This document shows positions 1-64,000 of a stretch of 64,000 nt of DNA, piece after piece. Location of the stretch: the NCBI GenBank assembly GCA_029448655.1, contig JACCLO010000007.1:3162001-3226000 (forward strand). The letters are read 5' to 3'. The stretch is from Wolfiporia cocos. Its lineage: Eukaryota > Basidiomycota > Agaricomycetes > Polyporales > Phaeolaceae. A program made the translations under genes and the position numbers. The notes under the pieces were generated by a model, which was given only the letters and a program-made list of their open reading frames with translations, was not told the DNA's origin and searched no databases. Numbering within the stretch: position 1 is the stretch's first letter; each line of letters starts with the position of its first letter.

Positions 1-58
1 CGCCCAATGGTGCATGGCAGGCTTCAACGTTAAGGATTTGACTTTTCTGTGGTTTGAA

Positions 59-413
59 ATACAGCCCTTTGTATAATTGTTGTCACTCATCTGATGCAAC
101 AATTTTGAGCAGTATTTGTTCCGGACAAACTTCTCACGCCATCATATGTCATGCATATTGAATTTACTGGAGACATAGCTATGCAAATGTGCTAAGAGTT
201 GACAATAGTGCTCATAAAGTGCGTATCATTCAGTTTCTGCAAATAAATCTATGCAAGTGGCAAACAATGTGCACCTGGTGCACCTACGAGCATCTACTGC
301 TTGTCCAGAGGATGGACTGTTACACTCAGGTTGCATGTGAAGTTTGTCCAGAACAAATACTGCTCAAAATTGTTGCATCAGAGGAGTGACAACAATTATG
401 CAAACAACTGTAA
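59..413. repeat. MITE-like inverted repeat
   Basis: Two 60-bp arms, 74-133 and 339-398, are inverted copies with about two mismatches. Weaker complementarity extends outward to about 59 and 413, where both ends begin with TACAG. The roughly 205-bp spacer carries no convincing coding sequence; the 66-codon frame at 189-389 runs into the right arm. No target duplication could be fixed. A miniature DNA transposon is the simplest reading; a plain foldback repeat is the alternative. Confidence 0.5.
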
Positions 414-504
414 GCAATACAGAGGCACCACATTGGAGTTGAGCATATTGCTATCATGCATGTACAATCTTATATTGTAATTGCTGGACATTGTATCCAT
501 TAGG

Positions 505-590
505 GTCACCAGGCCGGGGCTCAATGGCTTGGCCCGGCTCGGCCTGAGACACAAGCCGGGCCCTGGGCCGTCTCAAGCTGTTGTGTAAAG
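505..590 (+). repeat. GC-rich dispersed repeat, left half (split by E1)
   Basis: A CCGGGC/GGCCCGG-rich stretch that resumes at 2422-2500 after element E1. The joined halves match the reverse complement of 7517-7660, an uninterrupted copy, and a related copy lies at 7985-8109. The class of the repeat is unknown. Confidence 0.6.
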
Positions 591-1158
591 TGTCACGGAT
601 CACCCTTGGGGGGTACCTGCATCCCTCTCATTGTATGTATGGGCGCTGCTGCACGCGCGCGCGCCCCTCTCATCATTGTTTCCTCCTCGTCGCGCCCTAG
701 ATACTCTCACATGATCACCTGACCCAGTAGGCGCGCGCTAGTCAGGCAGCGCACGTGCCAGGTACTCACATGATAGGTCACACTTAGGTACATCGTAGCG
801 TAACATAACGGTCACTAGTAGTTACGGCGCACGGGCCCGTACTTTAGGGTAGTTAGTTCCGCTCTCACATGCATGTATATAATGTACGTCAAGATGGGGC
901 TTATCCCCATCTTTGAGATTCTCATCTATGAGCTTCGGCTCCTTTCTTTCATCGTGCGTGATGCGTCTCTGCCCCGGGGGCCATATCTCGTCTCGCTCAT
1001 CTGTGTGCTAGTCAACGACGTTGGCATATACTAAGGGAATGTTCCATCCATTACTCTAAGCCTCTGTGCTCACCTCTCGTCGACGTGTACACCGGCTTGT
1101 CAGCCGCGTATGGACACCCCTGCTGCGCAGGTCCTCACAAACATGTAAGTTTGTGACA
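591..1158 (+). repeat. E1 5' LTR
   Basis: 568-bp direct terminal repeat, TGTCAC...GTGACA. It holds a TATA box at 876-882, a GATGGGG/CCCCATC hairpin at about 893-911, and the presumed transcript start at 910. Confidence 0.92.
876..920 (+). promoter_or_regulatory. E1 TATA box, predicted start and self-primer
   Basis: TATATAA at 876-882 lies 34 nt upstream of TCTTTGAGATT (910-920). That 11-mer is the exact reverse complement of 1160-1170 beside the 5' LTR. By analogy with Tf1 it would be the first 11 nt of the RNA, folding back to prime minus-strand DNA. Confidence 0.7.
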
Positions 1159-1159
1159 T

Positions 1160-1170
1160 AATCTCAAAGA
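1160..1170 (+). promoter_or_regulatory. E1 primer-binding site (self-priming type)
   Basis: AATCTCAAAGA starts one nucleotide after the LTR and pairs perfectly with 910-920. There is no TGG start as expected for tRNA priming. Confidence 0.72.
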
Positions 1171-1853
1171 TATCTTACCTCCCCTCCGGCGCCACCTGCG
1201 CTGGGGCCGAGGGTTCTCCACGTACAGGGTGCCATGGCAATGCGGCGGGGCAGCCGACGGTAGAAGCACCGTCGGTCCGTAGTCTTACGAGCCCCCACGA
1301 AGCATTACACCAGGCGAAGTACCCGTACGGAGTGAGTAATCAAAGTCCGCCCCCCTTTGAACAATGGGTAGCGGGGTCAACAGGTATAAGCCGCGTTCAG
1401 GGCCCGCCGCCGTCACCCCGTCAGGGAATGTACGTGCGTGTGGAGGCACAGTGCATCCTCGCCATACCCCTGGGCGGCAGGAGCCAAGTCAAGATCTCTG
1501 ACCTGTGGGTATGTGAAGGGGCCCGCAAGGGTTACCCAACCCCACGCCAACGGTCCCAGAGTGGCGAAAGTACAACACGGACTACCGCGACGACGATGCC
1601 GAGATTAGGCAGACGACGGTACACGGGGACAGGGGACCCCACTTAAAAACAACCCAGTCGCTTACACAACGAATACCGGTACGGTACCGAAATCGTCTCC
1701 TCCGCTCTCCCACCGGTGGACGGTCCACCTGCGCGGACGCTCCCCATCTTCCGTCAAGTAAGAATGGGCCGTGCATAAATAAAGACCAAGGGATGCAGCG
1801 CCGTAGAAGCTAGGTAGAAAGTCGGGACGACTTTTTTTGAAGAGGGGGGGTAA

Positions 1854-2421
1854 TGTCACGGATCACCCTTGGGGGGTACCTGCATCCCTCTCATTGTATG
1901 TATGGGCGCCGCTGCATGCGCGCGCGACCCTCTCATCATTGTTTCCTCCTCGTCGCGCCCTAGATACTCTCACATGACCACCTGACCCAGTAGGCGCGCG
2001 CTAGTCAGGCAGCGCGCGTGCCAGGTACTCACATGATAGGTCACACTTAGGTACATCATAGCGTAACATAACGGTCACTAGTAGTTACGGCGCACGGGCC
2101 CGTACTTTAGGGTAGTTAGTTCCGCTCTCACATGCATGTATATAATGTACGTCAAGATGGGGCTTATCCCCATCTTTGAGATTCTCGTCTATGAGCTTTG
2201 GCTCCTTTCTTTCATCGTGCGTGATGCGTCTCTGCCCCGGGGGCCATATCTCGTCTCGCTCGTCTGTGTGCTAGTCAACGATGTCGGCATATACTAAGGG
2301 AATGTTCCATCCATTACTCTAAGCCTCTGTGCTCACCTCTCGTTGACGCGTACACCGGCTTGTCAGCCGCGTATGGACACCCCTGCTGCGCAGGTCCTCA
2401 CAAACATGTAAGTTTGTGACA
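1854..2421 (+). repeat. E1 3' LTR
   Basis: 568-bp copy of the 5' LTR, preceded by a purine tract and followed by the TAAAG target duplication. Confidence 0.92.
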
Positions 2422-2516
2422 TAAAGCCCGGCTTGGCCCGCCCCGAGAAGGGCCTGGCTCAGCTCGGCTCACAGCCCAAAGCCGGGCCTGGCACATCGCT
2501 AGAGCTAGTGCACTGA

Positions 2517-2783
2517 CACCGGGGGTATTATCTAATGACTTTGTCGGAAACATGTTGGTATCATTTGAATAAGTGATCAAATGCCAACATAATGCATTGG
2601 TTGATAACATCGTGAGAAACACATGACCTCAGCTAACCATTGGCTGTGTAAAGATCCAGACACTGGGGGCATTATCTAATGAAGATATTATATAAGCAAT
2701 CAATGCATTATGTCCGCATTTGATCACTTATTCAAATGATACCAGCATGTTTCCGACAAAGTCATTAGATAATGCCCCCGGTG
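2517..2783. mobile_element. MITE with about 90-bp terminal inverted repeats
   Basis: Starts CACCGGGGG and ends CCCCCGGTG, with long, slightly diverged inverted arms of about 90 bp and a possible 3-bp duplication TGA (2514-2516, 2784-2786). No coding capacity. The spacer repeats the motif GGGGGCATTATCTAATGAA near 2656-2674, as if part of another terminus had been captured internally. The superfamily cannot be set from the termini alone. Confidence 0.75.
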
Positions 2784-3072
2784 TGACAGTTCCTGACACA
2801 AGGCAGTGGCAGCCCGCTGTCTCTGAATCATGACAAACTGATGATTTGAATAGTGTATCTGAACTAGTTATGTGTCTTACAGAATGTACAGTGCAGTGAT
2901 GATATGAGATTTGGACAATCTGGTGGCTGCTGCACAAATGCAAAGATGTCAAGACATAATTCACATGCTTTGCTTATCCTCTCATTTGGTGGAAGGTAAG
3001 ATCAGATTTATGTTTATGCTATATATCATCCCACATAGTGATTGCATCATGCATTAGACTCATGCATACAAG

Positions 3073-3310
3073 TGTCACAGGCAAGACGTGACTCATGCTT
3101 AAACTCACACTAAGTGCTTCTAAAGCACCCTCTCTACAATCACCTATGCTCACTACACAGTGCCATTACTGGCAGCTAGGATATATATGTATAAACGCTA
3201 TGATAATATATATAGGGGGTAGAGCACATGGTTCAGACCTCATTCTGAACTTGGCACTCTTCCGCCCGCCTCACCCCAGTTAGCTCTGTGGGCTATAGGT
3301 GGTATTGTCA
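3073..3310 (+). repeat. EA 5' LTR
   Basis: 238-bp terminal repeat TGTCAC...TTGTCA, matched by 5982-6001 plus 6551-6768. Confidence 0.88.
3207..3252 (+). promoter_or_regulatory. EA TATA box and self-primer
   Basis: TATATATA at 3207-3214, then 35 nt to ATTCTGAACTT (3242-3252), the exact complement of the 11 nt at 3312-3322. Confidence 0.68.
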
Positions 3311-3311
3311 T

Positions 3312-3322
3312 AAGTTCAGAAT
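3312..3322 (+). promoter_or_regulatory. EA primer-binding site (self-priming type)
   Basis: AAGTTCAGAAT one base after the 5' LTR, perfectly complementary to 3242-3252. Confidence 0.7.
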
Positions 3323-3549
3323 CCACCACCATCTGGGCTGCTGGTCTAAACCTGAGGCTACTGCAGAGATAAGCTCCCATGTTACCTTCTTGCATGACAG
3401 GGATAAGACGCTGACATGGCACCCTCATCGCTACAACCTATGGCAGTAGACTCCCGCCTACGACACAACAGCATTTTCCTTGACACACAAGGCAGCTCAT
3501 TGGACGAGCAACAGCAGAAGACTCCTGCTTACAGAAACACAACAGCGCA

Positions 3550-3728
3550 TGTTGGTGGAATAGCCGGAGGCGAGCGGTTAAGTGAGCTGCACCACCTGCC
3601 CTGATGTTAGTGATGGAATAAAAGGGGAATGTACTGGTGTAGCGTATCTTTGCTTGTTTGTACCTAAATTCCGAGTGGTAGTCAGTAATTGACATGGCTG
3701 GCCGGACTTTAGCCACCATTTGTCAACA
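3550..3728 (+). repeat. Miniature element 5' terminal repeat
   Basis: 179 bp, about 90% identical by eye to 4372-4550. Most differences are C/T or G/A. Confidence 0.78.
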
Positions 3729-4371
3729 CAAATGAGCCATGACTTACCCTGGCACTCTCTCATTTTACTTGGGGCTCTCATTGCTCGATCTGGGGCCAAC
3801 CTTCTCCGATATCACCACAGCTGGGGTTCTGCCACTGGGCCGTTCAAGGCAAAAGCACAAGGGCGTGGCAGGATGGGTGGGGAGGAGGCAGAGGTCGAGG
3901 GGGCACTGGTGAGGGGAGTTGCGCCAGTGCAGGAGAGTGGAGAGGGAGGGAGGTGGGCTATCCCAGCCCGGGCAGAGATGTGAGTGCAAGCCACGTGGGA
4001 GGACCGGGACTCACCTCAAGGGGTCCTCGGGTGAGGCTGGGTCAGGTGAGGCCAACGGCACACAAGAGCATGCACGAAGGGAGGGGCCGGATAGGGGCGG
4101 AGCACAGGGACACAGGAGCCGAGGTGGGGGTGTGCTGTGAGCCAGGCTGCAGATCGAGCAGCGAGATTGCACGGTGGCCGAGGCGAGGTGGTGGTGCGAC
4201 TGGGCTGGGTTGGGCAGCGAAATGCACAGGTGGTTACGGCAACATGAGCTGGGCAGCTGGATGGAATCGTGGGCGGAGCGTGCAGGCGGGATGCGGAATA
4301 GGGCGCTGGGTAGCGGGGCACACGGACACTGGCTGCGGGAGGGCGTGCAGGGCGGCTAGCTTGAGGGGGCA

Positions 4372-4550
4372 TGTTGGCGGAATAGCCAGAGGCACGTGGT
4401 TAAGCAAGCTGTGCTGCCTGCCCTGATTTTAGCGACGGAATAAAAGGGGAATGTACTGGTGTAGCATATCTTCGCTCGTTTGTACCTAAATCCCGAGTGG
4501 TAGTCAGTAATTGATGTGGCTGGCTGGACTTTGGCCACCGTTTGTCAACA
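4372..4550 (+). repeat. Miniature element 3' terminal repeat
   Basis: 179-bp partner of 3550-3728, ending at CAACA. Confidence 0.78.
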
Positions 4551-5981
4551 GCGTGCCCAACACACAACCCTGGGCAGTACCCACTTACATAAAAAAGGAA
4601 TACAAAACTGACAAAATAGAAAAAAAACCTACTATACACCACAGATGTGCCGGTTGGATGTGATCAGCATTACAACATGCCAGTCACGCTGTGACCAACA
4701 CACACTATGCCAATGTTGCCTCACTGCACATCAATACACTGGCGCCCCACTCCATACTTAGTCAGCAAAGGGAGCACACCAATGCGACCCGCCCTCACAG
4801 GCCCAGCGCACACCCACATACTGCCCACCTTCGCTGCAAAGTGTCGACGGCGTGTGCCTCACTACAACATAAGCAAGATGACACACCACCACCAGCATGG
4901 AACGCTACACCACCACCAGCATGGAATGCCACGCCGCTATGCACGGACTCATGACACCAAAAGGCATACACATGAGATGGGGCTGTGTGCCCACTGCGCC
5001 TATGCAAGAGGCCTTGGGCCATACATTTATGCACACCACGAACTGTCTCATGAACACCACACTGGCCACGTACAAGGCCACTTACAGCGCAGTACACAAA
5101 CCGCACACGTGCACACGCTAATACCCCAGCACAAAGGGGAACACCACTCACAAAGACAAGCCTGGCCTATTACAACAGTGTGGCGATGGTGAAGACGACA
5201 CTGGATGGAGGTATCTACCACCACCAGACACATGCTAAATGGGGGTACATCCACCCCATCCCTCACACTCTTTCGCTGGCAAAACCCTGGCACACAACTA
5301 TGTTCAACCACCGACCAATGCTACATGCCAACAGTTCACCACCCTGGCAGGGGACATAACCTACACAAAAAACACAGAAAATTGAAACCTGCCCACCACC
5401 CCAGTCAAAACACCATCCCAGGAGTGTCCTGGTCTGTTGAGGATGACATAATGGGCTGGGGGTAGGGTTGGAGGAAGGAACTGATGACCCAAGACAAGCA
5501 AAGCCCAAGAGACAAGGGCATAGCACAATGACGACTGAGGGAAGACTGAGGAGGGAAGCCTGAGGTACGACAATGAGGAAGGGGACCAACCAAGGAGGCC
5601 GGACTGAGGGTGAATGATGACACATACCGAGCGAGGAGCTCACACATAGACCCGCTGACAAGGTGGGCTGAAGACTATGACTTTTTTTCCTGCCCTACCG
5701 CCCCCATTGACTCACCTCTCGCTGCGCAGATGCATTGCTAGAGATGGGGGTGCACAACACAAAAATCACATTACAGACACTTCTACAGACCGGCAGTAGT
5801 CTCCCCCCACCCTACAATATTTCTTTTACAGGTCGACAATAGTTTCCCGCTGCCCTACACACTTTGTGTACAGACTCATGCTTATGCTGACAGTACAGCC
5901 CCACCTACATACATACAAAAAACACAAGAAAATATAGGATAAGAATTTAGCGTCGAGACGACACACTAGAGATGGGGGTGA
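4551..5981. other. Interior of EA without recognisable genes
   Basis: Rich in CA/CAC, with a short duplicated CACCACCAGCATGGAA block near 4889-4925. The open frames (for example 4707-5192) are His/Thr/Pro-rich with no domain I recognise, so I treat them as non-coding filler. Confidence 0.6.
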
Positions 5982-6768
5982 TGTCATGGGCAAAATGTGA
6001 CTGTTACAGATTGAATATCCATTCAGCTGAATTAACTAAGTCGAGTTACTCAGCATATCAAGTAGCACACTACTTGTTGGACTCAGCAGAGTCAGAGTGT
6101 TGATATACAAGCTGCAGGCTTAATTTGCTTAGGCCTTTGAGAACGAGTATAAGATCCTTGTAATTCAACAAGGTCAAGCTGAGGAACTCGACCGGTATTT
6201 ACATCAGGTTATATACTGCAATCCTATAAATGGGGTCATAGTGTCCGTGGTACTGCTACCAGTAAGTCCATAAGGCTAGCATGCTAGTAAGACAAATACG
6301 AAGTGTTGCAGTTGAGCGCAACAAGAGGTGAAATGTAGGAATCCTCTGGTTAGACAGATGTTATCAACTAGAACCTGATATGGTGCAAGACTATGGGCAT
6401 AGGGTTGTTGTACATGAAACGAGGACCACCGGTTGAGTGGGGTCCCCTAGAACAGAGCACGCGATGAAGCGGTTGAACGCTAAGTCCCTCTCTCTAGTGA
6501 GGTGTTGGAAAAAGATATTCAAGCGTACCAGCACAGACCGTAGCAGTGACTCATGCTTAAACTCACACTAAGTGCTTCTAAAGCACCCTCTCTACGATCA
6601 CCTACACTCACTACACAGTGCCATTACCGGTGGCTAGGATATATATGTATAAATGCTACGATAATATATATAGGGGGTAGAGCACATGGTTCAGACCTCA
6701 TTCTGAACTTGGCACTCTTCTGCCTGCCTCACCCCAGTTAGCTCTGTGGGCTATGGGTGGTCTTGTCA
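5982..6768 (+). repeat. EA 3' LTR, interrupted
   Basis: The LTR runs 5982-6001 and 6551-6768 around the solo LTR at 6002-6545 and its GTGAC duplication. The same sequence is uninterrupted in the 5' LTR near 3087-3095, giving an empty-site control. Confidence 0.88.
6002..6545 (-). mobile_element. Solo LTR (E5-related family C)
   Basis: 544 bp, TGTTACAG...CCGTAGCA, with perfect target duplication GTGAC (5997-6001, 6546-6550). Orientation is inferred from E5: the CAACAAGGTC-type core near 6167 is the reverse of the E5 self-primer, so the parent element read on the minus strand. Probably formed by LTR-LTR recombination. Confidence 0.85.
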
Positions 6769-6773
6769 ACAAG

Positions 6774-7140
6774 TTTCCCACCACCTCACATATTGTGTGC
6801 AATTCTTAAGCCATTCCTGCTACTAGTGTGGTTGTTGAATGTTGAACACCGATTTCTTCCTCATGTCAGCCAAGTGCTGGAACCTGTAGCATGTCGTTAA
6901 AGGAAGAGACAATCTCCATAGCCATATGGGTGAAGCAATGGCTATGCCAAGATGTCTAAAAAGCCTACTGTCCAAAACACCATGTAAACTGTGTATATAC
7001 TATGTATATACACCATATACCATATATTTACCAATTTCTGTATATGTATATTATATGGTTGGAGCCTTATTCTGAAGGCATGTGAGGGACACTATGCAAC
7101 CTACTTACCAATGGGCAGCTTTTCACATAGTATGTGAAAC
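6774..7140. other. AT-rich intergenic sequence
   Basis: No coding sequence or known repeat seen. TATA-rich around 6990-7050. Confidence 0.5.
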
Positions 7141-7467
7141 AAATAGAAAGAATATGAAAGAATGCAGGTGGACCAAGGTGTCGAAAGCTGTGGGCTCTAC
7201 CAAGGTGTGGTATTGAGATTAAGCATCAATAGTGATGGAGTTAGTGCCAAAAAAGTGAGGACATTAGTGTGGAGAGGGATATGGAATGCCAGAGCACCCT
7301 ATGTGCAAGGATTAGGGACTGAACAGAAGTACTAAAGTGCATGTGGCTTAGATGCATGAAGGAGCTGCCACCACTAAGCAGTGTGATGGGGAGGTGATGC
7401 ACCTTGCATGGATTAACACACCTGAATGATATACAATTGATCAGAGCATCTAATACATACCATCACC
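7141..7467 (+). repeat. Decayed copy of the 48738-49076 sequence
   Basis: Aligns along its length with 48738-49076. Differences are dominated by CG in the latter becoming TG or CA here (for example AGGCGT versus AGGTGT), the footprint of CpG deamination. Confidence 0.7.
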
Positions 7468-7516
7468 CACATAGGTGGCAGATGGAGTGGGCCAATGAGG
7501 GTTGTGGTGCCCACAT

Positions 7517-7660
7517 CTAGTGATGTGCCAGCCTGGCTTGAGGCTGGGGCCAGGCTGGGCCAAGCCAGACTTTACAACATGGCTTGAGATGGCCCAGGGC
7601 CCGGCTTGTATCTCAGGCCAAGCTGGGCCAAGCCGTTGAGCCCTGGCCTGGTGACCTTAA
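7517..7660 (-). repeat. GC-rich dispersed repeat, uninterrupted copy
   Basis: The reverse complement matches 505-590 joined to 2422-2500 and contains TAAAG once. It is therefore the paralogous empty site for E1. Confidence 0.7.
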
Positions 7661-7984
7661 CGGCTATAGTGTTTGGTAACTACAATATAAGATTTTAGAG
7701 GATAGTAGTATGCTTAACTAAACTATAGTACATATATGCTGTTCATTTTAGACTACATAAAAGGCTGATAAGTCATGTCCTTAATGTTGAAGCCTGCCAC
7801 TCACCATTGGGCACCTATACAATACCTCATATGGCAGGTGCACTACTGAATGCCCTGCCAGTGGAAGGTTATTTTGACACTTAATCCTACTATTAATTGT
7901 AGGTCTCAATGTTCCATTCCATCAAGAAACAGTTGACAATTGTGTATTTCAAACTTTTGAAGCTAAAGTGATGACTATGCTAGC

Positions 7985-8109
7985 AGTGATGAGCCCCGGC
8001 TTGGCCCCAGGCCAGGCCAAGCCATGAGCCATCAGTGAGGGCCCAGGCTGAAGTTTTGAAAAGCCAAGGCCATCCAAAGCCAGGCCAAAGCCAGGCTGGG
8101 CTGGGCCTG
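7985..8109 (+). repeat. GC-rich dispersed repeat, diverged copy
   Basis: GGCCAGGCC/AAGCCAGGC-rich block like 505-590, ending where an LTR starts at 8110. Confidence 0.5.
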
Positions 8110-9318
8110 TGTTATGGTCTATGCACATATTACTGATTTTCTCTGATGCCTCACTGTATGACAAGGCTTTCTGTTATGGGTTGTATACCCATTCGCTATA
8201 TTCGAGTTGTGAATATAAATCTTCTGCAACAAGTCCTGCAGATGTGTGCAAGGCCCATCTTCGTATAAGCCTTCAGGTCCTAGGTCAACGATCTTAGGAG
8301 TTCGTTGGATATTCAATACACATTAGAGAATATAATCTGTTTCAAGAGCAAGTCTGTATTATGAGACTTGCCTAAGTCTGAGAAGCTAGTGTGCACTTTG
8401 AGGATTTAGTCATTTCAGAGCTTGTTGGATACTGAGCATAGCTTCCTACATTTGAGAATGGGTATAAGACTTCTTGTTTATACAACAAGGTCGAGCTGAA
8501 GAGCCTCGACACTAGTTACATGAGTTTATATACTACACAAGGTTTTAATAGTCTTGTCAGTCCCAGATGTCACCACTACCATCTACGCTATAGTCTGAAA
8601 TGTATGATAGGTATGTAGTGATATATCTGAAGCAATAGATAGTAATGATATGGCAGTTGAATGCCATCTGTCAATCGGCAAATGATAAAGATGAAACAGG
8701 GCAGAGTTGGATCTGCTGGTCTGTGTCAGACCCTATATGCTAGTACAACCAGGGTTAAGCCCAGTAGAGTCACAAGTAGCCAGGGGGGTTGGTTGTGCAA
8801 CAGGTCCCTGTATCATATTCACCCAATGGTGAGTTCTGCGAGTGTTCAAAAAATAAAACAACCATAACACTTAGTGTTCAACCACCTCACTGCATGCTTT
8901 ATTCTAGAAACCTCTGTCCAACTGGGGACCCTCATTTCATGTCCAATGCCCTATGCCCATATGTTTCAGTCATATCATGTTCTAGCCTGTATTCTGTGTC
9001 TAACCACAGGGGTTCTTATGTCTCAGCCTCTGTTGCACTTAACTGCAACATTCTTATCTGTCAAGATAGCCTACTAGCCTTATGGATGTAGTAGCAGCAG
9101 CACCGAGGACACTGTGACCCCAGTTGATAGGTAGTGGTATATAATCTGATGTATATACTGGCTGAGTTCCTTAGCTCGACCTTGTTGAAATTACAAGGAT
9201 CCTACACTCATTCTCAAACTTAGGAAACTAAGCTCCAACTTGTATATCAAGACTCTGACTCTCCAGTACCAACCATGGAGATTGCAAGTAGTGTGCTACT
9301 TGACCTGCTAAGTAACTC
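8110..9318 (+). mobile_element. Family C LTR, interrupted and truncated
   Basis: The left part 8110-8171 and the right part 8870-9318 align with the solo LTR at 58249-58790 and are split by another LTR (8172-8869). A TATA box near 9143 and AGCTCGACCTT at 9173-9183 mark the promoter and self-primer region. The 3' end is lost at about 9318, where sequence beginning TGTCACAG takes over. Confidence 0.65.
8172..8869 (-). mobile_element. Solo LTR of the E5 family inserted in a family C LTR
   Basis: About 698 bp, TGTTATGGG...CCATAACA, a CpG-depleted relative of the 708-bp E5 LTR. Flanks CTTTC and CTTAG are a likely decayed target duplication, because the uninterrupted family C copy has CTTAG here. 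Confidence 0.7.
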
Positions 9319-9759
9319 ATGTCACAGTATGACATATACTGTGCAGATGATGAAGCTGGGAACCTATATCTACCCTGGGATATGCAAGAGGCATGATCCC
9401 CTGAGGGCACAAGTCCTATGTAGGAGGCATGATGTTGAGTGCTGATGCTGACAAAACCAGTCTAGCCCATCATAGAGAAGGAGGCAGGCCACATGCAGGA
9501 AGTAGTCATGAAAGGCATACAAACATATGCATTGACAAAAGAATACTAGTCATGAGTGTCCCTCCCTCAGCTTCAATCTCATCACATTACCTTGTGACTA
9601 CTCCCTCGTGTCACTTGCCACCTGTTTAGTCAGCAACCCAGCACTCCTACCAGCCTGCGACAGCAAGCTTAGCAATCAGTAAGTCTTTGTTTGTGTTTAG
9701 TGGCTGAGTGGTCAGCTTTTGTGATACAGTGGTTGACTGGCCATTCCAGGTATGGTGAC
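9319..9759. other. Intergenic sequence
   Basis: No gene, RNA or clear repeat boundary seen, apart from a TGTCACAG start at 9319 that could be an LTR edge without a visible partner. Confidence 0.4.
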
Positions 9760-10166
9760 TGAATGGGCTCATAGAACCTCCACCACATCGCCAACCACAT
9801 TGCAAAACCATGCATCCGGTGCACCTCCACTAACATCACCCAACAAACCATGAGGTCATGACTCACCATATGCACCAACTGACTGTCTGAAACCCTCAGA
9901 ACCATTTCTGCCCATGCCCTTGACATTTTTGCTGTGTCATGTGCATTCTTTTTCTTCTCCAATCACTCTGCCTGCTTCACTGCTGACAAATCCAACAGCG
10001 GTTGCCCCTCAATCATGACAACATCCCACAGGTCCTGCCAAATCAATTTGGCCTCTATGCAAATAAACCATTTAATGTAGTTCCCCTCTTCTAGTAGGGG
10101 AAACTTCAAGATATTCTCTGCTGGAACTGACATGCTGCCCAGGCTGACGAGGATGTGTGAGGACAA
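9760..10166 (-). pseudogene. Ty1/copia gag relic
   Basis: One minus-strand frame reads a copia-type gag start (FPLLEEGNYIKWF, then WQDLWDVV). It continues past a TGA at 9963-9965 with WAEMVLRVSDSQLVH and EVHRMHGFA, which match the UBN2-type gag core. There is no zinc knuckle and no pol, and similarity fades near 9770. The stop is in the class expected from CGA or TGG decay. No LTRs could be linked to it. Confidence 0.6.
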
Positions 10167-10348
10167 GAATGAGTAGAAGACAGGTAAGTTGAACAGTGAT
10201 TGTGAGACATTGTGATACTGAGATCAGCCATGAAGTATGGGGTGTGTCTGTGTCAAAATTTACAGGAAGGCACCCACTCGTGAGGCTACACACTCCCTTT
10301 TGGACTCCAGGGACTTCATCTGGATAGATTTAAATGCATGGCATGGGT

Positions 10349-10721
10349 TGACACAAGCAACACTTCAAGCAACTACTCAGGGGATTGTTACTCGCGTTTC
10401 AGCGCAATCCTAGTCTGAGGCTACTCAAGGCGTATAAGGCCAAGACGAGTCTGGGGTGCTACCCTGCTCGTCGGCCCGTATATATGCTATTCTACTGTTT
10501 GTACATTGTTTGGCTACTGTATAGTTATTACGTAAGCTGAGAGTCCGATACTATGGTAAACCCTATAATGGGTGTAGGTACACGGCACAGAGTGTCCGGG
10601 GGGCTGGCAGCACGTGATAGGGTGCTCGGGGTCTTGCACGTGACTACTTAGGCGCGCGCTTAGATAAGATAAGGGTTTAGGCTCTAGTCACTGGCTAGGT
10701 GAAAGAAATCGGCTTGTGACA
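10349..10721 (-). repeat. E2 3' LTR
   Basis: On the minus strand TGTCAC...GTGTCA, 373 bp. The gag-pol stop codon (10684-10686) lies inside it. Confidence 0.93.
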
Positions 10722-13700
10722 GTACCCCCTCTTCTAGCTGCGTGTCCCCACGCCCAGCAATCACTTTGCAGAGGTTTTGGTCGATTTGACAGGGATGGTC
10801 GTGTTCGTGTTTCTGACAGATGTGTGGATTTGCCATCTGTATGATATACTGTACGGGATAGATCCAACCCGGGTTGTTGGGTATCGTGGACTCTATGCAT
10901 TGTCCCACTTGTATTCCATATTGTATTACACGAGTCCTCGGATTGCAAAACCAGAGGTTCCTGGCGACGAGTTGTTTTGGGTAAATATAGAAGGGGATTT
11001 TTGCATCCTTCAATAAGTCGATATCTACGTCGTCGTGGATGATGAATTCGTTCGGGTTTTGCCTGAGTCCCATGGCAATGGATTTCTTTTCGAAGTCTTC
11101 CCACTCCGGGTCCCACTCAGTATGTCTATTTTTCCACTGGTGGCCTGGAGCGGTTGGTCTTTCTTCGAAGAACTTGGTTACTAAGTCCTGCCAGGGAGTC
11201 AATCCGCGTTTCCTTTCCCATGTCGTAGTCCCATCAGACCATTCGACTTTCAGCTCGACTCGCCCTCGGTCTTCTCTGGATGCAAGGATCCTGAGAGGCC
11301 TGCGAGCGTCATTGCTTTCCGTCCGTTCGTTATGGTTCTGATTGGGGAAAGCCGGAGCATGATACGGTAGTAGTAGGACTTCGTTGAATACAGGGTATAT
11401 GCCTCGCATGTCTGCGGGCAAGTCCAGTTCGTATGCTCCATGTCCGACTTTCTTGGTGACCTTGTACGGGCCGTACCGCTTCGAATCGAGTTTCTTCGTG
11501 GGGTTTCCCATGTTAATGTTTCGCCCATCGACCCAAACCATGTCTCCCTCGTTGTAGGTGTGAGGGTTGGTTCGTTTCCGATCGTAGTATTCTTTCATAC
11601 GAAGTTTGGCTTTCTCGAGATTCTTCGAAGCGGTTTGGCTGACCTCGTGCATGTGTTCGACCCAGTCCTTGGCTGCTCCCACCCCCTCTTCCAGCTCTGG
11701 TGCCTCCATGCCTGTAAATGGGTGGTATCCGTGAGTAAGGTAAAAGGGGCTGTAGCCCGTGCTACTATGTACATGACACTTGTACGCGAATGCTGCTAGC
11801 GGGAGTAAGTCCGGCCAGTTGGTATGTGTGTTGTTGATAAATAATCGTAGGTATACCTCCAGCTCCTGGTTCATACGTTCCGTCTGCCTGTCTGTTTGTG
11901 GGTGGAACGCGGTGCTGGGGTTTCCCTCGATGCCTAGTCTACGGTATACATCTTTGATGAAGTCTGATACAAACTGTGGTCCTCTGTCACTAAATACTTT
12001 CTTTGGTAGTCCATGCTGTGCGTATACTTTATCTACAAATATGTTGGCCCAACCTTTGGCGGTTAGCTTGGTTGTGGTTGGGACCGCAATGTAGTCCTTG
12101 GATTTCATGTCTACAACTACAATAATAGCGTCCCGACCCTTGGATACTGGGAGTCCCGTGATCATGTCGACGGAAATGTTCTCCCAGTTGTGCGCGGGTG
12201 TTGGATTTGGGTTCAGTGGTGCAGCTCTTTTCGAGCGGTCTGGCTTGGTGCGTTGGCACTTGATGCACGCCTTCACGTATTGGCGTATGTCGTTTCACAT
12301 CTTTGGCCACCAATACGAGCGGTGAACGGCGGTGTACGTGTTTTCTGTGCCAGGGTGCCCTGCCGAGACCGTGTTGTGGAATGAAGAAATGATTTTTCCG
12401 ATTAATTCCTCGTCTCTCGGAATGATCAACTTCCCCCTCCTGTAGCATAGGCCGTCCTCGGCCGTTTCCACTGATCCTTCTACTACCTCCTTGTTGTAGA
12501 GAGCGGCTTCCGCTTTGACCCTTTCTTTTACCTCCTCGTGGGTGATCCCGTGAGGTAGGGTATAGAATGAGGATCTCAGCCTTTCTGCGCTGTCTTTGGC
12601 GAAGAGGTGTTCCTTCAGGACGATCTGTCCTTCGAGGTGATTCTTGTTGTCGTTGTGATTGCCTCTTCGGGATAGGCCGTCTGCCCTTCCATTGGTCTTC
12701 CCGGGGATGTGCACGAGTTGTAGGTCATACTCGGCAAGTTCCGTCATCCACCGGGCCTGTCACGGATTAATCTTCTGTGGGGTCTTAAAGTATTCTAGAT
12801 TCTTATGGTCCGTTAATACTTCTACAGGGTGTTTGGCACCCATTACAAAGTGCCGCCATTCGTCCAGGGCACGTATTATAGCCAGTAGTTCGCGGTCGTA
12901 AATCTCGTAATTTCGTTCTGCTGGTAGTAGCGTCTTTGAATGGTACGCTATGGGTTTCCAGATGCCGTCCTGGTTCTGCATGAGGCAGGCTCCAGTTGCG
13001 AAGTCTGAAGAGTCTGCCTCGATGCGGAACGGGTCATCATCGTTTGGTATCCCTAGTACAGGTGCTGTGACGAAGATGTTTTTTAACTTGTCGAAGCATT
13101 CCTGTTCTGCCGCGCCCCATTGCCATTCTCCATCTTTGGTTAGATTGATAAGGGGGCGCGCTACCGTTGAGAACTTTGGGATGAATCTCCGGTAGAAGTT
13201 GGCAAATCCGATGAAGGATTTTACTTCTTTCTTGTTCCGAGGTGCTGGCCATTCGGCTACTGCAGCAACCTTCGCGGGGTCCATGCGGATTTCCCCGTGA
13301 GAGATTATGTGCCCTAAGTACTCCACTTCGGATTTCTCGAACTCGCATTTCTCTGGTTTACAGGTTAGCTTATTTTGACGGAGAACCAAAAGAACCTTGC
13401 GCAGGATCTCTCTATGTTCTTTCTGGTCTTCCGTGAAAATAAGGATGTCATCCAAATATACAATGACCTTCCCCGTGAGGACTAGGTCTCTAAATATGTC
13501 GTTCATCAAGGTCTGGAACGTGCCTGGTGCATTGCACATTCCGAAGAACATCACTAATGGCTCGTAGAGCCCTCTATTAGTGATGAAGGCGGCTTTTTCC
13601 TCGTCGCCTTCCTTGATTTGGACGTTGGTGTATCCCCAACGAATGTCAAATTTAGAAAAGTACTTAGCGCGTTTTAGCTTGTTGAGCAGCTCCGTGATGA

Positions 13701-16700
13701 GTGGGAGCGGGTACTTGTTCTTTTTGGTCATCTGGTTCAACTTTTGATAGTCCTGGATAGGGCGTAGCTTCCCATCCTTCTTTTTGACAAAGAAGAAGGG
13801 TGCCCCCCATGGTGACTTCGATGGGCGGATGCGGCCCGTGCGCAGTTGTTCTTCTAGGAAATCGTCCAATGCTTCTTGTTCTCTAGGTGAAAGGGCGTAA
13901 ATCTTGCCTGCGTATGGTTCCAAATTGGGGAGAAGTTCGATGGCGTGATCCCACGGTCGCCGTTCCGGGAGTGTGTCGAATTCCTTTTCCTCAAACACAT
14001 CTTTGAATTCGTGTAAGTACTCGGGTACGACCTCCTCGAACGTCTTAGCTTCCGTGGTCTTGCCAGTCGCGATGGCGATTTCGGTTGCCTTCGTGGCGCG
14101 GACTCGTTTGGCGATGTCCGCTCTGCACTCGTCCCTGTTTCGGATCCATGCGTCAGCGAAAATGTAGTAAATGTGATCACCGTCCTCGATCTGCTCGTGT
14201 TCGCAGTCACAAGAGAACGTGATCCGTCGCTTCTTCCAGTCGATGGAAGGGTTGTGGTCTTCGAGCCAGTCGAAGCCGAGAAAGATGTCCGCAGAGCTGA
14301 GTTCCGTGACGTGGAACTTGCGGGTTTCCAAGTGCGTATCGATCTGCATTTGGAGCTCGACATAGTGCGTCATGAGCCCCATGCTGTTGGTTGATCCGTC
14401 TGCGTTGAACAGCTTGATAGGGCGGTCCAATGGGATCTGCTCGAGTCGGTGTTCCTCCACGTAGGACTTACTGATCACCGATCCAGTAGAACCGGAATCG
14501 ATGAGAGCCTTTGTGAAGAGGGCATGTCCGTTGGGGCGGTGGAGAGTGATCGGTACTTCGATCTGCTTTCCCCGTTTTCCCGTCTGGATGACCACTACAC
14601 TTCCCCTGAGTTTCTCACCAGTTGAGCCGAAACCCTGTGTCCCTCGTGCGGTTTCGCGGGTCGACTTGACGATCTTGGTGTTGGGTGTCATATTGCATTC
14701 GAGTATGAACTGGGCGATTCTGTCCCCATACTCGACCTGATAATCTGCTCCGGTCTGATTATTCAGTATGACTTTTACTCGGCCGGTGTAGTCTTCGTCT
14801 ACTACACCGCCTTCCACGTCGACTCCCTTGAGGGCGAGTCCAGACCGTGGAGCGATACGTCCGTATACACCGGCTGGCATCCTGATCTTGATGCCAGTAT
14901 CTACGGTGATACGTTTCCCATTAGGAACGACGACCTCCTCCGCGGAGTAGAGGTCGTACCCAGCGGCACCTTCGCTTTTGCGCTCAGGTGGGATTGCCCA
15001 CAGGTGGTCTAGGTAGATGTCGAGCGTGACGGTCTTTTTCTTGACGCGTCTATGCCGCACTTTCTTTTCTGATTTTTTAGTGGTACCTGATGCGTCTGCC
15101 ATTTCCACATCAGGTGTCACTACCGGGTCCACATCCATCGGAACATATGTTACATTAGCATTGGAGGAATTAAGCACGGTATTTGCCTCCCGCCATGCTC
15201 CAGTGGGAGGCGCCTCCAAGGCTGTTACAAACGAGTCCTCGGAGCATGTTGAAGCTCCGTCGTCGTCGTCTATGTCCGATTCTACAGATGCCAGAGGTAC
15301 AGATACTGGTTCTAATATCGGGGCCCCGGTCTCTAGCCCATATAGTCCATCCACCGGTTCGTCGTTCTCCGTGGCAGCCGAGTCACTTTTTTTGGAGTTT
15401 ACTGGTTCTTCTACTTCCAATACTGAAAAGCGATTTGAGGGGGAGGGACTTACCTGAGTGGGCGTGAACCCGGCTTCCTTCACGGCGTCAGGGTTCTCCT
15501 TGGCCCAGGCGGCCACCATTCGGACAAAGTCCTCCTGGGGGATCTCGCCAAGGACCTTGGGAGCTTCGTTCCCTTCGATAGCCTGCCGGGTTCGTTGTGT
15601 TCCGGATCCACTGGCGGCGGGGGTGGTGTTGGTCTTGGGCCGCCAGTTCGGCTGGTGCCAGGATGTCTTGGTGCATCCTTTGCCAGGTGCCTCAGCCTGT
15701 GTCTTGCTGCAAGAGTGGCACTTCCTCTTGAGCAGGTTCGCCCTTTCTTCGGCTGTTGGCTCCGCTCGGGGAGCGCGCTCAGGCTTAGCACGCTCCTTGC
15801 CCTTGTCCGTGGTACCCTTGGTGCTCCGCAGTTTTTCCTCGTCCCGGAGTCGACGCATCGCATTGTCGGTCCAGAGGATGGCCTGTTTCCAGGATTCGTA
15901 ATCCTCCGGAATCTGGATGTTGTACCCGCGCTGCGATTTGTCGTTGACAGTGGCGGCGACGAATGCCTGGTGAACCGAGGAATAAATGTCCTTGGGGATG
16001 GCCCTGGTGACCCAACTGTGGACCACCTGGTTTTCCCGGTCATACTTGGCTTCTCCCAGGAGTCGCTCTAGCTCCTGGAAGTATTCCTCGCTTTTACCAA
16101 GCGTCATGGTGAGTCGCTCCGCCGCTACTGCCGCCTTTTTCTCCAGGTCCAGGTCGTCGAACTTTTGGTGCAGCTCCCAGATGAACCGTTGCCAGCTGAT
16201 TCTCCATTGCCCTCCCAGGTAGTGTTCCCTGGTGAACGCCGTTACCCACGAGTCGACTTTGGGGCCGCGGATCAACGAGACAGCCGCGCCCACCTTTTTT
16301 GAGTCGGTGAAGAGGATGGGGGCGTTGTCGTCGATGTACAGCTGAAGTCGCATGTACCAGTCTGTGAATCCGGTGCCGGTGAAGGCTTCCGGTTCCCTGA
16401 CCTTGGACTTGTACCGGGGGTCTGGCTGTGGTTCAGGCAGCATGGAGTATGCGTCCCATTGCGACGACGCCGGCTTCATTGGCCTCCACATAGACGCATG
16501 AGTTCCCTGGAGAGGCGCGGCTCCCCAGGTGTTCACGGGTGCATTCTGTGTTGGCAATGGGTGACCGAACATGTTGTGCGTCGGTGGCGGACGGACTGCC
16601 TGGGCGAAGTTGTCGGGACGAACGGGGGCTGGGGCTGTGAGTACCGGTGGCATGTAGCCGGGCAGGAATGGGTTCGTCTGCCGGGAATTTCCACGAGTCG

Positions 16701-17421
16701 GGGGAGTGGGGAGAGGCCGGGATCCACGCGGTGTCCACTGGGGGGAGTGCATGTGCACCGATCGAACCCAGTTTTCTACCGGACAAAATCTGCTTTCGGC
16801 TTCCGTGATGGGTATGCGGACGGGAGGTGGTGCCTGGCTGTGGAGTGATGCCACGTCTCCGGCTTGGAGAGCGTCCGCCTGCAACCGTTGGGCCTCCCGT
16901 AGGAACCGAGCTCCCATTTCTCGTGACCATGTCCCTGCTGCTACCATTGCTTGCGCAACCTGTTGGCATCGCGCGCCGAAGTCTGCCGTCGTGGGGTTGG
17001 GCGGGAACGCCCACCGCATAGCGAGAGGCGAGTCGATGTGGCCCAACTGGCTGCCGGCGCGTATCGTGTTCGACTGTTCCCTTGCCATCTGGAAAGCCTG
17101 TTCCAACCGTTCCACACCGGGGCCTTGGTTCTCAACCGATGCTCCGTAAGCTAGCGAGCGAGCGGGGCATGCGTCTCCAATGGTTTCGGTGTGGACTGGA
17201 GCGACTTTGATGTTCTGTTGGGGGGCATGGATGCTGTCTGCTACTGATAAGAACGCGAAGTCGTTGGGGAGGCCGTGCATTTGGTAGTTCACCCACTGCC
17301 CTGGGTGGAACGGGTCGATCGAGGCGGGGAGCGGGACGTCTGCCGGGGTTTGGGCTTCGAACGGGTTTTGCGGGGGGCGAGGTTCACAGACGTATTCGAT
17401 GTTGTGGGGTTGAGCGGCCAT
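10684..17421 (-). pseudogene. E2 gag-dUTPase-protease-RT-RNaseH-integrase polyprotein, two nonsense codons
   Basis: One continuous minus-strand frame of 2246 codons, broken only by TGA at 12760-12762 and at 12295-12297. Order: gag; atypical zinc motif CX2CX11CX5H near 15690-15760; dUTPase with all five motifs at about 15030-14620 (GYDLYSAEE, RSGLA, GFGSTG); protease with DSG near 14500; RT with YLDD near 13455; RNase H; integrase with His/Cys zinc region and DDE core (FSDRG, NQELEVYL); and a degenerate chromodomain-like block (WSDGTTTWER) before a lineage-specific tail. At the first stop E3 has CGA in the same codon, which proves CGA to TGA. The second falls where E3 has Arg. The ATG at 17421 opens the frame. 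The product would drive reverse transcription and integration. Confidence 0.9.
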
Positions 17422-18133
17422 TGTATGTAAAGAGAATGTGTATGTGTATAGAAGGTGTAGTCGCGATTAAGACCGCTACCTGCCCACTGTGGCGCCTCCG
17501 AAGAGCTATCGGGGTGGTAACTAGAAAGTCTTAATCCACTACAAACTGCGTCCACCTCTTTTCGGAGATGTGCCAAGAAACGCTAAGGGGTTTTCTTCCC
17601 AAAGCCGGCGAGAAAACGCAGCCTCCGAAACCTCGTCCAGCCCCGAAGCTAATTCGGGATACCGGGGGCACGGGAACTATCCGCCTATGGGATGGGGCGT
17701 GTAAAAGATTCTACCGTAGGGCGGCAAGTGCCGGTACAGTATTAGGCGATTTCCTGCCTCTTCAGCCGCGGGTTACGCGCTGGGTTCTATAGTAACGGGG
17801 GCGCGGTAATGCGCGTATCGTCGGGGCAGTAAGGCCCGTAAATAGACGACCAGTGCCTCTGTACACTGCCACAGGGCCCCTTAACGCCTTTGATTATTAC
17901 GCGTCGGGTGCACAGTTACTGTGGTGGGGTTGTAACCCAAGACCTTTACAACCGCGTTGCACGGTGTTGGTCCAGTAGCTTAGAAGCAACGGTAGGAGAG
18001 GTCCCCTACACGCTGTTCGCAAGTGATTCCCCCAGAACTCTAATCCCTTAACCCTGGGATGTGGCGGGTATGAAAACCGATCACATGCTCGGAGAACCGA
18101 AGTTCAAAAGAAAGGTGCACTTTGCCCCTAGTG
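17422..18133 (-). other. E2 5' leader, main part
   Basis: Untranslated leader of E2 between its 5' LTR and gag, continuing at 25820-25869 beyond E3. The open frames here on either strand are short and lack known domains. Confidence 0.7.
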
Positions 18134-18516
18134 TGTCACGGGCAAAAGCTTTCCCTAACGACAACGAGATCGATCCGGTCCCCCGAGTCCCCAAGCCCAG
18201 CCAGGCCCGGATCATACCATGGAAGGAGCCCAACAACGCCTAGATAACGACACAAGGCCCGGTTCCCACGCGGCCACGATGACCGCTACGCATTTGATAT
18301 ACCTTACACTTCTATGTTTCAGAGTCTGGCTTAGACCCCTACCTTAGTCTCGCACCAGACTCCCTAGTTACCATATACGGCCATTATAGTACAAACATGT
18401 ACAAACAGCCTATTAGTATAATAGCAGGCCTCGTTCAGCTGGTAACCCCAGTCTGAACTTGGCGTTCATCCACTTCGCTCCCCTCAGTTCGCTCTAAGGT
18501 TTTAGTGGCCTTGTCA
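18134..18516 (+). repeat. E3 5' LTR
   Basis: 383 bp, TGTCACGG...CTTGTCA. It contains the TATA box at 18417-18423 and the self-primer at 18450-18460. Confidence 0.95.
18417..18460 (+). promoter_or_regulatory. E3 TATA box and self-primer
   Basis: TATAATA at 18417-18423 is 33 nt upstream of AGTCTGAACTT (18450-18460), the exact complement of 18518-18528. Confidence 0.72.
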
Positions 18517-18517
18517 T

Positions 18518-18528
18518 AAGTTCAGACT
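18518..18528 (+). promoter_or_regulatory. E3 primer-binding site (self-priming type)
   Basis: AAGTTCAGACT one base after the LTR. It pairs over 11 nt with 18450-18460, and pairing stops at the twelfth base. Confidence 0.75.
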
Positions 18529-18716
18529 CCCCCTACTGTCGACGATCATCCCGACAGTTTTATTATCTTTTATCTGACAAACCCAAGGACCGCCAAAACG
18601 ACGATCCTACACTTATCCAACCCCTCCAGACCAGGGGAAAAGTTCTTTTTCGATTCTCTCAGAATCCCGTTCTGCGTACATACACCCGGAGCTTACATAA
18701 GCCGACAGTATATACG

Positions 18717-19388
18717 ATGGAACGCAAAACACACAGCCCAGCTCCTTCGACTTCGCATGTGGGCGCAGGACTGCGAGAGGAAAGACGCGTCGGTAGTTAC
18801 CGACCAGGACGGAACACACGTAGACAAAGTCCTCAACCGGAGACGGAGGAGACTAGTCAACAAAGAGCGAGACGCCTTAAGGCAAAGGCGCCTCAACATG
18901 GGCGGGAGGAGTATGTAGGTGGCATTCTCGACGTCCCCTCACAATACGCCCTGCGCGTCGCCGACAGCATGCGCGAGGAAAGAGACACAGCCGACCGAGA
19001 GGAGTACGAGAGGCTGAAAAGAAAATTCGAAGGTACGCCGTCACAAGCGTACATCGAGGAAGAGGATGAAGACGACCACGGTTACATCACCGCGGGCGAG
19101 ATGGAAATGGACTGGCCATTGCGAAGGAAGCCCTTCGCAGGGGCTGAGGAGAACGAGCTAGCTCCCATTTTTAATCTAGACATCAACGACAACCAGGACG
19201 GGATGAACACCCAACAACCACCCTTTCTCGCCCACATCCTCACACCACCACCAATCGTTCCAGCCCCGGAACGCGCCCCAGAGCGGGTAAGAACAACCTG
19301 GGAGGAAGACGAGTATCCCTCGCGACCCACGTCCCCCAACTTCCCTCACCGTGTAGCCCTATACGCAGAAGCACTCCACAAGCTTTGA
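18717..19388 (+). CDS. E3 gag N-terminal segment, ends at in-frame TGA
   Basis: 223 codons from an ATG, 200 nt after the 5' LTR. The product is charged and proline-rich, with acidic runs (EEEDEDDH) and no recognised fold. It is in the same reading frame as the gag-pol frame downstream. After the TGA at 19386-19388 the frame stays open for 23 codons to the ATG at 19458 and then to 25541. Either the TGA is a nonsense mutation (CGA or TGG to TGA) or it is a stop read through at some rate. The gag-pol frame of E2 runs through its own gag region without a stop, which favours mutation. The T that follows (TGA-TAT) is not the CAR-YYA context of known leaky stops. Confidence 0.7.
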   Translation: MERKTHSPAPSTSHVGAGLREERRVGSYRPGRNTRRQSPQPETEETSQQRARRLKAKAPQHGREEYVGGILDVPSQYALRVADSMREERDTADREEYERLKRKFEGTPSQAYIEEEDEDDHGYITAGEMEMDWPLRRKPFAGAEENELAPIFNLDINDNQDGMNTQQPPFLAHILTPPPIVPAPERAPERVRTTWEEDEYPSRPTSPNFPHRVALYAEALHKL

Positions 19389-19457
19389 TATTGGGACGAC
19401 CAGCAGGTCGGAGATTACATCCACGGCGCGGTAGGTCTTCAACACAAGACCCGCGAT

Positions 19458-22400
19458 ATGGAAAGGCGAGCAGCAGAACGACTCGCTCCTCTCGACGAGG
19501 ACTCCGACACGCCGTCGCCCAACAAACGTATGGGCAACACTCTACCACCACCAGAACGCGCTCCGGCTCCCAGCCCGAAAACCCGCTCAGGATACCACGC
19601 ATTAGACACGGTACCCGCGTACCAAGGGGAGTTCGACATCCTCAGGGCACGAGAGCAGCGAAACGTACCGCCTAAATGGCAAATTCCACAGGTCAGCGAA
19701 AGACGCCGCGAGACCTTCACACCAATTCCAGTATCGCGCAACCCACCCACATACACCCAGTCTCGGAGACGAACGGTGAAAGAACCACCTATCTTCGACG
19801 ACGACAAAGTCAAGTTCCGCGACTGGTGGATGAGGATGATCCAGTACCTAGCCTCGCAGCGCCAGTACATGGAAACGTCGCACGACCGCATCGAATGCGC
19901 GATGTCGTACATCAGAGGCGACAAGGTAGACCAATGGTTCGCGAACATGTTTGCGACCTACTTCAACGAAGAAACCGGGTGGTGGGAGATCCACTTTGAT
20001 TTCTTTAAACAGGAGCTCTTCACCAGGTTCGAGGACCCTGACAGGGAAAAGCGAGCGCGGCGACAACTCACCGCCCTCAAAATGATCTTCGGTAAGTCTA
20101 ACGAGTACTTCACCGAGATCGAAACGCTGTGCCGAGAAGCAGGAGTCGACATGGACAACGAATTCGTCCTGCAGGCGGTGGAGAAAAACGTACCGTCATC
20201 AGTGTACGAGCCAGTATACGCCTCCTTCTCCACCCAGCGCGACTTCCACCACAGGAAGGTGCCGGTACCAAAAAAGTACCAACCCTGGAAGGAGGCCATC
20301 ATGGACTTCGACCAAGCCCTGTGGAGACGAGCGCAGGATCGCGCAGAGCAGAAGGGCGAGGAAGCGAAAACCAAGGGTAAGGAGAAAAAGAAGGACTCCA
20401 ACACCCCCAAGAAGGTCTACGATTCCCCAGCCGCAGATCGACTCTGCAAGTTCTGCGGAAAGAAAATGGGCGAGCGTCCCACCTCCGCCTGCACCTCGCC
20501 AACCTGGCACATCCCGATGCGCGACGCCGGCTATAAGTATACGCCGGGCAAGTCATACGCGGCCGCTACAAGCGGCACCACTCAAACTCGGCCATCCGGC
20601 TCGAAGCCTGCTAAACAGCAACTTCGGGAGCTAACCGACGAAGAGTGGCAGCGCATGGCTGCCGAATACGAAGAGGAGTCGAAAGACTCCAAGAAGGCAG
20701 AGGTAAGCAAAATCACCTCGAACCGATTCCATCTTCTCAACGTCGAAGAAGTAAGCGACGACGATGACCAAGAAGTGTACGGCTCCGCGGTGGACACTAC
20801 GAGCCAAGCGGGGGGCTCGGATTATTCAGACGACGATGCGAGTTCTGTATGTAGCGAGGATTCCTTTTGTACAGCCCAAGAGGAGCTCCGTGAATCCACG
20901 GCTCGCCCGGGGGCTAAACCGGGGCTTAATTCCTCTTTAGACGATAAAATGAATGTGGATACAGAACCCATCGTCGTCTCAGAGGACATTGACATGAAAG
21001 ACACGACTGATCAACCAAAGAAAAGGAAGATCAGGCGCGTTAAGAAAAGAACAGAGACTCTAGACATCTACTTAGATGATCCGCGAGCCACAGTTCCTGA
21101 GCAGAAGAGCGACGAAGCAGCTGGATATGACCTATATTCAGCTGAAGAAACCATCGTTCCTGCTCACGGAAAAGAAAACATCGATACTGGCATAAAAATA
21201 AGGATGCCCGATGGAGTTTACGGTCGCATCGCCCCTAGATCAGGGCTGGCGAATAAAGGAATTGACGTCCTGGCCGGTGTAATCGACCAAGATTACACTG
21301 GCCGCCTAGTCGTTATGCTAATAAATCATTCCGACACAGACTTAGTCGTCAACTACAAGGACAGGATCGCTCAATTAATCCTGGAACAGAACAAAAACCC
21401 CCGCGTCAAAATTGTCAAACGTATCCGTGAGACAACGCGCGGTACAGCAGGATTCGGATCCACAGACAAGATCCGAGGAACTCACGTCGTGTTTGGACAA
21501 GGAAGACGTGGACGACAGATAGCAGTCCCCGCCATGATCCACAGTCCACACGAACGGACCATCACCACCACCGCCCTCATTGACTCTGGTTCCACAGGTT
21601 CGGTAGTCGACTACGAGTTCGCCCAGAAACACGAACTCAACATTCAACCGCTGGAACGACCGGTACGCGTACAAAACGCTGACGGGAGTCCCAACGGCGG
21701 AGGTACCATGACTCACTACGTCGAGATGCAAATCCAGATTGGTACGCACCTCGAAAATCGCAAATTCAACGTGAGCAAGTTAGGCTCGCACGACATCTTT
21801 CTAGGTTTCGATTGGTTGGAGCAACACAACCCCACCATCGACTGGAGAAAGAAAGCAATCGATTTCGACAAATGCGATTGCGAACACGAACATCTCGAAG
21901 AGGGAGATCAAGTGTTCATGATTGACGCCACGGTATGGCTTAGATACGCCAGCGAATGCAAAGAACACATTCGCAACCGGCTCGAGATATGGGAAGCAGG
22001 GGAGACTGCACTACGAGGTGATGTCTACCCCGTTACTTCAGAACAAATCGCTGCTGTGAAAGCCACAGAAATGGACATCGCAGCGAAGAAAACAACGGAA
22101 GTAAAAACGTTCGAAGAAGTCGTGCCCGAACATCTACACGACTTCAAAAACGTCTTTGAGGAAGGCGAGTTTGACAAGCTCCCCGACCGACGACCATGGG
22201 ACCACGTGGTCGAACTCCTACCGGACGCCAAACCCTTCTGCGGTAAGATATATCCCCTCTCGCCACAACAACAGAAGGTATTGGACGAGTTCCTGGAGGA
22301 GCAATTACGTACGGGACGCATCCGACCATCTAAGTCGCCCTGGGGCGCTCCGTTCTTCTTCGTAAAAAAGAAAGACGGCAAATTACGACCCATACAGGAT

Positions 22401-25400
22401 TACCGCAAGCTAAATCAGATGACGAAGAAAAACAAGTACCCGTTACCTCTGATTAGCGAGCTACTCAACAAGCTCAAACGAGCTAAGTTCTTCAGCAAAC
22501 TCGACGTCAGATGGGGATACACTAACATCCGCATCGCTGAAGGAGACGAGGAAAAGGGCGCGTTCATAACCAACAGAGGATTATACGACCCCCTCGTCAT
22601 GTTCTTTGGAATGTGCAATGCACCAAGCACGTTCCAAACGATGATGAACGACATATTCCGAGAACTCATACTACAAGGGAAGGTCATCGTATACCTAGAC
22701 GACATACTGATCTTCACCGAGACTCTCGAAGAACATCGACTCATCACACGCAAGGTACTCGAGGTACTACGCGAACACAAACTAACGTGCAAGCCGGAGA
22801 AATGCGAGTTCGAGAAAGCCGAGGTCGAATACCTGGGCCACATCATCTCACACGGCAGCATCAAGATGGACCCGGTAAAGGTCCAAGGCATCACCCTGTG
22901 GCCGACGCCGAAGAACAGGAAGGAGGTACAGAGCTTTTTAGGGTTCGCCAACTTCTACCGCCGATTCATCAAGGGGTACAGTACATTGGCGCGACCATTA
23001 ATCGCCCTAACAGCGGACGTCCCGTTCAAATGGGACAAGGCCGAACAAGACACGTTCGATCTCATGAAGAGGTTGTTTACAGAGGCCCCCATTCTGGGAT
23101 CACCCACAGACACAGACCCTTTCCGGATCGAAGCCGACGCCTCTGACTTCGCTACAGGCGCCGTACTCTTACAACGACAAGAGTCGATCTGGAGACCCAT
23201 CGCCTATCTCTCCAAGGGTTTCACGCCCGCGGAAAAGAACTACGAGATATACGACAGGGAACTCCTCGCCATCATGCGAGCACTAGATGAGTGGCGACAC
23301 TTCATACAGGGATCCGCTGACGCAACCGAGGTCTGGAGCGATCACAAAAACCTGGAGTACTTCAAAACGCCCCAGAAGATCAATCCACGACAAGCAAGAT
23401 GGATGACCGAACTACAAGAGTTCGACATCAAGCTTACGCACATCCCTGGTACGAAGAACATACGTGCCGACCCACTCTCACGCCGCATCGACTGGGACGA
23501 CGGAAAGGAACACCTCGAGGGACAAATAGTCCTCAAATCACATCTGTTCGGGGACGAACAGCCTGAAGAGGGGGTGGATGAAATCGAAAAGCTAAGTTTC
23601 ATCTCCACCGAAACAATAAAAGCAAAAGTTGAAGCTCAAAAGGCTCTCTACGACTACGGTTTAGATGCAAATATCGTATTCAAAGAGGGACTAGCCTACA
23701 GAAAAGGAAAGCTGGTCATCCCCAACGACGCAGAACTCAAGGGCGACATCATATCGTTGCACCACGACTCGTTGTTAGCAGGACACCCGGGCAGAGACCG
23801 CACGCTTACCACCATTCACAAATCGTACTGGTGGCCGCACATGAGGAGAGATGTAACGTTATACGTCCGAGGGTGCGTAAAATGCCAATCGATCAAAGTA
23901 GATCACGCTAAACGAGCGGCACCCCTCAACCCCAACCCAACGCCAACGAGGAGTTGGGAGAACATATCGGTCGACATGATCACAGGCTTCCCCGAGGTAC
24001 GGGGCAAGAACGCCATCCTCGTCATTGTCGACATGATGTCAAAATGGACAACCGCGATCGAAACGACCGATAAACTAACGGCCGAAGGATGGGCTAACCT
24101 ACTCATCAAACACATCGTAACCCAACACGGCATCCCCAAGAAGGTGTTCAGCGATAGGGGCCCCCAGTTCGTGTCCGAATTCATCAAAGACACGTATAAG
24201 AAGCTCGGGATCGAAGGAAACCCATCCACTGCGTATCATCCACAGACCGACGGACAAACCGAGCGGATGAACCAGGAATTGGAAGTATACCTACGCCTTT
24301 TCGCCAACAGAAATCATACCAACTGGGCGGACCTGTTGCCTACGGCCACGTTCGCGTACAACACACATCAGAATGCGTCGACAAGACAATCGCCATTCTT
24401 CATAACGCACGGATACGAGCCGAATACAGGATCCAACGTTCCGATGGAAGTCGATATGTCCCTATCCGCAGAGAACTGGGCTGACCACCTGAAAGACGTA
24501 CAGGTGAAGGTGGCGGAAAGCATAGATCTCGCCAAGGCTGCCATGAAGAAATACGCCGACCGTCGACGACAGCCCTCGAGAAAATACGAGGTCGGAGACA
24601 AGGTTTGGCTCGACGGCACCAACCTTCACATGGGCACTCCATCGCGAAAACTATCCCCGAAGCGATACGGACCCTACCCAATAGCTGCCAAGATAGGCAT
24701 GGGCGCGTACAGGCTAACACTGACGCCTGACATGCGGGGTATACACCCGGTGTTTAACGAGATATTACTCACCCCCTACCACGAACCAGAATTCGAACAA
24801 CAAAGAATTCTACCTACGCCGGAAACACAAATCACGGCGACCAAAATCCTCCAATCGCGCGAAGAACACGGGCGAGTGGAATACGAAGTGCAGTGGTCAG
24901 ATGGATCGAGAACCTGGGAGCGTAAGCGAGACGTGGACCACTCCCAGGCTGATACATTTTACGAGCAGAACCCACGAGCACCGGGGGTACAATGGAAAAA
25001 TAGAACCATTACCGACGGTGACACCAAAGTCGTCGACCCCACAGAAGAGGACATACCTCACTACTCCGTTCTAAAGAAATACGGACTCACCGTAGTTTGC
25101 GCCATGCACGCCAGCCTGGATGTACTCATGGAGCGAGAGCGTCCCAAGATACGCTGGTGGCATGACAAACCGGTGCAATTCTTTATTCCCGTAAACCCTG
25201 AAACTTACATCGCGACGCATTTAATTGAAGTACACCGCCCCATCGAACGCAAGAAGCCCGATGGTATTACATACTACGACTACCCGGTCGTGTACATCCA
25301 CAAAATGACGCGTGAGTTCAACTTCTCATCACAAAAAGGAGCAGGCGACTTCGTCATTCCCAGACCACCGGGCGAGTACGCAACGATATTTACGATGACT

Positions 25401-25541
25401 CCTCGGGACGAGGAACTTAAAGGGGGGGTGATGTCACGGGCAAAAGCTTTCCCTAACGACAACGAGATCGATCCGGTCCCCCGAGTCCCCAAGCCCAGCC
25501 AGGCCCGGATCATACCATGGAAGGAGCCCAACAACGCCTAG
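19458..25541 (+). CDS. E3 gag-dUTPase-protease-RT-RNaseH-integrase polyprotein
   Basis: 2027 codons. Retrotransposon gag core at about 19800-20340 (FRDWWMRM, then QPWKEAI), then zinc motif CX2CX11CX5H near 20440-20510 in place of a normal CCHC knuckle. dUTPase at about 21050-21470 (GYDLYSAEE, APRSGLA, GVIDQDYTG, DRIAQLI, GFGSTD). Retropepsin-type protease with DSG at 21591 and DIFLGFDWL near 21795. RT with YLDD near 22692. RNase H (EADASDF) near 23130. Integrase with HHCC region at about 23760-23890 and DDE residues near 23973, 24152 and 24270. Chromodomain-like EVQWSDGSRTWER near 24885-24923. The last 37 codons run into the 3' LTR, which contributes coding sequence. The frame has no internal stops. 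Confidence 0.93.
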   Translation: MERRAAERLAPLDEDSDTPSPNKRMGNTLPPPERAPAPSPKTRSGYHALDTVPAYQGEFDILRAREQRNVPPKWQIPQVSERRRETFTPIPVSRNPPTYTQSRRRTVKEPPIFDDDKVKFRDWWMRMIQYLASQRQYMETSHDRIECAMSYIRGDKVDQWFANMFATYFNEETGWWEIHFDFFKQELFTRFEDPDREKRARRQLTALKMIFGKSNEYFTEIETLCREAGVDMDNEFVLQAVEKNVPSSVYEPVYASFSTQRDFHHRKVPVPKKYQPWKEAIMDFDQALWRRAQDRAEQKGEEAKTKGKEKKKDSNTPKKVYDSPAADRLCKFCGKKMGERPTSACTSPTWHIPMRDAGYKYTPGKSYAAATSGTTQTRPSGSKPAKQQLRELTDEEWQRMAAEYEEESKDSKKAEVSKITSNRFHLLNVEEVSDDDDQEVYGSAVDTTSQAGGSDYSDDDASSVCSEDSFCTAQEELRESTARPGAKPGLNSSLDDKMNVDTEPIVVSEDIDMKDTTDQPKKRKIRRVKKRTETLDIYLDDPRATVPEQKSDEAAGYDLYSAEETIVPAHGKENIDTGIKIRMPDGVYGRIAPRSGLANKGIDVLAGVIDQDYTGRLVVMLINHSDTDLVVNYKDRIAQLILEQNKNPRVKIVKRIRETTRGTAGFGSTDKIRGTHVVFGQGRRGRQIAVPAMIHSPHERTITTTALIDSGSTGSVVDYEFAQKHELNIQPLERPVRVQNADGSPNGGGTMTHYVEMQIQIGTHLENRKFNVSKLGSHDIFLGFDWLEQHNPTIDWRKKAIDFDKCDCEHEHLEEGDQVFMIDATVWLRYASECKEHIRNRLEIWEAGETALRGDVYPVTSEQIAAVKATEMDIAAKKTTEVKTFEEVVPEHLHDFKNVFEEGEFDKLPDRRPWDHVVELLPDAKPFCGKIYPLSPQQQKVLDEFLEEQLRTGRIRPSKSPWGAPFFFVKKKDGKLRPIQDYRKLNQMTKKNKYPLPLISELLNKLKRAKFFSKLDVRWGYTNIRIAEGDEEKGAFITNRGLYDPLVMFFGMCNAPSTFQTMMNDIFRELILQGKVIVYLDDILIFTETLEEHRLITRKVLEVLREHKLTCKPEKCEFEKAEVEYLGHIISHGSIKMDPVKVQGITLWPTPKNRKEVQSFLGFANFYRRFIKGYSTLARPLIALTADVPFKWDKAEQDTFDLMKRLFTEAPILGSPTDTDPFRIEADASDFATGAVLLQRQESIWRPIAYLSKGFTPAEKNYEIYDRELLAIMRALDEWRHFIQGSADATEVWSDHKNLEYFKTPQKINPRQARWMTELQEFDIKLTHIPGTKNIRADPLSRRIDWDDGKEHLEGQIVLKSHLFGDEQPEEGVDEIEKLSFISTETIKAKVEAQKALYDYGLDANIVFKEGLAYRKGKLVIPNDAELKGDIISLHHDSLLAGHPGRDRTLTTIHKSYWWPHMRRDVTLYVRGCVKCQSIKVDHAKRAAPLNPNPTPTRSWENISVDMITGFPEVRGKNAILVIVDMMSKWTTAIETTDKLTAEGWANLLIKHIVTQHGIPKKVFSDRGPQFVSEFIKDTYKKLGIEGNPSTAYHPQTDGQTERMNQELEVYLRLFANRNHTNWADLLPTATFAYNTHQNASTRQSPFFITHGYEPNTGSNVPMEVDMSLSAENWADHLKDVQVKVAESIDLAKAAMKKYADRRRQPSRKYEVGDKVWLDGTNLHMGTPSRKLSPKRYGPYPIAAKIGMGAYRLTLTPDMRGIHPVFNEILLTPYHEPEFEQQRILPTPETQITATKILQSREEHGRVEYEVQWSDGSRTWERKRDVDHSQADTFYEQNPRAPGVQWKNRTITDGDTKVVDPTEEDIPHYSVLKKYGLTVVCAMHASLDVLMERERPKIRWWHDKPVQFFIPVNPETYIATHLIEVHRPIERKKPDGITYYDYPVVYIHKMTREFNFSSQKGAGDFVIPRPPGEYATIFTMTPRDEELKGGVMSRAKAFPNDNEIDPVPRVPKPSQARIIPWKEPNNA

Positions 25542-25814
25542 ATAACGACACAAGGCCCGGTTCCCACGCGGCCACGATGACCGCTACGCATTTGATATAC
25601 CTTACACTTCTATGTTTCAGAGTCTGGCTTAGACCCCTACCTTAGTCTCGCACCAGACTCCCTAGTTACCATATACGGCCATTATAGTACAAACATGTAC
25701 AAACAGCCTATTAGTATAATAGCAGGCCTCGTTCAGCTGGTAACCCCAGTCTGAACTTGGCGTTCATCCACTTCGCTCCCCTCAGTTCGCTCTAAGGTTT
25801 TAGTGGCCTTGTCA
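25432..25814 (+). repeat. E3 3' LTR
   Basis: 383 bp, matching 18134-18516 base for base by eye. It contains the gag-pol stop codon at 25539-25541. Confidence 0.95.
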
Positions 25815-25857
25815 TAGTGCGCCGGGGTTGTGTAGGGTAAACCGCTACACGGGGTGG

Positions 25858-25868
25858 AGACTCGTCTT
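25858..25868 (-). promoter_or_regulatory. E2 primer-binding site (self-priming type)
   Basis: On the minus strand AAGACGAGTCT, one base after the 5' LTR, exactly complementary to the LTR 11-mer at 25963-25973. Confidence 0.73.
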
Positions 25869-25869
25869 A

Positions 25870-26242
25870 TGACACAAGCAACACTTCAAGCAACTACTCA
25901 GGGGATTGTTACTCGCGTTTCAGCGCAATCCTAGTCTGAGGCTACTCAAGGCGTATAAGGCCAAGACGAGTCTGGGGTGCTACCCTGCTCGTCGGCCCGT
26001 ATATATGCTATTCTACTGTTTGTACATTGTTTGGCTACTGTATAGTTATTACGTAAGCTGAGAGTCCGATACTATGGTAAACCCTATAATGGGTGTAGGT
26101 ACACGGCACAGAGTGTCCGGGGGGCTGGCAGCACGTGATAGGGTGCTCGGGGTCTTGCACGTGACTACTTAGGCGCGCGCTTAGATAAGATAAGGGTTTA
26201 GGCTCTAGTCACTGGCTAGGTGAAAGAAATCGGCTTGTGACA
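25870..26242 (-). repeat. E2 5' LTR
   Basis: 373-bp copy of 10349-10721, followed by the TGGGT duplication. Confidence 0.93.
25963..26006 (-). promoter_or_regulatory. E2 TATA box and self-primer
   Basis: On the minus strand TATATA (26005-26000) lies 32 nt upstream of AGACTCGTCTT (25973-25963), the complement of the site at 25858-25868. Confidence 0.7.
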
Positions 26243-26315
26243 TGGGTATGTACAATCTGACCCCTTTTATGCTAGCGGTGACTCATCTGCCTGTACTGCC
26301 CCTGTTATCAGCCCC

Positions 26316-26735
26316 TGACACAAAACTGTCTCAATGTACAAGTGCATCCTGATGAGGGGCAACCTGAGGTTGTATTGGCCTAAGGGTTAGCGCCAACACA
26401 TACACTAAGTCATAGGCACCCAGACAAGCACGCAGTGATGGTAGAGTGGGACAAGGCCCAATGCCTAAATTGAAGAGTCTGAGGTTGTAAGATCTCAGAC
26501 AGTAGACTACATACTAACATCACAGCAATGGGCTATGTACTTGCCCTAAAGTGGCCCAAAGCGTGACTATAGATGACCGCAGTATGTCAATGACCAATCT
26601 ACTATATGTAATACCAAGGAAGGTGCAACGTGTAACTACTAGTCCACTATGTATGGTGGTGCACTGGTCATGTGACTAATTGACTAGGGGCCCTGGGTTC
26701 AACCCAGGGAGGGGGCAAGTAAAGGATTTGTGACA
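26316..26735 (-). mobile_element. Solo LTR
   Basis: 420 bp, on the minus strand TGTCACAAA...GTGTCA, with perfect target duplication GCCCC (26311-26315, 26736-26740). It contains a palindrome GGGCCCTGGGTTGAACCCAGGG-like at 26688-26710. No internal region remains. Confidence 0.82.
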
Positions 26736-26740
26736 GCCCC

Positions 26741-27041
26741 CCAGCTCTCACCACACCTGCCATTTCTGCCTTGGCACACTATTGACTCTAATTGATGCAA
26801 GACTCTGATTGCACCATCGTGCACTGAGCACGTCAACTTCCAACAGCTACCTGTAACAATCAGGCAGTAACAGTAAATCCATTCCTGGGATTTCAAGATC
26901 TAGTGTCTCCTAATAATTGAGATTGCCATAGCACACTGCAGAGATATGTACTGGGGAAGTACAATTAGAATATTCTTGATGTCATAAGGTGTGGGTGTGA
27001 ATCCATCCAACTGCCTGTTCATACCGATAGAACACACCTTC
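26741..27041. other. Intergenic sequence
   Basis: No gene or repeat recognised. Confidence 0.4.
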
Positions 27042-27220
27042 TGTTGAAGTCTGCGCATGGTGTCCAGACAAGCACCGGCAAATGCTAGGTGCCCATAGGT
27101 AGTGATCGAGTCACAGAGCCTGTACTTACTTCATGCATTTGTAACAAGCTATGAAGCCCCTTTGCTCAAGCCAAGTGCAATTCTGGTGCTCACAAGTTCT
27201 TCAATGTTCTTTTCTCTACA
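27042..27220 (+). repeat. Copia-like 5' LTR
   Basis: About 179 bp, roughly 85-90% identical by eye to 28379-28558. Confidence 0.72.
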
Positions 27221-27306
27221 CAAATGCATCTGGGTTTTAGCTCCCCATAACCATTTGCTAGTGGAACTTGTGATCACTTGCCCTGTGAAAAATTTTTGAG
27301 CTCATC

Positions 27307-28146
27307 ATGACAACTCCCCACCTGCTCACATGCCTGATGTTTGGGAACTTCTTGTACAGTGTACCAAAGCTTCGCAATGGGGACTCCTTCTGCAATTGGG
27401 AGTTCACACTTTCAATTGCCATGAAGCATGTTGGATGCTATGATGTGATGGCAGGTGTGGTGACAAGGCCCAACCCCACTGAGGCGGATGAAGATGAGAT
27501 GGTGGACTATGAGGCAAAGGTGGCTGATGGGTTGATGGTAATTCGCCTTACAGTGGATCCCTCACAGTACATTCACATCTGTGATTGCACAGATGGACCG
27601 GCCACATGGGCAGCACTCCAGGGGGTGTATTTGAGGAAGAGCCATGCAAACTGATTCACCCTGAAGAAAAAGTTCTACAACTACCAGCACGACACATCCT
27701 TCCCCATTCAGTCCTACATCAACAGCATCATCTTGCTTGCTTCCACCCCCACCACCATTAGAGTTGCTCTCAATGATGATGACATCACCAATGTCCTTAT
27801 GTTCCAGTTGAATGAGATCAGGGGAAGTGTTGCTGACGTTCTCCAAGCACATGAGACCCTCACCATTGCAGAAGTGAAGGCCATGCTGCTTGGAGCAGAA
27901 GAATGACAAGGTGCACCAGAATCCAACTTGACAGCAGCCATGGTGGCCCACACTGGTAGATTCAGGGCCCGGGGAGGTATGAGGCATGGTGTCAACAGGG
28001 GCAGGGGTAATGGAGACCAGGGTGGTGGAAGGTTTGTGTGCTGGTGCTGCGATCACAAGGGACACAAGATCTACAACTGCCCAGACTGCCCAGGTCAGCA
28101 ACTGACAAGCGCTGGCCTCACCACAGAGGAAACATTCACATTTTAG
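27307..28146 (+). pseudogene. Ty1/copia gag with CCHC zinc knuckle, two nonsense codons
   Basis: One frame of 279 sense positions from ATG 27307, broken by TGA at 27652-27654 and 27904-27906 and ending at TAG 28144-28146. The pattern is copia gag: an N-terminal NGDSFCNWEF block, a central core (DGPATWAALQGVY, KKKFYNY, LTIAEVKAMLL), and a zinc knuckle CWCCDHKGHKIYNC (CX2CX4HX4C) at about 28036-28080. Both stops sit where Arg is plausible (NRF-type and EERR-type contexts), so CGA to TGA is likely. Confidence 0.78.
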
Positions 28147-28378
28147 ACACATAGGTGGATCATCCATGAGCAGCACAGTGGATGCTTTCTCCGCAGTTGG
28201 TGGTGATGGACCTGGAGGGATGTGAGGATGAGGGCTCTTCCTTCACAAGCAGGAGTTGCTCCCACTGCATTCTTTGGACATGTTGATCACTCAGGAGATT
28301 CAGGGGGTGCAGAAGACCCCCTAGTACATTTTCTTCTCTTATATTAGTTCAGCTGATCATGTGATGCTTGAGGGGGTG

Positions 28379-28558
28379 TGTTAAAGTCTGCACATGGTGT
28401 CCAGACAAGTGCCGGCGATCACACTAGGCACCTGTAGGTAGTGATCGAGTCACAGAGCCTGTACTTACTTCATGCATTTGCAATGAGCTATGAAGTCCCT
28501 TTGCTCAAGCCAAGCGCATTCCAGTGCTTACAAGTTCTGTGATGTCTTTTTCTGTAGA
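28379..28558 (+). repeat. Copia-like 3' LTR
   Basis: Second terminal repeat, abutting the 3' end of a minus-strand SINE. Confidence 0.7.
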
Positions 28559-29212
28559 GTTTCAGTCATTTATCTAAATCTGTCAACTGCCCTTCACTCA
28601 AGAAATGGCAGTTGCAAGCTAGATTTGCATGCAGATCAATCTACTGTGACAATAAAATGGTAAGTCCAGGATTCAAACCAGAGACCTCTACTGTTACAGT
28701 CTGCACAGGTGCACTCATATATTCCTTTTTTGATGCTTCACTGTGAGGAGGGACTTAGCATTCAACCACTCTATCATGTGCTCTATTCTAGGGATCCCCA
28801 CTCAACCAAGGCCCTGTTTCATGTATAACAACCCTATGCCCATTGTTCCTCATCTGATCACATTCTAGCATATATGTTGTGTCTAACCACAGACATTCTA
28901 TGTTTCATCCACTGTTGTGCTCAACCGCAACACTTCTCCTTTATTACTTAGAATGTTAGCTTGGTGGACTTAATAGTAGCAGTACCACAGACACTATGAC
29001 CCCAGTTATAGGATTGATTGAGTGATTAAGCCCTCAGCTTGTATATCGATGCTCTGACTCTGTGGAGTGCGACAGGTAGTGCACTACCCAATACACTGAA
29101 TAACTCGAATTAGTTGTTTCAGCTGAATGGATATTCAATCTGTAACATCTACCAAAGGTGAGAATTGCCACATTGCACATGCAATAACCAACCAGGCTAT
29201 AGTGGCAATGAT
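28559..29212 (-). mobile_element. tRNA-derived SINE, minus copy, interrupted
   Basis: The reverse complement runs from an A-box-like TAGCCTGGTTGG (29197-29208) through a B-box-like GGTTTGAATCC to a tail ending GATAAATGACTGAA. It matches the plus-strand copy at 29497-30235. A solo LTR (28692-29147 with TCTAC duplication) interrupts it. Confidence 0.7.
28692..29147 (+). mobile_element. Solo LTR (family C, internally shortened)
   Basis: 456 bp, TGTTACAG...CTGTAACA, perfect target duplication TCTAC (28687-28691, 29148-29152). It lacks about 85 bp, including the TATA and self-primer region kept in the 58249-58790 copy. Confidence 0.82.
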
Positions 29213-29496
29213 CAACTTTGAGCAGTAACAGTATATATGCAGCAAACTCAACACATAATTTTCACAAATCATCAAGGCAACTAACTGCTGCAGCAAGCAT
29301 AAAGAAACTAATGATAGTGGCAGCTTGATTTAGCATGTTTGACCTGGAGCAACTCATAATGGGAAAGCTGAATATACTGGAATCACAGGTCTTTAAAGGC
29401 AGATTCAATTTTATTTGCATTATAGCAGATGTTAAACTGTGAAAATGAAGTTCAAAAAGTATTCTATATATTGCTTGAAAGTGTGTAGTTTCTAGT

Positions 29497-30235
29497 AGCA
29501 CTGTAGCTCAGTTGGCTAATGCATGTTGCAATATTCTTACTGTCACCTGTGGTAAGGTCTTTGGTTCAAATCCTGGACTTACCATTTTATCGTCACAGTA
29601 GATTAATCTGCATGCAAACCTAGCTTGACACAGACATACCGTCTGTGGGACTGGCCTATAGCCAGGGTATATCTCCAATAGCTCACATCAGTTTCCAGGT
29701 CCCATGGCACCATGGAGAGGCGAGGTGACAAGCCATCTTGATGGCAGTACAACAGGTAGCTAGTCTGATGTCTCCAGACGAGCAAGTCAAGAGCTAAGAG
29801 CGGAGCGGCGGCCCACAAGAAAGCATATCAGAGGGTGTCATTACCCCACATCAAGAATGCTAAACATGAGGCGTAAGTCCTCATGCTAGCACATATGTAC
29901 ATGGGGGTGCACCAGTACCTATAAACCTGCCCTAAGGCTTAAGGGTCCGTGTGTGTAATGTAGGCATAAGGAAACATAACGACAAGGCACCAGTAATGGC
30001 ACCAAGTCATGTGGCATAGGGATAGAGATGCCAGTAAGGGCGCTTCCACATAGAGGGTGGCACCGGTAATGGCGCCCGTGCATAGGTGGTGCGACACTAC
30101 TTAGGATAGCTACTTACAAGGTGTATAATAGCGAAAATAATCCTGTAAAAAGTAGCAGTGAGCCCCAGAGTAAATCTGTGACATAGCTTGCAACTGCCAT
30201 TTCTTAAGCGAAGGGCAGTTGGCAGATTAAGATAA
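29497..30235 (+). mobile_element. tRNA-derived SINE, plus copy, interrupted
   Basis: A head with box A TAGCTCAGTTGG (29508-29519) and box B GGTTCAAATCC (29563-29573) looks like a Pol III tRNA promoter. A non-tRNA body follows and is interrupted at 29626-30183 by a solo LTR with TAGCT duplication. The intact body order can be read from the minus copy. Confidence 0.7.
29626..30183 (-). mobile_element. Solo LTR
   Basis: 558 bp, on the minus strand TGTCACAG...GTGTCA, perfect target duplication TAGCT (29621-29625, 30184-30188). It carries three copies of a GTAATGGC-like motif shared with the LTR at 58872-59896. Confidence 0.83.
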
Positions 30236-30388
30236 ATGACTGAAGTCCCTCTACACCTTCCATGCACCATTGATGCACAGAGATTCACCCATACTCTTCA
30301 TGTGGCTCCATGGATAATATCCACCATGACTCAGTTACAACTTGAATGGTAGCACTTTTTTCCTAGATGCATTATTGAGGTGAGTACC

Positions 30389-31008
30389 TGTCACAGACTT
30401 ACTGTCTGTGCGACCCCTGGGCTCAGGGGGATCCCTACATGCCTGCATAGAGTGAGCAGACGGCACCGACGTACTCATAGGACAGCCGAGGCGAACTCAT
30501 AGGTCCACCCATAAGGTGCCCAGCCGCCGAGGCGAACTCATAGGTCCACCCTAGGAGTGCCCAGCCGCCAAGGCCCCCAGACAACGAGTCGCAACCCACA
30601 GACTAGCGGACACAATAGAGGCCCCGGGCCAGCAAGTCACACAGCATGAAGTAAGAGAGGAGCTTGCGCTCAATGACGAGAATCCTAAAGATGGGGAGTA
30701 AGCCCCATCTTGTCGTATCTTATATACATGTGTGGAAGAGCAGAGCGGTCTACCCTAAAGTCATGGCCCGTGCGCATGTAACTATGAGTGACCGTGATGC
30801 TACGCTACATGTGATACTTGATGTGACCATCACGTGTCCGTACCTGAGGCGCGCGCTACCCTACAGCGCTAACCAACGATCAGGTGATCTATATACTCTG
30901 AGCGTGATGTGGAGGTAACTAAGGAGTAGCGGAGCGGCGTACGCCTAGCGCCGCCCATACAACCTATAGTGAGGGACGTACAGTAGCCCCTTGGGCATAT
31001 CCGTGACA
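30389..31008 (-). mobile_element. Solo LTR related to E1
   Basis: 620 bp, on the minus strand TGTCACGG...CTGTGACA. Flanks GTACC (30384-30388) and GCACC (31009-31013) differ by one transition. It shares with the E1 LTR the TATATAA, the GATGGGG...CCCCATCTTT hairpin and the following GATTCTC. Two tandem copies of a 45-bp block lie near 30487-30575. Confidence 0.8.
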
Positions 31009-31569
31009 GCACCACACTCCTCAGCAGGTCGTGCTGTATTCAGTCTCATCTCGGTGACAGCAGGTGCATGATGAGTGATTTTTTTGGCACACAGCCCAAT
31101 TCAATAAACCTGTTCAAACATCTTTACACACTATTGCTGCACCATCAATGCAACTTTTTTGCATGTCCCCCAAGTTCTGTCTGTATCTTCATGACTCTGG
31201 CATCGAATCTCTCAGAGTTTTTCAAAATGATAGCCATACATCTGTGGTGTACATACAATTTGTATGAGCCTCTGAAAATGCATTGTGCATGATACTGAAG
31301 CCCATGAAGTATTGCAACAGTAATGCATCCAAGCATCAGTCATGCCATCAATCATGATTGCCGAGTTGCTGAACGCACAGCACCAGACAGCATTATGCTG
31401 TCAGTGCATTGCAGCTGGCCAGCATCATCACACCATCAGCAATGGGAGGCTGAGTTCAAATTCGCTGACTGAGATGTGTGGATGATGTCACACTTTGACC
31501 ACTATCTACTTCTGTGTACTGACATAGTACAGATTTGTGCTCGTAAGATTATATACTCAGTCTGGTAAG
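31009..31569. other. Intergenic sequence
   Basis: AT-rich with short open frames only. No gene recognised. Confidence 0.4.
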
Positions 31570-32110
31570 TGTGATGGATTGAATATCCATTCAGCTGGAA
31601 TAACTAAGTCAAGTTACTCAGTGTATCAAGTAGCACACTACTCATCGGACTCCACAGAGTCAGAGCATCAATATACAAGCTGAGGGCTTAATTGCTCAAG
31701 CCTTTGAGAATGAGTATAAGACCCTTGTTATTCAACAAGGTCAAGCTGAGGAACTCGACCGGTATATACATCAGGTTTTATACTACAGTTTGTTAGTCAG
31801 AGTCATAGTGTCTTTGGTACTGCTATTATTAGGTCTGTTGAGTTAACATTCTAAGTATCAAAGGAGAAGCATTACGGTTGGGCACAACAAGGGATGAAAC
31901 AGAGAAGATGTATGGTTGGACATATGATATCAGCTAGAACACGATGAGACAGTAAACTATGGGCATAGGGTTGTTATACATGAAACAGGGGCCTACAGTT
32001 GAGTGGATGTCCCTAGAATAAAGTGCACGGTGGGGCAGTTGAATGCCAACCCCTCATACACAGTGAGGCATCAAAGAAGGGATACGGGTGTACCTGCAAA
32101 GACCGTAACA
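31570..32110 (-). mobile_element. Solo LTR (family C)
   Basis: 541 bp, perfect target duplication GTAAG (31565-31569, 32111-32115). Closely related to 6002-6545. Confidence 0.85.
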
Positions 32111-33275
32111 GTAAGAATGTCTATTTTAAGCTGAGGCCCATCAATGGCTCTGATTGGGATTTTTGACACTGTTCAATTTTTTTTCCTCTTTATCTATTGA
32201 AGTGAATGAGAATCTGACTTGATGGGGTCATGTGGATTGTAAGATAGAAACACTGTTCAGGTTTTCGTGATTTCTGAATTGGTGGGATTAGGGCTAGATA
32301 CGAAATTGCATGACTGTTGCGATTGCATTGTGTCACGAGCACGTCATGACCATGTGCCGTAATAGCTTAAGTACTGAGACCCACAAATGCCAATAGAGTT
32401 GGCATTCTGCCCTTTTGGTGCAATGGTTATTGCATTACGGCTGAGCATCGTTATTGGGTTCTCACGACAGCGCGTGATACATGTTGGCACAGTGATAGTC
32501 CAGCAGTCTAGGGTGCGGTGAAATAGAGACCGCAGTCTATTTAACACATGTAATTAACAGCTAATTAGCAGGAGCTGAAGGTCACATGACAGGCAGCTAT
32601 AGGGACACCTAATTTGCAAGTGTGAGTCTGAGATGGACAAGCTGAGACTCACAAGGCAGTAGCAGATGTGTATTGTGCTGTGCAATGTGTATTGTGCAAT
32701 GCAGAGGATAATTGATTTGAAGGAAGTTGCCACTGCACTGTACACCAGTCGTCAAGCTCTCCACGTGCACCTGTTGAAATGAGCAAGTCGAAATTGTATG
32801 CTGAAGTTGCTGTATTTGCGCCAGATGTGCCAAATCCCAAGTGCCAGATTCCTAACAAAGAAGGAATAATAATAATCTTTTTCTCAAACCAAATGTAGCT
32901 GTAGAAAGTACAAAATGCAACTTCAATCAACTTCAAGCCAATCTATGGAATCCTGGTTATTTTTGTTTTTGTCCACTGGCACTCTTCATATGTGTGGGAG
33001 AAGCTGTAAGTATTGACGGAGTCAAGCGAGTCTAAACTCTGGAGCAATGAGTTTCATGCAATAGCATGTCATACAAAGTGCTGTGAAGCCCTTTTGCTCA
33101 TTATCATTACGATTGATGTTTTTTTTTGGGGGGGGGGGGGCGGCGCACCCCATTTTCCGACCTAACTTATACAGCGGTCGGCAGCGGCCCTGTCTATTTA
33201 ACCCTATTTAACACCCGATTTTGAGCCTATCTCTATTTAACCGTAATTTACATGTAAATTACACCTGCCAAATAG
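32111..33275. other. Intergenic sequence with a tRNA-like remnant and a T/G homopolymer
   Basis: Mostly featureless. 32412-32475 reads TGGTGCAATGG followed 40 nt later by GGGTTCTCAC, a decayed tRNA or SINE head. A run of T then 12 G lies near 33120-33140. Confidence 0.4.
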
Positions 33276-33983
33276 TGTTACGGGTCGAATACCCGTTCGT
33301 ATATTTGAGTTGCGAATATAGATCGTTCTTCTGCACGTAGGCACGTCGCCGTATGCAAGGCAAATACTCGTTAGATGCCTTCGGATCCTAAGTGAAGTCC
33401 TTAGGAGATCGGTTAATATCCAATGCGCGTTAGAGGATATAGTCTGTTCAAGTGCGAGTCAAATAGAATATAAGACTCGCCTAAGTCCGAGAAGTCAGTG
33501 TGCACTTCGAGGACTTAGTCGTTCGGTTGCTCGAGTGAGAAATACTGAGCGTAGTTTCCTACGTTTGAGAACGAGTATAAGACTTCTTGTTTATACAACA
33601 AGGTCGAGCTAAAGAGCCTCGACAATAGGTACATTAGTTTATATACTACGTTGGGTTTCAGGGGTCAAGTCCGTCCCAGATGTCACCGATACTACCTACG
33701 CTATAGTACCAAACGTTTGATAGGTATGTAGTGATATACCTGAGACGATAGATAGGAATGATGGCGGTTGAACGCCATCTATCAGCTAACAAACGATGAA
33801 CATGAAACGGTGGCAGAGTTGGATCTGCCAAAGATGAAACGCGCCCTATAGACTAGTACAACTGGGGATGCGCCCAGTAGAGTCTCGAGTAGCCAGGGGA
33901 GTTGGTTGCGCAACAAGTCCCTGTATCGTATTCGCCCAGTGGTGAGTCTGGTCGATATTCGAAAAATCAAAATAACCGTAACA
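33276..33983 (-). repeat. E5 3' LTR
   Basis: 708 bp. The pol stop codon (33995-33997) lies 11 bp outside it. Confidence 0.93.
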
Positions 33984-33994
33984 TCAGCCTCTCC

Positions 33995-36900
33995 CTAAGC
34001 ATTTGTCGGCCTCGACGAATTTTCCAAGTTCCCCTCTTCAGAGTGCCTCGGCGTCCTGTTCGTTGTAGATGTCGCCGTTCCCTCTGAAGGACGGGGTCGT
34101 AGGAGTTCGCCATACGAAGTGTTGGCGGCATTCATTCTGTCAATGACCTGGTTGATTGAGCCCACAAGTTCTGCAAATATAATCGGGGCAGTCGAGGATC
34201 CAGTGGTTAGCGGAACCACATTGTCAACACGGCTGCTCGGGTGAGGGCCTCGCTGGTACCCGGAGGGAAGGGATATCGCGGAGGTATTCGTTATGTTGGT
34301 ACCTCCAGTGGTGTGCGGCTCGGTGAAGGTTTCGTGCGGCCCATGTTGGTAGGGAGGCGGTGTCTCGTTTGTGCTCCCTCGCACCTCGCTCAAACTCCTC
34401 GCGGGTAATACTCTGCACTGAAGGAGATCGTCGAATAGGCGGCGTGCTATTCGCTCTTCGCTGTCGCGCTGGGGTATCCCTAGGGCTCGTCGGGCGTGCA
34501 GGTGGTTCACGTCTCCCGTTGCCTCCCATACCAGAAATACGTGGCGTCGGGTCTCTAACTCCTGTTCGGCGGGCCCTCTGAGTCTCGGTAGGCAACGGAA
34601 ATAATACTCTATCGCCCTCCATAAAATCAAACGGCCTTGCAACTCGGCGTCGTTCGTCGGGGGTGAAAAAGCGGGCGGGTCGCGGTGTGTATTCGGGTCG
34701 ACCGGGAGCAACGTGCTCGCGATCCTCGAAGTCGTTGAGCGCGTGTCGTAGTCGGGCCGTCGTAGTGGCGGCCAATCGGTCGATAAGTCTGTCGGTGAGT
34801 AGCTCGAGTCCCTCTCTCTGCGCTCTGATCTGCCCCTCCATTCGGACGAGGTCCTCGGTGATGTTCTGGTACGAGCTGTAAACGTGGGTGAGGTCCTGCG
34901 CGATGTCGAAGAGGGCCGACCAGCCATCGGCTCGGCCAGCAAAAGGTCCCTCGGCCCTGTACCAGAGGAGGGCGTGTCTAATCTGCAGATGCTGGGGGGA
35001 GTACCTTCTTGGTGGCGTACCTCGCGGTCAGCCTTCTCGACGATTTGCATCGTCGGGGGTCGTGGTACGGCGGGGAAGCTGGTGGCGAGTCGTCGACATA
35101 CTATTACTGTTCTGTTTTCGAGTGTCGGGGTTGTCCTGACTCTCGTCCTGTGGTAGTCTTTTATCAGCTCCTTGGAATGCTCCAAGTTCGCCTCGTCTTC
35201 CCAAGAGTTGTCGGCCGTGGCATAGCCTTTCCACTTGACGAAGTATTGATGCTTCTTTCTTTGCCATCTGTCAGCCAAGATGGCTTCGACTTCGTATTCT
35301 TCTTGCCCCTTGATGATATCAGGTGGCGGTCGTAGGTAATTGGGTCCGTGTACCCTTGTTTCTTTGAACGATTTTAGTAAGGCAGCGTGGAATACCGGAT
35401 GAATTTTCCAATTCGCCGGTAACTGCAGCCGGTATGTCGTGGGTCCCATCTTTTCTGTGATGGTGAAGGGTCCTTCTCTTTTTGGTGCCAATTTGTTCGA
35501 TTCATAGGGGATTGTTAGGTTCTTGGCGTCGAGCCATACCTTGTCCCCTTTCTCAAGCCTTGGCAGTCCCCTAAGGAATCGCCCTGCCATTCTTTTCTGG
35601 GCTAATTCATGCGCGATGAATGCCATTTTTCGCGCCTCTTTGATCTTCTTGATCCTGTCGACCGCTGCCGGAACGTTCCCTACTCTGTCATAGTCTGGGA
35701 ATCCTCTCGGGATGTATCCTAAGATTATTTCGAGTGGCGCTGGCCGATTTTCGGTTCGTCTGGTGTTGTGCGCAAATTCGACGTCAGGCAATCGTTGTAC
35801 CCATTGGAACGGGTCGTTCATGCAATAGATGCAAAGGTATACTTCGATCTGTTGATTCATTCTTTCTGTCTGTCCGTCGGTCTGTGGATGGTACGCCGTA
35901 CTCATCGCTGATTCTGTTCCCTGCAGCTTGCATAATTCCTTGAAAAGCTTTGATGCGAACTGCGGTCCTCTGTCTGAAATGATCTTTCGGGCGATGCCAT
36001 ATAGCGAGTAGATTTTTTGGTGAAATATCTCTGCCGCCCCTTCGCTAGTGATCGTTTTGTCGCATGGGGTGAGAGAGATGGCCTTGGATAGGCCATGGTC
36101 GACAATCACCATCATGGAGTCATACTTTCCGACTCTTGGCAGGTCGGTGACAAAATCGACCGAGCACTGTGAGAAGGGGAGGGCGTCTTCCCGTGTCGGT
36201 ATTGGTTGCAAAGGGGGTTTCAGCGGATTCCTATCAGGTTTCATCTGTTGACAGATTGCACAGCCCCGGACGTATTCCGCTATCATTGTTCTCATGTCAG
36301 GCCACCAAAAGTGGGTCGTAACCTGTACTGTTGTACGCCAGATCCCAGGGTGTCCGGCCGGGATCGTGTCGTGGTATTTTGAGATGACGTCCCATCGAAG
36401 GCCCTCGTCCCTTGGCACGTACATCCTGCCCCTGTAGAGCAGTATCCCATCCGTTTGTTGCCATTCATCTGCGGTGGTTCTCGCGGGGAATTCACCTGTG
36501 CCCCCTAGAGCACGGATCGCCTGTTCCGCAGATTCATCTTGATCGTTGGCGTTCTTGATTCGATCAACGATCGGGATCTGGATTGCGTGGACAACGAGTT
36601 CGTCTGGGATCATGGTGATTCCCTCATTGTCTTCGTTGTTTTCGTCCAGGTGGTACAACCTGGAAAGTGTGTCGGCCATGACTAGTTTCCTTCCAGGGAC
36701 GTGCTGCAATTTCAGGTCGAATTGCGAGAGGAATAGATGCCATCTCGCTTGTCGCCGATTTAGGCGCTGTGCGCTTCTCCAGTACGTCAGGTTCTGATGA
36801 TCGCTTCGGATCAAGATCCGATGTGGTGCTCCTTCCAATAGGTGCCGCCATTCTTCTAAGGCTCGGACAATTCCGAGTAGTTCGCGATCGTAGATTTCGT

Positions 36901-38131
36901 AGTTCCGTTCTGTTGATGTCAGGGATTGTGAGAGATATCCCACCGGCCGTTCGTGCCCTGTTTCATCTATCTGTTTCAGTACTGCTCCTGTGGCGAATTG
37001 AGATGCGTCTGTTTCGAGGATGAACGGTTTCTCCTTGTCTGGTGTTCCTAGTGCGGGCGCCGTCGTGAATGCTTTCTTCATGAATTCGAATGCTTTCTGT
37101 TCTTTCTCCGTCCATTGGAACCCTGTCCCTGTGACCGTTTTTGTGAGGTCTACCAAGGGTCGGGCGTGCGTAGAGTAGTGATCGATGAATTTCCGATAGA
37201 AGTTCGCAAATCCTAGGAAGGATCTGACTTCTTTGAGATTTCGGGGAGTCGGCCACTCCTTAATCCCATTGAGTTTCGCTGGGTCCATCTGGATATTTCC
37301 TGAGGTGATGACTAGTCCCAGAAATTCGACTCTGTCGACACCAAAGGCGCATTTCTCGGGTTTCACAAAGAGATGGTTATCCACCAATCTCTGAAGGATC
37401 CGCCGCTCCCGTTCCTTGTGTATTTTCTCGTCTTCTGAGAAAATGAGGATGTCGTCCATATAAACAAGCACCCATCCTTCGAGGATCTCTTCTTTCAGGA
37501 TTTCGTTCATCATTGCCTGAAAGGTTCCGGGTGCATTGCACAATCCGAAAAACATAACCGTGGGCTCGTACAACCCTCGGTTTGTTTTGAAGGCCGCTTT
37601 CCATTTGTCTCCCTTTTTGATTCGCACGTTGTTGTATCCCGCTCTAAGGTCCATTTTTGTGAAGATCCTTGCTCCTTTTAGCTTTTCCAGGAGCTCTGAG
37701 ATCAGTGGCAAGGGATAGACGTTCTTTATCGTCCCTTCGTTCAGATATCGATAATCTTGACAGGGTCGTAGGCCGCTGTCTTTCTTTGGGACGAAAAAGA
37801 ATGGTGACGCCATCGGGGATTTTGAAGGGACAATGAATCCCTTGGCCAAGTTTTCTTTTAGGAATTCATCCAGCGCCTGCTGCTCTTTAGGCGAGAGTAC
37901 ATAGACTTTGCAGTCTTTCGGCACGAAATCGGGTTTTAATTCGATTGCATGGTCCCATGGTCTCGACGGGGGGAACGCTGCTGCGGACTCCTTACTGAAC
38001 ACTTTGGCGAAGTCCAGTAGGTGTTTCGGGACCATCTCCTCAATCGTTCGTTCTGGTTCGGGGGTTTTCTGTGCGAATTTCTGGGATTTCGTCAGCGCTT
38101 TCCTGACAGCGTTGATGATTTGTATCTTTGT
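33995..38131 (-). CDS. E5 pol: RT-RNaseH-integrase-chromodomain and long C-terminal extension
   Basis: Frame open from just after the TGA at 38132-38134 to the stop at 33995; the first ATG is at 38035. RT with YMDD near 37467-37456; RNase H (ETDASQF) near 37010; integrase zinc region (HPGIWRT to CAICQQ) near 36380-36250; DDE core (SVDFVTDLP, ISDRGPQF); then a well-formed chromodomain near 35290-35150 (EAILADR, YFVKWKGY, SWEDEANLEH), the module that directs insertion to modified histones in chromoviruses. The following 390 residues are Ser/Arg/Thr-rich and, at least between 35030 and 34600, overlap a better-looking frame. The true C-terminus of pol may therefore be nearer 35100. Confidence 0.88.
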   Translation of the reverse strand, partial: TKIQIINAVRKALTKSQKFAQKTPEPERTIEEMVPKHLLDFAKVFSKESAAAFPPSRPWDHAIELKPDFVPKDCKVYVLSPKEQQALDEFLKENLAKGFIVPSKSPMASPFFFVPKKDSGLRPCQDYRYLNEGTIKNVYPLPLISELLEKLKGARIFTKMDLRAGYNNVRIKKGDKWKAAFKTNRGLYEPTVMFFGLCNAPGTFQAMMNEILKEEILEGWVLVYMDDILIFSEDEKIHKERERRILQRLVDNHLFVKPEKCAFGVDRVEFLGLVITSGNIQMDPAKLNGIKEWPTPRNLKEVRSFLGFANFYRKFIDHYSTHARPLVDLTKTVTGTGFQWTEKEQKAFEFMKKAFTTAPALGTPDKEKPFILETDASQFATGAVLKQIDETGHERPVGYLSQSLTSTERNYEIYDRELLGIVRALEEWRHLLEGAPHRILIRSDHQNLTYWRSAQRLNRRQARWHLFLSQFDLKLQHVPGRKLVMADTLSRLYHLDENNEDNEGITMIPDELVVHAIQIPIVDRIKNANDQDESAEQAIRALGGTGEFPARTTADEWQQTDGILLYRGRMYVPRDEGLRWDVISKYHDTIPAGHPGIWRTTVQVTTHFWWPDMRTMIAEYVRGCAICQQMKPDRNPLKPPLQPIPTREDALPFSQCSVDFVTDLPRVGKYDSMMVIVDHGLSKAISLTPCDKTITSEGAAEIFHQKIYSLYGIARKIISDRGPQFASKLFKELCKLQGTESAMSTAYHPQTDGQTERMNQQIEVYLCIYCMNDPFQWVQRLPDVEFAHNTRRTENRPAPLEIILGYIPRGFPDYDRVGNVPAAVDRIKKIKEARKMAFIAHELAQKRMAGRFLRGLPRLEKGDKVWLDAKNLTIPYESNKLAPKREGPFTITEKMGPTTYRLQLPANWKIHPVFHAALLKSFKETRVHGPNYLRPPPDIIKGQEEYEVEAILADRWQRKKHQYFVKWKGYATADNSWEDEANLEHSKELIKDYHRTRVRTTPTLENRTVIVCRRLATSFPAVPRPPTMQIVEKADREVRHQEGTPPSICRLDTPSSGTGPRDLLLAEPMAGRPSSTSRRTSPTFTARTRTSPRTSSEWRGRSERRERDSSYSPTDLSTDWPPLRRPDYDTRSTTSRIASTLLPVDPNTHRDPPAFSPPTNDAELQGRLILWRAIEYYFRCLPRLRGPAEQELETRRHVFLVWEATGDVNHLHARRALGIPQRDSEERIARRLFDDLLQCRVLPARSLSEVRGSTNETPPPYQHGPHETFTEPHTTGGTNITNTSAISLPSGYQRGPHPSSRVDNVVPLTTGSSTAPIIFAELVGSINQVIDRMNAANTSYGELLRPRPSEGTATSTTNRTPRHSEEGNLENSSRPTNA
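34224..35099 (-). pseudogene. E5 extra ORF overlapping the pol 3' end
   Basis: A second minus-strand frame starts at ATG 35097-35099, crosses one TGA (35028-35030) and stays open to 34224. Its middle looks like real protein where the pol frame looks compositionally random: HALLWYRAEGPFAGRADGW, then a helical, coiled-coil-like segment (MEGQIRAQREGLELLTDR at 34841 downward), then a basic Arg/Pro-rich end. I recall similar small coiled-coil ORFs behind pol in other basidiomycete chromoviruses but cannot confirm it here. Function unknown; a structural or nucleic-acid-binding role is only a guess. Confidence 0.55.
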
Positions 38132-39046
38132 TCAGAACTTCTTTCGCGTCTCCTCTTTCTTTCCTATGATCCTAGGGTTATCTTTTGCGAAGCGTCGGAT
38201 CGCTTCGTACTCCTCGGGAGTATAGAGCCGCTGCGCTGTTTCTTCTGGCTGGTCTGTGGATCCGAATCCTTTCTCCCCTCGTTCTGTTTCGTCTAGGTCT
38301 TCGACCTCTAAGATGTCGGGGGTGAGGTGTCGTTCGAAAATTATCTGGGCTATTCGCATGCCCGGGATAATTCTGTGTGCTTTGTCTGAGTAGTTGAAGA
38401 CGATGGCTCCGACGTCTCCTCGGTAGTCCGAGTCTATGATTCCAGCCTGTACTACCAATCCGTGTCTGAGGGTGTTGCCTGATCGTCCGGCCAACCTTCC
38501 ATACGATCCCTTCGGGATCTTCATTTTTACTCCTGTGGAGACGAGTTTCCATCCTCCGGTGGGAATCTCGGTTTCTTCTGCGGCGTAAAGGTCATACCCT
38601 GCAGCTTCTTGGGTTCCCCTTGTTGGAATTTTCCCTTCTGGGGCAACTACCATCTCCACCGTATCCATTCGGATCGTGGCTTCCTGTTTCTTTTCTTCTG
38701 CCCCTAGTATTGATCGTACATCGACTGTTTGGTCCTTCCAGTCGATTGTGGGGTTTTCGTCTTTTAGCCATCCATACCCTAGAATCATATTCTCTGTTCC
38801 GATTGATCCTACTAGGAATCGGACCTTTCGCGTTTTCTGGGTCTTCGGATATCGTAGTAGTATGGTGGCTTCTCGGTCTATTCGCCCATCTTTGTTTTCT
38901 GTTCCGTCAACATTTTTGACGATGATTGGGTTCTTCAAGGGTTGCGTGGGCACCTTGTATTTTTCTACCACTCTGCTGTGGATCAGGTTCGACATTGCTC
39001 CTGAGTCGATTAGTGCATTGCACTTCACGGGTTTTGCCAGCGTCAT
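38132..39046 (-). CDS. E5 protease-dUTPase region of pol, ends at in-frame TGA
   Basis: 304 codons from ATG 39046; the frame is open upstream to the gag overlap. Retropepsin DSG at residues 14-16 with the partner MILGYGWL at 87-94. dUTPase at residues about 128-265 with five motifs (GYDLYAAEE, AGRSGNT, GIIDSDYRG, MRIAQII, GFGSTD). The TGA at 38132-38134 is in frame with the downstream RT frame, so it splits one pol product; CGA to TGA is the likely origin. dUTPase would lower dUTP during cDNA synthesis. Here it lies after the protease, the reverse of E2 and E3. Confidence 0.88.
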   Translation of the reverse strand: MTLAKPVKCNALIDSGAMSNLIHSRVVEKYKVPTQPLKNPIIVKNVDGTENKDGRIDREATILLRYPKTQKTRKVRFLVGSIGTENMILGYGWLKDENPTIDWKDQTVDVRSILGAEEKKQEATIRMDTVEMVVAPEGKIPTRGTQEAAGYDLYAAEETEIPTGGWKLVSTGVKMKIPKGSYGRLAGRSGNTLRHGLVVQAGIIDSDYRGDVGAIVFNYSDKAHRIIPGMRIAQIIFERHLTPDILEVEDLDETERGEKGFGSTDQPEETAQRLYTPEEYEAIRRFAKDNPRIIGKKEETRKKF

Positions 39047-39135
39047 GATTACCGGGACGAAGAGGGATCGATTCTTCTCGAACGAGGTAATTACATGTGC
39101 TGCTTTCTCGGAGGGTAAGACCGTGGGCTTCCCTC

Positions 39136-40983
39136 CTAGGCAAAATCCTGTTCTTCTACGAGCCGTGCTAGGAGTCCGGGGTTCTTGGCTTTCAGAGCCC
39201 TAATTGCTGTGACCGCTCTGTTGGCGGTGATGTCTTCAGTCTCTTCCTCAGAGACTTCTTCAATGCGAGCTTCTTGCTCGGCTTCTTCTTCTTCGGTTTT
39301 TCGAGTAGTCCGCCTAGGGCGGGCTGGCTTCCTCGGCCTCTTCGGACAGTCTCGCGACATATGTCCTGGCTGATGGCAGGTGAAACATTTTCCCTTCTTG
39401 ATGTGATCGACCCTTTCCTGGGTGGTCATTCGATCTACATCCATCGCATTCGGATCTTTCGGTGCGGTTGTCTGCGGAGCACTAGTGCGTCCGTTATTCT
39501 GGTTCGAGGCTTGCCAAGCCTTTTTCTTGACAAACGGTTTGTCCCGTTTCAAAAATATCTTGTACGTATTTTCATAGTACGAGGCAGCGGACTGCCATTC
39601 ATCAATGGTCGCTGGTAGCGGACGAACGCCGATGATGTATCGGGTCGTATGTTCGGGTAACCCTTTTTCGAAGAGGGTTATGAGCAACGCGTTTCCGTCC
39701 GCGCTGTATCGATCGTACTGGGCCTTCCCGGCCAAGTTGTTGAACTCGGTGATATAATCATCGATGTCCTTTCTGTCCTGGGTTACGTCCAGGATCTTCT
39801 TCCGCGCTTTCTGTACCTCTTCGATGGCTCCGAAGGCTTTCTGGAAGTCTGCATCAAACTGTGCAAGACTAGGCGGGAAGAATCGTTTCGTCTGGGGGTT
39901 CGTATAAACCCGGTGATAATTCTGTTTCCATTGGCCCGTTTTCCCCTTGTTCAAAATATAAGAGAGGATAAAGATCACTCTCTGAACGTCGTTTTGGAAT
40001 GACGTTTCGTACATCGTAAACCAGGAATTGCACTGGTTTATGAAGTTCTGCATGTCGGATCGTTCCCCATCGAATACGTCTGGGGGATTGATCTTTATCA
40101 TCGGGGGTCGGTAGTACGGGTTCGGCGCCGGAGGTTGAGGCTGCGGCGCATTCGGTGGTGGAGGCCCTCCTGGGGGCCCTCCTCCTCCCGGGTATCCTCC
40201 ACCCGGGTTTCCTGGGTTTCCTCCGGGGTTCCCTGGGTTTCCTCCAGGGTTTCCTCCTCCGGGGTTCGCGGGGATTCCTCCTCCGAGTCCTCCAGGAGGG
40301 GGGGCATTCCCTCCTCCGAGTCCGAAGTTTCCTCCCAGTCCTCCTCCGCTTGTACCTGCGGAGGTTCGTCCAAATAGGCCTGAAGGCCATGTTCCTGGGT
40401 TTGTCGTTCCCATTCCTCCGCTTGGGCTAGTCCAAGACGGATTTCCTCCGCTACCCATTCCGGGTGCGTTCTGTGGGGGGCTTCTAAAGAGGTCTGTTCC
40501 TCCAGCCATAGGTCCAACCCCACTCTGCACAAAAGCAGATATAAATCCTGGAGGGTCCTGTCCTCCGGTCTGGCTGTTATCTGTTCCTGTAAAGTTTCCA
40601 GGATTTCTCCCATCATCTCCGATGCGCTCAATTCCTGCCATTCCTGTGGCGCCCGAAGGCTGATTCGTATTTCCATCGGCATCGAAGGTTCTGTTGATGG
40701 TTTCGGTTTCGTTTTCGGTCAACGTCGCGGTTGACATCGGAGGGATTTCTCCGAATTGTTCGAACGCTTCACGCGTTATTTCCCAAGCGGTCGTTCTTGC
40801 GGAGGGGTATACTTCTACCCACTTCGATGCCCTATCTTCTCTTGGAATGACAACAATTCCTCCGCGGTTACGGAAGGCTCCAATGGTGTCAGTCCACTCG
40901 TATCGGTGGAGTCTGTATACTCCCTGAATGTCCTCGGGCAAGAGTTCAATCAGTCGTGCTGGGAATTCTGGTCCAAATATCAT
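39136..40983 (-). CDS. E5 gag
   Basis: 615 codons from ATG 40983. A Gly/Pro/Asn-rich spacer (about residues 195-290) leads into a retrotransposon gag core (FDGERSDMQNFINQCNSWF to LPEHTTRYIIG). A classical zinc knuckle CFTCHQPGHMSRDC lies near 39400-39355, followed by a basic and then acidic tail. It ends at TAG 39138-39136. Just before the stop is GAT TTT GCC. A one-base backward slip on the TTTT run enters the frame that continues into protease without a stop. Confidence 0.92.
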   Translation of the reverse strand: MIFGPEFPARLIELLPEDIQGVYRLHRYEWTDTIGAFRNRGGIVVIPREDRASKWVEVYPSARTTAWEITREAFEQFGEIPPMSTATLTENETETINRTFDADGNTNQPSGATGMAGIERIGDDGRNPGNFTGTDNSQTGGQDPPGFISAFVQSGVGPMAGGTDLFRSPPQNAPGMGSGGNPSWTSPSGGMGTTNPGTWPSGLFGRTSAGTSGGGLGGNFGLGGGNAPPPGGLGGGIPANPGGGNPGGNPGNPGGNPGNPGGGYPGGGGPPGGPPPPNAPQPQPPAPNPYYRPPMIKINPPDVFDGERSDMQNFINQCNSWFTMYETSFQNDVQRVIFILSYILNKGKTGQWKQNYHRVYTNPQTKRFFPPSLAQFDADFQKAFGAIEEVQKARKKILDVTQDRKDIDDYITEFNNLAGKAQYDRYSADGNALLITLFEKGLPEHTTRYIIGVRPLPATIDEWQSAASYYENTYKIFLKRDKPFVKKKAWQASNQNNGRTSAPQTTAPKDPNAMDVDRMTTQERVDHIKKGKCFTCHQPGHMSRDCPKRPRKPARPRRTTRKTEEEEAEQEARIEEVSEEETEDITANRAVTAIRALKAKNPGLLARLVEEQDFA

Positions 40984-41017
40984 GGGCCCTTACACCGTGA
41001 TAGGTGAGGGTGTGATA

Positions 41018-41028
41018 AGCTCGACCTT
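41018..41028 (-). promoter_or_regulatory. E5 primer-binding site (self-priming type)
   Basis: On the minus strand AAGGTCGAGCT one base after the 5' LTR, exactly complementary to the LTR 11-mer at 41354-41364. Confidence 0.74.
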
Positions 41029-41029
41029 C

Positions 41030-41737
41030 TGTTACGGGTCGAATACCCGTTCGTATATTCGAGTCGCGAATATAGATCGTTCTTCTGCACGTAGGCACGT
41101 CGCCGTATGCAAGGCAAATACTCGTTAGATGCCTTCGGATCCTAAGTGAAGTCCTTAGGAGATCGGTTAATATCCAATGCGCGTTAGAGGATATAGTCTG
41201 TTCAAGTGCGAGTCAAATAGAATATAAGACTCGCCTAAGTCCGAGAAGTCAGTGTGCACTTCGAGGACTTAGTCGTTCGGTTGCTCGAGTGAGAAATACT
41301 GAGCGTAGTTTCCTACGTTTGAGAACGAGTATAAGACTTCTTGTTTATACAACAAGGTCGAGCTAAAGAGCCTCGACAATAGGTACATTAGTTTATATAC
41401 TACGTTGGGTTTCAGGGGTCAAGTCCGTCCCAGATGTCACCGATACTACCTACGCTATAGTACCAAACGTTTGATAGGTATGTAGTGATATACCTGAGAC
41501 GATAGATAGGAATGATGGCGGTTGAACGCCATCTATCAGCTAACAAACGATGAACATGAAACGGTGGCAGAGTTGGATCTGCCAAAGATGAAACGCGCCC
41601 TATAGACTAGTACAACTGGGGATGCGCCCAGTAGAGTCTCGAGTAGCCAGGGGAGTTGGTTGCGCAACAAGTCCCTGTATCGTATTCGCCCAGTGGTGAG
41701 TCTGGTTGATATTCGAAAAATCAAAATAACCGTAACA
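41030..41737 (-). repeat. E5 5' LTR
   Basis: 708 bp, next to the AATAG duplication. Confidence 0.93.
41354..41399 (-). promoter_or_regulatory. E5 TATA box and self-primer
   Basis: On the minus strand TATATAA (41399-41393) is 35 nt upstream of AGCTCGACCTT (41364-41354). Confidence 0.72.
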
Positions 41738-41827
41738 AATAGCAGCTGCTATTTAGCCCTCTCTATTTCACTGCACCCTACAGCAGTTGCGATGCTTTGA
41801 CAGCGCCAGAGCAGCCTATTCAGGCAA

Positions 41828-43098
41828 CTATGGTGCCGGCGCCCTAGTCACCGCTACTTTTGTACAAGTCTTACTGCTCGCTCAAACTGGTGCCTAGAGA
41901 TAATTGGTCTAGCCAAAATGCTCTAATTGAAGGTAGGAACAAAATGGCTAGGCGGATTTGTCTGAAAATCAAAGTTGAGAAATTTCTATGTCCGGATTTG
42001 GCCAGTGGTGGGAAAGTAGTACCATATATGGAAAGTAATGATAATTATACTCATCTGACTACTCCAAATATGGTATATAGTCAAGCTGATGGGCAGTGAG
42101 ACTTGTACCGACAAGCTCACATCAACATCCTCATCAATGCTAATGCATTTGGCTTGTAATGTTGGAAATATATTATCATAGTAATCGCAAAGGGTTTTCG
42201 TGACAGCACTCCAGAAAAATGTGATGAAACTGTTCAGCTCAGTGATATTTGGGCAAAATATACATGAGGCCTGCATCCTCAATAACCCTGAACAGGAGGT
42301 TTCTGTTCTTTGAATCTGGCTGATTTTCAAGTACGCATTCAACAGGTGCAGCAACCGGTTGCATCCGGGTCACATTCCCCACGATTTGGCATTTGCAGCT
42401 CATCAACCCAAATATTTGGCTTGACGAGAAATTGTTGTATTCCTCTGGGAAGATTGATGTAATTGAGCAGGAGATTCGTCAGTTGAATAGCCTTCTTGTT
42501 TACAAATCCTTTGCTGTGATGCGTGCAATTGCCACTTCCCAGCACTGTGTTGGAAGTCGACGCGCTCGGCGTGTGATGATGCGATCGGAGTCGCACATCG
42601 ATCGGAGTCAATAGTGCACCAAGGCGGAAATGGCGGGTGCGGCGGGAGTCGGGGGGCTGATAATCGGGGCGGTACGGGTAGATGAGTCACCGCTAGTATA
42701 AAATGGGACGGATTGTACGTACCTATGCCGTGCATTTGTAACCCATCCAGACAAAGTCCCTGGAGTCCGAAAGGGAGCGCGTAGCCTCACGAGTGGGCGC
42801 CTTCCCGTGAATTTCAACACACTGAGCAGCGTTGGCTTCGCATGCTTTCTGTGTCTTATTCAAGCATGGGATGTAGTGAACTGGTAGATATATTAATATT
42901 GTGCCTGCCCTGTATCTACATCACTACGAGCATTCAAATTTCGCATCTCCGGGCTGTGCCATACCCAAAGTGTTCAGTATCAGGGCACAGAAAGTACCGG
43001 CGCCTATATAAACCTTGCTTTAGGGTTAATGCGAAGTTGACCCAAGGATTTGGCCGCTGTGCAAAAGTAGCGGTGACTAGGGCGCCGGCACCATAGTT
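41828..43098. mobile_element. TIR-bounded DNA element
   Basis: Perfect inverted termini of about 37 bp (41827-41864 against 43061-43098), containing GGTGCCGGCGCCC. The 1.27-kb interior has a plus-strand frame (42393-42614) and opposing minus-strand frames that look partly protein-like but match no transposase I know. The outermost bases are also inverted (AACTA...TAGTT), so the target duplication cannot be placed. Probably a non-autonomous cut-and-paste element. Confidence 0.6.
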
Positions 43099-43397
43099 CA
43101 GAGTCTGATGACGTGTGTGTGCATATTTGTACTCCGCTGACAGTCTAGTCTAGGTGTCTCATGACGCTTCATAGCTCCATGGATGGCCTATCTTATAAGC
43201 TTCATATGTCACGAAGCATGTGCGCTGGCCTTTAGCGACACCTCCACTCGTAAAGGTACGTATTTTTGCGATTGCGATTTTGAAGATGCAGATTATATAG
43301 CGATAATGTTCCTTTCAGTGCTTACAGCTGAAGTTGGGCCTACTGTCAAACTTTGGATTTGCTAGAAGCCACCTTCTACAAACGGTTATTCATCAAT
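43099..43397 (+). other. Upstream region of the membrane protein gene
   Basis: No feature certain. The coding frame is open a further 45 nt before the first ATG but starts there with TTG, which is not used as a start in fungal nuclear genes. Confidence 0.4.
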
Positions 43398-44597
43398 ATG
43401 GAGCATCCTTCGCTGTTCATTCTCAACGATGCAATTGCTAACATCAATCAAATTATGGAGAAACACACGACGGAGCCTCACTGGCAAGACCCTCACTGCA
43501 TCCTCATTGTGCTGACAGTCATCGGAGGCGATATCATTCGCTCTGCTTTGGCTTCCCTTACTTCACACTCAACGTTCACACCTGTTGCCTTCTCCTTCGG
43601 ATGGGTTGCCTATTCATTCTCGGCATTATTATCGAAAGTCGGCGATGGACACCTCATGCCTGCTCCCGACTGCAGTGCGATACTCGTGAATGCGCACAGC
43701 GGCTACTCCAGAGCAATTAACTCATGGCCGCTTGCCCGCATTGTGCGTGATCACCAGCCGCCCGATAACCGCCAGGATGGACTTACCATCACATTCTATC
43801 GGACGCGCACCGATAAAGCCACGGGTGTGCCAGACCGGGACGGAGTGTACTACTTTGGCGTGCTGGTAATCGTGATGCAATTCGCTATCGCAAGCATGCC
43901 GGGTGTGCTGTACGGCAGCTGGTCTGTTTTCGTCGTCACCCTTTTTGGGACAATCCTAGTGCAGATGAATAGCGCTCTCGGACAATGGTATGACGAAAAA
44001 TGGAGCGGAGGAAGCGTGCAGAAGGGTAGCGAGGTAGTATGCATCACGAGAGGAAATGGTGACAGCAATGTGCAGGTCGTCATCACCGGCGAAGGCGGGA
44101 TGAAACTGGAGCATATTGCCACTGGGAGGAATGTCAGCCGCCGGGCCACCACGCCAATAACGCTCCTCCTGGCTACATTATGGCTATTATATCTGATCAC
44201 AGTGGAAAGATTTCATGCCTATACATGGTTCAGCATCATAATTGGTGCTCTCGGTATGTTGCAAAATGCCGTGGCCGCAACCGTCAAACGTTCCCCTGGA
44301 GCACTTGGGTTTCATCTGAAACAGGAAGGAGTGGTGCATGACAAGAAGGTATTTGCGGCCTTACAAGCAGCCGAGGAAGTAGAGCACAAAGTTGGGTTGT
44401 CGCTGATGCCAATATTCTTCCCGGGAGAGCTCAGGGAAACTGAGAAGAGATGGATGGAGAGCAAATCTCTCGAGTATACTAGGGACAAATATGTGCTCAC
44501 AGCAGATATTGCATTTCAAGCTTCATGCATATGTTTTATGGGCTCAGAAGTACGTTCCGAGTTAAAGGAGTATCTTTCAATCCTACAGATTCAATAG
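43398..44597 (+). CDS. Fungal multi-pass membrane protein of unknown function (paralogue A)
   Basis: 399 residues from ATG 43398 to TAG 44595-44597, without introns. Five or six hydrophobic segments: around VLTVIGGDIIRSALASL, PVAFSFGWVAYSFSALL, YYFGVLVIVMQFAIA, FVVTLFGTILVQ, TPITLLLATLWLLYLI, and WFSIIIGALGMLQNAV. Conserved soluble patches are MPAPDCSAILVNAHSGYSR and DRDGVYYFG. I recognise the pattern (IGGD, FSFGWVAY, LMPxPDC, NAxSGY, GNG) from uncharacterised membrane proteins of ascomycetes and basidiomycetes, but know no assigned reaction. It has a paralogue 0.9 kb downstream. The last about 40 residues diverge from that copy, so the 3' end may be altered. Confidence 0.75.
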   Translation: MEHPSLFILNDAIANINQIMEKHTTEPHWQDPHCILIVLTVIGGDIIRSALASLTSHSTFTPVAFSFGWVAYSFSALLSKVGDGHLMPAPDCSAILVNAHSGYSRAINSWPLARIVRDHQPPDNRQDGLTITFYRTRTDKATGVPDRDGVYYFGVLVIVMQFAIASMPGVLYGSWSVFVVTLFGTILVQMNSALGQWYDEKWSGGSVQKGSEVVCITRGNGDSNVQVVITGEGGMKLEHIATGRNVSRRATTPITLLLATLWLLYLITVERFHAYTWFSIIIGALGMLQNAVAATVKRSPGALGFHLKQEGVVHDKKVFAALQAAEEVEHKVGLSLMPIFFPGELRETEKRWMESKSLEYTRDKYVLTADIAFQASCICFMGSEVRSELKEYLSILQIQ

Positions 44598-44601
44598 GAT
44601 G

Positions 44602-44706
44602 GATTTAGCCAGGATCGAACCCAGCACATACAGACTGCTCAAGCAGCCCCAATCTTGAATCTGATAAATAGTACTGATACATAATCTCCATGTCGCTGCG
44701 GCTAAA
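44602..44706 (-). ncRNA. tRNA-like sequence, uncertain
   Basis: On the minus strand GATTTAG and CTAAATC could form a 7-bp acceptor stem, and GGTTCGATCC resembles a T-loop/B-box. The roughly 100-nt length and lack of a clean D-arm or A-box mean this is at best a tRNA-related remnant or an intron-bearing tRNA. Confidence 0.25.
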
Positions 44707-44710
44707 TCAC

Positions 44711-45522
44711 TGCTATACCATACCTGCACTGTCGTTACATGGAATTATGGAATACAAATAACAAATGCCACAAGTGCCTTATCATGAATTAGCCATGACA
44801 ATGTTCAGATTTGCGCAATCTTGGCCAGCTTCGATATATTCGACTCCATTTCAACGGATTTAACAGAAGATCTCGTCTGGGCCGGGACCATATGTATTGC
44901 TTGCAATTCCGCCCGCCAATTCCAAAATAAAGATCCAATGTTTCGCAACGTACAGGGCATGGAACTACCGTGTGTTCTCAAAACAGCCCTTTGTTCCCTA
45001 TCGAATCCCCGACCAGTTCTCACACTGCCTTTTGAATTGGGTTTATGTTGATATTAGGGTTTGCGGCTGCGGTCTGCAGTAAATTATATGACTGGTACGG
45101 CTTATCATGATCTGCGTAGATCTATATCTTTTGCTGATGTATTGAATTCGCATTACAGCATCACAAGACGTGATCATCGCGACGGCATGTAAGCTATTTT
45201 TGAGAATTTCGACATCACCCACAACCTGCAACACTCTTTATTGGTCTACAGTGCAGTGTCTTGAAATGCGGTGCACACCGCACTGTTCCCGAGGGGGTTG
45301 TGCCATAGATAAGGATTCAGAGCTTCTCTGGCTCTAATCATGTTCACATAAACCACAGGCATCAAAGTGGAGCGCGGACATGACTGATACGAGTACTAAA
45401 TTACGCAAACTACTTAGTCGAGGCAGTGAACAGATTTATCGCGTGGAACAGAAGCCAGTCAAGATGGGGAGTATAAGGCTGGGAAGAGTTAAGTTGTGCG
45501 GCACCCTACCCAAAGCCGCATC
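44711..45522. other. Spacer between the membrane protein paralogues
   Basis: No gene recognised. It presumably includes the 3' end of paralogue A and the promoter of paralogue B. Confidence 0.45.
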
Positions 45523-46974
45523 ATGGCTCCTTCACTTCGCTCATACCTGTCCGGACTCACCTCTCGGTCGAATGGGTCCATAGAGCACCAGATTAATCAG
45601 CCGTTCAACCAAGTGAAGGCCCAGTGGAGGAATCCTAACGACATCTTGAGCATCGTGCAGCTCATTGGAGGGGATACAGTGCAAACGGCACTCGCTGCGT
45701 CGACATCACCTTCCTACCTCACTCCTGTCGCCTTCTCATTTGGATGGGTGGCATATGCGTTCTCCACGATATCCACTGTATTCGGCGACGGAACCCTCAT
45801 GCCGTCACCTGACTGCAACGCAATCCTGGTCAATGCACGGAGCGGATATTAGCGCGATATCAAATCCTGGGTACTGGGACGCATCGTGCGAGACCATGAG
45901 CCACCACGCGAAAAGAAGCCCTCGCTTACCATCACATTCTATCGGGCTGTCCGCGACAAACCCGTTGGAATTCCCGATCGCGACATGATCTACTTCTTTG
46001 GCGTCGCCGTCATCATTGTGCAGTTCGTCATCGCGTGCATTCCTGGAGTGCTCGACAGAAACTGGGTCCCTCTAATCATCACATTCGCCGGGACAATCCT
46101 GGTCCAGGCAACCGGTGCAATCAGACAGTGGTCGAGGGAGAAATGGAATGGGGGCCAGGTGGAAGGAGAGCAAACCGTCTGCATAACGCAGGGAAATGGC
46201 AGCAGATCTGTCCAGGTCATTACATCCCAGTCGGGTGGGCATAATCTCGAGCATATGGCTGCAGGACCCCTACCAGATGTGAAATCGCGGGCGACGACTG
46301 TTGCGACGATCGTGCTGGCCGTGCTTTGGGTGGTGCACTTGATTACAGTCGAGAGTCTATCATCGGACGCATGGTACAGCGTCGCAATTGGCGCACTCGG
46401 CATGTTGCAGAACACTATCGCAGCTGGAGCTAAGCGGTCACCGTCAGCATTTGGCTTTCACTGGGAGATGGTGGAGATAGTGAGCAAACCGAAGGTTTTC
46501 AAGACTCTGCAGGAAGCCGAAAAAATTAAGCCTGGAGTTGGGCTGGCTTTGCTCCCTGTGTTCTTCCCTGGAGAACTCAGGGATGACGAGATAAGGTGGA
46601 AGGAGGAGAAGTTGAGGCAGTATAAAGCTAACGATGCAGCTCAAATCAGGCCACAGACTGCCATGATGCGCGATACTGATAGCCCCACTGCTCTGAGCGT
46701 AGACATCACTGCACAACACACGCCAGGGCAGCCATACCTCGAAATTTGGCACCCCATATCTTGGTTGTACCCACCCACTCCACGAATGCGAGGCGTCGAG
46801 GAAGGCGCCACTGCATCGGCAGTAGAGCTCGGTCGATATTCACCTATCAATTTCAATGTGAGCAATTCTTCCAACTTTATATATCTCGATCCCCGTTGTT
46901 CATCTGCGGTACAGCTCGGAGAAAATGCATTGGCGATGACTACATTCCACAGATCTAGATCAGCCGAGCGATGA
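45523..46974 (+). pseudogene. Fungal multi-pass membrane protein, paralogue B, premature TAG
   Basis: One frame from ATG 45523 to the stop at 46972-46974. It is similar to paralogue A throughout: LIGGDTVQTALA, PVAFSFGWVAYAFS, LMPSPDCNAILVNARSGY, DRDMIYFFGVAV, IGALGMLQN and a conserved FPGELRD block. A single TAG at 45850-45852 follows NARSGY, where paralogue A has Ser. TCG to TAG is the simplest change, so this is not CpG decay. It carries a further 90-odd residues at the C-terminus (Ser/Pro/Thr-rich, soluble) absent from A. Either a young pseudogene or an allele with a sequencing error. Confidence 0.72.
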
Positions 46975-48737
46975 GGCTACCTTCAGGATGTCATTTTTCC
47001 TTCATCAATAGGATACCAGGATCTATGTACATACATCTGTGTAGAGTTACATGCTACCTTGTAGGCAGCCTTGTTGTTGCCATCTCTGTCGGTCGAAGAG
47101 CCCAATGAGGTACGGCAAGTCTCCGTCGGAGCAGTCTTTAAACTGCAAGTTGTGCCATAGGTGAAATGGACTTGTGGTGTAGGACAGAATAAGCTGTGAC
47201 GATATAATATGGCGCGGGGCTGAGCCCAATGGCTTCATAGCGCGCGTCGCGTGTAGAGAAACAAGCCAAGCAATCTAGGTAGTATTATTGGGAAAGTTCG
47301 TAGCTCATACGATTTATCGGGACAGGATAGCGCTCACAGTACTGCATGTCAAGACGGGTACTTGATCATGCCGTCAACTTGCAGGGGGACACGTGCATGG
47401 CATCGGAATCTGTGCCGTTGGCAAGCTTTGTGCATTTGATCCACGACAAGCGACCATGAATGGGCGCGTCGCATATCAACGCGTCAAATCCTCGCATGCG
47501 AAAAAAAACTCAGGATAGAGCGTAATGGTTTGAGATCGATCTTGCTGAGGCTCTGGTAGACGGGTAGGCTTGTGATGTGATGTGATGTGCATTGAGCGGT
47601 GGCGAGACAGACTATAGTGGTCGACGGGGCTGATGTTCACGGGGCGAGGCGAGCAACACACAACAGTGAACGACAACGTAGCAAATCTTGCAACGCACAA
47701 GGATATGGATATGAGCTCTGAAATCACGTGAGTGACACCATGGCCAGCCTTTCGCATAATATGCGAAACGAATAAGGCGTTAAGGCCGCGCAAGCACGGC
47801 ATAGCCCGCTACCGGTGTGCGGGCAGACAGATTAATGCGTGCAGTACAGAACAAATAGAGAAGTAGTCATAGCTTTCGTATAAGCGATTGTATATCTCGC
47901 CCTGCCCCGCCCCCCGCCCCCCGCCCCCCGAACCAGTGGTTGTGAATAGTCGCGCTTGCGCGTCTAGCCCGCTGTAATTAGTACCGGCATTCTTGAGACA
48001 TTACTTACTGCTGCTTCGATAATTATATGCTCTGTATATGCTATGGGTATACAACAATAGTAGCTCAACTTCAAAACAGATAGTAGTGAAGATGGAATGG
48101 CTGACATCAATGACCACTTGTTGGGAGTCCTTGGGTGGCAGCTCACATACTAAGCAGGAGTGTACTCGGAAACTACATGCAGCACTAGAGGCTGAAGATA
48201 GCGACTCGAAGACTATGGCGCATGTTCTAGCTATTCTCTACTTAGCATCGTGGACTTGCTGCGGGCATTTTTGCTGATTCTTTGCAGGTCTTGCTTGATG
48301 ATGGCATCCAGATGAAAGATGCCCGGAAGGCATTCCAACTGAGTCGCCCCAAAAATCAAGGCACTTCAACCATATATACGTTCGCCACAATCCGAGCTAT
48401 CCGAAGAGTCTCTGATATCAGATTGATAGCTGAGCAGGCGTGCATTCGCACAATATTACTACTGGCGCATACACGTACCAGCACGATTGTTAACACTGTA
48501 ATAACGTAGGGTACACAACGCGGGTCAGGCAACGCTCAGACAAGCTGTTCAAACGTTCACCGACTAGCTGTCGGAGGCATCCGGATCAGATATTTTGTTA
48601 CTTATGTTCCCACACATACAAGCTGATAAGAAAAATTGTAACCGGAGACCTGCCCTAAAGCCCGAGGGGAATTTTGAAACCTTTTGCGTTCCGATTTACG
48701 CTCCAAGACCCACTACCTCCGTACCTCCGGTAGCGGG
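46975..48737. other. Intergenic region with a CCCCGC simple repeat
   Basis: No gene recognised. A (CCCCGC)n-like tract lies near 47900-47932. Short frames such as 48038-48277 have no domain or splice support. Confidence 0.5.
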
Positions 48738-49076
48738 AATAGAAAGGCCGCGAAAGGCCGCGGGCAGACCAAGGCGTCGAAATATGTATGCTGTGGGCTC
48801 TACCGAGGCGTGGTATTGAGATAAAGCGTCAGCAGCAATAGCATTAGTGTCAAAAGCGAGGACATCAGACGTAGCGCGGCAAATGAAATGCCAGATCTAG
48901 AGCACCCCATGCGCAAGGATTAGGGAGTGAATAGAAGTATTAAAGTGCATGCGGCTTGGATGCACGAAGGAGCCGCCGCCCCCAAGTAGCGTGACGGGGA
49001 GAGGACGCACCTTGCACGAGATAACACACCTGAACGATATACAATTGATCAGAGCATACAATACGTACCGTCATCA
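48738..49076 (+). repeat. CpG-rich copy of the 7141-7467 sequence
   Basis: Lies immediately 3' of the ATL gene (which is on the other strand) and keeps CpG where the copy at 7141-7467 has TG or CA. Confidence 0.7.
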
Positions 49077-49168
49077 TATAGATATCCCTCCCTGTGCGAA
49101 TGTTAAGCGCGACATCACACACAGGACATCTGCAGAGCAAAACGCATGCATGAGCTGGTACAGCGTTC

Positions 49169-49685
49169 CTACACGCTAGCGGGAAACCATCCCCACGTGC
49201 GCAGGTCAACGCGCATCTCACCCGTACGGCCGATGACGACCTCGACGCCCTCCGCCTCCAGTTCCTCCCGCTGCCGCTGAGCTCCGTCCGTCCCCGGACC
49301 CCGTGACGATATTGCACCACTCGCGCTAACTACGCGGTACCATGGCACCGTCTCGATGCCATCGCCCGACAGGAACTTCAACGCTGGTGGATATTGGAGG
49401 TTGTTTTGTGAGAGGTCGTAGAGAAAAGGGATTAATGAGCACCTTGTCCAACGTGTCGCGAGTGCTGCGGCATCCCAATGAGCTTTGCTATGTGACCTGC
49501 GCGTCCATGCACATGTCCGGCTTCTGCGCGGGGAAAGTCAAATGGTGATGCGCACCGTACGACGTCACACGCTGCGCCGGGATCTGGTGCACCATCTCGT
49601 ACACCTGCGACGTCTCCTTAGGGCATGTGCGCGCATGACTGAAGGTATGCATACGCACCGCTGCATGAAACTCTGCGCTGTCCAT
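49169..49685 (-). CDS. Alkyltransferase-like DNA-repair protein (ATL), four exons
   Basis: Exons on the minus strand: 49685-49659, 49604-49556, 49496-49443 and 49383-49169; 345 nt, 114 residues, like Schizosaccharomyces Atl1 (about 108). The introns (54, 59 and 59 nt) are all GT-AG, and each junction restores a family motif: FHAAVYEMV, then TSYGHIAKLIGMPQHSRHVG, then GQALKFL. The active-site Pro-Cys-His-Arg of true O6-methylguanine methyltransferases is PWYRV here. It should therefore bind alkylated guanine and flag it for nucleotide excision repair rather than remove the alkyl group. The Arg of GMPQHSR is the expected base-flipping residue. The first intron is a multiple of three without stops, so a naive reading frame retains it. 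A second in-frame ATG lies just upstream at 49688. Confidence 0.88.
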
Positions 49686-49821
49686 CACTCTCGTCGCTGC
49701 AAATCAGAGGGGACGGACGGAAGAGGCAGCCGCCACCGTCGCATGCATATAGTCATTTGTCAGTGTCAGTCCTGCAATGTTTGGGACAGATTTCTCACGC
49801 CGTCGTAAGTCATCAGTACGA

Positions 49822-50284
49822 GTTTAATTACCCGCGGCTTTGCCACGGATGTCAATTGTCATTTAAGTATGATAACTAATAGAATAAGGGAAAAACATAT
49901 TGTATGGCAATGCGAGTCCACCCAACCCCCAGGGTGTGTGATCACCCTGCTGCACCTCGCTCAGCCACTTCCGACACCTCGCTGATGCTCGGTGTCGTCA
50001 TCGCTTCGCTTGTGGTGCCTCATAAGCCTCCCGGTTACTCTTAAATTTTCTAACAGGTATCTACAGTATAGGCCATTTACGTTACAACATCCCCGTGGCG
50101 CAGCACAGGGAGGACGCGCGAAACACGGTCGAAAGGACTTGACTTGAACGCCGCACGCGCGTTGTAGGCGCCGTCCGTGGGAAATGGCACGGGGGTGGTG
50201 GCGCGCGCCCTACGGGCCAATGAACGCACGGTTGCCACGCGAGAACCACATGGTTTTCTTCCACGGCCCTTTAGTACTTAGACT
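49822..50284 (+). repeat. Palindrome-rich repeat unit U1
   Basis: Starts TTAATTACCC with the hairpin CCGCGGCTTTGCCACGG, then a CAGCCACTTCCGACACCTCG block, a TACGTTACAACATCCCCGTGG block, a GCGCC/CGCGCGCC block, and ends near TTTAGTACTTAGACTAG. It aligns best with U6 at 57334. Confidence 0.65.
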
Positions 50285-50287
50285 AGC

Positions 50288-50569
50288 TTAATTACCTGTG
50301 GCTTCGCCACAATTTTGTATTCTAGGAGTTATTATATATCTCTGCCCGCTCAGCCACTCCTCCACCTCGCTGACGCTCGGCCTCGTCGTCGCTTCGCTTG
50401 TAATACCTTTGCAACCGGCACGCGCGCTTGATGGGCGTCCTACGGACGCCACGCGGCGAACGTGCTCGCCATGTGCGTAAAACGCGAGCTGAACGTGCGC
50501 AAAACGCGAGCGACACGCTAGCTGCACGCGAGCGCCTACGGCGCGAGCTCCCATTACTTTTAGACTAGC
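50288..50569 (+). repeat. Palindrome-rich repeat unit U2 (shortest)
   Basis: 282 bp from TTAATTACC with GTGGCTTCGCCAC to CTTTTAGACTAGC. It lacks the palindromic minisatellite of U3-U5 but has the ACGCGAGC repeats at its 3' end. Confidence 0.65.
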
Positions 50570-51298
50570 TTAATTACCTGTGGCTTCGCCACAAACGTTA
50601 TGTCTTAGGAATATATTTTAGTCTCTGCCTGCTCAGCCACTCCTCCACCTCGCTGATGCTCGGTATCGTTGTCGCTTTGCTTGTAGAATCTGTAACTGGC
50701 ACGCATGCCTTGCAGGCTCTGGGTGTGGGAATTCACCCCTGTGGCATTGGGGTGCAAATACCTGTGGCACAGGGTACAGACCCCTGTGGTGTGGAGTATT
50801 TATATTACAAAATCCCCATGCCACAGGACACAAATCCCGGTGGCATGGGGCACGAATCCCCGTGGCATGGGGCACAAACCCCCATGGCATGGGCCAAAAA
50901 TCCCCGTGGTGTAGGGCACGAATCCCCGTGGCACGGGGTACAAATCCCCGTGGTGTGGGGTATTTACATTACAAAATCCCCATGCCACAGGACACAAATC
51001 CCTGTGGCATGGGCCACAAACTCCCATGGAATGGGCCACGAATCCCCGTGGTGTGGGGCACGAATCCCCGTGGCATGGGGCACGAATCCCCGTGGTGCGG
51101 GGCAGGAACAGTGCGCGCACCTTGCAGGCGCCGGGCGTGGGAATCTACCGGCCAACTCCGCGGACGGCAGGCGCCCTATCTAATGGGAGGAGGATCAACG
51201 ACGCGCATGGACGCCACGCGGCAAACGTGGCGTCCATGTGCGCAAAACGCGAGCGACACGCTAGCGGCACGCGAGCTCCCCTTACTTTATGGACTAGC
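50570..51298 (+). repeat. Palindrome-rich repeat unit U3
   Basis: 729 bp. The first about 240 bp are nearly identical to the start of U4. It contains a minisatellite at about 50738-51106 whose 20-21-bp units are each near-perfect palindromes of the CCCCGTGGCATGGGG type. Confidence 0.7.
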
Positions 51299-52272
51299 TT
51301 AATTACCTGTGGCTTCGCCACAAATGTTATGTCTTAGGAATATATTTTAGTCTCTGCCTGCTCAGCCACTCCTCCACCTCGCTGATGCTTGGTATCGTTG
51401 TCGCTTTGCTTGTAGAATCTGTAACTGGCACACATGCCTTGCAGGCTCTGGGTGTGGGAATTCACCCCTGTGGCATTGGGGTGCAAATACCTGTGGCACA
51501 GGGTACAGACCCCTGTGGTGTGGAGTATTTATATTACAAAATCCCCATGCCACAGGTCGCAAATCCCTGTGGCATGGGGCACGAATCCCCGTGGCATGGG
51601 GCACAAACCCCCATGGCATGGGCCAAAAATCCCCGTGGTGTAGGGCACGAATCCCCATGGCACGGGGTACAAATCCCCGTGGTGTGGAGTATTTACATTA
51701 CAAAATCCCCATGCCACAGGACACAAATCCCTGTGGCATGGGGCACGAATCCCCGTGGCATGGGGCACAAACCCCCATGGCATGGGCCAAAAATCCCTGT
51801 GGTGTAGGGCACGAATCCCCGTGGCACGGGGTACAAATCCCCGTGGTGTGGGGTATTTACATTACAAAATCCCCATGCCACAGGACACAAATCCCTGTGG
51901 CATGGGCCACAAACCCCCATGGAATGGACCACGAATCCCCGTGGTGTGGGGCACGAATCCCCGTGGCATGGGGCACGAATCCCTGTGGCATGGGGCACGA
52001 ATCCCTGTGGTGCGGGGCAGGAACAGCGCGCGCACCTTGCAGGCGCCGGGCGTGGGAATCCACCGGCCAACTCCGCGGACGGCAGGCGCCCTATCTAATG
52101 GGAGGAGGATCAACGACGCGCATGGACGCCACGCGGCAAACGTGCTCGCCATGTGCGCAAAACGCGAGCGACACGCGAGCGACACGCTAGCTGCACGCGA
52201 GCGACACGCTAGCTGCACGCTAGCTGCACGCGAGCGCCTACGGCGCGAGCTCCCATTATAGTTCAGACTAGG
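51299..52272 (+). repeat. Palindrome-rich repeat unit U4
   Basis: About 974 bp, with an expanded palindromic minisatellite (51467-52018) and several GCGAGCGACACGCTAGCT repeats before the end. Confidence 0.7.
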
Positions 52273-53265
52273 TTAATTACCCGTGGCTTCGCCACGGTCA
52301 CACTGCTTTTTCTACTTTAATATATTATTTTAATATATGTGTGCTTGTTTTAGATAATCGGGGTTTTATCTTGAAGTTACCTGTGGATCTCTCATGAATT
52401 TCCTGTGCATTACCCATGGCTTCCCCAACCTCCCTCTTTTGTCTTGTGTCTGCCTGCTCAGCCACTTCTGACACCTCGCTGATCCTCGGTCTCATCGTCG
52501 CTTCACTTGAAATACTGTGTAATGTGGTGTCAAAATGTTTTGCAATCATTTGGCAGGCATCTACAGCACAGGCCATTTATGTTACAAAAATCCCCGTGGC
52601 ATGAGGCATAAATCCCCATGGCACAGGGCACAGATACCTGTGGTGTGGGGCACAAATCCCCATGGTGTGGGGTATTTACATTACAAAATCCCCATGCCAC
52701 AGAACACAAATCCCCATGGCACAGGGCACAAATCTCCATGGCACAGAGCACAAATCCCTGTGGCATGGGCCACAAATCCCCATGGTGTAGGGTATTTACA
52801 TTACAAAAATCCCCGTGGCACAGGGCACAAATCCCCATTGCACGTGGCACAGATCCCTGTGGAATTGGGGTGCAAATCCCTGTGGCACAGGGTACGAATC
52901 CCCGTGGTGTGGGGTATTTACATTACAAAATCCCCATGCCACAGGACACAAATCCCTGTGGCATGGGCCACAAACCCCCATGGAATGTGCCACGAATCCC
53001 CGTGGTGTGGGGCACGAATCCCCGTGGTGTAGGGTATGAATCCCCATGGCACGAATCCCCGTGGTGCAGGAACAGCGCGCAAAACGCGAGCTAGCAGCGC
53101 GCCTTGCAGGCGCTGGGCGTGGGAATTCACCGGCGCCAGGCGCCCTATGTAATGGGAGCAGGAATGACGCCCATGGACGCCACGCGGCGAACGTGGACGC
53201 CAGGTGCGCAAAACGCGAGCGACACGCGACGCCTCCCACGCGAGCCCCCATTACTTTTAGATAAG
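52273..53265 (+). repeat. Palindrome-rich repeat unit U5
   Basis: About 993 bp, with a minisatellite at about 52590-53075. It ends ATTACTTTTAGATAAGG, after which unique sequence resumes. Confidence 0.68.
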
Positions 53266-54588
53266 GGTCAACTTGAACTGTCTGTTGTCTGTGCTTGGGG
53301 CCAGTTTTATTTCAAATTTGTAGGTGACCATCATCCTCTCCTATTTTCAGGAGATCTACTTGGATACAGGAAACCTCCGTGATATCACTACAGACCGCTC
53401 TATCGTGATGCTCAACGCGCGGCACGCAATATAGTCTCTTGGATCTGCAAAACACAGCGAAGCAGAAGTTGGATTGCATGCCCGTCAAGTTGAGGTCTTC
53501 TGTTGGCCCTGCAATCAAATCTTGACGAGAGCCCTACACCAGAAACTCCAGAAATCGTAAGCGAATATCGACATCAGATGGTACTCACTCACATTTTCTC
53601 GGTCACTGCGGCGTTCAATGCAATACACTTAGACTGTGCCAACGCTAAACTCACAGATGCGCAAGGCTCAGGATAGCGGAGAAACAAACGGCAGTAAATG
53701 CCTATCCAATCTGCGCAACACGCGATAACGATTGACTCTGTTATTCTCCGGGCTTCACCGGGGATATCAAAAGAGTAGCTGCCTCTTAGCACAGACATAC
53801 TTCGATAGCACGTCGCATCGCGATGTACGCTGTGCTTCAATCACAAGTAGCATTACAGATGCCGAACGAATTCTACAGTGCAGCACCGCCTCTGCAAAAC
53901 CATGGTGCTACTGTGACGGCGGACGGGATAGGCCTTCCACAGAAGCTTGGGAAAAACATGCTCACCTGGTCGTATTCTGTACAAATGGCGATCTGCTTCT
54001 AGAGGGCGGCAATCCTGCCAAGAATTGGCGCTTGCAAGTGCGTCCGCGGAGATAAAATGCACCTACTAGGTGCACAATCGACTTACTTGATCGCTATGAT
54101 TGTCTGTGTCTACACTCGTCCTCATAATCGATGTTCATATGTATCGTCAACGCCAGCACCCAGACACCAGTGTGCCATCCAGCACTTGCGCATGTTAAGC
54201 TCTCAATCAGAGTGCTGCCGCACTGTTCGCGTTCAGAAAAGACATTCGATCGCCGCAATTCGATTTGCTGCCACGAAGATAAGCCTTTTGAGGATAAGTA
54301 TCATGAATCAGCGTGCGATAGGCAGCCAGCGGTCCCTATACTCAGGGTCTGCTGGAGTTTTGACACGTCATCGTCGCTGCTGAATCGTTGCAGCATATCA
54401 CGCGGCCCTGTGTTACGCACTTCAGCAAGTAATTCGACGTATATACTGAATAATCATAGGTGGTTGTCTGACACATATCGGCGATTTGGACGTTCGGTTG
54501 ACGCTTCATACTGTTATATTGTAGTTAGTACACCAAAGGCAAACCTAGCGAGCACCTATTCGTCTTCTTCATCAAGTCCCCGGGAGCT
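53266..54588. other. Intergenic sequence
   Basis: Several open frames up to 166 codons (54131-54631) but no domain, no consistent splice model and no repeat match. I cannot support a gene. Confidence 0.45.
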
Positions 54589-55871
54589 TCACGGGACGAG
54601 TACAGCTCTGAATCGAGCAGAGCTACGGTGATCGTACGCCTCCTGAGCCTTGTCGAGTGGGAACGACTGAACATATGTCTTGACACCACTGGCTTTCACG
54701 AACTCAACACACTCTTCGCTTTCTCGCGGCGTACCAGTGTTCCATGCCCGGATGCTGAGGCGCTTGGCGACAAACGGCACTAAGCACAACAATGTCAGCG
54801 GAACGAATGAATATGCGAGGGTGACACGTACAAAGAGGAATAGTGGCAGCTCCTGTCAGTGCGAGAATGCACAGCTCTCCGTCAACTGCAAGTCCCTCCA
54901 CGAGCGTCTGGATAACCTCTGGGTTCGGCGCAGTGCACGCGATGAGCTGCGCGCCGCCCAACTTCAGCAGCTCCTCAGCCTGGTTGACCTGGGACCCATC
55001 GAAATACTCTTCAGCGCCGAGTTTGAGCGCAACCTCCCTCTTGCTTGAGGAAGAGGAGAGAGCGACTGTGCGGAAGCCCATCGCCTTCGCGATCTGGATG
55101 GCAAGATGCCCCAAACCTCTATACGGAGACACATTCAATCGATAGAACAGTAAACGGCGAACGGATTACGAACCCGATTCCCTGCACCGCCACCAAATTT
55201 GGAGGGACCGCATTCATGTGGCGGAGGGCGTCTGTTCATCCCTGTCAGGTTCGCCCGAATGTAGCAATCTCTCGACTTACTGAATACAGTCAGACCTGCA
55301 CACAGCAGCGGTGCAGCCTCTACGGGATCGATGTCGTTGGGGATACTGGCAACCGCCTCAGTCCTCACAGTCACGTATTCGGCATAGCCACCATCACGGC
55401 CAATACCTAGAATATGCGGAATAAGTCAGCTATTCAAAGTGATTTGACTGTATGATCACCGTTTATGTCTTGACTGGCGCACATTGTGAAGTCTCCCGTG
55501 CGGCACCGTTCACAAGCATGGCAATGTCCACCGTGCCAGCCAGAGCCCACTCGCTGGCCTACCTTCCACAGCTTTTCAGTGGAAGGGACGGCAACGACAT
55601 CGCCAATGATTTCGTGCCCGGGGATCCGAGGGTAGGCTACGGTGGGCCACATTTGGTACTTCGCAACCTCATCACTGTAGATATTGTAAACTCATGCACA
55701 TTACTGAAGCGAGCGAACAACTTGCCTGGCGCAAACACCACATGCTAGGACCTTTATCACTATCTGGCCTGGCTGAGGGTCCTTCCATTCGACTTGGATC
55801 TCTTTTAATGGCCCGCCTCGCTCCAGAAACGCGTAGGCTTTGTACGTGCTCGGGTGGTCTGCCGACGCCAT
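54589..55871 (-). CDS. Zinc-dependent alcohol dehydrogenase, six exons
   Basis: Minus-strand exons 55871-55726, 55674-55460, 55406-55281, 55231-55174, 55118-54832 and 54779-54589; 1023 nt, 340 residues. The GroES-like N-terminal domain has CGVCASDE (catalytic zinc Cys), PGHEIIG (His) and the structural zinc cysteines C-X2-C-X2-C-X7-C (from GHCHACERC to FTMC). Then PLLCAGLTVF (third catalytic ligand) and a Rossmann fold with GIGGLGHLAIQIAK. The product should oxidise alcohols or reduce aldehydes with NAD(P); the substrate is not evident. Introns are 49-55 nt. The first uses a GC donor (CAG/GCAAGT), and intron 4 uses the weaker donor GTTCGT. All junctions keep the frame and restore family motifs. 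Confidence 0.9.
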
Positions 55872-56500
55872 AGAGAGGGTTGTTGAGATGCTGGGGAAGG
55901 TGCGGAGGATGAGAAAGGCGGATTTGTCACCTTTAAATGTGGTCTAGCACCTGACCTCGGGCATGCAGCCCTACTGTCCGAGTGTCTTTTAGGTGGCTTC
56001 CATGGGGTATCAGCATCAGAGCGCGGAGTCGAGACGGATCCAAGAAAGTGGCGCACGTCAGAACGATCTTCCGCTGATGACGGAGACAGCGAGCGGTAGC
56101 CACGTGGTTTGATGGGTGCCCCAGCGCACTAAACCGGAAATCTCACAAACTTCGCCCCGTATATGACTACGTTCCAAAACTTTCACTTGAGTATGCAGCT
56201 TGAGCTTCAAAACATTGAAGTACCATCCCCTCGAATTCGAAGTGATCGCACTCAAATCTCAGCTGAGGGCATGCATGCTGATATGATGATCATGGGACAG
56301 GGCTTCACGGCATTGATGATCAAAATCCGAAGACTATGAAGACACACTGTGAGATTTCCGATGCGGAACGCTTTCAATATATTTCTCATCCTATGTATCC
56401 CGAGGGCTATCTGAAAGTCCAGGTACCTGACTGATCTGACGATATCACTCAATCTTTAGCTACAGAAATGACTTGTTGGATGAGGTCGTGCAGTAGTCTC
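55872..56500. other. Region upstream of the alcohol dehydrogenase gene
   Basis: Presumed promoter side. No further gene recognised. Confidence 0.4.
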
Positions 56501-56504
56501 GGTT

Positions 56505-56663
56505 CCAGACCTTATACCTGTGGCGCCTGCAGCCCGGACATGTCCGGGCGGAGTGCGAAAAACATATTGCAGGCGCCACTGGTATAAGGTCTGGTGGGTT
56601 TCGGTAGGTGGGTTTCGGTAGGGCGGGTGTAGGTGACCCCATCTCGTGACCGCGATACCAACG
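56505..56663 (-). repeat. Inverted repeat copy, left
   Basis: The reverse complement matches 57165-57300 (block GGGGTCACCTACACCCGCCC and TATGTTTTTCGCACTCCG). It also contains an internal palindrome around CCCGGACATGTCCGGG (56535-56550). Confidence 0.6.
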
Positions 56664-56764
56664 CCTACAGCGCGCGATGCAGTCGCACTCAATGAGCTCA
56701 CAAACGCGAAGCCTCGCTGGCTACGTCTGTAACGTACTGTACCGTCTTATAACTCCAAAACATA

Positions 56765-57109
56765 ATGTCTGAGCTTGACGATGACGTCGACGACTGTGTT
56801 CTCCGTCTCATCAGCCAGTACAAATGGCATAGTTTTGCCCGCTCCTGTGAGTCTAAGTGCAGGACCAGTCCCTCGGCGGCATCAAGCTGCGGGTCATTAA
56901 GCACTCTGTCAGGCCCAATACTTTTCGATATTTCTCAGTGATGAAGCGGCATGTATTTGCAGACGCTATTGACGATTTTTTCAGCCACAATGCGCGCCGC
57001 ATTGAGCATATCCGTGAATTCGCTGACGTCGCGATTGAAACTCCCGTGAGTTTACTTAGAGGGCATTATGACAGTGTATCAAAAAGACCAAGCCCGATGC
57101 AGGTAGCAC
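56765..57109 (+). CDS. Partial gene of unknown function
   Basis: A model with two GT-AG introns: exons 56765-56846, 56939-57045 and 57103-57109, then a GTAAGT donor. It joins MSELDDDVDD and YKWHSFARS to LMKRHVFADAIDDFFSHNAR and IREFADVAIETP, in frame throughout. Introns are 92 and 57 nt. The third exon is short and the next intron runs into the inverted repeat at 57165, so the 3' part appears lost. I do not recognise the family. The regular splice sites and helical, charged composition are the only support. Confidence 0.4.
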
Positions 57110-57164
57110 GTAAGTACAAATGTGAGGATGCATACGCGCACCGCGTCGCGCTGTACGCGCCAGC

Positions 57165-57300
57165 GTCGCGGTCACGAGACGGGGTCACCTACACCCGCCC
57201 TGCCGAAACCCACCAGACCTTGTACAGTGGCTGCTTGCGATATGTTTTTCGCACTCCGATCGGGTTCTCCCGAGCGGCAGCAGCCACGTGCAAGGGCTGG
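57165..57300 (+). repeat. Inverted repeat copy, right
   Basis: Partner of 56505-56663. The right end is about 34 bp from the next repeat unit. Confidence 0.6.
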
Positions 57301-57333
57301 GGACGAGACTAGTCGTGCAAAGATCTACCGACT

Positions 57334-58122
57334 TTAATTACCCGTGGCTTCGCCACGAATGTCAATTGTCACTTAAGTATGATAATTAATTGAATAAGAA
57401 CATGTCCGCCCAACCCGTCTCTGCCCGCTCAGCCACTTCCGATACCTCGCTGAGCTTGTAATCCTGTGTCCACAAATGTGGTCCCTCAAAATCTCCTGAA
57501 ATTTCTGGCATGTATCTACAGTACAGGCTATTTACGTTACAAAAGCCCATGGCACAGCGCAGGGAGTGACAAGGCCACTAAAACCTTAAAGCGAACTGAG
57601 GGGAGTGAAGTGGATGAACACCAAGTTCAGACTGGGGTTACCAGCTGAACGTAGGCCTGTCTTTATACAACTAGGTCGTTTGTACATGTTTGTACTATAA
57701 TGGCCATATATGGTAACTAAGGAGTCTGGGGCATGACTAGGCTAGGGGTCTAAGCCAGACTCTGAAACATAGAAGTGTAGTAGTATATCAAATACGTAGT
57801 GGTCATTGTGGCCGTGTGGGAACTGGGCCTTGTGTCATTATCTAGACGTTGTCTGGCTCCTTCCAAGGTATGATCCGGGCCTGGCTGGGCTTGGGGACCC
57901 GGGGGACTGGATTGGGCTCGTTGTCGTTAGGAAAAGCTTTTGCCCGTGACAGGGAGGACGCAGCTGAATGCGCGCGCCTTGCAGGCGCCGGGCGTGGGAA
58001 TCCACTGGCCAACTTCCCGGGTTGGTGGCGCAAGCCCTATGGGACGACGGACAGCACGTGGCACACGTGGAAAAGCACATGGCAGTTCCCATGCAATCCA
58101 CGGCCCTTTAGTATTTAGATAG
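57334..58122 (+). repeat. Palindrome-rich repeat unit U6, interrupted
   Basis: The same family as U1-U5, starting TTAATTACCC with GTGGCTTCGCCAC, with a GCGCGCCTTGCAGGCGCC block and ending near AGTATTTAGATAGT. It is split by the solo LTR at 57567-57951 and is about 400 bp without it. Confidence 0.68.
57567..57951 (-). mobile_element. Solo LTR of the E3 family
   Basis: 385 bp, the reverse complement of the E3 LTR with scattered transitions. Perfect target duplication GGGAG (57562-57566, 57952-57956). Confidence 0.88.
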
Positions 58123-58248
58123 TTTACAAAAAGTCATGATGTCTTCCAAATTTGGAGACGGCTGCAGCAACTATATTCAAAGCTGGCTCCCTTACCCTGA
58201 ATGACTTTGGCGATACACCGTGAGCCATTTGATCTGAACAGTAGAGGT

Positions 58249-58790
58249 TGTTACGATTTTACCAGATGCACTTGAATATTCCTTTTGACGCCTCACTGTG
58301 TATGAGGACTTAGCGTTCAACTACTATACCCAGCACTCTATTTCTAGGGGCCTCTGCTCAACCATAGGCCCTGTTTCATGTACAACAACCCTATGCCCAC
58401 TCTCCGCGTCCACATCGCGTTCTAGCTGATATTCTGTGTCTAACCACAGTAGTTCTCAGTTTCATCCCTTGTTGCGCTCAACCGTGACACTTCTCCCTTA
58501 TTACTTATATTGTTAGCCCAATGGACTTAATAGTAGCAGTACCAAGGACACTATGACCCCGGTTAACAGACCATAGTATATAACCTGATGTAAATACCGG
58601 TTGAGTTCCTCAGCTCGACCTTGTTGAATTACAAGGATCTTATACTCGTTCTCAAAGGCTTGAGCAATTAAGCCTGCAGCTTGTATATCGACGCTCTGAC
58701 TCTGAGGGGTCCGACGAGTAGTGCGCTACTCGATACACTGAGTAACTTGACTTAGTTATTTTGCATTAAACGGATATTCGATCCGTAACA
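58249..58790 (+). mobile_element. Solo LTR (family C)
   Basis: 542 bp, TGTTACG...CCGTAACA, perfect target duplication GAGGT (58244-58248, 58791-58795). A TATATAA box near 58577 precedes AGCTCGACCTT by 35 nt, the same promoter and self-primer layout as E5. Confidence 0.87.
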
Positions 58791-58871
58791 GAGGTGCTCA
58801 AATTGTTCTCTCATCGTCATCATAACAAGCATTCCAGCTATCGAGGCCTCAAGGGTCCACACCATGGTTTA

Positions 58872-59896
58872 TGACACACACTACTACCCAAGACACACAC
58901 CCAGGGGAAGGGGGCTCGCTCAAAGGCGCCTTCCTGGTCCAGGGCATCTAAGGCAGAAGAGGCCAAGACAAGTCTGAGGGTCGCTCAAGACTGTCTGGCT
59001 ATTATATAGCTCTATTACTGTTTGTACATGTTTAGGTGTGGCCTGTAAGGCGGCAGCGCTGAGGTAAGCTATTAGCTACGTGGTGGCCTGTAATGGCATC
59101 GGGCGCAGGATCGTAGAGTGCGGGACAGCCATGGCAGCGTAGTGGGTTAGACCCGAGTTGGTGGTTCTCGTCGATCGGGGGTTCGCCGGTAATGGCGGGG
59201 TTCTAAGTTCGTGATCGGGGTTCTAGCGTAGATCGGGGCCGTAGCCGGTAATGGCAGGGTTATCGGGCCGTGATTGGTGACGTAGCTAGTGATCGTGGAC
59301 TGGCCGGTAATGGCCTTGGATGATCAAGCGTGATCAGCTGCGATCGGTGTGTAGCGCCTTGCGACTGCTAGGGTTCTCAGTCATACAAGGGCTGCCCGAG
59401 GTCGGTGTTCCTCATTGACCTGGGTGCTATGGGGTTTAAGGCCTCCCTTGGGCCTTAGTCCGTATGGTACATAGTCCGTGCCAGTAATGGCGTGAGTCCT
59501 TGGTCGGTAATGACCGGATAGCCAGTAATGGCGGTGGTTCGTGGAGATGGGAGGCGTAGGGTTCGGTTGGTTAGGTGGACAGGGTCCTAGCCGTGAGTCT
59601 GGATGGTCGTGACCTGATGAGGTGTGGTCCAGGTAGCAAGGGGTTGGCCTGGTTAGGTGCTACTGGGCTCATTGTAGTTGTTTGGGGTCACGTGACTGCT
59701 GTGGCTTTATGCTGGACTGGACATGTGGTCGGGGAGTAGGGTTCTTAGGCATGGCTGGTGATGCTGTTAGCTAGTGCCCGTGGTGGTTCGTCTGTGGGGT
59801 GTGAATCTAGTGGAGGCATTGGGTTTCCAGCCTCGGGGGTGCTCTTGATGATCTGAAAAGGTACTGTGCCTAAGGGCTTGAAATTGGTGTGTGACA
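58872..59896 (-). mobile_element. Solo LTR, long, E2-like, with repeated GTAATGGC motif
   Basis: 1025 bp, on the minus strand TGTCACAC...GTGTCA, perfect target duplication GTTTA (58867-58871, 59897-59901). The E2-like promoter core is kept: TATATAA, 33 nt, then AGACTTGTCTT. About seven copies of a GGTAATGGC-like motif are spread over 59085-59535. Confidence 0.85.
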
Positions 59897-59901
59897 GTTT
59901 A

Positions 59902-61921
59902 GGGGTTCAAATGTTCATGACCAGAAAGTGGCATGTCAAAACATCGGTTCGACGAGCGCGTTTGTCCAGGGCGTGACGATGCCTAGACTCGTCTCCCCAG
60001 AGGGAGGGATGCAAGGAGGGTAGGGAGTGGGTAGCCTAAACCATGCAGTAATTGGGGAGCGGCAACACCTGCGAGCTGGTGGTTGTCCATGTGATCCGGC
60101 GCTACGTGCATTTAGTGACCCATGAGACACCCCTCACGCCAACACGTTTTCCGGCTTTACACCAACAGTTAGCATCGGACATTATAGAGTAAGGTTGTAG
60201 GACACATGCATATCTGTGCAACATTCAGGCAGATTTTCCTAAAACTCATTTACCATTGAGATATTGCAGAATTACTCACTAATTTTGAGTTTACTCATCG
60301 AACAAGACAATTTTCTGGAATATTTTCTGGCCATTGCACACCCACGCATGCGAAGTACAGTTTATGTCTGCGATGGTATACACGAAAATGCGATTGGGAG
60401 GTGGAAAACATGTTGCAATGGCGCCCACTGTGACTGCCGTTTAGCAGCATGTTTAACTGGCGCACCCTGCTCCGTCTCGCATTTGATATACGTTCTCACC
60501 GTGTCTTGCCCGACTGCCCCTGTACTGAGCCTGCTGCTGCGGTATACAATCGTATATTGTAAAAGAGCAAGAGCGTCTAACTGCAGCCATAAGCGCATCT
60601 AACTGCAACCATAAGCGCATCTAACCAGCCACAAACGTGTTGAGGACCAGTGACTTAGATACCGGTGACAATCGCTGGGATTGGAGATGGTTTAACACTA
60701 TATCTAGTATCAGGAGTACATCTGAAAGGCTTGTTGCCACTCCATAATACGCTCCAGTAAGTATACATAGATTCGACCAGTGCATCATTAGAGGAGGCTC
60801 ATTTAGCGGGTGGGAAAGTTATGTAAGCGTCACGCAGGTCTTGCAGGCATTGCCACTCCCCACAGTAATCAAGGAACCACCGTCTGGTCACGAGACTAGA
60901 CGATGCCCGTTAGTGCTGGACAATTACTATTAAATATGCCACAGGCCTCAATAATGATATTATGTATTATTACTTTGGTCAGCGTGTGGGGTATGTAATC
61001 GCATTGTAATAGAATAGTATATACTATTGTAACCATATGTAATACTATCTATTGATGTATCGGCACACCATCCAAGTATTCGAATCCATTGCCTGGCCTG
61101 CACTTATACCATTCCTTCATAACTGCCATAATGGAAGCAGATTGTGCCGCCATTGAGATATTGATGAACGAGCATCAGAGAGTGTCTGTTTACTTGAAGA
61201 AACTAGGTGCTCAACTGAGTTGGGTTGTGGCAGAAGCAGCCGAAGCATATTCTGAATACAAATAGCTTGTGCATGCTGCACTATGTCAGCACCCTGCAAC
61301 ATACAATTCTGGAAGTATGCGAGGCGTATAAATGAATGAAATACTGTAGAACATAGTGGTCAGCGTTATCCAGCTTTATGAGAAGTGCACAAACCGGTCC
61401 CAATAAGGGGAAGTGATGAGACAAATGCCTTTTTAGGTGAATATCAAGCCTTTTGACTAGCCAGGAGAGTACTTTGCATGCATTTATGTGAGCATGATGC
61501 CCACCAAATCAAGCATTAGCTCGCTCTTTATGTCACATAATATCCCTACCATTACTATTAGATATAGTACCAGTATCATATTTTATTCATAGTATAATAT
61601 ATTGTAATGCTTCATGATAGACACCAGTGGGATCCACTCCAAGCCCATATTTAATAGTGATATTATGATTAGATATTATTATAATCAATTATAATAATAA
61701 TCTTGGCCAGCACTAATGCCCATAGGGCAATCGTGATTGCTTGAGATATAGTACATAAAATCAAGCCATTCCCACTATGTTAGTAGTGGGTTCTTACAGC
61801 CGGGGCACATTCCACATCCCCTGCAAGATTTGCAAAGTCACATGATCTCCATGTGAATTTCATGTGATCTGTTCCATGGCCATCGACATTTCTTTTTTCT
61901 CACTTTGGTTGAATCTCGTCC
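59902..61921. other. Intergenic sequence, AT-rich in its right half
   Basis: No gene recognised. A 25-bp block (CTAACTGCARCCATAAGCGCAT) is duplicated near 60570-60622. Two related AT-rich blocks near 60925-61000 and 61650-61710 may be an old repeat pair. Confidence 0.4.
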
Positions 61922-62335
61922 TTGCTACCCTCCATCATGGTTTGGCTCTGTGTTTCCAGCTCTTTCTTGGGTTGCTCGGTTTTTATCTTGATCAATTCTG
62001 ACCTTGCTGACTCTGTCATCTTATCACATACTGCTCTATCTAAAAACATTGCTCGTATGGTTCCCTCTTTGAGGGTCACTGTTTCATCCGCATGTGGTCC
62101 TATGATTGTTCCCACCATGGGTGGATGGTATGAATTGCCCATGAGATTGCCAATTGGCTCCTTGCAACCTTACGATATTGCCCTTGGTGCCGACTGGCTC
62201 TCTGCAGCAAGAGCCCATTTAAGCTCATTTGTGATCTTGGAGCCAACTCCATCTGAGAGGGCGGGCTTGCCCCCCAACATCTCTTGGAAGTCCTCACTTT
62301 CTTCCTCGTCAGGTGCATCAATAGTACTACTGTAA
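61922..62335 (+). pseudogene. Possible retropepsin-like gene relic
   Basis: An open frame containing PYDIALGADWLSAA, resembling the DIxLGxDWL flap partner of gypsy proteases (E3 has DIFLGFDWL). The catalytic DSG is not visible and the reading frame breaks soon after. Weak evidence only. Confidence 0.3.
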
Positions 62336-62612
62336 AATTACCTTGCCAGACTAATGGTTTCTACTCCATGTCTCTGAATGCTTGTGCATGTGCATGTTTA
62401 ATCACTGGTTCTCTACATCTCTGCAGTTTTGTTTGTATTGAAAGCGTGGCTGTGCCCTTTGCCAGATTTAGTGCTTGAGCCTGGCCATGCCTCGGAATCC
62501 GCTCCTGTTGTAGTCAGTGCCTCCTCTTCAACAGCTCCGCATGCACTGCTGTCCCATGATGTCGATGACTGTGATCTTCTTGTCGAGTTGGGAGTTACCG
62601 TGTCTCACAATC

Positions 62613-63095
62613 TGACACAAGACAATACCTTGTGTCTACTATCAGCGGCCTAAGTCCCATCCTACAACTCCTATGAGGGATGTTGAGAGGAACGTTGCAG
62701 TCAATGTCGATAGAGGCGACGTTGAAGGACTCAGACGAGCAGACGTGCAAGGCAAGCAAGAAGGCATAAAGGCATATGAATATTGGCCTAAGCCAAACGT
62801 CGAGATTGAACAGTCTGAGGAGTAAGCCTCAGATGTGTCCAGCATATATACATGCAAGCGCAGCACAGTAACTAAGGTCACCCTAAAGTAAGAGGGTCTG
62901 TGCATAAAGTATCGGCGCTAGCAGTAACCTAAGTAACGTGCTACTTAGGGGTCGTGACCTAATCGGTGGGGGGCTACGCATAACTGTTAGTCCATAGCGT
63001 GAGCACAGCAGTGGGTCATGTGATATAGTAGACAGAGAGCCTGTGTTTGAGCCTCGCTGGCGCAGGCGCTCTATGTCGCAGAATAATCTGTGACA
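62613..63095 (-). mobile_element. Solo LTR
   Basis: 483 bp, on the minus strand TGTCACAG...GTGTCA, perfect target duplication CAATC (62608-62612, 63096-63100). TATATATG then CAGACTGTTC lies in the expected promoter position. Confidence 0.83.
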
Positions 63096-63100
63096 CAATC

Positions 63101-64000
63101 ACTTTATAAAATTTTTGCCACAGCTGTTGATTCACCATAACATAGCTTTGTCACCACTTGTTAGTGTACCTGAATGCTCTATAGCTCTTTTTCGTTACTT
63201 ATTGACTGGGAGCTGTGTCTCTCCTGAGTCCCCTTTGCATTGTCAAAGTATTGCAGATTCTTATCCGTCACAACATGAACTAGTGGCGAGAATATATTCC
63301 AAGAGCTCTCAGATCATCTCCTGTCTTTGTCAACTCCTATCATTTTACTCCATCAGTATTGTGCTGCTCTGCAGGAGGCTTTCAAGAATTTCCGCGTATT
63401 GCCAACGAAACACCCAAGGATGTTGTAACTGCCCCCCAAAATAAAATAAAATAAAATAAAATAAAATAAACGACCCTACATTTACTATACTCAAAAAATA
63501 CATATGACTAGGATTCTGAACGTCTGTCTATGCAATTCGTGATTGCCTCTCTAACGACTCGATTGACTCTGCATGCGTGCTGAAAGATTTGCGACCCACA
63601 AACGTAGCGGGTCATGCCGGAACCGGCGCTACTTCAATATTATATAGTGCCATATTCGGCTACGCGATACCCGACTCCCGACGTGCGCGCGCGACGTCCA
63701 GGCACGCGCGAGCTCGGCCTCGGCAAATCCATGTTCCAACACGGCGATTCCAAATGGACAACAAAGTCGGTCTTAAAGGAGACATGTAAGATCGTGCAAC
63801 AAAGCAGCGCGTTCGAGAATCGAGGAAACAGGAACCAAGATTATGTAAACATGCGATCGGAAGCCACTGGCACGAGGCGCTCGGGAAGGGAATGTTGGCA
63901 TAGACGCCAAAGACATTGGCACCTTTGAAATCTCATCCAGGCAAGGTCCCACAAAAGATGCAAAGCAGCAGACGTTTTGGCCTGAGGATAATTTCGAAAG
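63101..64000. other. Window end: AAAAT microsatellite and unassigned sequence
   Basis: (AAAAT)n, about six copies, near 63438-63470. The overlapping frames at 63577-63928 show no domain I recognise. Confidence 0.5.

Follow-up and report, generated by a model that had tools for sequence, protein, structure and literature searches.

The 64,000-nt window analysed here (Wolfiporia cocos, GCA_029448655.1, contig JACCLO010000007.1, positions 3,162,001-3,226,000 of the forward strand; all positions below are those of the window) carries five elements, the LTR boundaries of which were set by TG..CA termini and 5-bp target site duplications (TSDs: E1 TAAAG, EA ACAAG, E2 TGGGT, E3 TAGTG, E5 AATAG). E1, on the plus strand, consists of two 568-bp LTRs (5' LTR 591-1158; 3' LTR 1854-2421; TSD at 586-590 and 2422-2426) and a 695-nt interior, in total about 1.83 kb. 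It is non-autonomous, and its interior holds no ORF of 200 aa. Compared with the TRIM definition as worded in the relevant part of PMC6934838 (PBS and PPT, <1000 bp, terminal repeats of 100-250 bp), E1 is TRIM-like only. EA (plus strand) is likewise non-autonomous, with a 5' LTR at 3073-3310, a 3' LTR copy at 6546-6768 that lacks the first 15 bases, and its TSD at 3068-3072 and 6769-6773. E2 (minus strand; 5' LTR 25870-26242, 3' LTR 10349-10721) and E3 (plus strand; 5' LTR 18134-18516, 3' LTR 25432-25814) each have identical LTRs, while those of E5 (minus strand; 5' LTR 41030-41737, 3' LTR 33276-33983) are 99.6% identical. Identities of 99.6-100% within these LTR pairs suggest recent activity of E2, E3 and E5.

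E2, E3, E5 and E6, the latter a sixth family located outside the window, are autonomous. All four encode a reverse transcriptase (RT), an integrase, a Tf2-type SH3 domain and a dUTPase, in agreement with the preliminary description of the lineage as dUTPase-bearing (4/4 autonomous families examined), and the Ty3/gypsy domain order RT-RNase H-integrase is present. The E3 ORF (19389-25541, plus strand) encodes dUTPase-protease-RT-RNase H-integrase-SH3_Tf2-1, with a weak Retrotrans_gag match below the cut-off; its closest solved relative is Ty3 Gag-Pol. E2 has two minus-strand ORFs, 12760-17466 (dUTPase-protease-RT-RNase H) and 10684-12294 (integrase core, below the Pfam cut-off, and SH3_Tf2-1). 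E5, also read on the minus strand, has a gag with Retrotrans_gag and a CCHC knuckle (39136-40989), a protease plus dUTPase ORF (38132-39199; gag-asp_proteas below the cut-off) and an RT-RNase H-integrase-SH3_Tf2-1-chromodomain ORF (33995-38131; H2C2 over and integrase core below the cut-off). The Pfam Chromo domain was matched in E5 and E6, with no Pfam match in E2 and E3. An IMG/VR search for relatives of the E3 RT yielded 8 stretches, none of which was confirmed. A mitochondrial identity of 72-kb repeated contigs was dropped, there being no COX1 match.

In each of the five elements a short stretch of the LTR, the putative self-primer, is the exact reverse complement of a site (PBS) that begins one base past the TSD-fixed end of the 5' LTR. 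The pairs are 909-920/1160-1171 in E1, 3242-3252/3312-3322 in EA and 18450-18460/18518-18528 in E3 (all plus strand), and 25963-25973/25858-25868 in E2 and 41354-41364/41018-41028 in E5 (both minus strand); E3 is inserted in E2 about 40 nt further inside than the E2 PBS. E6 shows the same pairing with a two-base spacer between LTR and PBS. The preliminary description had given these five pairs and their offset correctly, and its length of 11 nt stands for EA, E2, E3 and E5, but the E1 match is one base longer; the longest complementary run starting 0-3 nt past the LTR is 12 nt in E1 and 11 nt in EA, E2, E3, E5 and E6. The primer-to-PBS gap varies from 57 to 325 nt. Watson-Crick pairing ends at both duplex ends in 8/8 primer/PBS versions, and at the inner end a G-U pair could lengthen the duplex in EA, E2 and E3. 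Nucleotide 1 of the primer is an A, preceded by C or T. A TATA box lies upstream of it in 6/6 families, its start being 30-35 nt away (31 and 33 nt for the two TATA starts of E1). Additional TATA starts occur further upstream in EA.

The pairing is specific to each family. The primers fall into five kinds without evident likeness (E1, E2, E3/EA, E5 and E6), as had been claimed, E3 and EA having 10 of 11 bases in common. When the LTR of one family was matched to the downstream sequence of another, the runs were 4-7 nt long, except for EA and E3, the LTRs of which are related (9 nt); no cross-family pair reaches the 11 nt that the preliminary description had named as counter-evidence. With each LTR shuffled 2000 times (dinucleotide shuffles), a run of 11 nt turned up once in E5 and in none of the other five families. 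A scan of both strands of the window for runs of 10-16 nt with a gap of 25-500 nt and CA plus 1-2 nt ahead listed 19 runs (some being a single inverted repeat seen on both strands), and a TATA box at 28-36 nt left only E1, EA, E2, E3 and E5.

Four further LTRs of the window have no PBS behind them. The LTR at 58248-58790 (plus strand) carries the E5 11-mer at 58612-58622, and the minus-strand LTR that ends at 58872 has an E2-like 11-mer differing by one base (58965-58975; TATA 31/33 nt upstream). The layout ascribed to both is thereby only half confirmed: the TATA box does lie 31-35 nt before the 11-mer in each, but with no PBS behind it neither LTR bears on the pairing. The other two, also on the minus strand, are an E3-type LTR (91%; 57567-57951, 11-mer at 57623-57633) and an E5-related LTR (78%; 8172-8869) that has kept the E5 11-mer at 8487-8497.

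Further copies were sought in the genome. Twenty regions were chosen by hand among the matches listed (at most 150 places per list). The E3-type sample comprises 11 of the 24 non-window places reaching the query end, less identical ones being favoured, with three others among the fetched ends, and the E1- and EA-type junctions are those places, among 40 scored for each, at which the match got to the PBS or nearly. Pairing is complete in 57 of 71 junctions (window 5/5, fetched 5' ends 19/20, further junctions 33/42, E5-type 0/4). The remaining 14 have at least one unpaired position: L047 among the fetched ends, L075, L078, L083, L084, L087, L088, L100, L101 and L107 among the 42, and the E5-type junctions of L063, L064 (two) and L065, with 10, 9, 10 and 10 of 11 positions paired. 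L062 has no PBS behind its LTR. The chromodomain loci L062-L065 were rejected as new families, all being E5 copies.

All 12 E1 pairs are present in 11 of the 12 other E1-lineage junctions. The alignment of this lineage (A3, from which the decayed copy L100 was excluded; A2 omits the near-duplicates L040 and L042) has 12 rows, and 144 of its 144 cells are paired. These rows amount to only three primer/PBS versions, each paired at 12/12 positions. Three pairs have changed on both sides and none on one side, thus the compensatory changes that the preliminary description had proposed to look for do occur within this genome. The covariation score was equalled by 0/500 shuffles and was best at slide 0; one of the five covariation measures (further pair types) did no better than shuffles (373/500). 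EA and E3 show a compensated difference at primer nucleotide 2. In the E2 group the primer helix is nearly invariant, so that covariation there probes inner stems only.

The pairing could be a structural element of the 5' leader, acting in packaging, dimerisation or translation control, instead of a primer. The E2-type leader, which forms a long stem with covarying pairs in its inner part, is what such a reading would expect, but it also speaks for self-priming. In favour of self-priming, too, minimum-energy folds from the inferred start to the PBS include the primer:PBS helix (10-12 pairs) in 6/6 families. The Tf1 leader is described in the part of PMC10085805 concerned as a three-duplex 'pretzel'; a complete pretzel in every family was rejected here, as it was found only in part. 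The duplex downstream of the PBS is distinct from shuffles only in EA (10/500; 86-457 of 500 in other families) and the U5-end duplex in no family (36-331 of 500). A structural role explains neither the position of the duplex, which begins one or two bases past the LTR and stops at the inferred start in 8/8 versions, nor the absence of any other PBS, and we regard such a role as very unlikely.

Alternatively, a tRNA or an internal tRNA fragment might prime at the PBS, the LTR 11-mer being secondary. Priming by a tRNA 3' end requires a TGG in the PBS, the complement of the CCA end, and none of the six gypsy sites opens with it. The longest match of any of 34 tRNA genes (several isotypes missing) inside a PBS is 8 nt, and an 11-nt match in E1 lies outside the PBS except for one base. 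The copia elements provide a positive control: all three examined in this genome match the initiator tRNA-Met over 14-15 nt and appear to prime with half of it, which means that half-tRNA priming exists in this genome and lends the alternative some plausibility. The copia elements, however, share one PBS despite differing LTR lengths, whereas the gypsy PBSs differ by family. The claim that no tRNA primer is used therefore holds against the 34 tRNA genes at hand, several isotypes missing, and tRNA priming of the gypsy families, rejected on this comparison, is extremely unlikely. That the matches arose by chance or by common descent from one ancestral pair, as the ten of eleven primer bases common to E3 and EA might hint, has next to no probability in view of the shuffles and cross-family pairs, the five unlike primers and the compensatory changes in the E1 lineage.

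We propose that these elements are, very probably, Ty3/gypsy retrotransposons with Tf1-type self-priming, their own RNA serving to start reverse transcription. Transcription by RNA polymerase II would begin with the first base of the 11- or 12-mer, an A 30-35 nt past the TATA start. The first 11 nt (12 in the E1 lineage) would fold back onto the PBS, 1-2 nt past the 5' LTR, RNase H would cut where the duplex ends, and the freed RNA would be extended into U5 as primer. In retroviruses the PBS sequence is rewritten from the primer. Here, plus-strand synthesis would copy the primer into a new PBS at each round, so that a change in the LTR 11-mer would be written into the daughter PBS; this would explain both the perfect pairing despite unrelated primers between families and the private matched pairs even in the non-autonomous E1 and EA. 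The preliminary description had extended this mode of priming to a whole basidiomycete dUTPase lineage including its non-autonomous members; the six families agree with it, but they come from one genome and from among the matches listed. The basidiomycete label is in line with 150 scored DUF6533 hits out of 272 candidates, DUF6533 being a family typical of Agaricomycetes.

In Tf1 the first 11 bases are reported to prime, with RNase H cleaving between bases 11 and 12 (PMC7175516), and in Tj1 the PBS next to the 5' LTR can pair with the beginning of the LTR transcript (PMC4600332). The W. cocos families resemble Tf1/Tf2 and Tj1 (Tf1/sushi) in a PBS that pairs with the transcript start, here placed by TATA spacing, and not with a tRNA, in the SH3_Tf2-1 domain, and in the chromodomain of E5 and E6. 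They differ from them in the dUTPase, in several primers per genome, in a 12-nt version, in the range of primer-to-PBS gaps and in the lack of a chromodomain match in E2/E3. In the PosPlaTy3 elements of Postia placenta, which are basidiomycete gypsy elements, three places are reported for the dUTPase: the Pol N-terminus, the stretch separating protease from RT, and the Pol C-terminus. The places in E2/E3, E5 and E6 fit these three by description, and the passages of PMC2864245 on these elements do not mention priming. Tcn1 of Cryptococcus neoformans, a basidiomycete chromovirus for which self-priming has been proposed (cited in PMC7175516), and the self-priming LTR retrotransposons listed in PMC6934838 are likewise comparable by description only, and the passage on Tcn1 does not mention a dUTPase.

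Fungal chromoviruses are thus already known to self-prime, and gypsy elements of basidiomycetes to carry a dUTPase. The open-licence literature searched yielded no text that connects self-priming with dUTPase-bearing elements of basidiomycetes. Self-priming suggests why PBS finders that seek a tRNA would give no PBS for such elements. One fungal genome holds several such families with unrelated primers, small non-autonomous ones among them, beside copia elements that seemingly rely on half of the initiator tRNA-Met. The compensatory changes are evidence for self-priming beyond fission yeast, and the sequence by itself pinpoints, with single-base precision, where the transcript probably starts and where cleavage probably occurs. 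What may be new is that non-autonomous elements have private primers that drift together with the PBS, and that an inverted repeat lies at the inferred start site. Two questions are raised: whether the PBS is rewritten from the primer at each round, and how the 3' primer copy is kept out.

The inverted repeat, an exact stem, measures 6-9 bp (E1c: 10) and reaches into the primer with its right arm in all six families, and stems as long occur in 0-42 of 1000 shuffles across the families. In E1 the U3 arm (891-899, plus strand) is complementary to the stretch that ends at primer nucleotide 5. When primer-to-U3 pairing was compared with shuffles by energy, most results lacked significance, unlike those of the exact-stem test, and the LTR at 58248 has an exact stem of only 4 nt (469/1000 shuffles). 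With primer bases alone counted, no other combination comes close to the own U3 in E1, E2 and E5, while the own U3 is tied in E3 and is beaten in EA by the primer of E3 (8 versus 7); in E6 the own U3 is poor (3 primer bases) and the stem lies mostly inside U3. In the RNA this repeat would exist only at the 3' end (U3-R) and would hide the second primer copy there. With the 5' end lacking U3 and the 3' copy hidden in the hairpin, only the 5' end could prime. We tentatively suggest that the primer/PBS pair is a locked, freely drifting unit and that the U3-R hairpin guards the 3' primer copy. The stem at the start site covaries in the E1 lineage, and in E1b a change at primer nucleotide 4 is matched in the PBS and also in the U3 arm.

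The exact complementarity that the preliminary description had reported between a segment of the LTR (the primer) and a site after the 5' LTR (the PBS) is present at all five of its coordinate pairs, in the LTR retrotransposon families E1, EA, E2, E3 and E5; the proposed length of 11 nt holds for EA, E2, E3 and E5, and in E1 the pair is 12 nt long. With LTR limits set by self-comparison plus target duplications, the PBS begins one base past the 5' LTR in all five elements of the window, as had been proposed, and after two bases in E6, a sixth family outside the window (LTR 602 bp, TSD CCGAG). A TATA box starts 30-35 nt upstream of primer nt 1 in 6/6 families tested. Watson-Crick pairing ends at both duplex ends in all eight primer/PBS versions; EA, E2 and E3 could form an additional G-U pair at the inner end. 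Each of the eight primer versions begins with A at nt 1, preceded by C or T at nt -1. Such duplex ends and TATA spacing are the trace that a putative transcript start and a putative defined cleavage site would leave. On sequence grounds, Tf1-type self-priming is the simplest account of the primer/PBS pairs. In Tf1, according to PMC7175516, the PBS pairs with the first 11 bases, and RNase H cleaves between bases 11 and 12.

Complementarity arising by chance should also give 11-nt matches between the LTR of one family and the downstream site of another, and these were not reached: the longest complementary runs measure 11-12 nt within a family versus 4-9 nt across families. In 12,000 trials with shuffled LTRs a run of 11 nt came up a single time, for E5, and a blind whole-window scan for the full signature returned the five elements and nothing else. 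Priming by a tRNA, which the preliminary description had suggested these elements do without, likewise finds no match: none of the six PBSs starts with TGG, and the longest in-PBS match to 34 tRNA genes, an incomplete set (30 of 49 candidate places plus four tRNA-Met genes), is 8 nt. The comparison was able to detect tRNA priming, since the one PBS common to three copia elements of the same genome (L059, L060 and L061) shows a match of 14-15 nt to the initiator tRNA-Met anticodon arm; judged by this match, half-tRNA priming is probable in these elements.

As reverse transcription usually proceeds, the plus strand copies the primer, and for this reason the LTR 11-mer would write the new PBS. 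With such rewriting, the primer and PBS of each family, whether autonomous or non-autonomous, could drift jointly as a unit. The expected compensatory changes are found within this same genome, as changes that are all two-sided in the E1 lineage and as a matched nt 2 in EA/E3, where primer nt 2 differs and the PBS has changed to match. E1 and its further versions E1b (L089) and E1c (L090, L092-L099) represent three versions of the primer/PBS pair, with 12/12 positions paired in each; in their alignment, which excludes one decayed copy (L100, 9 of 12 paired), 144/144 cells pair, with three pairs changed on both sides and zero one-sided changes, and pairing falls to 33-51% when the partner is slid along the alignment. 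The LTRs of E1b, a two-LTR element, are 90% identical, and its PBS has nevertheless stayed matched to the primer copy of either LTR. In L084, an EA relative, nt 3 is compensated and nt 2 unpaired, and E2-type leaders covary in inner stems.

Overall, 57/71 junctions are fully paired, the window's five included: 19 of 20 fetched 5' ends, 33 of 42 further junctions (EA 13/19, E1 lineage 11/12, E3 9/11) and 0/4 additional E5-type junctions, which pair at 9-10 of 11 positions each. In most of the faulty copies just one position is unpaired, and we read the imperfect junctions as decay of old copies. At loci L047 and L063 primer CpG sites are now CpA, in L047 also within the U3 arm, which looks like deamination decay. 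The LTRs at 58248 and 58872, for which the same layout had been claimed, do carry the 11-mer (with one base changed at 58872) but have no PBS to pair with it; those at 8172 and 57567 also keep their 11-mer, likewise without a PBS. Around 6531-6560, the 3' LTR copy of EA is without the first 15 bases of the 5' LTR, its target duplication being intact nonetheless.

E2 and E3 code for a dUTPase followed by protease, RT, RNase H, integrase and SH3_Tf2-1, while E5 has its dUTPase between protease and RT and also a chromodomain (some protease and integrase-core matches fall below Pfam's cut-off). In E6 the dUTPase is C-terminal, and a chromodomain is present as well. In RT, E2 and E3 are 85% identical and other pairs 59-62%; dUTPase identity is 67% for E2/E3, 45-46% to E5 and 36-37% to E6. 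Our reading of three dUTPase places in the Pol of related elements, with identity down to 36%, is that of independent gains or moves; dUTPase is described in three Pol positions in Postia placenta elements (PMC2864245). The E1 interior (695 nt) has no ORF of 200 aa. EA is taken as non-autonomous because it has a single 227-aa ORF with no Pfam match and because, among the matches listed, six further EA-type match pairs are spaced only about 2.2-3.3 kb. Published work describes self-priming as the feature that members of the Tf1/sushi group share (PMC10085805, PMC6317226, PMC6934838), and it has been proposed for the basidiomycete element Tcn1 (PMC7175516); in open-licence literature we found neither self-priming combined with dUTPase in basidiomycete elements nor a report of co-drifting non-autonomous members or of a start-site inverted repeat.

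Such an inverted repeat is present in 6/6 families: directly before the inferred start, a U3 segment is complementary to a stretch that reaches into the primer. The U3/primer stem has 6-9 exact bp (10 in E1c), a length equalled in 0-42 of 1000 shuffles; an energy-based control of primer-to-U3 pairing was mostly not significant. The E6 stem lies mostly within U3, and at 58248 the LTR's stem comprises just 4 exact pairs. In the E1 lineage the stem covaries, four copies having A-U in place of G-C at one pair within U3 (the L089 arm is misaligned in the alignment used), and in E1b the U3 arm has changed along with primer nt 4. With transcripts starting at the inferred position, the hairpin would be able to form only at the RNA 3' end; it may keep the 3' primer copy away from the PBS, or may serve as a promoter or 3'-end signal.

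Elsewhere in the genome, many small contigs, C38, C49 and C30 among them, carry an identical-scoring chromodomain at ~72,030-base spacing, which is a 72-kb unit, repeated or circular; one part of C38 (L115) is an E5-type copy. COX1 had no match anywhere in the genome, and Rfam none in 13 kb. Within the window, 50300-53300 holds dense repeats with a 22-base step, plus larger duplicated blocks.
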